Source: Opitutaceae bacterium
GTDB taxonomy: Bacteria > Verrucomicrobiota > Verrucomicrobiia > Opitutales > Opitutaceae
DNA length: 33,356 bases
Assembly: GCA_947474995.1 (NCBI GenBank)
Contig: CANJNJ010000049.1
Location: forward strand, 1 to 33,356
Reading direction: 5' to 3'
Shown in pieces: positions 1 to 33,356 of the stretch. The translations under genes and the position numbers were made by a program. Positions within the stretch are counted from its first letter, which is position 1; each line of letters begins with the position of its first letter. A model generated the notes under the pieces. The model had not been told where the DNA came from. It worked only from the letters and a program-made list of their open reading frames with translations, and did not search any database.

Positions 1-85
1 GAGCCGGATATTTTTGAGTAATACCAAAGGGCCCAATCCTGTCCCGGTTTGTCGGTAGCGATGCGCTCACTTAGCGCCAATCGGG

Positions 86-1069
86 TCAGATTTCTCCGAG
101 TCGCCCGCAGGCGACTTCGCGCGTCGGGCCATCGGCGACCAGCGGTGGGACGGCCAATTTGCACTTCTCCTGGGCGTAAACGCAGCGCGGGTGAAACGCG
201 CAACCCGCGGGCGGGTCGATCGGAGAAGGCGGATCACCCGGGAGCACGATGCGCTGGCGGGCGCGCTCGGCGTCGGGGTTGGGCGTCGGAATCGCGCTGA
301 CGAGGGCGCGGGTGTACGGATGACGCGGGCGCTCGATGACGTCGGCGGCGGGCCCGAGTTCGACGATCTTGCCGAGGTACATCACGGCGACACGGTCCGA
401 GATGTGTTTCACGACCGAGAGATCGTGCGCGATGAAGATGAGCGAGAGGTTCATCTTCCGACAGAGCTGCGCGAGGAGGTTCAGGATTTGCGCCTGAATC
501 GACACGTCGAGGGCCGAGACCGGTTCGTCGGCGATGATGACCTGGGGCTCCAGCGCGAGGGCCCGCGCGATCGCGATGCGTTGCCGCTGGCCACCGGAAA
601 ATTCGTGCGGATATTTTTGCATGAACCGCGGGGCCAGCCCGACCGTGTTCATGAGGTGGGCGACGCGGGCGTTGACCTCGGACGGTGGGCACACGCCGTG
701 GACGAGCAGCGGTTCGGCCAGCGTGGCGAAGACGGTGAGACGCGGATTCAGCGAGGCGTAGGGATCCTGGAACACCATCTGCAGATTGCGGCGGGAGCGC
801 TTCAGCTCGTCCGTCGTGCAGTCGCAGAGATTGCGGCCCTGCAGGATCACCGAGCCGCCGGTGACGGGTACCAGTTGCAGGATCGTCCGGGCGAGAGTGG
901 ATTTGCCGCAGCCGGACTCGCCGACGAGCCCGAGTACTTCGCCCTTTTGGACGGAGAGCGTGACGCCATCGACCGCTTTCACGGTGCCGATCTTGCGCCG
1001 CAGGATGAAGCCCCGCGTGATGGGGAAGTGGGTCTTGACGTCGCGCAGTTCCAGGATCGCTTCGGGCAT
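86..1069 (-). CDS. oppF: Oligopeptide/dipeptide ABC transporter ATP-binding protein (OppF/DppF type)
   Basis: This is one of the two cytoplasmic ATPases that power peptide uptake by an Opp/Dpp-type importer. The protein (327 aa) shows Walker [10 protein letters not shown], the signature [15 protein letters not shown], Walker [13 protein letters not shown] and the switch histidine in FIAHDLSVV. The C-terminal oligopeptide-transporter extension carries the family's cysteine pattern, starting GCAFHPRC. I chose the ATG at 1067-1069, giving [11 protein letters not shown], because the reading frame upstream of it runs into the preceding gene and does not look like protein. It lies 8 bp downstream of the OppD-like gene, so the two are surely co-transcribed. 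No permease or binding-protein gene is visible here; they would have to lie before base 1 or elsewhere. The exact substrate (dipeptide, oligopeptide, nickel, sugar) cannot be read from the ATPase. Confidence 0.93.
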
Positions 1070-1077
1070 GGGGGAAA

Positions 1078-2052
1078 TCAGAGTTCGCCGGCCTGGACGC
1101 GGAGACAGGATTGGGCCTGGGTGGGGGAGACCTCGACCAGCGCGGGGCGCGAGGCGTGGCACCGTTCCGTGGCAAATTCACAGCGCGGAGTGAACGAGCA
1201 GCCGGGGAGCGGCTTCGAAAGATCCGGTGGCATGCCGGCGATCGTGTAGAGTTCCGTGCCCTTGGGTTGGAGAGACGGGATGGAGCGCTGCAGGGCGCGC
1301 GTGTAGGGATGCTTCGGCGCGTAGAACAGCGTCCGCGTATCGGCGGTCTCGACGATCCGGCCGGCGTACATGACCTGCACGCGATCACACAGGCCGGAAA
1401 CGACCCCGAGATCGTGCGTGATGAAGATAACCGCCATGCCGAGTTCCTGCTGCATCTGCTTAATCAGTTCGAGAATCTGGGCCTGCACGGTGACGTCGAG
1501 CGCGGTGGTGGGCTCGTCGGCGATCAGCAACTCCGGCTTGGTGATGAGGGCCATCGCAATCATGACGCGCTGGCGCATGCCGCCGGAAAACTCGTGCGGA
1601 TAAAGATTCACCCGCTTGGCGGCGTCGTTGATGCCGACCGCTTCGAGCGCTTCGATGCCGCGGCGGAGCGCGTCGGCCTTCGAGATTTTCTGATGGATCA
1701 GCAGAGGTTCGATGAGCTGCTCGGAAATCCGCAGGTACGGGTTGAGCGACGTCATGGGATCCTGAAAAATCATCGAGACCCGCTTCCCTCGAATGCCGCG
1801 CGCCTGGGCCGGCGTGCAATGGAGCAAATCGACGCCGTCAAACATGGCCGTGCCGCTTTCGATGCGGCCGGGAGGCTGCGGCACCAATCCCATGATCGAA
1901 TAGCAGGTCACGGATTTACCCGAACCGGATTCCCCGACGATCCCGAGTGTCTCGCCTTTTTCGACCGTGAAACTGACGCCGTCGACGGCGCGGTAGATGC
2001 CGTTGCGCGTGTGGAAATAAGTTCGGAGGTCGGTGACAGACAAAAGCGACAT
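1078..2052 (-). CDS. oppD: Oligopeptide/dipeptide ABC transporter ATP-binding protein (OppD/DppD type)
   Basis: This is the partner ATPase of the downstream OppF-like protein; together they would form the nucleotide-binding heterodimer under the peptide permease. The protein (324 aa) has Walker A GESGSGKS, the signature [15 protein letters not shown], Walker [13 protein letters not shown] and FITHDLGVV, plus the C-terminal cysteine motif beginning GCSFTPRC. I start it at the ATG at 2050-2052 ([13 protein letters not shown]). The frame stays open to a TTG at 2088, but those 12 extra residues are not conserved-looking. The gene follows the acyltransferase/glycosyltransferase fusion closely, so it may be read from the same transcript although the functions differ. 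The D versus F assignment rests on order and general likeness and is less certain than the family. Confidence 0.93.
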
Positions 2053-2089
2053 CGGCGCAAGGCGTGAGGTGGAGAGCGCGAAGCGCAAG

Positions 2090-4024
2090 CTAAACGCGCC
2101 GGACGGGGGTCGCCAGGAATTCGCGCACGGCGGCCGTGACGACGGACGGGGCGAGGTTGGCGAGCGAGGCGCCGCCCGTGGGCGGGCAGCCGGGCGGTTG
2201 GAGAATTCGTGCGGTGGCCGTTGCGCGCGGCAGTCCGCTCGGCGCGAAAATCGGGCCCGTGCGCATGGGATTGGTCGGGCCGAAGAGCGCGATCAGCGGC
2301 ACCGAGAGCGCATTCGCGAGATGCATGCCACCCGTGTCATTGGACACGAGCAATCGGCAACCGCGCAGCCGATCGGCAAAGACCGCGAGGTTGGTCTTGC
2401 CCGCCGCATTTTCCACGCGCGCCGGATCAAAGCCGTTGGCGATGGTCGACGTGATGGCAAAATCTCCCGCCGTGCCGAAGAGGATGAATTTTTCCTCGGG
2501 CAAGGATTCGATCAACGAGCGCCAGTGCGCCACCGGCCAGCGTTTCTCCGGGGCATTCTCAGAACCGGCAATCAAGCCAATGGCCTGCTGGGTTGGCGCG
2601 CCGGCCGGTTGCAAAGCGAATGGGGTCCGAGCGACGGGCCCGGAAAGCCCGAACTGGCGAAAAAAATTCTCCCAGAGTTCGCATTGATGGTGTCGGCGCT
2701 CGTCGAAGTCGGCGGGCAGGCGGTAGCGGTGCGTCAGGAGGGGGCGCGGCTTGCCCGGGCGTCGGATGCCGAAGCGCTGGGGGCACCCGGCCAGCCACGC
2801 CTCCAGATCGCCGCGCAGAGAATTGGTGAAGAGCAGCCAGACATCGGGAAACTCCGCGCGGACTTTCCGAAAATGGGCGAAATAGCCCAGGCCGTTCGCG
2901 GGCAGGGGATGAAGATGATCGGCCACCTGCAGTTGTTCCAGGAACGGTATGAATTGCGGCCGGGTGACGAGGGTGATTTCGGCGTCGGGTCGCGACGCGC
3001 GCAGCGCGCGCAGGAGCGGCAAGGCCATGGCGACGTCACCCAGCCAGTTGGGCAGACGAATCCAAACGCGGGTGCGCCGCGGGTGCGCGGTCAGCGCGCG
3101 AATCGGCCGCTCTTGCTCGAGCAGGCTGCGTTTGGCCTCGAAGCGGAACCGGCGCGCGGGCACGTCCTGGTTGCGCCAGCGATCGTGCACCCACAGCCAA
3201 GACGCGCAGACATTGTCGTCGCTGCGCAATAAAGTCTCCAGCCAGCGATTCAGTCCGATGGTTACGCCGGCGCTCGTGCCGTCGCTCTCCACGCGGTGCG
3301 CGCTGATTTCCACGCGCCAGAAGGCGCGGCGCCGGGCGAAGATGCCGTAGACGCGGGCGTCGAATTTTTCCGCCATGAGTCCGGGTAGTTCGGTGGTGGA
3401 ACAAACGCGGCCAAAGAGCGTGGTCAGGGCTCCTTTGTCGCCGGCATTTTGATCGAACAAGACTCCGACGAAGCCGCGCCGGCGGAGGATTTTAAGCGTC
3501 TCCGCGAAGCCGTCTTTGCGGGAAAGGAGTTTCATCCCATAGCGCTCGCGCGAGGCTTGGACGAAAGCGTTGGCGGCGGGATTATTGAGCGGGCGGAAGA
3601 TGGTGCCGAATTCCGGGAAAGGCTGTGGCACCACCAACGACATGGCGGTTTGGGCCTCCCAATAGGCAATATGGGGGGAGCAAATCAGCGTCGGCTCGGG
3701 ATTTCGCTGATAGCTGACATAGACCTCGATCAATTCTGGCGCGGCCGAAATTATCTGGCGGTACCGGGCCTCGCGGAGAAAGGGCGTGGCGAGCGACAGC
3801 AGGCCGGTTTCGATGAGGCGCCGGCAACTTTCCCGCCCAATGGTCCGGTGCCAGGCGGCCGATTTGTCCGGAAAGGCGTGGTGCAGGTTGGAAAGGATGA
3901 GGTGCCGGCGCTTGGGCACGCAGAAAAAGATGAAGTCGCCGAGTCCCACGGCGATTGCCCGCAATAGCGGTTCGGGCGTATGGGCGACCAGCCAGCCGAT
4001 GATTTTGAAGACGAGAAGCAACAC
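2090..4024 (-). CDS. Fusion protein: LpxL/HtrB-type lipid A acyltransferase plus family 9 glycosyltransferase
   Basis: A 644-residue protein that joins two envelope enzymes. Residues 1 to about 300 look like a lysophospholipid/lipid A late acyltransferase: an N-terminal hydrophobic stretch, the catalytic HX4E motif (H118, E123 in HIAYWE), DQNAGDKG near 190 and the family-typical WLWVHDRWRN near 277. Residues about 318-640 are a GT9 (ADP-heptose:LPS heptosyltransferase-like) domain, with RLPNWLGDVAMALPLL at its start and the donor-site signature SNDTGGMHLANAL followed by FGPTNP near the end. In most bacteria these are separate genes. The start is GTG at 4022-4024; a TTG directly after it is possible. 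It is divergent from a second GT9 gene at 4265, consistent with a lipid A/core assembly locus. Acyl donor and sugar are inferred from family only. Confidence 0.88.
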   Translation of the reverse strand: MLLLVFKIIGWLVAHTPEPLLRAIAVGLGDFIFFCVPKRRHLILSNLHHAFPDKSAAWHRTIGRESCRRLIETGLLSLATPFLREARYRQIISAAPELIEVYVSYQRNPEPTLICSPHIAYWEAQTAMSLVVPQPFPEFGTIFRPLNNPAANAFVQASRERYGMKLLSRKDGFAETLKILRRRGFVGVLFDQNAGDKGALTTLFGRVCSTTELPGLMAEKFDARVYGIFARRRAFWRVEISAHRVESDGTSAGVTIGLNRWLETLLRSDDNVCASWLWVHDRWRNQDVPARRFRFEAKRSLLEQERPIRALTAHPRRTRVWIRLPNWLGDVAMALPLLRALRASRPDAEITLVTRPQFIPFLEQLQVADHLHPLPANGLGYFAHFRKVRAEFPDVWLLFTNSLRGDLEAWLAGCPQRFGIRRPGKPRPLLTHRYRLPADFDERRHHQCELWENFFRQFGLSGPVARTPFALQPAGAPTQQAIGLIAGSENAPEKRWPVAHWRSLIESLPEEKFILFGTAGDFAITSTIANGFDPARVENAAGKTNLAVFADRLRGCRLLVSNDTGGMHLANALSVPLIALFGPTNPMRTGPIFAPSGLPRATATARILQPPGCPPTGGASLANLAPSVVTAAVREFLATPVRRV

Positions 4025-4264
4025 GCGGGCGGGAGGCTAGGACGCGGTCGCGGGCGAGGGCGAGTCGGGAGTCCAAAGGAGGCCGCCCGGCAGGGGCGCC
4101 AGCGGCGCCAGCCGACTGAAAGCGGGTGAATTCACGCGGCAGGGGGAACGAGGAATAGGCAGGCGAATGACGCGCGTGGGATTTGGCATTTGATTTCCGC
4201 CGGGAAAAACCATGGAACGTAACGCTCTGGCGGTCAAAGGCAGATTGTACCGGCCGCCGCTGAC

Positions 4265-5224
4265 ATGACCCAACTCCTCATCATCAAGCCTTCGTCGCTC
4301 GGCGACATCGTGCACGGCCTGCAGGTTGCGACCTCGCTCAAGGCCCAGTGCGAGGGTCTGCGCATCTCGTGGGTAGTGCGGGAAATTTTCGCGCCGATCG
4401 TCCGGGCGTCGACGGCGGTGGATCAGGTCTATATTTTCGAGCGTAATTCCGGGGCGAAAGGGTTTCTGCGCCTCACGAAGGAACTGCGGAAGACCAAGTT
4501 CGACTACGTCTTTGATTTCCAAGGCTTGCTGCGGTCGGGCTTGATTACGTCGCGCATGCACGCGCCCCGCAAAGTTGGCCGGAGCGACGCCCGCGAAATG
4601 GCGGGAATTTTCTATAATGAACAGGTGCCGTTGCCGCCCGACGGGAAGCGAAGTCACGCGCTCGATATCTTGTTGCAGTTCTGTCCGGTGCTGGGGGCCA
4701 AGGCGGAACTGCGGGAAACGTTGAAGTTTCGCGAAGTCGACAGTCTCAACCTGCGGTTTGCCGATGCGCGCGGCGGCGGGAAGCCCATTGTGATGTTTCC
4801 GGATAGCCGCCGGGCGGAAAAAAATTGGGGCGGTTTCAAACAGCTGACGGAAATGATCCTGCGCGAGGTGAAGAACCGGAAGGTCATCTGGGCCGGCAGC
4901 AACTACGTCCATGATCGGATCGGCTATCCGCCGACCCAATTCTTCAATCTCACGGGCAACACGAGCCTCGTGTCGCTGCCGGCGCTGATCCAGCGCGCTG
5001 ACTGGGTGATCTCCAATGACAGCGGCCCGATGCACCTCGCCGCGGCGATGGGCGTGCGCGTGCTGGGTATTTTTGGGCCGACCGATCCGCGGCTCTTTGG
5101 GCCTTACCCGCTGACGGCACCGGGCAATGTCGTGGTGCAGGCCCCGGTCGGAGACCTCAAGTTGCTTTCCGCCAAGGACGTTTACTCGCGTTTCCAGCGC
5201 GCGCGTGCACGTTTCGCCTCGTAG
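4265..5224 (+). CDS. Glycosyltransferase family 9 protein (heptosyltransferase-like)
   Basis: A 319-residue cytoplasmic GT-B glycosyltransferase of family 9, the family that adds ADP-heptose to the LPS inner core. It opens with LLIIKPSSLGDIVHGL, the usual N-terminal acceptor-side motif with its conserved SLGD, and ends with the donor-binding signature SNDSGPMHLAAAMG followed by GIFGPTDP. Length matches WaaC/WaaF proteins. The ATG at 4265 is the only sensible start; there is no clear ribosome binding site before it. It is the first gene of a plus-strand run continuing into serS (24 bp gap), and faces the acyltransferase-GT9 fusion across a 240-bp spacer. Whether it is heptosyltransferase I, II or another GT9 cannot be decided here. 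Confidence 0.88.
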   Translation: MTQLLIIKPSSLGDIVHGLQVATSLKAQCEGLRISWVVREIFAPIVRASTAVDQVYIFERNSGAKGFLRLTKELRKTKFDYVFDFQGLLRSGLITSRMHAPRKVGRSDAREMAGIFYNEQVPLPPDGKRSHALDILLQFCPVLGAKAELRETLKFREVDSLNLRFADARGGGKPIVMFPDSRRAEKNWGGFKQLTEMILREVKNRKVIWAGSNYVHDRIGYPPTQFFNLTGNTSLVSLPALIQRADWVISNDSGPMHLAAAMGVRVLGIFGPTDPRLFGPYPLTAPGNVVVQAPVGDLKLLSAKDVYSRFQRARARFAS

Positions 5225-5248
5225 CCGTAACACCTGTTTTTTCCCGCC

Positions 5249-6520
5249 ATGCTCGATCCCAAGCTCCTCCGCGAATCGCCCGACATCGTCCGGGCCGCGA
5301 TTGCCAAGAAACATCTCAACGTCGATCTCGACGCCGTGCTCGCCATCGATGCGGCGTGGCGCACGCAGTTGCAAGAGGTTGAGGCGCTGCGCGCGAAGCA
5401 AAAGGCGGCCAACACCGCGATGGCGGCGCTGCCGAAAGGCACGCCGGAGTTTATGGCCAAAGTGGGGGAGATGAAGGCCGTGTCGGGTCAGGTCAAGGAG
5501 CGCGAGGTGCAGCTGAAGGAAGCCGAGGAGAAATTTCGCGACGCGATGCTCACGGTGCCCAACCTCGCGCACGCGAGCGTGCCGGAAGGCCCGACGCCAG
5601 AGCAGAACGTCGTCTTTTCGCTGCACGGGGCCCATGATGCCCCGCGGCCGCATGCGATTCCGCACTGGGAGATCCCGGGCTTTGACAAGATTTTCGATTT
5701 TGCGCGGGGCGCGAAAGTGACCGGCGCCGGGTTTCCTTTCTACGTGGCCGATGGGGCGCGGATCGTGCGGGCGCTGATCCAATTCTTTCTCGATGAAAAT
5801 GTGAAGGCGGGCTACACGGAAGTGAATCCGCCCATCCTCGTGAACGCCGCGAGTGCGACGGCGACGAGCCAGCTGCCCGACAAGGAAGGGCAGATGTACG
5901 AGACGGTGCCCGATCGCCTCTTCGCGATTCCGACGGCCGAGGTGCCGCTGACCAATTTTTTCCGCGACGAAATTGTCGAGGAAGCGGCGCTGCCCATCTA
6001 TCGCTGTGCCTACACGCCGTGTTTTCGCCGCGAGGCGGGCAGCTACGGCAAGGACGTCCGCGGCCTCAACCGGCTGCATCAATTCGACAAGGTCGAGCTG
6101 GTGAAATGGGTGCACCCGACGATGAGCTACATCGAGCTCGACAAGCTGCGCGAAGATTCGGAGCGAATTCTGCGGAAGCTGGATTTGCCCTACCGGGTGC
6201 TGCTGATGTGCGGCGGTGATTTGGGCTTTTCCCAGTCGAAGAAATACGACCTCGAAGTCTGGTCCGCTGGCCAGAAGCGCTGGCTCGAGGTGTCAAGCTG
6301 CTCGAACTTTGAGGCCTTTCAGGCGCGCCGGGCGCATATTCGCTATCGCGCGAAGGACACAGGCAAACCGGAGCTGGTCCACACGCTGAATGGGTCGGCG
6401 CTTGCCGTGCCGCGCGTGCTGGCGGCCCTCCTCGAAAATAATCTGGAGGCGGATGGACGCGTCCGGATTCCCGCCGCACTCGTGCCGTATTTTGGCAAGG
6501 AGCATTTGAGTTTCGCCTGA
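5249..6520 (+). CDS. serS: Seryl-tRNA synthetase
   Basis: Charges tRNA-Ser (and tRNA-Sec where present) with serine, a class II aminoacyl-tRNA synthetase acting in the cytoplasm. The 423-residue length is normal. Residues 1 to about 110 form the long antiparallel coiled-coil arm that grips the tRNA (MLDPKLLRESPDIV followed by heptad-rich sequence). The catalytic core shows the TxE serine loop (TAEVPLTN), motif 2 with CFRREAGSYGKDVRG, the following LHQFDKVE, and motif 3 NGSALAVPRVLAALLEN. It starts 24 bp after the GT9 gene and is followed by tilS after 22 bp, so it is probably expressed as part of that run. I see no T-box or other leader structure upstream. Confidence 0.97.
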   Translation: MLDPKLLRESPDIVRAAIAKKHLNVDLDAVLAIDAAWRTQLQEVEALRAKQKAANTAMAALPKGTPEFMAKVGEMKAVSGQVKEREVQLKEAEEKFRDAMLTVPNLAHASVPEGPTPEQNVVFSLHGAHDAPRPHAIPHWEIPGFDKIFDFARGAKVTGAGFPFYVADGARIVRALIQFFLDENVKAGYTEVNPPILVNAASATATSQLPDKEGQMYETVPDRLFAIPTAEVPLTNFFRDEIVEEAALPIYRCAYTPCFRREAGSYGKDVRGLNRLHQFDKVELVKWVHPTMSYIELDKLREDSERILRKLDLPYRVLLMCGGDLGFSQSKKYDLEVWSAGQKRWLEVSSCSNFEAFQARRAHIRYRAKDTGKPELVHTLNGSALAVPRVLAALLENNLEADGRVRIPAALVPYFGKEHLSFA

Positions 6521-6542
6521 TCTGGGCAGGCGGGGTCGCCAC

Positions 6543-7598
6543 GTGTCGGGTCGAACCATGCCGGTGCGCAAACCTATCGATTGGCGGACGGCGGCCGCGA
6601 AAATTGCCGTCCTGATTCCGCGCGAGCGATGGGAACCGCGGGTGCTGGCGTGGGCCAACGCTTCGTCGGTTCGCACGCCGTGGGCGGTCGGATTCTCCGG
6701 AGGCGCGGACTCCGTGGCCCTGCTCCTGCTCCTGTGGGCACATTGGCCGGAACGGCGGCGTCGGCTGCGCGCCCTGCATTTCGATCACCGGCTGCGCGGG
6801 GCTGAGTCGCGCGCCGACGCGAATTTTTGCCGGCGCGTGTGTGCAGCCCTTGGAATCGAGTTGGTGGGGGGCGAGTGGCAGGGCGCTCATCGCGGAGCCA
6901 GTGAGGCGGAGGCCCGGCGGGCGCGGATGGAATTCTTTGCCCGGCACGCCCGGGTCGTCTGGCTCGGTCATCAACAGGACGACGTGGCCGAAACGATGCT
7001 CATGCGGCTCGCGCGCGGCAGCGGGGCCGGCGGGTTGTCGGCGCCGAGACCGGTCCAGGCTCAGCTGCGGAAGCGCGTCCACTTGCGGCCGTTGCTTGCA
7101 ATTAAGAAGTCTGAACTCGTGGCGGCCCTGCGCTGCGCGGGGATTCCTTGGCGGGAGGACTCGTCGAACGCGCGCGGGCAATTCTTCCGCAATCGGGTGC
7201 GGCGCGACGTCCTTCCCGCCTGGAACCGAGCGGCGGAACGCGATGCCATGGGCGGCGCGGCGCGGTCCCGCGCGTTGCTGGAGGAAGACGACACCGCCCT
7301 GGAGGCCTGGCTCGATACCCTGAAAGTTACGGCGCCTGGTCGACGGTTGGCGTTGGGGCCATTGGCCGGAAAGCCGCGAGCCCTGGTAAGGCGGGCCCTC
7401 CACCGCTGGTTGTTGACGCAGTCCGATGCCGGGGAGTTGTCGCGGCAGGGTTTCGATCTGCTGCTCGAGGCCGTCGAACGCGGCCGAGCGACCCGCCAAA
7501 GTTTGGGGCGGAAAGGCTTCGCGGTCATCGAAAAAGACGTGCTTCGCTTCCAGACCGTTGGAAAGCTCCGGCGCAAATTCCAGCGGACCGCCAATTGA
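6543..7598 (+). CDS. tilS: tRNA(Ile)-lysidine synthase
   Basis: Modifies cytidine 34 of the CAU-anticodon tRNA-Ile to lysidine, so that the tRNA reads AUA and is charged with isoleucine. The PP-loop ATP pyrophosphatase motif SGGADS is at residues 52-57, followed by HFDHRLRGAES and by GHQQDDVAETMLMRLARGSG, all characteristic of TilS. At 351 residues it is at the short end for the family, with a reduced C-terminal portion. The first possible start is a GTG at 6543 preceded by GGCGGGG; an ATG five codons later at 6558 is equally possible. It lies 22 bp after serS and 47 bp before ftsH. The tilS-ftsH neighbourhood is common in bacteria. Confidence 0.93.
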   Translation: MSGRTMPVRKPIDWRTAAAKIAVLIPRERWEPRVLAWANASSVRTPWAVGFSGGADSVALLLLLWAHWPERRRRLRALHFDHRLRGAESRADANFCRRVCAALGIELVGGEWQGAHRGASEAEARRARMEFFARHARVVWLGHQQDDVAETMLMRLARGSGAGGLSAPRPVQAQLRKRVHLRPLLAIKKSELVAALRCAGIPWREDSSNARGQFFRNRVRRDVLPAWNRAAERDAMGGAARSRALLEEDDTALEAWLDTLKVTAPGRRLALGPLAGKPRALVRRALHRWLLTQSDAGELSRQGFDLLLEAVERGRATRQSLGRKGFAVIEKDVLRFQTVGKLRRKFQRTAN

Positions 7599-7645
7599 CT
7601 TATCATTTCGGAACATCCACCTTCCCCATCCAGTCCCATCGCTAA

Positions 7646-9664
7646 ATGTCCGATCCCGAAAGCAAAAAATCCCGTCGTGCCCTGAAGAGCCTGCCGCCCG
7701 ATCGCTTTCAGCCGAAAATGCTAATTTTCTGGCTGGTGCTCGTGGCCGCGGTGCTGGCGTTACTTTATAATACGTCGAGCATGACGAATGCGCCCGACTC
7801 CCTGACGATTCAGGACGTCGTGGAACGAGCCGAGGCGGGCAACATCAACCGCGATCCCGCCAAGCCGGCCATCATGCGGCCGGATCCGAGCGGCGGCCGC
7901 GACTGGTATTCCATCATGGGGCAGAGCCGTAAGGACGCGAACACTCCCTACCGGGACTTCCGCGCGGCCGGACGCCTGACCGACGCGAATATGATGCGGC
8001 TACAGCAGTCGAAACTGTTCATCGAACAGCCGACGCAGACGCTGCTCACCTCGATTGCGGCCCAAGTCATCCCCTTTGTCATCATCATCGGTCTGCTTTA
8101 TTTCCTCTTCGTGCGGCAGCTTCGCCAGGCGGGACGCGGCGCGCTGAGCTTCGGCAAGAGCCGCGCGAAATTGCTGACGCGCGATCGCGACAAGATTACG
8201 TTTGCCGAGGTCGCGGGCTGTGACGAAGCGAAGGAAGAAGTCTCCGAAGTCGTCGAGTTCCTCAAGGACCCGAAGAAGTTCACGAAGATGGGTGGACGGA
8301 TTCCCAAGGGCATCCTGATGGTGGGTCCCCCGGGCACGGGGAAGACGCTCCTCGCCAAGGCGGTCGCTGGCGAAGCGGATGTGCCGTTCTTTAGCATCTC
8401 GGGTTCGGATTTTGTGGAAATGTTTGTCGGCGTCGGCGCGAGTCGCGTTCGCGATATGTTCGAACAAGGCCGCAAGAGCGCACCCTGCCTCATCTTCATC
8501 GATGAAATTGACGCCGTGGGTCGCCAGCGCGGCGCCGGCGTCGGCGGCGGCAACGACGAACGCGAGCAAACCCTCAATTCCCTGCTCGTGGAGATGGACG
8601 GCTTCGATACGACCGAAGGGGTCATTATCATCGCCGCGACCAACCGTCCCGATGTGCTGGACAGCGCGCTGCTGCGCCCCGGTCGGTTTGATCGTCAGAT
8701 CTACGTGGATTTGCCCGACCTGATTGGCCGCGAACAAATCCTGCGCGTGCACGCGAAGAGGGTCAGCCTCGCCGAGAATGTGGATTTGCAGGTAATCGCG
8801 CGTGGCACGCCGGGGCTTTCCGGCGCCGAACTCGCCAATCTCCTCAACGAGGCCGCGCTGCTCGCGGCGCGGCGCAGCAAGAAAAAGGTCGAGATGATCG
8901 ACGTCGATGATGCGCGCGAAAAAGTGCAGTTTGGGCGCGAGCGTCGCCGGTTGATGGACGACGAGGAAAAGAAGCTCACGGCCTACCACGAGGCGGGCCA
9001 TGCGCTGATCCAAGCCGTGCTCGATGACGGCCACATGCCGGTCCACAAGGTTACGATTATCCCGCGCGGCCGCAGTCTCGGCAGCACGATGTTCATCCCG
9101 AAAAAGGATATCCTGACCCATGCGATGAAGCGCATGCTCAATCAGATCGCGATGGGTCTCGGTGGCCGCATCGCGGAAGAACTGGTTTTGGGCGACATTT
9201 CCAGCGGCGCCGCCGGCGATATCAAACAGATCACCAAGATTGCCCGGCACATGGTGTGCGACTGGGGCATGAGCCCATTGGGACCCGTCGCCTACGGCGA
9301 CAACCACGACACCGTGTTTCTGGGGCGTGACATCACGCGCAACGAAAACGTGTCCGAGGAGACGGCCCGCCAGATTGATCACGAGATTCATCGGATCATC
9401 GACGAGCAGTACCAGCGGGCGAAGCAGATCATCGGCGAGCATCGCCCGGCTTTGCAGAAAATTGCCGAGGCCTTGCTGGAACACGAGACGATCGACGGCA
9501 AGCACGTGTTGGAAATCCTGCAGTTTGGCGAAGTTCGCTCTCCGTTCGTGACGACTCCGCCGCCGCCGGACGGCAAGTCGGCGACCAAGAAGGCGCCCGA
9601 GAAGGTGGACGTGCCGGATACCCTCGCCTCAGGTGGGCCGGCGCATGCGCCAACGCCGGCGTAA
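7646..9664 (+). CDS. ftsH: ATP-dependent zinc metalloprotease FtsH
   Basis: Membrane-anchored AAA+ protease that degrades misfolded membrane proteins and selected regulators; in many Gram-negatives it also sets LpxC level and so lipid A synthesis. The 672-residue protein has two membrane segments (about residues 28-44 and 133-150) flanking a periplasmic domain. The AAA module has Walker A GPPGTGKT, Walker [14 protein letters not shown] and the second region of homology ending in RPGRFDRQ; the peptidase has the zinc motif HEAGH. The downstream [11 protein letters not shown] segment supplies the third metal ligand. The C-terminus is a loose, Pro/Lys-rich tail. It closes the plus-strand run that starts with the GT9 gene and is followed by an intrinsic terminator. 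Confidence 0.97.
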
Positions 9665-9688
9665 TCATGCCGGCATAATTTGCGAGGA

Positions 9689-9717
9689 GGCGCGGTCCAC
9701 TTGACCGCGCCTTTTTT
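9689..9717 (+). terminator. Intrinsic terminator after ftsH
   Basis: A perfect 9-bp stem (GGCGCGGTC at 9689-9697 with GACCGCGCC at 9703-9711), a 5-base loop and six T at 9712-9717. It begins 25 bp after the ftsH stop codon and sits before the UDP-glucose dehydrogenase gene, so it separates the two transcription units. Confidence 0.9.
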
Positions 9718-9815
9718 GTGATTGAGCCCGGAACCACGGTGGGGCTTGGCCGGGTGACGAATCGCAATTCGGTCTTGGATTCGGGGCGGGCAGTCGCAAC
9801 CTTACGGCTAATCAA

Positions 9816-11174
9816 ATGAAAATTTGCTGTATTGGCGCTGGTTACGTGGGGGGACCCACGATGGCGATGATTGCGTTGAAGGCCCCGAATATCGAGGTGC
9901 GGGTTGTCGACATGAACGCGGCCCGCATTGCCGCCTGGAATTCTGACACGCTGCCGATCTATGAGCCTGGGCTCGATGACGTTGTCCGTCAAACCCGTGG
10001 CAAGAACCTGCATTTTTCGACCGACGTATCCAGTGCCATCAAGGTCGCCGACATCATCTTTGTTGCAGTCAATACGCCGACCAAGACCTACGGGGTGGGG
10101 GCAGGCCGGGCGGCAGACCTGCGGTTCATCGAGTCGGTGGCGCGGACGATCGCCGAACATGCCAACGGGCCGAAGATCATCGTGGAAAAATCGACGATCC
10201 CGGTTAAAACCGCCGAGACCATTAAGGACATCCTCGCGGCCAATGCGCGCGGCCATAAGTTTGAGGTGCTTTCCAACCCGGAGTTCCTGGCGGAGGGCAC
10301 CGCGGTGGCGGATTTGATTTCGCCGGATCGCGTGCTGATCGGAGGGGAACGCACGCCGGGGGGCGCGGCGGCGGTCAAGACGCTGGTCGAGGTCTATGCC
10401 CATTGGGTGCCGCGCGACCGGATCATCACGACCAATCTGTGGTCGTCGGAGCTCTCCAAGTTGGTGGCAAACGCGTTTCTGGCCCAGCGCATCTCGTCGA
10501 TCAATTCGATCTCGGCACTGTGCGAAGCGACCGGAGCTGACGTTGACGAGGTCGCCAACGCCATCGGCAAGGACTCGCGCATCGGACCGAAATTTTTAAA
10601 AGCATCGGTCGGTTTCGGTGGCTCCTGTTTTCAGAAGGACATCCTGAACCTCGTCTATCTTTGCGAGCATTTCGGGTTGCCCGAGGTGGCGACCTATTGG
10701 GAGGGCGTGGTCAAGATGAACGACTGGCAGAAGCACCGCTTTGCCGGCCGGATCGTGCGTTCGCTTTTCAATTCCGTGGCGGACAAGAAAATCGCGGTCC
10801 TGGGGTTCGCGTTCAAGAAGGACACCAACGACACCCGGGAGTCGGCGGCCATTTCCGTCTGCCGCGACCTGCTGGCCGAACAGGCCCGGGTGGCGGTTTA
10901 CGACCCGAAGGTGCCGGCGGACGAGATTCGGGCGGACGTGCTCGGCAAGGACGCCGATCCGGGGCGCCTGACCGTGGCCCGGACGGCCTACGAGGCCGCG
11001 GCTGGGGCGCATGCCCTTGCGATCGTCACCGAATGGGATGAGTTCAAGCAGCTCGATTATGCAAAAATCTTCACTGGCATGCAGCAGCCGGCCTTTATTT
11101 TTGACGGTCGCAACATCTTGGATTTGGCCAAATTGCGCGAAATTGGGTTCCGGGCTTCCGGCATCGGCCGGTGA
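9816..11174 (+). CDS. ugd: UDP-glucose 6-dehydrogenase (eukaryote-like type)
   Basis: Oxidises UDP-glucose to UDP-glucuronate with two NAD+, supplying precursors for capsule, exopolysaccharide or LPS sugars. The 452-residue protein has the Rossmann motif GAGYVGGP at residues 7-14, VNTPTK, EKSTIPV, the [11 protein letters not shown] segment, and the catalytic cysteine Cys271 in [10 protein letters not shown]. The C-terminal NAD/UDP domain has [13 protein letters not shown]. Several blocks ([38 protein letters not shown]) read almost like animal and plant UGDH rather than the shorter TuaD/RkpK-type bacterial enzymes. ATG 9816 is the start; no ribosome binding site is obvious. It follows the ftsH terminator and so probably has its own promoter in 9718-9815, which I could not pick out confidently. 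Confidence 0.95.
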
Positions 11175-11302
11175 AATCCGCCTGACCCGGGAAAGATCGG
11201 GTTAAAGAGCTTCACTCTCTCGTTGACGGCGGGCGGATGGTCCCTGAACTTTGATGCAGCATTCCGTTTGCCGCGCCGTCCCAGACTGGCGTTCACCACT
11301 GC

Positions 11303-12556
11303 ATGAAACACCTTCGCCTTGCCCTTACCCTTTCGGTCCTAGCCTTTGGTTTGGCGCGTGCACAGGATGAAGAGCGGCAGCAGCCGCCGACTGAAATCCC
11401 CGACTTCAGCAATCTCGACGAGTTCATTTACGAGCCGAAGAGCATCCTGAACATTAGTCTTCGGCATCTGAGTTCGGCGAAGACGACCTTCTTTGGGCAT
11501 GGCTCGATTGCCTCGACCCTCGACGAACCCGGTCTCGCCACCGGGGTAAACCTGACGCGGCATTATCATGATGGCACCGTCGAAGGGGATCAACGTGTCG
11601 CCGGTCGGACGGATACCAGTGGCAACCCGCTCAAGGACTCCGCGAGTGGCGCGCAGATTTTTTATTCGGTTGCTCAGGATGGTCGGACGAACAAGTGGGC
11701 CTATTCGGATCCCCGGCAAATTACCGACAACGGTTATATCGTTTATCACACGTACACGGCCGATGTCATCGATGACACCCGCCGGGAAAAGGACACCACG
11801 TCAACGAACGGCTTGGATCTCTCCGTGGCTCACGACATGGGTAAACTCATTGGCTCGAAGATTACCTGGAACCTGATTGCGGGAATGTCCATCAACGACC
11901 TGTCCTCCGATCGAATGGATCCCGTGCGGGCCCGGGTCGCGGCTCAAAGTGATTATTTTTCCTTGTTCGGGGCGACGCCGCCCGCGCCGCCGTATTCCTC
12001 GCCGAGCACGGCAAACGTCAACTTGCTGACGGCCGCGGGCACACCGCTCACGACGGACGATGGCACCGCCCAGACGACGACGGCGGACACGACGATCCTG
12101 ATTTCGAACGAACCGGCGGCGCGGATTCTGTCGACGACGACGGATGGAACCAGCGTCCTCAATCGCTGGAAATTGAAAGGCGCGTTCTATACGTTTCGCG
12201 CGGGTCCCACGGTGAATTTGCCCCTCTTCTGGCGGTTGCATGCGAGCCTGAGTTTCGGTCCGGCGCTGGTTTATGCCGGCACCAGCTACATGGTGACGCA
12301 GGTTTTGCAGCCTGAGATCGGATCAGCGATCAGCGACACGGCGAGCAATGTCTCCTATAAATTGATCCCGGGCTATTTTGCTGATGCCGCGCTGGCCATC
12401 GATCTTTCGGAACGCACCGGTTTTTTTGCCGCGGCCGTCTATCAGTCCGCGGGCAACTACACGCAGAGCCTCGACAACAGTTCCGCGCACTATTCGACCA
12501 AGGTTGACCTCTCGAATATGAACGGCCTCCGGGCGGGAATGTCCTATCGGTTTTGA
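11303..12556 (+). CDS. Predicted secreted outer-membrane (beta-barrel-like) protein of unknown function
   Basis: A 417-residue protein that I do not recognise. It has a clear signal peptide (MKHLRLALTLSVLAFGLARA, cleavage probably after residue 20) and a polar, Gly/Ser/Thr/Asp-rich mature part with alternating hydrophobic residues typical of outer-membrane strands. It ends in GLRAGMSYRF, and a terminal aromatic residue after a short strand is the usual signal for barrel insertion by the BAM machinery. There are no cysteines for lipidation near the cleavage site. The N-terminal mature part includes an acidic, Pro-containing segment (residues 21-45) that could stay periplasmic. It lies 128 bp after ugd and before the MFS transporter. 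Family and cargo are unknown; barrel topology is inferred from sequence pattern only. Confidence 0.75.
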   Translation: MKHLRLALTLSVLAFGLARAQDEERQQPPTEIPDFSNLDEFIYEPKSILNISLRHLSSAKTTFFGHGSIASTLDEPGLATGVNLTRHYHDGTVEGDQRVAGRTDTSGNPLKDSASGAQIFYSVAQDGRTNKWAYSDPRQITDNGYIVYHTYTADVIDDTRREKDTTSTNGLDLSVAHDMGKLIGSKITWNLIAGMSINDLSSDRMDPVRARVAAQSDYFSLFGATPPAPPYSSPSTANVNLLTAAGTPLTTDDGTAQTTTADTTILISNEPAARILSTTTDGTSVLNRWKLKGAFYTFRAGPTVNLPLFWRLHASLSFGPALVYAGTSYMVTQVLQPEIGSAISDTASNVSYKLIPGYFADAALAIDLSERTGFFAAAVYQSAGNYTQSLDNSSAHYSTKVDLSNMNGLRAGMSYRF

Positions 12557-12577
12557 TCGGATTCACGGTCGACCCGA

Positions 12578-12607
12578 TTGACGGTCGAAGCTTGGTTTGA
12601 GGATAAA
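12578..12607 (+). promoter_or_regulatory. Possible sigma70-type promoter for the MFS gene
   Basis: TTGACG at 12578-12583 and GATAAA at 12602-12607 are separated by 18 bp, 74 bp before the proposed GTG start of the transporter. The match is fair (5/6 and 4/6 to the E. coli consensus) but rests on that foreign consensus. A direct repeat ACGGTCGA overlaps the -35 side (12565-12572 and 12581-12588). Confidence 0.3.
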
Positions 12608-12680
12608 CGCGCCGCGTCGCGTTTCGAACGGTACTTTCCGTCTTTCCAAGGCCCGCCGCTGCGGTTTCGCTGGCTACCGC

Positions 12681-13940
12681 GTGAACGAGAAGAAATCCCT
12701 CTGGCCGGTGACGTCGCTGGCGGTGCTGACGGGTCTGAACCTGCTCGACTACCTTGATCGCACGATTCTGGGCTCGGTGTTGCCGCCGTTGCGGGAGGAA
12801 CTTCATCTCAGCTACGAGCAGGCGGGCACAATCGGCACGGCTTTCATGCTGGGCTATTTCCTCACGTCGCCGATCTTCGGGTATCTTGGCGACCGGATGC
12901 CGCGGCGCTGGCTGATTGCGGCGGGCGTGTTGGTGTGGAGCTTTGGCACGCTGATGTCGGGCCACGCCAGTGCCTACGTTTCGCTGCTTTGCTTTCGGGT
13001 CCTGGTCGGTTTCGGCGAAGCCAGTTTTGGCACGATCAGCCCGGGCTGGATCGCCGATCTCTTTCCCCCGGGGCGGCGCAATAATGCGATTACGGTCTTT
13101 TATTTCGCGATCCCGGTTGGCTCCGCCATCGGCTACCTCTTCGGCGGCTGGATGGCCGTTCACTACGGCTGGCGCGCCGCGTTCCTGGGCGCCGGCTATC
13201 CGGGTCTCGTGCTGGCTGGCCCGCTTTTCTTTCTGCGCGAGCCGCCCCGCGGGGCGAGCGACGCAACACCCGCGGCGTCGGCCGATCTGCGACCAGCCGG
13301 CTGGCGGGTTTACGGGACGCTGCTGAAGTTTCCCCGCTACGTGGTCCTCGTCGCCGGGTACACCGCGCAGACCTTTGCCATGGGTGGTTTTCAGCTCTGG
13401 GCGCCGAGTTTTCTCGTCGAGGTGCACCACATGAAACTCGACACGGCGGCCTTCTTTTTCAGCGCGTCCCTCGCCGCGTCCGGCCTGGTGGCGACGCTGG
13501 CCGGCGGGTTCACCGCGACGCGCTGGCAAAGAAAAACGGGCGTCGGCTACGCGTGGATTTTGGCCCTCAGCGCGCTCACGACTGCGCCGATGGCGTTTCT
13601 GGCCTTTACCCTCACGAGTCTGACGGCGGCCAAGGTGGCGCTCGTGCTGACGATGTTCCTGATGTTTCTTTCCACCGGGCCCGTCAACACGCTGATCCTC
13701 GAGACCGTGCCGGCTTCCATGCGAGCCAGTTCCATGGCCGCATCGATTTTCACGATCCACCTGTTTGGCGACCTGTGGTCGCCGAAGGTGGTCGGACACC
13801 TCGCGGACCGTTGGGGCAACCTGCAGCGCGCGGTCGTTTGGACCCTGCCGGGCGCTCTGATTGTCGGCGCACTGCTTTGGACGTGCCTCGTCATCTGGAC
13901 CAAGCGGGATCTCAGCCGGACTCGTGCCGTTGAAAGTTGA
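12681..13940 (+). CDS. Major facilitator superfamily transporter, Spinster-like
   Basis: An inner-membrane protein of about 12 hydrophobic segments. The first helices carry NLLDYLDRTIL and the loop GYLGDRMPRR, the usual MFS motif A position. GFGEASFGTISPGWIADLF, FYFAIPVGSAIGYLFGG and FLREPPRGA closely follow the Spinster family (animal SPNS1/SPNS2, which move lysolipids and sphingosine-phosphate; bacterial homologues are known). The frame is open from a TTG at 12597, but the first 28 residues are Arg-rich and unlike an MFS N-terminus, so I use the GTG at 12681 (419 aa). The last codons and stop lie inside repeat copy A. The substrate is unknown; a lipid-like molecule is an inference from family. 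Confidence 0.85.
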   Translation: MNEKKSLWPVTSLAVLTGLNLLDYLDRTILGSVLPPLREELHLSYEQAGTIGTAFMLGYFLTSPIFGYLGDRMPRRWLIAAGVLVWSFGTLMSGHASAYVSLLCFRVLVGFGEASFGTISPGWIADLFPPGRRNNAITVFYFAIPVGSAIGYLFGGWMAVHYGWRAAFLGAGYPGLVLAGPLFFLREPPRGASDATPAASADLRPAGWRVYGTLLKFPRYVVLVAGYTAQTFAMGGFQLWAPSFLVEVHHMKLDTAAFFFSASLAASGLVATLAGGFTATRWQRKTGVGYAWILALSALTTAPMAFLAFTLTSLTAAKVALVLTMFLMFLSTGPVNTLILETVPASMRASSMAASIFTIHLFGDLWSPKVVGHLADRWGNLQRAVVWTLPGALIVGALLWTCLVIWTKRDLSRTRAVES

Positions 13941-14094
13941 GAGGGGAAAGTTGAAAGCGATGAACGCCGGGGCGAAATCGCTCCTTTTGGGCTGGGTTCG
14001 AGGCAAGCGGATCAGTGACCGCTTTTTCGCGGTCTACACCGCAGTTAATTTTTTGTCGGCTCTGGCTTTCAACTCTCAACTGAATTTTTCCGGC
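13929..14094. repeat. Dispersed inverted-repeat element, copy A
   Basis: Lies between the convergent MFS and ispH genes. The left end (13929-13957) reads GTTGAAAGTTGAGAG and then GGGAAAGTTGAAAGC. The right end (14065-14094) is its inverse in pattern, CTTTCAACTCTCAACTG, followed by TCCGGC. Between them is a separate 6-bp hairpin (GACCGC 14017-14022 with GCGGTC 14029-14034, loop TTTTTC). The MFS stop codon is contributed by the left end. Three further sites in this window carry the same end sequence. Confidence 0.7.
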
Positions 14095-14147
14095 TAAGAC
14101 GCGGAGGGAACTCTTTAGCGACCGCCGGAGAAAACTGACGGGGCGTC

Positions 14148-15935
14148 TCAGCGGGGCAGGTCCGGCACGCCGTGATCGTGAAGTACGTCGTCCACGCTTC
14201 GCAGCGAAGCGGGCGGGAAAAATGAATTCAGGCGGGTAATAACCTGCTGGATAATTCCGTCCGGGCAACTGGCGCCCCCGGTAATCAGGATCCGCTTCGG
14301 CGTACCCGCCACGGTGTTTCCTCGCGTTGGGACAGCGGGGAGATTCGACCAGAGCGGGCGGGATTCCGTGTGGCCGCTGCCTCCGCCGACATACAGGTAG
14401 TGCTCCACGGCCTGCGGCGAGGGAATGCTCGACTCCGACTGGATGAAGAACGCCTTAGGCCCGAGCTTCTGTTCGCACAGACGGAAAAGCTGGTAGGTGT
14501 TTGAAGAATTCTTGCCGCCAATGACCAGGGCGGCATCAAGCGGTTCGGCGAGCGCGCGGCTCAGGGCGTCCTGATTCACTTGGGTCGCGTAGCACAGGGT
14601 GTCGCGGCGGCTGCCGCCGCCCACGTGGGTGTCATCGCCAAACTTCGGCCGGTAGACGCCGCGCAGATATTCGATGATGGCGATGGTTTCGTTCATCAGG
14701 AGGGTCGTCTGATTGACGACAGCCACGCGTTCGAGATGACGCGCGACGTCAAACCCCGCCGTGTGTCGGCCGGCGAAAAGCTCGGTGAAGCGCTGTTGGC
14801 GCCGGGCGTCGGAGCTCGCGATTATTTCGCCGAGTTGGCGCGCTTCCTCGAGATTCCGCACGATGACGGCGGGAGCAAAGCGGCGGGTGTTGGAGAACGT
14901 CGCTTTTGTCTCCTCGTGTTCGTGCTTGCCGTGAATCACCACGGTGTAGCCTTCGCGACCATAGGCGCGGGCTGCCTTCCACACTTTTTCCACGAGCATG
15001 CAGGTGGCGTCGTATTGGTAGACGGGCAGTCCCTTGCGGACGAGGCGACGCTTGTCCTCATCCGTCGCGCCGAAGGCGGGAATAATGACGATATCGTCGG
15101 TGGTGAGCGTGTCCCACAGGAGTTCGTCCGGCGCGGCGGCAGCTCCCGCCGTCGGCGCACGCGCGACTCGGCCGGATGTGGTATATGGCACGCCTTTGTC
15201 CGTCTGGAGATAACGCAGGCCCCGCCGCAGCAGGTCCTCGTTGACAAAGGGATTGTGGATCAACTCGGAGAGCATGAACACCCGGCGGCCGGGATTTTCG
15301 GCCAGCGTCTCGTAGGCGCGCTCAATCGCATTCTTCACCCCGAGGCAGAAGCCGAAGTGGCTGGGGATGACGTAGCGGATGGCGCCAAAATCGAGCGTCA
15401 CCGGCGCGGTCGCAGTGCGCTCCTGCTGACGAGCGAGCGTCTTGATCGCGAGGCAAAGGCGGGACTGGTAAAGAGCGGCGGCTTCCCGGTCCTGCGCGTA
15501 GATGGCGGTGTTGCGCTCGAGCGCGGGTCGAAATTTGTAGATGAAATCGCTTTCGCCAAGATGAAGGTAGGGGATTTCAACGAGATGCGGATCGAGGGCC
15601 TCGAGGAGCGTGGCCAGGGAGGGAGCCAAGGTTGCTGGTTCGGCGGCGAGCTGATCGAGCGAATGGAAGTCAATTTCACCGTCCAGCGGTTGGCCCTCCA
15701 CTTGAACCAAGAAGACGTGGAACGAACGACCGGCGGCCGCGCTGACCAACGTCGCCACGGGCACAGTGTGGTGGCGAAACGCCGATTCCAACCGCGCCGT
15801 CGCCATCGCGAGATCGCTGCCGGTAAAGGCGAGACCGCGCTTGGAGCCCAGGGACCGCACGGCCAGCTGGTTGCTCGGATTGAAAGCCAGCACAGCAACG
15901 AGGGAAGAGGGGGCGGCGACGGCAGCCGAAGACAT
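14148..15935 (-). CDS. ispH: 4-hydroxy-3-methylbut-2-enyl diphosphate reductase with an unusual N-terminal extension
   Basis: IspH performs the last step of the MEP isoprenoid pathway, reducing HMBPP to IPP and DMAPP with a [4Fe-4S] cluster. The three cluster cysteines are present: Cys197 in HFGFCLGVKNAIERAY, Cys312 in YDATCMLV and Cys448 in DTLCYATQ. The substrate-binding HxE (H340, E342 in HGKHEHEETKA), GGKNSSNTYQL and ITGGASCPDGIIQ are also there. The whole is 595 residues against about 310-400 for usual IspH. Residues 1 to about 185 form an extra domain with no motif I recognise, and the core also carries a low-complexity insert near 250-270. The start is ATG at 15933-15935. A small ORF ends 75 bp upstream on the same strand. 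Confidence 0.92.
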   Translation of the reverse strand: MSSAAVAAPSSLVAVLAFNPSNQLAVRSLGSKRGLAFTGSDLAMATARLESAFRHHTVPVATLVSAAAGRSFHVFLVQVEGQPLDGEIDFHSLDQLAAEPATLAPSLATLLEALDPHLVEIPYLHLGESDFIYKFRPALERNTAIYAQDREAAALYQSRLCLAIKTLARQQERTATAPVTLDFGAIRYVIPSHFGFCLGVKNAIERAYETLAENPGRRVFMLSELIHNPFVNEDLLRRGLRYLQTDKGVPYTTSGRVARAPTAGAAAAPDELLWDTLTTDDIVIIPAFGATDEDKRRLVRKGLPVYQYDATCMLVEKVWKAARAYGREGYTVVIHGKHEHEETKATFSNTRRFAPAVIVRNLEEARQLGEIIASSDARRQQRFTELFAGRHTAGFDVARHLERVAVVNQTTLLMNETIAIIEYLRGVYRPKFGDDTHVGGGSRRDTLCYATQVNQDALSRALAEPLDAALVIGGKNSSNTYQLFRLCEQKLGPKAFFIQSESSIPSPQAVEHYLYVGGGSGHTESRPLWSNLPAVPTRGNTVAGTPKRILITGGASCPDGIIQQVITRLNSFFPPASLRSVDDVLHDHGVPDLPR

Positions 15936-16010
15936 GATGATCGAGACTGGCAGGGGTCCCGGTCGACGGCAAGGGCCGGGAAAACCGGTCCGGCCAAAAC
16001 CTGACCGGTG

Positions 16011-16151
16011 TCAGGCCTCGCCCGCTTCGTCGCTGTCGGCAAAGGGATTGCCGACGAATTCCGTCCCAAAGAAATCCTCGTCTTCGAGAACGCTCCTGAC
16101 CGCGGCGGTGACGGTGGCCCGGTCCGCGGGATTCAACTGCGGGAAATCCAT
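16011..16151 (-). CDS. Small acidic protein of unknown function (46 aa)
   Basis: A short frame with an ATG at 16149-16151 and a TGA at 16011-16013, reading MDFPQLNPADRATVTAAVRS and continuing into an acidic tail rich in Asp, Glu and Phe. An in-frame stop 20 codons before the ATG, with no other start between, makes this ATG the only option. It precedes ispH by 75 bp on the same strand. The balanced amino-acid composition and acidic tail look like a genuine small protein, but there is no family I can name and no strong ribosome binding site. The residues just upstream (reading GIAELRT) also look protein-like, so the gene may be a remnant of a longer one. Confidence 0.45.
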   Translation of the reverse strand: MDFPQLNPADRATVTAAVRSVLEDEDFFGTEFVGNPFADSDEAGEA

Positions 16152-16637
16152 CGTGCGCAGTTCGGCGATGCCGGCGCGGACCTGGGGGCGATCGCGGGTG
16201 CCGCGAGGAATTCATCCGCGCGGTTTGAAATGTCGTCGGTGATCGGACGAAGTCCTTCGGGCCATGGAGAAATGCTCGCCACGCCCAACGACTTTGCAAC
16301 TGCGCAAAGCGAAATGCCAAAGAGCGGGCTAGCAAGGCCTGTCATTCTGAGACAGGCCACGAAGAGCCCGAAAGGTGGACCGTGCGCTCCGCGCTCGGTC
16401 AGCGTTGGGCTCGATCTCACGTTCGATGGCCGCGCACGGAGTGCACGGCCCACCCGGTACGCCCTCGGTGGGTTACATCCTGACTTCTCCCCGAACGTCA
16501 TCAGAGCGTAGCGAAGAATCCAGTTGGACTTAGTCCACCTCTCTGCGGGTGCGAACCTGCAGCTGGATTCTTCGCTGGCGCTTACCACGACAATCAGAGG
16601 ACCTTTTTGGGGTCCCTTTTGGGGCAGCGGGCGAACG
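16152..16637. repeat. Gene-free spacer made of stacked inverted repeats (alaS to small-ORF interval)
   Basis: About 490 bases without a convincing gene. Four hairpin-forming units follow each other: GGCCTGTC/GACAGGCC (16336-16343 with 16351-16358, 7-base loop); GGCCGCGCAC/GTGCACGGCC (16428-16437 with 16441-16450, one mismatch, loop GGA); CCCACC/GGTGGG (16449-16454 with 16467-16472); and a 17-base arm at 16510-16526 paired with 16560-16576 (one mismatch) that includes AGCGAAGAATCCAG. The last contains a nested TGGAC/GTCCA hairpin. CCTTTTTGGGG and CCCTTTTGGGG stand in tandem at about 16600-16625. The ATTCTGAG and GCGAAGAATCC words resemble palindromic intergenic repeats seen in many bacterial genomes. 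Minus-strand frames through here are by-products of those repeats. Confidence 0.65.
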
Positions 16638-19355
16638 TCAGCCGCGCAGGACTTCGGCAAGCCGCGTCACATCCTTGCCGCCGCCCATGGCGAAGTCGGG
16701 CTTGCCGCCGCCTTTGCCCCCGATCTGGATACTCAAGGCCTGCACGATTTTTCCGGCCTGGTGACCAGCCTTGATTGCTCCCGGTGAACAGAAGGCCACG
16801 AGTCCCGCTTTGTCGCCGAAGACGGCGCCAAGCTGCACCGCGCCTTCGCCGATTTTGGCGAGGATTTGGGAACCGACGCTGCGCAGCATCTCCTGATCCG
16901 CAACGGGCACAACGGCCGACACAAACTTGAGCCCGTCCCGGGTCACCGCTTGTGCGGCGAGTTCATCCGCGAGGCCGGCCAGGGCCTTTTGCTGGAAGCC
17001 CTTCAACTGTTTCTCGGTTTCCTTTTGATGCGCGAGCAGGGTTTCGAGCTTCTTGACGACGTCACTGGTGCCGCCGCCAAGATGGGCGCTGACTGCCGCC
17101 AGGGCGGCTTCCCGTTGGGCGATGAAATCGAAAGCGGGCTGGCCCGCGACGGCCTCGATACGGCGGGTACCGGCGGCGATGGCCATTTCGGCGACAATTT
17201 TGATGACGCCGATTTCGCCGGTCGTGGCGACGTGTGTGCCGCCGCAAAGTTCGCGGCTGAAGCCGCCGATGTCGACGACCCGAACCACCTTGCCGTATTT
17301 GTCACCGAAGAAGGCGAGGGTGCCTTCCGGCTTCTTGTCGAATTCGGTTTCGTAGCTTTCGACCTTGGTATTGTCGATGACGCGCTCGTTGACGAGGCGT
17401 TCCACCTCGAGCAACTGGGCATGGGTGACGGCCTCGAAGTGCGAGAAGTCGAAGCGCATCCGTTCGGGCGTCTTGGATGTTCCGGCCTGGCGGACGTGCG
17501 TGCCGAGGGTCTTGCGCAGCGCCCAGTGAATCAAGTGAGCCGCGGAGTGATGGCGGGAAATGGCGCGGCGCCGCACGAGGTCGACAGCCAGTTCGGCCCG
17601 GGCCCCGGCGGTCGGAACCACGAGACCGGACGCAGGTGCGACCTTATGGAGGTGGCGCCCGGATTTGTCCTTCACGCAATCAACGAGGTGCAGGAGCGTG
17701 CCGTTGATGAGCGCCGTGCCCGTGTCACCGGCCTGCCCGCCCATTTCGGCGTAGAACGGCGTTTGGTCGAACACGAGAAAGACATCCTTGTCCGCGTGCA
17801 CCGCTTCGATGAGCTGCGCGTGGGCATGGGTCTGCGTGTAGCCGAGAAAGATCGTGGCTTTTTGGTCGACGGCGGTTTCACCCTCGGTGGCGGCCACGAG
17901 GATTTCCTTCTTTTGCGCGGCACGACCGAGCCCGCGTTGCTTTTCCATCAGCGCTTCGAACTCCACGGTGTCGACGGTCATTCCGCGTTCGGTCGCGAGA
18001 AGCTGGGTCATGTCCAAGGGGAAGCCGTACGTATCGTAGAGTTCGAAGGCATCTTTGCCCTCGATGGACTTGTGCTGGCCCTGGTTCGCCCGATCGACCG
18101 CAGCCTGGAAGTTGCGCAGGCCACGTTCCAAAGTGCGGCCAAAGCTGTCTTCCTCGCCGCGAATGACGCGCTGGACGAGGTCCTGCCGCTCTTTCAGTTC
18201 CGGAAACACCGTACCCAGGGATTGCACGACCGGTCCGACGAGTTGCTCGAAGAAGCCGGCCTGCAGTCCGAGTTTCTTCCCGTACAAAATTCCCCGCCGG
18301 AGAATGCGGCGGATGACGTAATTGCGGCCTTCGTTACCGGGCAGGATGCCGTCGGCGATGGCGCAGCTGACGCAGCGCGCGTGATCCGCGAGAACCCGGA
18401 AGGCGACGTCGATGTTCTCCTGGTCCGTGAGACCTTCCCGCTTCGTCGGAACCGTGGCCAGGTACGTTTTGCCGGAAAGCTCCGCGACTTTTTGGAAGAG
18501 GGGCGTAAAGATGTCGGCCGCGTAGTTCGAAGGGTCCTTGGTGAAGTCCTGGAAGCCGCCCGTCGTCGCGTAGATGCCAGCGACGCGTTCGAAACCCATG
18601 CCGGTGTCGACGTGCTTGGCGGCGAGCGGCGAGAAGGTGCCATCGGCATTGGCGTTGAATTGGATGAAAACGTGATTCCAGATTTCAATGCAGCGCGGCG
18701 AGCTGGCGTTCACCAGTTTTCGTCCGGCGCTCTCGTCGTCGGACGGGAGCAGATTGAAATGAATCTCCGAGCACGGGCCGCACGGTCCCGTGTCGCCCAT
18801 CATCCAGAAATTATCCTTCTTGTTGCCGTGGACGATGTGGACTTTGGGGTCGAGACCTTCGCGGCGGAAAATGTCCGCCCAGATATCGTAGGCTTCCTGG
18901 TCAAAATCGGACGGGTCGTGTTTGGACTTGTCCGGCGCATAGACGGTGGCGAAGAGGCGCTTGGGCGGAATGCCCCAGACTTTCGTAATCAGCTCCCAGC
19001 CCCAATTGACGGACTCCTTCTTGAAATAGTCGCCAAAGGACCAGTTGCCGAGCATCTCGAACAGCGTGTGATGATAGGTGTCGTAGCCGACGTCCTCGAG
19101 ATCGTTGTGCTTGCCGCCGGCGCGGATGCATTTCTGCGTGTCCGCGGCGCGGGTGTCCTTGGCCGGATGGGCCCCGGCCCACTTCGAGACATCGGCGGCG
19201 CGATCGCCGAGGAAGATGGGCACGAATTGATTCATCCCCGCGTTGGTGAAAAGCAGACCGGGTGAATCGGGCAGCAGCGACGTCGACGGTACGACGGTGT
19301 GGCCCTGGCGGGCGAAAAAATCGAGGAACGACTGGCGGATTTCGGCGGAGGTCAT
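16638..19355 (-). CDS. alaS: Alanyl-tRNA synthetase
   Basis: Charges tRNA-Ala and edits mischarged Ser/Gly. The 905-residue protein begins MTSAEIRQSFLDFFARQGH, with GLLFTNAGMNQFVPIFLG and the class II catalytic motifs in the first 400 residues. The editing domain has the zinc/histidine motif HHSAAHLIHWALR near residue 605 and CGGTH near 702, and a C-terminal C-Ala-like segment ends in GGKGGGKPDFAMGGG, typical of AlaS. I place the start at the ATG at 19353-19355. The frame stays open another 112 codons upstream, but that part is encoded by repeat-rich intergenic sequence. The 375 bases upstream contain a long inverted repeat that would lie in the mRNA leader. Confidence 0.96.
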   Translation of the reverse strand: MTSAEIRQSFLDFFARQGHTVVPSTSLLPDSPGLLFTNAGMNQFVPIFLGDRAADVSKWAGAHPAKDTRAADTQKCIRAGGKHNDLEDVGYDTYHHTLFEMLGNWSFGDYFKKESVNWGWELITKVWGIPPKRLFATVYAPDKSKHDPSDFDQEAYDIWADIFRREGLDPKVHIVHGNKKDNFWMMGDTGPCGPCSEIHFNLLPSDDESAGRKLVNASSPRCIEIWNHVFIQFNANADGTFSPLAAKHVDTGMGFERVAGIYATTGGFQDFTKDPSNYAADIFTPLFQKVAELSGKTYLATVPTKREGLTDQENIDVAFRVLADHARCVSCAIADGILPGNEGRNYVIRRILRRGILYGKKLGLQAGFFEQLVGPVVQSLGTVFPELKERQDLVQRVIRGEEDSFGRTLERGLRNFQAAVDRANQGQHKSIEGKDAFELYDTYGFPLDMTQLLATERGMTVDTVEFEALMEKQRGLGRAAQKKEILVAATEGETAVDQKATIFLGYTQTHAHAQLIEAVHADKDVFLVFDQTPFYAEMGGQAGDTGTALINGTLLHLVDCVKDKSGRHLHKVAPASGLVVPTAGARAELAVDLVRRRAISRHHSAAHLIHWALRKTLGTHVRQAGTSKTPERMRFDFSHFEAVTHAQLLEVERLVNERVIDNTKVESYETEFDKKPEGTLAFFGDKYGKVVRVVDIGGFSRELCGGTHVATTGEIGVIKIVAEMAIAAGTRRIEAVAGQPAFDFIAQREAALAAVSAHLGGGTSDVVKKLETLLAHQKETEKQLKGFQQKALAGLADELAAQAVTRDGLKFVSAVVPVADQEMLRSVGSQILAKIGEGAVQLGAVFGDKAGLVAFCSPGAIKAGHQAGKIVQALSIQIGGKGGGKPDFAMGGGKDVTRLAEVLRG

Positions 19356-19481
19356 GGACGCTGGAAAGGTCAGAAGACAGAGGTCGGAGAACGCCTTAGC
19401 AAGAGGGGAATTGCGGATGGGGTGGCGGGGTTGATGAGAGAATATCTCTGGAAGTCCGGAACGGCTTCGGTCGCGCCACTG

Positions 19482-19560
19482 TGTCCCCGGCCACCGCGGA
19501 AGGGCGTTCCGCTGGTTGGACCTGCCGCGGGGCGCTTTGGGGACAGGCAACCAGCGGAAC
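19482..19560. repeat. Long inverted repeat with alternative pairings upstream of alaS
   Basis: A perfect 13-bp inverted repeat, GTTCCGCTGGTTG at 19506-19518 and CAACCAGCGGAAC at 19548-19560, encloses a second short stem (CCTG/CAGG). Its left arm can instead pair locally as GCGGAA/TTCCGC (19496-19501 with 19507-19512), and TGTCCCC (19482-19488) can pair with GGGGACA (19539-19545), so competing folds are possible. In the alaS mRNA it would sit roughly 125-205 bases before the start codon. The rest of 19356-19730 holds repeat copy B and no gene. Confidence 0.55.
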
Positions 19561-19586
19561 AGTCGGTAATCCGCCAAGTCGCAAGT

Positions 19587-19720
19587 ATTCAGTTGAGAGC
19601 CGAGAGTTGGGCGCTCGCACCAAGAGGTGAATTTCGTTTCGGGCGTGATGACTCGCGCGTCAGCTCTGAAGCGCGGCCGCTCAACTCTCATCCCTCAACC
19701 CACAACTGAATTCATCCGGA
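19587..19720. repeat. Dispersed inverted-repeat element, copy B
   Basis: Between the end of the pilus/secretion ATPase gene and the start of alaS. The left end (19587-19612) begins ATTCAGTTGAGAG; the right end (19679-19720) reads CTCAACTCTC and later ACAACTGAATTCATCCGGA. These are the inverted ends also found in copies A and C. The middle 65 bases have nothing I can assign. Confidence 0.6.
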
Positions 19721-19730
19721 GCGACCACCC

Positions 19731-21437
19731 TCAGGTGGCCCATTCAAACGACGTATTCTGCTCGATCTCGTCGATCGTGGTGAGGCCGAGCAGAACCTTT
19801 TTCAGTCCGTCGTAGCGGAGCGGCCGATAGCCCACCTTGGCCGCGGCGCGCGAAAGTTCCTGGGCGCTGCGGCCTTCACTGATGAGCATCCGAAGCTCCT
19901 CGGTGACGAGAATGAGTTCGTGAAAGGCGACGCGACCCTTGTAGCCGGTATGGCGGCAGGCGGCGCAGCCCCGGCCCCGGAAGAAGGGCACTTCCGTCAG
20001 ACCTTCCGGCTGGAAATATTTCAGCAAGGTTTCCCGCGGCGGGTAGTAAGCCTCTTTGCAGTTCTCGCAGATGCGCGTCGCCAGGCGTTGGGCCAGCACG
20101 CCGATCACGGAAGGCGCCACCATGTAGCTCTCCACGCCGAGCTCGATCAGCCGCATGATGGCCTGCGGTGCGGTATTGGTATGCAGCGTGGCGAACACGA
20201 TATGCCCGGTCAGCGCGGCCTCGGTCGCGATCTTCGCGGTCTCGAGGTCGCGGATTTCGCCGACGAGAATCACATCCGGATCCTGCCGCATCAGGGCGCG
20301 GAGAATCGTGGCAAACTTGAGATCGATGGGCAGGTTGACCTGGCTTTGCGTCACGCCCGGCAGCTGGATCTCGATCGGATCTTCAATCGTGGAGATGTTG
20401 AGCCCCGGGGTGTTGATCTCGTGGATGGCGGCGTAAAGGGTGGTGGTCTTGCCGGAGCCCGTCGGGCCGGTGACGAAGATGATGCCGTTGGGATTTTGGA
20501 TGAGGCGCTTGAACGGCCGGAGGATCGTTTGCGAGATCAACATCTTGTCCAGGGTCAGCAGCGATTTCCGGCCAGTCATCGCGAGGAGCCGGATGACAAC
20601 CTTCTCCCCAAAGGCCGACGGGATGGTGGAGACCCGGAAATTCGCCGTCAGCGTTCCCACCGGTCGCGCGAACCGACCATCCTGGGGAAAGCGGGACTCA
20701 GTGATGTCGAGGTTGCTCAGAATCTTGACCCGCGACACCATCGCCCGGTGGAGCTTGCGGGAATACAACAGGACCTCCCGCAGGTTGCCATCGATGCGGA
20801 AGCGGACGCGGCAGGTGATTTCCTGGGCCTCGATGTGGATATCACTGGCCCGCTCACGGAGCGCGAAGAAGATGATCTCGTCGAGGATTTGCGTGAGGCC
20901 ATTGTGTTCGGCGAGGGCGGCGAGCTTTTCGCCCGCGACTTCGGGGTCGTCGAACAAGCTGGAGCGATCGAGCTCGCTCAGACTCTCCTCCAGGCCCTTT
21001 TCGGTGCAGTATTGAATCGCAATCGCGGCCTCGATTTCGCGGGGCAGCGCGAACACGGCGCTCAACGGCATCTGCGCAATCTGGCTCAGCCGCCGGATGA
21101 GCTCGTGGTCGGCTGGGGCGGACGTGGCGACCGTGAGTACATTATTCAGGACGTAGAGCCCGAGGGTCCTGGTTTTTTTCGCCACTTCCAGCGGGATTTT
21201 CTCGATCGCTTCCTCGGTAATGACGGTGGCGAAGGGATCCACGTAGGCCACGTTCATCGCGTCGGCCCAGTAGCGGCAGGCGTCCTCCTTGGAGAGAATT
21301 TTGTCGTCGATGATCGCTTGAACGAGCGCCACGTCTTCGCCGTAGCGGGCCGCGAGAGCGTTGAGTTCAGCGGCGAAATCGAACTTCGGGTGCTGGCGGA
21401 CGCGTTCGAGAAAAGTCCTAGTGGTTGGATTTGGCAC
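19731..21437 (-). CDS. PilB/GspE-type secretion ATPase
   Basis: A hexameric cytoplasmic motor ATPase of the type IV pilus/type II secretion family. The 568-residue protein has an N-terminal MshEN/T2SSE-N-like domain (about residues 20-160), then the N2 segment with ERASDIHIEA. The catalytic domain has Walker A GPTGSGKTTT near 325, Asp box ISTIEDPIE, Walker B RQDPDVILVGEIRD and the His box TGHIVFATLHTN. A zinc-binding tetracysteine (CENC near 457, CAAC near 492) marks it as GspE/PilB rather than PilT. It starts at a GTG (21435-21437) inside the end of the preceding 66-codon gene, with 20 bp overlap, suggesting coupled translation. It is the last gene of a phosphorelay operon; no pilin, PilC or secretin is nearby. 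Whether it extends pili or drives secretion is unknown. Confidence 0.9.
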   Translation of the reverse strand: MPNPTTRTFLERVRQHPKFDFAAELNALAARYGEDVALVQAIIDDKILSKEDACRYWADAMNVAYVDPFATVITEEAIEKIPLEVAKKTRTLGLYVLNNVLTVATSAPADHELIRRLSQIAQMPLSAVFALPREIEAAIAIQYCTEKGLEESLSELDRSSLFDDPEVAGEKLAALAEHNGLTQILDEIIFFALRERASDIHIEAQEITCRVRFRIDGNLREVLLYSRKLHRAMVSRVKILSNLDITESRFPQDGRFARPVGTLTANFRVSTIPSAFGEKVVIRLLAMTGRKSLLTLDKMLISQTILRPFKRLIQNPNGIIFVTGPTGSGKTTTLYAAIHEINTPGLNISTIEDPIEIQLPGVTQSQVNLPIDLKFATILRALMRQDPDVILVGEIRDLETAKIATEAALTGHIVFATLHTNTAPQAIMRLIELGVESYMVAPSVIGVLAQRLATRICENCKEAYYPPRETLLKYFQPEGLTEVPFFRGRGCAACRHTGYKGRVAFHELILVTEELRMLISEGRSAQELSRAAAKVGYRPLRYDGLKKVLLGLTTIDEIEQNTSFEWAT

Positions 21438-21618
21438 GGCGGGTGGCCTTGGCTTTGAAAAGTTTACCGATTTCCGTCTGATCGAGCTTTTCCATGGCGA
21501 ACGCGCCGGCGACCCGCTCGCCCTTCAATTCATTCAGCAATTCCGGCAGGGAATAGCGCACTTCGGCCCCGAGCGGCAGGGTAGCCGGGGGCGGGGTAGC
21601 ATCGGAGGGGGCGGTCAT
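21418..21618 (-). CDS. Small protein of unknown function in the phosphorelay/ATPase operon (66 aa)
   Basis: Starts at ATG 21616-21618, ten bases after the stop of the response regulator, and overlaps the GTG start of the ATPase by 20 bp. The first 20 residues are Pro/Thr/Ala-rich; the middle reads RYSLPELLNELKGERVAGAF, which looks like a short helix; and the end is strongly basic (KLFKAKATRRAKSNH). There is no signal peptide or membrane segment. The tight packing on both sides supports it being real. I do not recognise the family. By position it could be an adaptor between the regulators and the motor, which is a guess. Confidence 0.7.
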   Translation of the reverse strand: MTAPSDATPPPATLPLGAEVRYSLPELLNELKGERVAGAFAMEKLDQTEIGKLFKAKATRRAKSNH

Positions 21619-21627
21619 CGGATTGGG

Positions 21628-22014
21628 TTATTTGGTCTCGAAACAGGCATCGATGGTTTCAGCGAGAGCCTTCGTGATTTCATCCTTCGGGGTGTCTTTG
21701 CGGATATAATTGGCGGCGCCGAGTTCGAGTGCCTCCTCGACGGTCTGGCGGTTCGTAAGCGACGTCAGCATAATGACGACGCAGTTCGGATCGATTTCCC
21801 GCAGCTTCCTGAGGGTCTCGAGCCCGTTCATCACGGGCATGTTCACGTCCAGAAGCACGAGATCCGGCGCTTCCCTTTGGTAGGCGGCGATTGCCTCTTC
21901 GCCGTTGGTGGCTTCGATCAGGTTGGGCGCGCCGAGCTGCCGGAGAATCAGCCCGACGTACTTGCGGATATGGGCCTCGTCATCGACCAAGAGTGCGGTT
22001 CCGTGAAAATTCAT
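21628..22014 (-). CDS. Single-domain response regulator (CheY-like)
   Basis: A 128-residue receiver domain with no output domain. The acidic pair is D11-D12 (LLVDDE), the phospho-acceptor is Asp56 in LVLLDVNMPVMNG, the conserved Ser/Thr is in MLTSL, and the lysine is in YIRKDTPKDE. I start it at the ATG 22012-22014, which overlaps the kinase stop by 4 bp (ATGA), so translation is coupled. Alone, such a protein acts by binding a partner or by passing phosphate on. Its neighbours are the hybrid kinase upstream and the 66-residue protein and motor ATPase downstream. Confidence 0.93.
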   Translation of the reverse strand: MNFHGTALLVDDEAHIRKYVGLILRQLGAPNLIEATNGEEAIAAYQREAPDLVLLDVNMPVMNGLETLRKLREIDPNCVVIMLTSLTNRQTVEEALELGAANYIRKDTPKDEITKALAETIDACFETK

Positions 22015-23201
22015 GGGAAGAGGGGGAGCGTAACGCGAAACTCGCATCCGCGGATGGGAAGGTTTTCCACCGTGATCGTTCCACGGTGGGCCCCGATGAT
22101 CTTGCGGCAGATAGCAAGCCCAAGCCCCGTGCTTTTTTCCCCACCCGTGGGCTGGGTCGATAGGCGACTGAAATCCTTGAACAAGCGATCGCGTTCGCCC
22201 AGGGCGATGCCCGGTCCCTGATCCTGCACGGAAAAGGCGCAGGTGCCGTGAGCTGCGTCCTGCTGGACGGTGACCGTGATGGTGGAGCCCGGTGGGGAAT
22301 ATTTTACCGCGTTACTGAGTAAATTGTCGATGACCTGACGAATTTTCGCCTCATCGATGACCAGCGTCACCGTGGTCGCAGTGGGCGCAAAAACCACCGT
22401 CGTCTTTTTCTTGCCTGCCTCGATGTTGGTCTGGGAGACGGAGCGGGAAATGAGCCCCGTCAGATCGTGGGGACCAAGGTGAAGCTTAAGTTCACCCGAC
22501 TCGATTACGGCGACGTCGAGCAGATCGTTCACCAGATCGAGCATGGACTGGCTCGCACCGAGAATGACGGTGATAAGTTCCTTTTGCTCAGTGGTGATTG
22601 GCCCCACGGCACCGTCGCGGAGAAATTCCGCCAGCCCGCGAATCGAAGCGAGCGGATTGCGCAAATCGTGGGCCGCCATGCCGAGGAACTTGTTCTTTTG
22701 GGCGTTGGCGTAGCTCAGTTGCTCGACCAGCAATTTCTGCTGTTCCGCGAGCAGTTGATTCTGCAGGTGTGAACGGATGCGGGCGAGAACCTCTTTTGCC
22801 TTGAAGGGCTTCGGCAGATAGTCGACGCCACCGGCGCCCAGGCCCTCGACGACGTCATCCGATTCGTTTTTCGCCGTGATGAAGATGACCGGTGCGCTGC
22901 CTTCGCCGTGCTGTTTCTTCAAGCGCCGGCAGGTTTCAAACCCGTCGATCCCGGGCAGCATGACATCGAGCAAGACCAGGTCGGGGCCAAACTGAGCGAA
23001 TTTTTCAAGCGCGCTTTCGCCAGAGTCGGCGTCGGCGAGAACATAACCTTCACTCCGGAGGATCCCGGCCAGGATGCGAAGATTCACGCGGTCGTCATCG
23101 ACAATTAAGATTTTCCGACCCTTCAAATCGATCGGGAGGGAGTGGGCCGACTCACGCTTGGCCGGCACTTCGGGTGGACTTTTGACGTCGGGAAGGCTCA
23201 C
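22011..23201 (-). CDS. Soluble hybrid histidine kinase (receiver-HisKA-HATPase)
   Basis: A 396-residue cytoplasmic kinase in which the receiver comes first. Residues about 28-148 are a receiver with D35-D37 and phospho-acceptor Asp79 (LVLLDVMLPGIDG). A coiled segment (about 145-172) leads into HisKA with His178 in MAAHDLRNPLASIRG. The ATPase domain has DNLLSNAVKYSP, DQGPGI and STGLGLAICRKIIGAHRG. There is no membrane segment or PAS/GAF sensor, so its input must arrive through its receiver or by protein contact. It lies 30 bp after one response regulator and overlaps the next by 4 bp. The receiver-kinase order suits a phosphorelay switch that is itself controlled by phosphorylation. Confidence 0.94.
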   Translation of the reverse strand: MSLPDVKSPPEVPAKRESAHSLPIDLKGRKILIVDDDRVNLRILAGILRSEGYVLADADSGESALEKFAQFGPDLVLLDVMLPGIDGFETCRRLKKQHGEGSAPVIFITAKNESDDVVEGLGAGGVDYLPKPFKAKEVLARIRSHLQNQLLAEQQKLLVEQLSYANAQKNKFLGMAAHDLRNPLASIRGLAEFLRDGAVGPITTEQKELITVILGASQSMLDLVNDLLDVAVIESGELKLHLGPHDLTGLISRSVSQTNIEAGKKKTTVVFAPTATTVTLVIDEAKIRQVIDNLLSNAVKYSPPGSTITVTVQQDAAHGTCAFSVQDQGPGIALGERDRLFKDFSRLSTQPTGGEKSTGLGLAICRKIIGAHRGTITVENLPIRGCEFRVTLPLFP

Positions 23202-23231
23202 GGGTATTGGCAGCCGACAAGGCCGGCGGCT

Positions 23232-23651
23232 TTAGTGATGGTTGTCGTCCCCCTCCGTGGATTCGAGATTATCAATCGCTTCGCACAGCATCTTCAGTGC
23301 CTCCTGGGGGGGACTTTGCTTTAGGATATAAGCCGCCGCCCCGCGTTTCACGGTCTCAAGTACGACCGACATCGCACTTTGCGAGGAGACCATGATGACT
23401 GGGATGGCCGGGTATGCTGCGGTCAAATTTGTCAGCACCTCGAGACCGCTCATGACGGGCAGGTTGATGTCGAGGAGTACAAGCTCGGGTTGGTGTTGGG
23501 CGACCACGTCCAAGCCTTTGCGCCCATCGCCGGCTTCCCAAACCTGATCGATGCCGACCTGCTTTAGAAGCAAACGCAGAAATACCCGGACGTGCTCCTC
23601 GTCTTCGATAATTGCAGCCGTGGTTGGGCGTGCCGTTCTTGATATTGTCAC
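23232..23651 (-). CDS. Single-domain response regulator (CheY-like), first gene of the operon
   Basis: A 139-residue receiver with E16-D17 in IIEDEEHVRVFL, phospho-acceptor Asp61 in LVLLDINLPVMSG, switch Ser in MVSSQS and Lys in YILKQSPP. The end is acidic and His-rich (ESTEGDDNHH). I use the GTG at 23649-23651; a TTG at 23658-23660 is possible, and the frame is open further upstream, but that part is Arg-rich and runs into the divergent helicase leader. It is followed 30 bp later by the hybrid kinase, and the 233-bp spacer to the divergent helicase probably contains promoters for both directions. Confidence 0.88.
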   Translation of the reverse strand: MTISRTARPTTAAIIEDEEHVRVFLRLLLKQVGIDQVWEAGDGRKGLDVVAQHQPELVLLDINLPVMSGLEVLTNLTAAYPAIPVIMVSSQSAMSVVLETVKRGAAAYILKQSPPQEALKMLCEAIDNLESTEGDDNHH

Positions 23652-23811
23652 GTAAGGCAATACAATCCGCAAGCCTGCGTTGGGAACGAACGATGGCGCC
23701 GCGACCGAACGGCTTGGGCGCTCGGCAGAATTCCGCCCCCGCCGTGTCGCCGGTGTCGGCACTCCGCTCTTGCGCACAGAAACGCGGGCGTGGTAGCGCC
23801 GGTGAAAGGGG

Positions 23812-23837
23812 GCCTTCTGCCGCCGGCCTTAGAAGGC
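23812..23837 (+). other. Hairpin in the helicase mRNA leader
   Basis: GCCTTCT (23812-23818) pairs perfectly with AGAAGGC (23831-23837) around a 12-base loop, ending 47 bases before the helicase ATG. There is no T tract, so it is not a terminator. A structured 5' leader would fit a helicase made under conditions that stabilise RNA structure, but the sequence shows only the hairpin. Confidence 0.4.
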
Positions 23838-23884
23838 AGAGAATGAGTGCTGGCGATGGAGCGAACCTGCCTCCACTCTGTTGT

Positions 23885-25651
23885 ATGGAAAAACGTCTCT
23901 TTACAGAACTCGGCCTGACGCCGGAGATACTCAAGGCGGTCGACAAGATGGGATTTGAAGAGGCTTCGCCGATCCAAACGGCGGTGATTCCGACTATCCT
24001 CACCGGCCGCGATGTCGTGGGCCAGTCATCCACCGGGTCGGGCAAGACCGCGGCTTTTGCGATTCCGGCCATTGAAAAAGTCGACACCCAACAGCGCGCG
24101 GTGCAGGTGCTCATCCTGTGTCCGACCCGCGAGCTCGCGGTGCAGGTGGCCGAAGAGACGGGCAAACTTGCCTTCTTTAAGCGTGGGGTGAGGGAGGTGC
24201 CGATCTATGGCGGCCAGAGCTACGAGCGCCAGTATCGCGCGCTGGAGGCGGGAGCCCAGATCGTCATTGGCACGCCGGGCCGCGTGATGGACTTGATGGA
24301 ACGGGGCGCGTTGAAGCTCAATGCGCTCAAGCTGGTCGTGCTCGACGAAACCGATCGGATGCTCGACATGGGGTTTCGCGACGACATCGAGCACATCCTG
24401 AAGTCGGTGCCGGAGAAGCGGCAGCTGCTGTTTTTTTCCGCGACCATTCCGCGCGCGATCCAGGACCTAATCACCCGTTACTCGCGCGATCCAGCATGGA
24501 TTAAGATTGAGGCCGTCGCAAAGAACGCCCCGCAGGTGGAGCAGGTCTGGTTTGAGGTGGATCGGCGCTCGAAGATCGAGGCGTTGACGCGACTCATCGA
24601 CGTGCACGATTTCCGCTACGGGATCATTTTTTGCAGCACGAAGATCATGGTCGACGATCTCGACGAGCACCTGCACTCACGCGGGTATCAGACCGATCGG
24701 CTGCACGGCGACTTGTCCCAGACACAGCGGGATCGAGTCATGGATAAATTTCACCGCCATGCGTTCGAGTTCCTCATCGCCACGGACGTCGCGGCGCGCG
24801 GGCTCGACGTCAATGACCTCGAAGTGGTGTTCAATTTCGACCTGCCGAACGACGCGGAGGACTACACTCACCGCATCGGGCGCACCGGGCGCGCGGGTCG
24901 GTCGGGTCGCGCCTTCACCTTCGTCTCGGGCCAGGAGCTCTACAAGCTGCAGAGCATGGTGCGCTGGGCGAAACTCGATATCCGCCGCGGCAAGATTCCC
25001 TCGCTCGATGAGGTGGACGAGGCGCGGACGAATGTCTTCTTTGAAAAGATCCGTTCAACCCTGGAGGCCAAGGAATTCAAGCCGCACGACCAGATGATCG
25101 ACCGGCTGCTCGACCAAGGCTACGCGAGCACGGATATATGCTCGGCGCTGATCCACTTGTTGCAGGGCGCCGTCGCGCCGGCTGCGGGCAAAACGCCGAG
25201 TGCACCCCCGCCCGCATCGGCACGGGAACGAGCGGCGCCCGCGCGGCCGGCGGCCGCTCGGGCGGCCAAACCGGCGCCGGACTGGGCGCGACCGGTCGCG
25301 GCACCGGGAGCTGAAAAGGCGGCGCCGGTGGCCTCCCCCGTGCCAGGTGAAGCCGAGGTTGCGACCAAGGCGAAATATGAACGTCCCGCCCGCACCGGTG
25401 CTGAAAAAGGGATGGCGACGGTATTTCTCAACGTGGGCCGCAAGCATTTGATCACGCCGGCGGATGTCGTCGGTAAGATCGCGGGGGTTACCCGATTGCC
25501 CGCCAGTGTCGTTGGGGCGATCGACATCCATCAGCGGCACACGCTGGTTGACGTCGCGGAAAGCGAGGTCGCCGTCATCGTAAAAAAGCTCACCGGGATT
25601 ATGATGAAGGGCGAGACGCTGGCGCCCGCGCTGGCGTCCGAAACAGCGTAA
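23885..25651 (+). CDS. DEAD-box family ATP-dependent RNA helicase with DbpA-type RNA-binding domain
   Basis: Unwinds RNA duplexes during ribosome assembly or RNA turnover. The 588-residue protein has Q-motif PIQ (29-31), motif I SSTGSGKT (48-55), PTREL, TPGR, motif II as DETD (154-157) instead of DEAD, motif III SAT, then RGLDV and HRIGRTGRAGRSG in the second RecA domain. An Ala/Pro-rich linker of about 70 residues follows, and a C-terminal DbpA/CsdA-like RNA-binding domain (about 505-580, starting near GMATVFLNVGRKH). I start it at the ATG 23885 because the upstream 91 open codons are the leader of the divergent operon. The full CsdA/DeaD-like architecture suggests a cold-shock or ribosome-assembly helicase. 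Confidence 0.94.
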   Translation: MEKRLFTELGLTPEILKAVDKMGFEEASPIQTAVIPTILTGRDVVGQSSTGSGKTAAFAIPAIEKVDTQQRAVQVLILCPTRELAVQVAEETGKLAFFKRGVREVPIYGGQSYERQYRALEAGAQIVIGTPGRVMDLMERGALKLNALKLVVLDETDRMLDMGFRDDIEHILKSVPEKRQLLFFSATIPRAIQDLITRYSRDPAWIKIEAVAKNAPQVEQVWFEVDRRSKIEALTRLIDVHDFRYGIIFCSTKIMVDDLDEHLHSRGYQTDRLHGDLSQTQRDRVMDKFHRHAFEFLIATDVAARGLDVNDLEVVFNFDLPNDAEDYTHRIGRTGRAGRSGRAFTFVSGQELYKLQSMVRWAKLDIRRGKIPSLDEVDEARTNVFFEKIRSTLEAKEFKPHDQMIDRLLDQGYASTDICSALIHLLQGAVAPAAGKTPSAPPPASARERAAPARPAAARAAKPAPDWARPVAAPGAEKAAPVASPVPGEAEVATKAKYERPARTGAEKGMATVFLNVGRKHLITPADVVGKIAGVTRLPASVVGAIDIHQRHTLVDVAESEVAVIVKKLTGIMMKGETLAPALASETA

Positions 25652-25701
25652 TGGTGGGTGGGCAAGAGGGCGGAGCCGGAGAGTGGGCCGGCCCCGCGCC
25701 C

Positions 25702-25731
25702 TTGACACTCGCGCCACGGGGCGACTATTTC
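25702..25731 (+). promoter_or_regulatory. Possible promoter for the HNH gene with a very short leader
   Basis: TTGACA at 25702-25707 is a perfect -35 match, followed after 18 bp by TATTTC (25726-25731). Transcription would start about 5 bases before the ATG at 25743, implying a nearly leaderless mRNA. The -10 match is weak. Confidence 0.3.
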
Positions 25732-25742
25732 CGTGCCCCAGT

Positions 25743-26360
25743 ATGGAAGCTGCGCTCGACCAGTCGGTGCTTGTGCTGAATCGCCTCTGGCAGGCGGTGA
25801 ACATTATTGGGGCGCGCCGGGCGTTCGGGCTGCTGGCCCGGGGTCACGCCCAGGTGGTGCATCACCATGAGGATGATTTCCGGACGTTCCCGCTGCTGAA
25901 CTGGATCGATTTTTCGCTGAGCAACCCGCCTTTGGCTGAGATCGAAATGGTGCGTACCCCGAGTCGGACCATCCGGCTGCCGCGCGTGATCCTCCTCACG
26001 TTCTTCGACAAACTGCCCTGCAAGGAACTGAAGCTCACGCGGAACAATGTCTTCGAGCGCGACAAGAATCACTGCCAGTATTGCTCGCGGGTCCTGCCGC
26101 GCGAGGAACTGAATCTGGATCACGTTATCCCTCGCGATTACGGCGGGAAGACGACGTGGGAAAACATCGTTTGCTCGTGCATCAAGTGCAACACGAGGAA
26201 AGCCAATCGGCTTCCGCATGAGGCGGGCATGAGGCTTATTCGCAAACCCTCGCGCCCGAAGTGGCGGCCGGTGATCTCGCTCGTGCTCGGCAACCAGCGG
26301 AACGAGGTCTGGAAGGATTTTCTGGACGTGGCGTATTGGAACGTGGAACTGGAAGCGTGA
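25743..26360 (+). CDS. HNH endonuclease family protein
   Basis: A 205-residue protein with a C-terminal HNH/zinc-ribbon nuclease fold. CQYC (Cys111, Cys114) and CIKC (Cys146, Cys149) form the zinc site, and the catalytic core is LDHVIPRDYGGKTTWENIV, with Asp126-His127 and Asn141. The N-terminal 95 residues (VLVLNRLWQAVNII, RRAFGLLARGHAQVV) form a conserved lead-in found in a widespread stand-alone HNH family whose biological role is not settled. The ATG at 25743 is the start; the frame upstream is not protein-like. The gene stands alone between the helicase and the ACT protein, with no methyltransferase, transposase or phage gene nearby, so restriction or homing is not indicated. Confidence 0.88.
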   Translation: MEAALDQSVLVLNRLWQAVNIIGARRAFGLLARGHAQVVHHHEDDFRTFPLLNWIDFSLSNPPLAEIEMVRTPSRTIRLPRVILLTFFDKLPCKELKLTRNNVFERDKNHCQYCSRVLPREELNLDHVIPRDYGGKTTWENIVCSCIKCNTRKANRLPHEAGMRLIRKPSRPKWRPVISLVLGNQRNEVWKDFLDVAYWNVELEA

Positions 26361-26421
26361 GCGCGCTTCGCCCCGCGAAGTAAGGTTTAAAGTGTAAGGC
26401 GGAGACTCCTTTTGGTTGCCA

Positions 26422-26475
26422 AGGGCGGGAGGGCCGAACTCCGTCCAGGCCGTTGCCGCGGGGCGCCACCGCCCT
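26422..26475. other. Nested inverted repeat upstream of the ACT-domain gene
   Basis: AGGGCGG (26422-26428) pairs with CCGCCCT (26469-26475), with GGCC/GGCC as an inner stem. It ends 44 bases before the ATG at 26520. No T tract follows. The words AAGGGCG and TGCCGCGGGGCGC also occur in the alaS upstream repeat at about 19500-19535. Confidence 0.35.
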
Positions 26476-26519
26476 GATAACGGGATTGCGCGGCCCCAGC
26501 CGTCCGCCAGTTTTGGGCC

Positions 26520-27092
26520 ATGCTCGCAACCCTCGTCATGACCGTCATCGGCGCCGACCGGCCCGGACTCGTGCAACTGGTGGCTACTCGGGTCGCCGAT
26601 CACGGTGGCAACTGGCTCGAGAGCCGGATGTGTCACCTGGGTGGGCAGTTTGCCGGCATCTTGCGCGTGGAAGTCGCCGCAGAGCGGGTCGACGAGTTGG
26701 TCGGTTCCCTGCATCGGCTCGAGGCGAGCGGGTTGCGCGTAATCGTGCACGCAGAGGGCGATGCAGCCAAGACGCCCGGTTCACGCCCGGCCGGTTCGGT
26801 GGCGAAACTGGAATTGGTCGGACAGGATCGACCGGGAATCTTGCGGAGTGTGTCCGGCGTGCTGGCGACCCACGGGGTGAACGTCGAGGAACTGTCGTCC
26901 GAGCGCGTCAGTGCGCCGATGGGCGGTGGAATTTTGTTTCAGGCTCATGCGACCGTGCTCGTGCCGGCCAAGACCAATCTCGCGGCCGTCCGCGCCGATT
27001 TGGAAAAAATCGCCGCCGATCTAATGGTCGACCTGAAGCTGGAACCCGCAAACTCGCACCGGTCTCAGCCGGAAAATTCAGTTGAGCGCTGA
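26520..27092 (+). CDS. Double ACT-domain protein, GcvR-like
   Basis: A 190-residue cytoplasmic protein made of two ACT domains. Residues about 3-80 contain VIGADRPGLVQLVATRVADHGGNW, and about 94-172 contain LVGQDRPGILRSVSGVLATHGVN. The DRPG(L/I) turn and following glycine are the ligand-binding edge of ACT domains. The two-ACT layout and length match GcvR-type proteins, which in E. coli antagonise the glycine-cleavage activator GcvA; there is no gcvA here, so regulatory function is only inferred. The last residues (QPENSVER) are encoded by the left end of repeat copy C and look like read-in rather than conserved protein. Confidence 0.85.
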   Translation: MLATLVMTVIGADRPGLVQLVATRVADHGGNWLESRMCHLGGQFAGILRVEVAAERVDELVGSLHRLEASGLRVIVHAEGDAAKTPGSRPAGSVAKLELVGQDRPGILRSVSGVLATHGVNVEELSSERVSAPMGGGILFQAHATVLVPAKTNLAAVRADLEKIAADLMVDLKLEPANSHRSQPENSVER

Positions 27093-27253
27093 AGCTTGGA
27101 AGTTAAAAACCCGGGCGGGAAAAACGTTGCCCGAGGTGTATACTTGAAAAATGGAGTCACTGGTCAGTGTGGGTCGAATCCAACGCGAAACGAGTAATCT
27201 CGCCCCGGTCTGCATCGCTTTCAGCTTTCAACCTTCAACTGTACAAGTCCGGC
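27068..27253. repeat. Dispersed inverted-repeat element, copy C
   Basis: The left end (27068-27110) reads GCCGGAAAATTCAGTTGAG. On the other strand this is CTCAACTGAATTTTCCGGC, nearly the same as the right end of copy A. The right end (27217-27253) reads GCTTTCAGCTTTCAACC and then TTCAACTGTACAAGTCCGGC. The ACT gene ends inside the left arm; the cupin gene starts 17 bases after the right arm. Confidence 0.7.
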
Positions 27254-27269
27254 TCAGACCCTCTAAGAC

Positions 27270-27716
27270 ATGCTCGAGCAACTATTGCGCGCCTACCAAT
27301 GGTTCGACCATCCCGAGGGGATGAAGTTTGTCGAAGCGCAGCAGGATGCGTTTCGCACGGTCGGCCACTGGCTTTTCCAGCCCGGGGCGATGTCCGCCTT
27401 CCACCGCGTGCTCAACTGTGAGGAAATTTGGGCCCTTCACGTCGGCCGACTCCACCTTCACGTCATCGCCCCGGACGGCGCATATCGGCTGGTGCGCCTC
27501 GGATTGGATTTGGCCGGCGGCGACGTTCCCGTGGCGACCGTGCCGAAAGGGCACTGGCAGGCGGCGGAACTGGCGCCGGCGGTCCCCTTCGCGTTTGGCA
27601 CCAACGTGTGCGCGCCCGGCTTTCGCTATTCGGAGCTGCAGATCGCGCCACGCTTGGAACTCGCCGAGTTGTTTCCCCAGCACCAAGATCTCATCGTTCA
27701 ACTCACTCACCCATGA
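27270..27716 (+). CDS. Cupin_5 (DUF985) family protein
   Basis: A 148-residue single-domain cupin. The order AFHRVLNCEEIWALHVGR, LHLHVIAPDGAYRLVRLG, TVPKGHWQAAEL and CAPGFRYSELQIA follows the DUF985 family, whose members have a small beta-barrel and mostly unknown activity. His in FHR, Glu in EEIW and His in HLHV are at the usual metal/ligand positions. It starts just downstream of repeat copy C, and its stop overlaps the MOSC start by 4 bp (ATGA, 27713-27716), so the two are translationally coupled. Function is not known. Confidence 0.85.
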   Translation: MLEQLLRAYQWFDHPEGMKFVEAQQDAFRTVGHWLFQPGAMSAFHRVLNCEEIWALHVGRLHLHVIAPDGAYRLVRLGLDLAGGDVPVATVPKGHWQAAELAPAVPFAFGTNVCAPGFRYSELQIAPRLELAELFPQHQDLIVQLTHP

Positions 27717-28240
27717 AGAACTCCGATCCGACCACGTCATCCGAGTCAGGTGCCCCCTTGCGAGCGGGCATGGCCGTGCCGCCTTCGGTCGTGGAAATTC
27801 TGGTGGCGACTTCCCCCACCGCCGCCATGACGTGCCCGGCGGAAGTTCGCGCCGTGCCGGGCAAGGGCCTCGAAGGGGATCGCTATTTCGAAGGCGTCGG
27901 CACGTTCTCGCCGCATCCGCCAAAACCCGATTTTGAAATCACGCTGATCGAAAAGGAAAACGTCGCTGCCTTCGCGCGCGATTCCGGCCTGCCCTTCACC
28001 GCCGCCCACGCCCGGCGCAACCTCGTGACCGTCGGCGTGGATCTAAACGCGTTGGTGGGCCGGGAGTTTTTGATCGGCGAGGTTCGCATCCGCGGCATCC
28101 GGCTTTGCGAACCTTGCAGCTATCTGGCCAAGACGACTTACCCCGAAACGCTCAAGGGCCTGGTGCACAAGGGTGGACTGCGCGCGCAGATCGTGTCCGA
28201 AGGGCGCATCCGCGTCGGAGACCTTATTCGCTGGGAATAA
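27713..28240 (+). CDS. MOSC-domain protein
   Basis: A 175-residue MOSC protein; members of this fold handle molybdenum cofactor sulfur or related substrates. AVPGKGLEGDRYF (48-59), ITLIEKENV, ARRNLVTVGVDLNALVGREF and the Cys132/Cys135 pair in RLCEPCSYL are family features, as is the closing SEGRIRVGDLIRWE. It starts in the stop codon of the cupin gene. An internal ATG at residue 20 could be the true start, since the first 19 residues are Ser/Thr-rich and poorly protein-like, but the ATGA overlap argues for the first. No molybdenum-cofactor gene is nearby, so the substrate is open. Confidence 0.88.
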   Translation: MKNSDPTTSSESGAPLRAGMAVPPSVVEILVATSPTAAMTCPAEVRAVPGKGLEGDRYFEGVGTFSPHPPKPDFEITLIEKENVAAFARDSGLPFTAAHARRNLVTVGVDLNALVGREFLIGEVRIRGIRLCEPCSYLAKTTYPETLKGLVHKGGLRAQIVSEGRIRVGDLIRWE

Positions 28241-28255
28241 ATAAACCCTGAAAGC

Positions 28256-28292
28256 GTTTTCAACTTTCACCTCTCAACTGCACGAGTCCGGC
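28256..28292. repeat. Dispersed repeat end, copy D (single end)
   Basis: GTTTTCAACTTTCACCTCTC followed by AACTGCACGAGTCCGGC, located 16 bases after the MOSC stop. It matches the right ends of copies A and C (TCAACTG, then TCCGGC after six bases). No matching left end is visible, so this is a solo end or a degraded copy. Confidence 0.55.
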
Positions 28293-28352
28293 TGTCAGGC
28301 TGAGGGGAGTGAATCGGATACGCGCAGGTTAGTGAGGCGGCGCTTTCGCTCT

Positions 28353-28395
28353 GCCTGACCAGCCTTGAGGTCCTGAAGGCTCTCAGGCACTTTTT
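28353..28395 (+). terminator. Intrinsic terminator after the cupin-MOSC genes
   Basis: Two stacked 6-bp stems, GCCTGA/TCAGGC (28353-28358 with 28383-28388) and AGCCTT/AAGGCT (28361-28366 with 28376-28381), separated by a 2/1-base bulge, with a 9-base loop. Five T follow at 28391-28395. It reads in the plus direction between convergent genes. Confidence 0.7.
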
Positions 28396-28441
28396 CGTGG
28401 TCTCCCTGAACGGTCGCCGCACTCCAAAATTCGCGAAGGCC

Positions 28442-29404
28442 TCAATACCTCGGCCTTCGTCGGCGGCCCGCGTGGGCACGGCTGTCGGCGCGGGTCCAGT
28501 CTTCCTCCCACGCCGCGATCACCGTGTTAAGGTACCGCACCTCGCGGCGCAGGTATTCAATCTCGCTCTTTAGATTTATCTCAGTCCGTCGATCGAGGAT
28601 CGGGCGCTTGTGTTCCGAAACGGTAAAGCGCCACTGCGGGGAACTGCGGTACTCCCGGAGCTTGCGCTCCGTGTCGCGCCGGGCGGCATGAAGTTCCTCA
28701 ATGGCGCGATTCAACCGGCTGAGGGGTGAGGTTGGGCCGAGGACCTCGTTCGCGGTTTCCCAATCCACCTCGAGGCGCGAGAGCCAGTCCGTATCACCCG
28801 CCGCCCAGGCCTGCTGGACTTCGTGCCAGAGGCGCTGCCGGGCGGGGGTCCACTCGCCACCGCGATCCGGGTGCAGCCGCTGGACGAGGCGACGAAAGAT
28901 GTCCCGGGCGACCAGCGAACGCCCGGCCTTGGGCTCGAGCTCCGCGGCGGTCTGCTCGGCCTCGGGTGGCACCTCGCGTTCGTTCTCCTCGAACTCCGCT
29001 TCCCGGGCGAACGCGGCTGGGTTCAGTTCCCGCTCCTTTTGCTCCCGCCAAAGTCGTTTGAGCGAACGGCCACTGGTATAGGCCATGGCCTCGACCATCT
29101 TGATTTTTCGGGCCTTGGCTGTGGCCTCTTCCTGAAACTCGCGCAGCTGCGTGACCAGGAGAGGAAAGGTCCGGTGCAGCCACGACTCGTGAGCCGGGCA
29201 GTCAATCTCCTCGTGGCGGTGGAGGTCTCGGGTGGCCTTTTCGAGGCGTTTCCGCGCGGTATGAAATTCCGCCCAAGCCGCGCTTTGCAGGCGGCGATGA
29301 TCGATGATGAGCAGGGCCCGCTCTTGAACCGGCACCAATTTACGCGCCGCGGCCTTGGGTGCGGCAGTCCGCTTTCGTCGGGGAGTGGCTACTTGGCCGG
29401 GCAT
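28442..29404 (-). CDS. Protein with a J-domain-like segment, function unknown
   Basis: A 320-residue charged, mostly helical protein. The N-terminus is Lys/Arg/Ala-rich; residues about 40-150 look like coiled coil with many Glu/Arg/Lys. Residues 165-205 read ARDIFRRLVQRLHPDRGG and then RLWHEVQQAWAAGD, which matches helix II, the HPD loop (178-180) and helix III of a DnaJ J-domain. The C-terminal 90 residues form another charged helical stretch ending in an Arg-rich tail. There is no Gly/Phe region, zinc domain or substrate-binding domain of DnaJ. I start it at the ATG 29402-29404; the frame is open to 29626 and an ATG at 29524 is possible. It may be a specialised Hsp70 co-chaperone, but only the HPD segment supports that. 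Confidence 0.7.
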   Translation of the reverse strand: MPGQVATPRRKRTAAPKAAARKLVPVQERALLIIDHRRLQSAAWAEFHTARKRLEKATRDLHRHEEIDCPAHESWLHRTFPLLVTQLREFQEEATAKARKIKMVEAMAYTSGRSLKRLWREQKERELNPAAFAREAEFEENEREVPPEAEQTAAELEPKAGRSLVARDIFRRLVQRLHPDRGGEWTPARQRLWHEVQQAWAAGDTDWLSRLEVDWETANEVLGPTSPLSRLNRAIEELHAARRDTERKLREYRSSPQWRFTVSEHKRPILDRRTEINLKSEIEYLRREVRYLNTVIAAWEEDWTRADSRAHAGRRRRPRY

Positions 29405-29896
29405 GAACCGCCAAAGAAACGCGGAGAAGGGCGGAAGGCGAGCGGAGCCGATGGATATTTTAGGGCCCGCTGATTGCTGATCTAATGGTTCAGAGACCCC
29501 GTCAGCGGACAAAACGAGCGTCATCCTCGACAAAACGAGCGACGTGCCGGGTGGGCCGGGCATTCCGTGCGCGGCCATGAAACGTGATCGGGGCCGAGCC
29601 GGACGGCTTCGGGCCGAAACCTGCAACAGTTGACGCGTGTCACGACGGGATGGTGGAACTAGGGGTATCCCCTCTGTGGCGCGGGTAATTAGAGTATCTG
29701 TATTGGCTTGCGATCCAGAAAAATGAGCAACGACTGAACTGGGGCCCCCCCCACCGCGCGAAACGCTGGGTCATTGTCTGATAGGAAATCAGCGCGAGCG
29801 AATCACCGCGTTGGCGAGCGTGTACTCGGCGCCCCACCCCAAGCAGTATCAGCGCATCCTAGCGATCACGGTCCGGACTAACGAGGGCGGGGCAAG
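29405..29896. other. Gene-free divergent spacer with direct repeats and a possible operator
   Basis: About 490 bases between the J-like gene (minus) and the sensor kinase (plus), with no convincing ORF. It holds a 13-base direct repeat GACAAAACGAGCG at 29508-29520 and 29529-29541 (21-bp spacing, two helical turns), about 105-140 bp upstream of the J-like gene. It also holds the palindromic box described separately at 29655-29673 and an eight-C run near 29745. Promoters for both flanking genes are expected here, but I could not assign -10/-35 elements with confidence. Confidence 0.5.
29655..29673. promoter_or_regulatory. Possible regulator-binding palindrome upstream of the sensor kinase
   Basis: GGAACT followed by AGGGG-TAT-CCCCT (29661-29673), a 5-bp inverted repeat around 3 bases. 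The 10-mer GGAACTAGGG (29655-29664) recurs at 33313-33322, after the kinase gene, followed there by a less symmetric half. The site is about 225 bp before the kinase ATG. The shape fits a dimeric response-regulator site, but the binding protein is unknown. Confidence 0.35.
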
Positions 29897-30973
29897 ATGA
29901 AAGAACTTCATAAGCCAGCCGCCGTTCTCTCGGGAGATACGAGCGTTTCACCAGCGGCAAACTCCGTCTTTCGCCATTCGCTTTCGGGTTTCATCATCCC
30001 GCTGCTCTTCATGGGCTGGGGACTATTTGCCTGGTGGGCTGTCGCTCAGGCCGACCGTGAGATGCGGGCCAGCCTGCTCCAGCAAGCGCGAATCGTGGCC
30101 CAGGCGGTGAATCGCGACCAGGTACTGATACTTACCGGCACCGCGGCCGACTTAGACAATCCTGACTACCAACGGCTCAAGGAACAGTTCGCCGGTGGCC
30201 GCTTGACGATCCCGCAGTGCCGGTTTCTTTACCTCATAGGCCGAAAGACAGATGGCACGTTCTTTGTCTTTGTGGACAGCGAGTCAGCCACCACGAAGGA
30301 CTATTTTCCGCCCGGCCAGGTTTACGCAAAAGTCCCCGCCGTATTCCGCCGCGGGTTCGACTCTAAGCTCCCCGCGGTCGAGGGCCCGGTCAGCGACCGC
30401 GGGGCTGAGGGGGTTTTAGCGGTGGTTCCGCTGATCCATCCGAGCACCGGGGCGGTGCTCGCGGTGCTGGGAGTGGAGATAGATACCGGGGATTGGAAGT
30501 GGATGATGGCCAAGCGTGTGCTCCTGCCTCTGGCGCGGGCGCTCGTGATCTTAATGGGTTGCGCGACCTATCTATTCGCCTTCCGCCGCCCAAGTGCCCG
30601 GCGCAACCTGATTTTGTCCTTAAGCCTGTTGGCCGGCGGGTTACTCGTCACCGGAATGATCGTGTATTACGCCAAGGCGGATGCGGAAGCTAACTCGCTG
30701 CGGGAGTTCGAATTGGCCGGCAATGAGATCCGACTCGATATCTTAGCCCGCCTCCACGCCAGCGAGCAGGTCCTTCGTAGTGGCGCGGCCTTGTTTGAAG
30801 CCTCGGGGAACGTCGCCCGCGAGGAATGGCGGGCGTTCACCCAAGGGCTTCAGCTTGAAAAAGACCTGCCGGGCATGCAGGGCCTTGGCTATGCGCCGCT
30901 GATCCCCAGCGCGCAACTGGCCGCGCACGTCGCGGAAATTCGCCGGCAAGGTTTCCGCGATTATCAGGTCTAG
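29897..30973 (+). CDS. N-terminal fragment of the interrupted kinase: membrane sensor part
   Basis: As written, this ORF encodes 358 residues: three membrane segments, the first extracytoplasmic sensor region (with YLIGRKTDGTFFVFVDSES and VLAVVPLIHPSTGAVLAVLG, a Cache/PDC-like pattern) and only the first part of the CHASE domain. It lacks all kinase parts. If the TAG is real and not read through, the product would be a membrane protein with no signalling output. Confidence 0.55.
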   Translation: MKELHKPAAVLSGDTSVSPAANSVFRHSLSGFIIPLLFMGWGLFAWWAVAQADREMRASLLQQARIVAQAVNRDQVLILTGTAADLDNPDYQRLKEQFAGGRLTIPQCRFLYLIGRKTDGTFFVFVDSESATTKDYFPPGQVYAKVPAVFRRGFDSKLPAVEGPVSDRGAEGVLAVVPLIHPSTGAVLAVLGVEIDTGDWKWMMAKRVLLPLARALVILMGCATYLFAFRRPSARRNLILSLSLLAGGLLVTGMIVYYAKADAEANSLREFELAGNEIRLDILARLHASEQVLRSGAALFEASGNVAREEWRAFTQGLQLEKDLPGMQGLGYAPLIPSAQLAAHVAEIRRQGFRDYQV

Positions 30974-31057
30974 CCCGGCAAGGACCGCGAGACTTATTCC
31001 GCCATCATCTACCTCGAGCCGTTCACGAATAGCAACTTGAGCGCCTTTGGCTATGAC

Positions 31058-33220
31058 ATGCTCACTGAACCCGTGCGCCGCGCCGCGCTGGAGCGGGCGC
31101 GGGATGAGAATGCCTCCGCGCTCACCGCGATAGTCTCTCTGGCGCAAGAGAACGGCCAAAAGGTGCAAGCGGGCGCTTTGATGTATGTCCCGGTGTATCG
31201 GCGCGGGTGGGCGGTGAAAACCGTGGCCCAACGCCGCGCCGCGCTCCAAGGCTGGGTTTTTAGTGCCTATCGGATGGAGGAATTCGTGAAGGGGGCTCTG
31301 CGCGGTTGGGAACTGCGGTTTAAGGCGGACCAGATTGATTTCCAAGTCTATGATGGAGAGGTGTCCGCCGCTACCTTGCTCTACGACAATCGGAGTGCGG
31401 AGGCCAAGGCTCTGGCGGCTACTCCCGGAATTGACCAACTGATGCCAATAAATTTCGCCGGGCATAGTTGGACGTTACGCTTCGCTCAGCCCAAGGGGCT
31501 TGTGGTCATGACGGATTATCGCAGTGTCTGGTCCGCTTTATTTGGCGGGACGGTTGTCAGCCTATTTTTTTTCTGGATGACTTTCTCTTTGCTAAGCAAG
31601 CGCGCCACGGCCCAGCACATGGCCGAGCAGTTGACGCAGGATCTGCGGCGGATGACCGAACGCCAGATGCTGGCCGCACGGGCGGGCGGGGTGGGCATCT
31701 GGGAATACGATGTAGTCAACAACCGGCTGATTTGGGACGACCAAATGTTTGCCCTCTACGGCATCAAGCGGGAACAGTTTAGCGGCGCTTACGAGGCCTG
31801 GCAGTCGGGGTTGCACTCGGAAGACCAACAGCGCGGCGACGAAGAAATTCAGCTAGCGTTGCGAGGGGAGAGGGAATTCGACACCGAGTTTCGCGTGATC
31901 TGGCCGGATGGGATCATCCGCCACATCCGCGCCAACGCGGTGGTGCAACGCGATCAATCCAGCCAACCCCTGCGGATGATCGGCACCAACTGGGATATCA
32001 CCAGGCAACATCAGGTGAAAGTGATGCAGAAGGAATTGGAGGTTAAGAGCCAGCTAGTGCAGAAGTCCGAGAGCCTGGGTCGGATGGCCGGAGCCATCGC
32101 CCACCACTTCAATAATCAACTGCAGGTGGTGATGCTGAACCTGGAGCTGGAACTGGCCGGGAGCAACCGGCCTGGCAAGGCCGGATCAGGTGGCGAGCTG
32201 GCCGTCGCCATGCACGCCACCCGCAAAGCGGCGGAGTTAAGCGGCCAGATGCTGACCTACCTCGGACAATCGCACCTCGGGAAGGAACCGCTGGATCTGG
32301 CCGAAACCTGCCGGCAGAGTCTGGCCATGCTGAAGTCCACCCTGCTGCCAGGCGTGGAGGTGGAGACCGACTTGCCCTCGCCCGGGCCGAGCCTCCACGC
32401 CAACGCGAGCGAGATTAATCAGGTGCTGCTGAACCTCATCACCAATGCCGTGGAGGCCAGAAGTGCCGAACGGGGCGCGATTCGCCTGAGCGTGAAGATA
32501 GCATCCGCGGCGGAGATCCTCGCCGCCGACCATTTTCCCGTGGACTGGCAGCCTCAAGCCACGGTCTATGCCTGCCTAGAAGTGACCGACAGCGGCTCGG
32601 GTATCGCGGCCGCGGAGATCCAAAAAATCTTCGATCCGTTTTATTCCACCAAGTTTACCGGCCGGGGCCTTGGCCTGCCGGTCGTGCTGGGGATAGCGCG
32701 GTCCCACGATGGAGTTGTCATGGTGAAGAGTGAACCCGGCCGGGGCAGCGCCTTCCGGGTGTGCTTCCCGGAGTTGGCATTGGCCGTGCCCAAGAAACGG
32801 CTCCCCGTCCAGCTGGTCCCAGTCGGCAGCAAGGTCGGGCCCTGCACGGTGCTGGTCGTCGAAGACAATTCGGTGCTGCGCGAAACCATCGCCCTCGCGC
32901 TCGAGTTTTCTAAGTTCAAAGTGTTCACCGCGGGGGACGGCATCGAGGCGATAGAACTCTTCCGGCAGCACCGGGACGAAATCGATTGCGTGCTGTGCGA
33001 TGTGGTCATGCCACGGATGAACGGTTGGGAAACCCTGACCGCCTTGCGGCAACTCGAACCTGGACTCCCCGTGATTCTGGCCAGCGGCTACGATGAGACT
33101 GAGGTCATGCAAGGCGATCATGCCGAGCGCCCTCAATCCTTCCTGAAGAAACCTTTTGAATTGGAGGCGTGTGAAAAAGCCCTGCGGCGCTTGATGCACC
33201 CCGCCGGCGTGAATCTTTGA
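31058..33220 (+). CDS. C-terminal fragment of the interrupted kinase: CHASE remainder, PAS, kinase core and receiver
   Basis: Open from shortly after the TAG, with a TTG at 31037 and an ATG at 31058 as possible restart codons; neither has a good ribosome binding site. It contains the second half of CHASE, TM4, PAS, HisKA, ATPase and receiver domains. A restarted product would still hold a membrane anchor and a complete kinase but no complete sensor, so it could in principle be deregulated. This is inference. Confidence 0.5.
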   Translation: MLTEPVRRAALERARDENASALTAIVSLAQENGQKVQAGALMYVPVYRRGWAVKTVAQRRAALQGWVFSAYRMEEFVKGALRGWELRFKADQIDFQVYDGEVSAATLLYDNRSAEAKALAATPGIDQLMPINFAGHSWTLRFAQPKGLVVMTDYRSVWSALFGGTVVSLFFFWMTFSLLSKRATAQHMAEQLTQDLRRMTERQMLAARAGGVGIWEYDVVNNRLIWDDQMFALYGIKREQFSGAYEAWQSGLHSEDQQRGDEEIQLALRGEREFDTEFRVIWPDGIIRHIRANAVVQRDQSSQPLRMIGTNWDITRQHQVKVMQKELEVKSQLVQKSESLGRMAGAIAHHFNNQLQVVMLNLELELAGSNRPGKAGSGGELAVAMHATRKAAELSGQMLTYLGQSHLGKEPLDLAETCRQSLAMLKSTLLPGVEVETDLPSPGPSLHANASEINQVLLNLITNAVEARSAERGAIRLSVKIASAAEILAADHFPVDWQPQATVYACLEVTDSGSGIAAAEIQKIFDPFYSTKFTGRGLGLPVVLGIARSHDGVVMVKSEPGRGSAFRVCFPELALAVPKKRLPVQLVPVGSKVGPCTVLVVEDNSVLRETIALALEFSKFKVFTAGDGIEAIELFRQHRDEIDCVLCDVVMPRMNGWETLTALRQLEPGLPVILASGYDETEVMQGDHAERPQSFLKKPFELEACEKALRRLMHPAGVNL

Positions 33221-33246
33221 AGGCAACCGCGGCCGATCAGCGCCGG

Positions 33247-33271
33247 ATTGGCGCGGTTTGGGCGGGCCAAT
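33247..33271 (+). other. Short hairpin after the sensor kinase
   Basis: ATTGGC (33247-33252) pairs with GCCAAT (33266-33271) around a 13-base loop, starting 27 bases after the kinase stop codon. There is no T tract, so its role as a terminator is doubtful. Confidence 0.25.
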
Positions 33272-33356
33272 ACCCACCGTTATCGGAGCAGCGGCCAGCG
33301 TGAGCCTGCGTGGGAACTAGGGTGTTCATTCCGAAAGAGGCCCCCTTTTTTGAAAC

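Follow-up and report, generated by a model that had tools for sequence, protein, structure and literature searches.

The window, that is, the whole 33,356-nt stretch of DNA analysed here, is contig C49 in the draft assembly of an Opitutaceae bacterium, labelled G000 (5.24 Mb). An initial annotation of this DNA had described four sites that share ends of the form TCAACTG-N6-TCCGG. All four are present, and with up to two mismatches the motif occurs 10 times in the window against 3.3 expected, a count reached in none of 100 shuffled sequences. The sites lie between protein ORFs, not in an rRNA helix, and are made up as follows.

13915..14094, + strand: site 1, full copy of a 194-bp family, 180 bp, GCCGGACTCGTGC...TCCGGC; 86% over consensus 1-194
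13929..13958, + strand: left arm of site 1, TTGARRG-type heptad array
14066..14082, - strand: right arm of site 1, heptads inverted, CTTTCAACTCTCAACTG
19578..19725, no strand assigned: site 2, second subfamily with a different core; outer GTCGC/GCGAC
19590..19611, + strand: left arm of site 2, CAGTTGAGAGCCGAGAGTTGGG
19680..19708, - strand: right arm of site 2, CTCAACTCTCATCCCTCAACCCACAACTG
27068..27253, - strand: site 3, full but diverged copy of the 194-bp family; 74% over consensus 1-194
27218..27241, - strand: heptad arm of site 3, CTTTCAGCTTTCAACCTTCAACTG
28256..28292, - strand: site 4, single end consisting of heptads and TCAACTGCACGAGTCCGGC; a partner end was not seen

Site 1 starts at 13915 and not at 13929, as first given. 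The interiors of sites 1 and 3 had been taken for unrelated sequence, which is incorrect, as both match the consensus over its full length. All four sites belong to one dispersed family, within which site 2 represents a second subfamily and site 4 just one end. Site 3 is flanked by TCA on both sides (27065-27067 and 27254-27256). Site 2 carries an outer CCGG on one side only, and by eye its core resembles one further locus of G000 (L007) and two loci of other species (L074, L079). When site 2 was compared with relatives via alaS, the upstream neighbour was different in the other species, and an empty site was therefore not obtained.

The ORF upstream of site 1 (12597-13940) terminates within the left arm, with its stop at 13938-13940, and the ORF upstream of site 3 (26520-27092) terminates within the element, with its stop at 27090-27092. 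Thus, the element provides the stop codon of both. According to the ORF list of the window, none of the copies contains an S23/four-helix-bundle ORF. What weighs against the observation is that the arrays in the window have no more than 2-4 units and are degenerate: when 7-bp runs were searched for strictly, a single one came up there, and scanning for ungapped inverted repeats recovered none of the four sites and mainly other families. Two further inverted repeats were seen in the window: GTTCCGCTGGTTG...CAACCAGCGGAAC at 19504-19561, noticed by eye between site 2 and an alaS-like start, and AGCGAAGAATCCAGTTG...CAGCTGGATTCTTCGCT at 16510-16576, from the inverted-repeat scan.

Many copies had been expected genome-wide, and this was borne out. 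The exact motif occurs 34 times in G000 (19+15), and the pattern read backwards does not occur (0+0). The six bases between the two motif halves, described before as variable, are not free, being AATTTT in 20/34 matches (one end) and CACGAG in 6/34 (the other end); the remaining 8 have other sequences. An alignment of 30 motif places showed that the majority represent one 194-bp element with a conserved core. Its consensus ends are GCCGGACTCGTGCAGTTGA on one side and TCAACTGAATTTTTCCGGC on the opposite side, with TTGARRG heptads inside both, facing each other, and GCCGGA-N6-CAGTTGA forms terminal inverted repeats at both ends. A search of G000 with the consensus gave 57 matches, 40 of them with E <= 2e-21 and the other 17 confined to the arms; scoring covered 40 of the 114 candidates from the first look, which makes the copy number of ~40 a lower bound. 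Copies are 166-196 bp long with arrays as arms, and the best 23 are 90-97% identical to the consensus. In an alignment of 23 copies that includes site 1 (A2), whole 7-bp units are gained or lost in the arms, independently on each side.

Among 57 genomes including G000, the consensus had matches in 16. In the other 15 genomes, for each of which at most 14 candidates were scored, the matches listed are confined to the arms (up to ~60 bp; best E 2e-9), and the loci inspected have different cores. Strict runs in G000 are no commoner at lag 7 than at lag 6, a point against the reading that we arrive at below: a 400-kb sample contained 18 with a lag of 7, 19 with a lag of 6 and 14 with a lag of 9, compared with 2 at lag 7 in a Markov sequence control. 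Only 4 of the 18 lag-7 runs lie in hairpins.

These properties agree with the earlier suggestion of a dispersed, small, non-coding family resembling mobile DNA. The main rival to the reading that we arrive at below is a classical MITE, in which a DDE transposase would recognise GCCGGA-N6-CAGTTGA and duplicate a 3-bp TNA, the heptad arms being incidental. Short, gene-less elements with inverted ends and some 3-bp flank repeats are what the two have in common. The tips are well defined, the copies are numerous and similar, and no comparable match was found in the other genomes searched. In addition, the same 3-mer flanks both sides in 10/23 copies against 3.5 expected by permutation (p 0.0002), 7/30 loci having been left out for want of a match within 5 substitutions at both ends; as inverted complements, the flanking 3-mers match at chance level. 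Identical 3-mers are, however, seen in under half of the scorable copies, and the arms differ from those of MITEs in being tandem arrays of variable number that gain and lose entire heptads independently. We consider a MITE unlikely.

We give still less weight to a non-mobile origin, in which regulatory or transcript-end hairpins under selection would have been duplicated by recombination, and regard it as improbable. It would fit the position of the ends, which also favours the reading given below, as 9 of the 28 exact ends examined (out of 34) adjoin the 3′ end of a converging mechanical ORF at 0-1 bp, and the predicted fold of site 1, which is better than 196/200 shuffles (z -2.34). In contrast, the paired positions in arms and core of the 194-bp family show no covariation (double changes in 3/31 pairs, covariation term +0.79), so that conservation of RNA structure in the family is weak, which also counts against the hairpin mechanism proposed below, and Rfam gave no match in the window or at three other loci (L003, L005, L012).

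Mobilisation of REP/BIME elements by a RAYT (Y1 transposase), to which the initial annotation had also pointed, has very little probability in our view. G000 does have 7 Y1_Tnp genes (PF01797 search), and a system of dispersed hairpins with one or a few partner genes per genome would be similar to ours, in which the copies are intergenic, hairpin-capable and frequently located at gene ends. The pairing is not supported: flanks of up to 1.5 kb were fetched for all 7 genes and contained no TTGARRG array, and the few end-like matches in them are weak, with up to 3 substitutions. Moreover, copies of 166-196 bp with array arms are not short palindromes, and our elements differ from REP/BIME in having 7-bp arrays with a locus-specific unit and PF05635 rather than Y1_Tnp as the partner. 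A second, REP-like hairpin family is present in G000 (TTCCGCCTTHAGGCGGAA, often as facing doublets; loci L219-L238) with 33 matches in 400 kb, none of which lies in the window. The flanks fetched for the 7 Y1_Tnp genes do not contain it either.

An arm-matching locus from another family (L073) adjoins a four-helix-bundle gene, and for this reason we searched for PF05635. The family was present in 40/57 genomes, with 3 copies in G000, and in none of 14 control genomes. One of the G000 genes, on contig C78 (L093) between neighbours that look like livK and livH, sits within inverted TTGARRG arrays. This is the unit as well as the arrangement of the 194-bp family arms, which places the family with the S23-type inverted arrays. 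The C78 locus lacks the GCCGGA-N6 tips and the core of the 194-bp family; hence the arms may be common to both without shared movement. The other two G000 genes have different units by eye, GTGACRN and a GGAAAA-like one, and among 30 fetched PF05635 loci the unit appeared specific to each locus, also by eye. At L107, apparently the same locus as L093, the gene is retained with a different unit, so that the unit cannot be a strictly fixed binding site.

The closest solved chain to the four-helix-bundle protein is 2gsc (E 4.3e-22). The protein is homologous to Avd of DGRs, with DivGenRetAVD at E 3.3e-4, below its cut-off; a kinship of S23-type proteins to Avd is also stated in the accessible part of PMC10053308. 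The Xanthomonas S23 protein is given as a homopentamer in the text available from PMC4990558.

We then asked how general the arrangement is. Genome contigs were scanned with a profile made from an alignment of 12 four-helix-bundle proteins, and the best 80 loci listed, most of them from draft MAGs, span many bacterial phyla and include one ANME-1 archaeon. Three loci were dropped as their flank was too short, leaving 77. An inverted-flank score of at least 32 was found for 66/77 genes and for 7/200 ORFs of the same loci (Fisher p 1e-43), these control ORFs being mechanical ORFs of which some adjoin other elements; 11/77 genes have no strong inverted flank. At least 20/28 matches at lag 7 were seen for 62/77 genes compared with 17/200 neighbouring ORFs (Fisher p 2e-31). 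The same 77 genes gave 44 at lag 14, 5 at lag 8, 2 at lag 13, 1 at lag 9 and none at the rest of lags 4-13. Two further sets of 30 loci gave inverted flanks in 28/30 vs 3/44 and 29/30 vs 3/44, and lag 7 in 24/30 vs 6/44 and 24/30 vs 5/44; these sets are not independent, as 14 of the first 30 were already among the 77 and the second includes several orthologous loci of related species. The class layout is thus two inverted, hairpin-capable arrays with a unit of mostly 7 bp, around a PF05635 gene or a gene-less spacer.

For the 70 of the 80 loci that have a clear array, unit and protein relatedness were weakly correlated (Mantel rho 0.145, p 0.001), and the nearest protein had the same unit type in 14/70 against 1.6 expected. 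Arrays on the entering side have stops in all three frames in 57/113 cases, where a random heptad would give 28.6% (p 8e-7), and on the leaving side in 39/113 (p 0.10). The richness of entering arrays in stops fits a tolerance of insertion inside operons.

If gene-less copies belong to this class, the dispersed repeat unit is predicted to be the unit at a resident gene. GTGAC arrays gave 16 matches in G000. Twelve of these places were listed: one is a four-helix-bundle gene, at six an inverted partner lies no more than 120 bp away (score 26-38), four are one-sided (12-16) and the remaining one, with a score of 24, is doubtful. A matrix of shared units was set up for 19 genomes, hand-picked from the loci (18 of the 80). 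GTGAC arrays occur in 7/7 genomes with a GTGAC-flanked gene and in 3/12 others (p 0.0024); with the gene locus itself excluded, 6/7 matched genomes remain (p 0.017), the only match in G060 being the gene locus. TTAGGT arrays occur in 4/4 genomes with the matching gene unit and in 0/15 others (p 0.00026), and all four have at least one match away from any listed PF05635 hit. G057 has 2 genes and, counting several to one array, 839 matches to GTGAC arrays. A reversed-pattern control also gives matches in some genomes, for example 25+34 in G070 for GTGAC and 21+25 in G067 for TTAGGT; it is not neutral here, probably because it matches other heptad units. Dispersed arrays therefore tend to carry the unit of a resident four-helix-bundle gene.

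Of 27 genomes of the genus, 23 were read across the gyrB-gyrA spacer and 22 had it measured, because the gyrB stop was not found in G002 (contig end). The spacer is nearly empty in G020, where it has 27 bp, and in G024, where it has 66 bp. Inverted arrays with no gene were seen by eye in four genomes, the unit being AGGAGTC in G000 and G004 and ~8 bp long in G012 and G023. A four-helix-bundle gene is found with TAGCGRG in G001, G006, G015, G017 and G025 and with other units in G007 and G010, while the spacers of G008, G009, G011, G013, G014 and G019 contain a GxxExxY gene and different arrays (PF13366 hits; the protein of G013 matches TIGR04256 at 7e-38). G002 shows a TAGCGRG right array only, and the spacers of G003, G018 and G022 have no clear fit to any of these types. 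Occupancy of the spacer is therefore changing between species of the genus, and this variety of inserts and near-empty spacers among related species argues against the non-mobile reading. In two spacers (L289 of G010 and L291 of G007), outer remnants resembling GxxExxY arrays were noticed by eye around the four-helix-bundle insert; such a composite suggests that one element was inserted into another.

At six spacer loci (L270, L272, L279, L287, L288, L292), GxxExxY (PDDEXK_3) genes have inverted arrays of irregular units. GxxExxY genes generally have inverted flanks in 28/30 cases vs 9/42 and a 7-bp period in 0/30; as the period is absent, we treat these loci as a parallel class.

Small elements with similar parts are known from other settings. 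Cyanobacterial STRRs are heptamer arrays: dispersed, mostly intergenic tandem units of 7 bp. In the accessible text of PMC4692102, GGGAATC of Xanthomonas and GGGGAYT of Nostoc are heptamer arrays, as is TAACTGA of Beggiatoaceae in that of PMC4679880. Like our arrays, these are dispersed 7-bp tandem units located mostly between genes. Unlike in our case, a partner gene is not named in the text available from these two papers; the terms "S23", "four-helix" and "intervening" have no occurrence in that of PMC4679880, nor has "four helix" in that of PMC4692102.

PMC4990558 describes the rRNA intervening sequence (IVS) of Coxiella, in 23S helix 45, as having inverted ends and tandem heptamers upstream of an S23 ORF, and calls the function and origin of the IVS unclear. 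As far as that text goes, our elements share with the rRNA IVS the S23 ORF, the inverted complementary ends, the heptamers before the ORF and the variable number of units. In contrast to rRNA IVSs, which lie in an rRNA helix and are excised by RNase III, they sit between protein genes and are bounded by an array at either end, and in G000 and G057, for which counts were made, copies lacking the gene are more numerous than those with it. A search of titles and abstracts in the open-licence literature found no paper joining S23 genes to dispersed heptamer repeats. Since the Coxiella IVS, in the portion of the paper available, has the same parts, we regard as new the occurrence of IVS-like elements outside rRNA and with numerous gene-less copies.

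Taken together, we think it likely that the sites in the window are non-autonomous copies, lacking a gene, of small insertion elements that form a widespread class resembling the S23/IVS type. The results suggest that the scattered 7-base repeats and the S23 gene belong to one little-recognised kind of mobile DNA. The layout, its spread over phyla, the shared-unit tendency and the turnover of one spacer are what the data show. For movement of the copies by the protein, we propose copying of a hairpin with help of the protein. A transcript or a displaced single strand would fold via its paired arrays, and the S23/Avd-like protein would bind the folded arrays. A copying enzyme acting in trans, either a reverse transcriptase or the replication machinery, could then make the new copy, and gene-less copies would rely on protein supplied in trans. 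Insertion beside stop codons, together with the stops in the entering arrays, would make such copies tolerated between genes of an operon. The reading would connect rRNA IVSs, the heptamer repeats of several bacterial groups and the common "four helix bundle protein" family, to which no function is assigned, and may also account for odd repeat stretches within predicted proteins.

A broader version can be put forward tentatively, at somewhat less than even chances. GxxExxY (PD-(D/E)XK-like) and S23/IVP proteins, which are unrelated families, would each mark the form with a gene in a pan-bacterial element class bounded by inverted arrays of a short repeat. Its gene-less and rRNA-located members would be many of the heptamer repeats that lack an explanation and the rRNA IVSs, and an S23/Avd-type protein would spread them in trans via a hairpin intermediate.

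At one further locus (L122; G044:C120:16200-18800), several TTGAAAA-type hairpins were noticed by eye in and around an apparent type I restriction-modification locus. They are apparently read in frame within one ORF, and one of them adjoins a four-helix-bundle gene.
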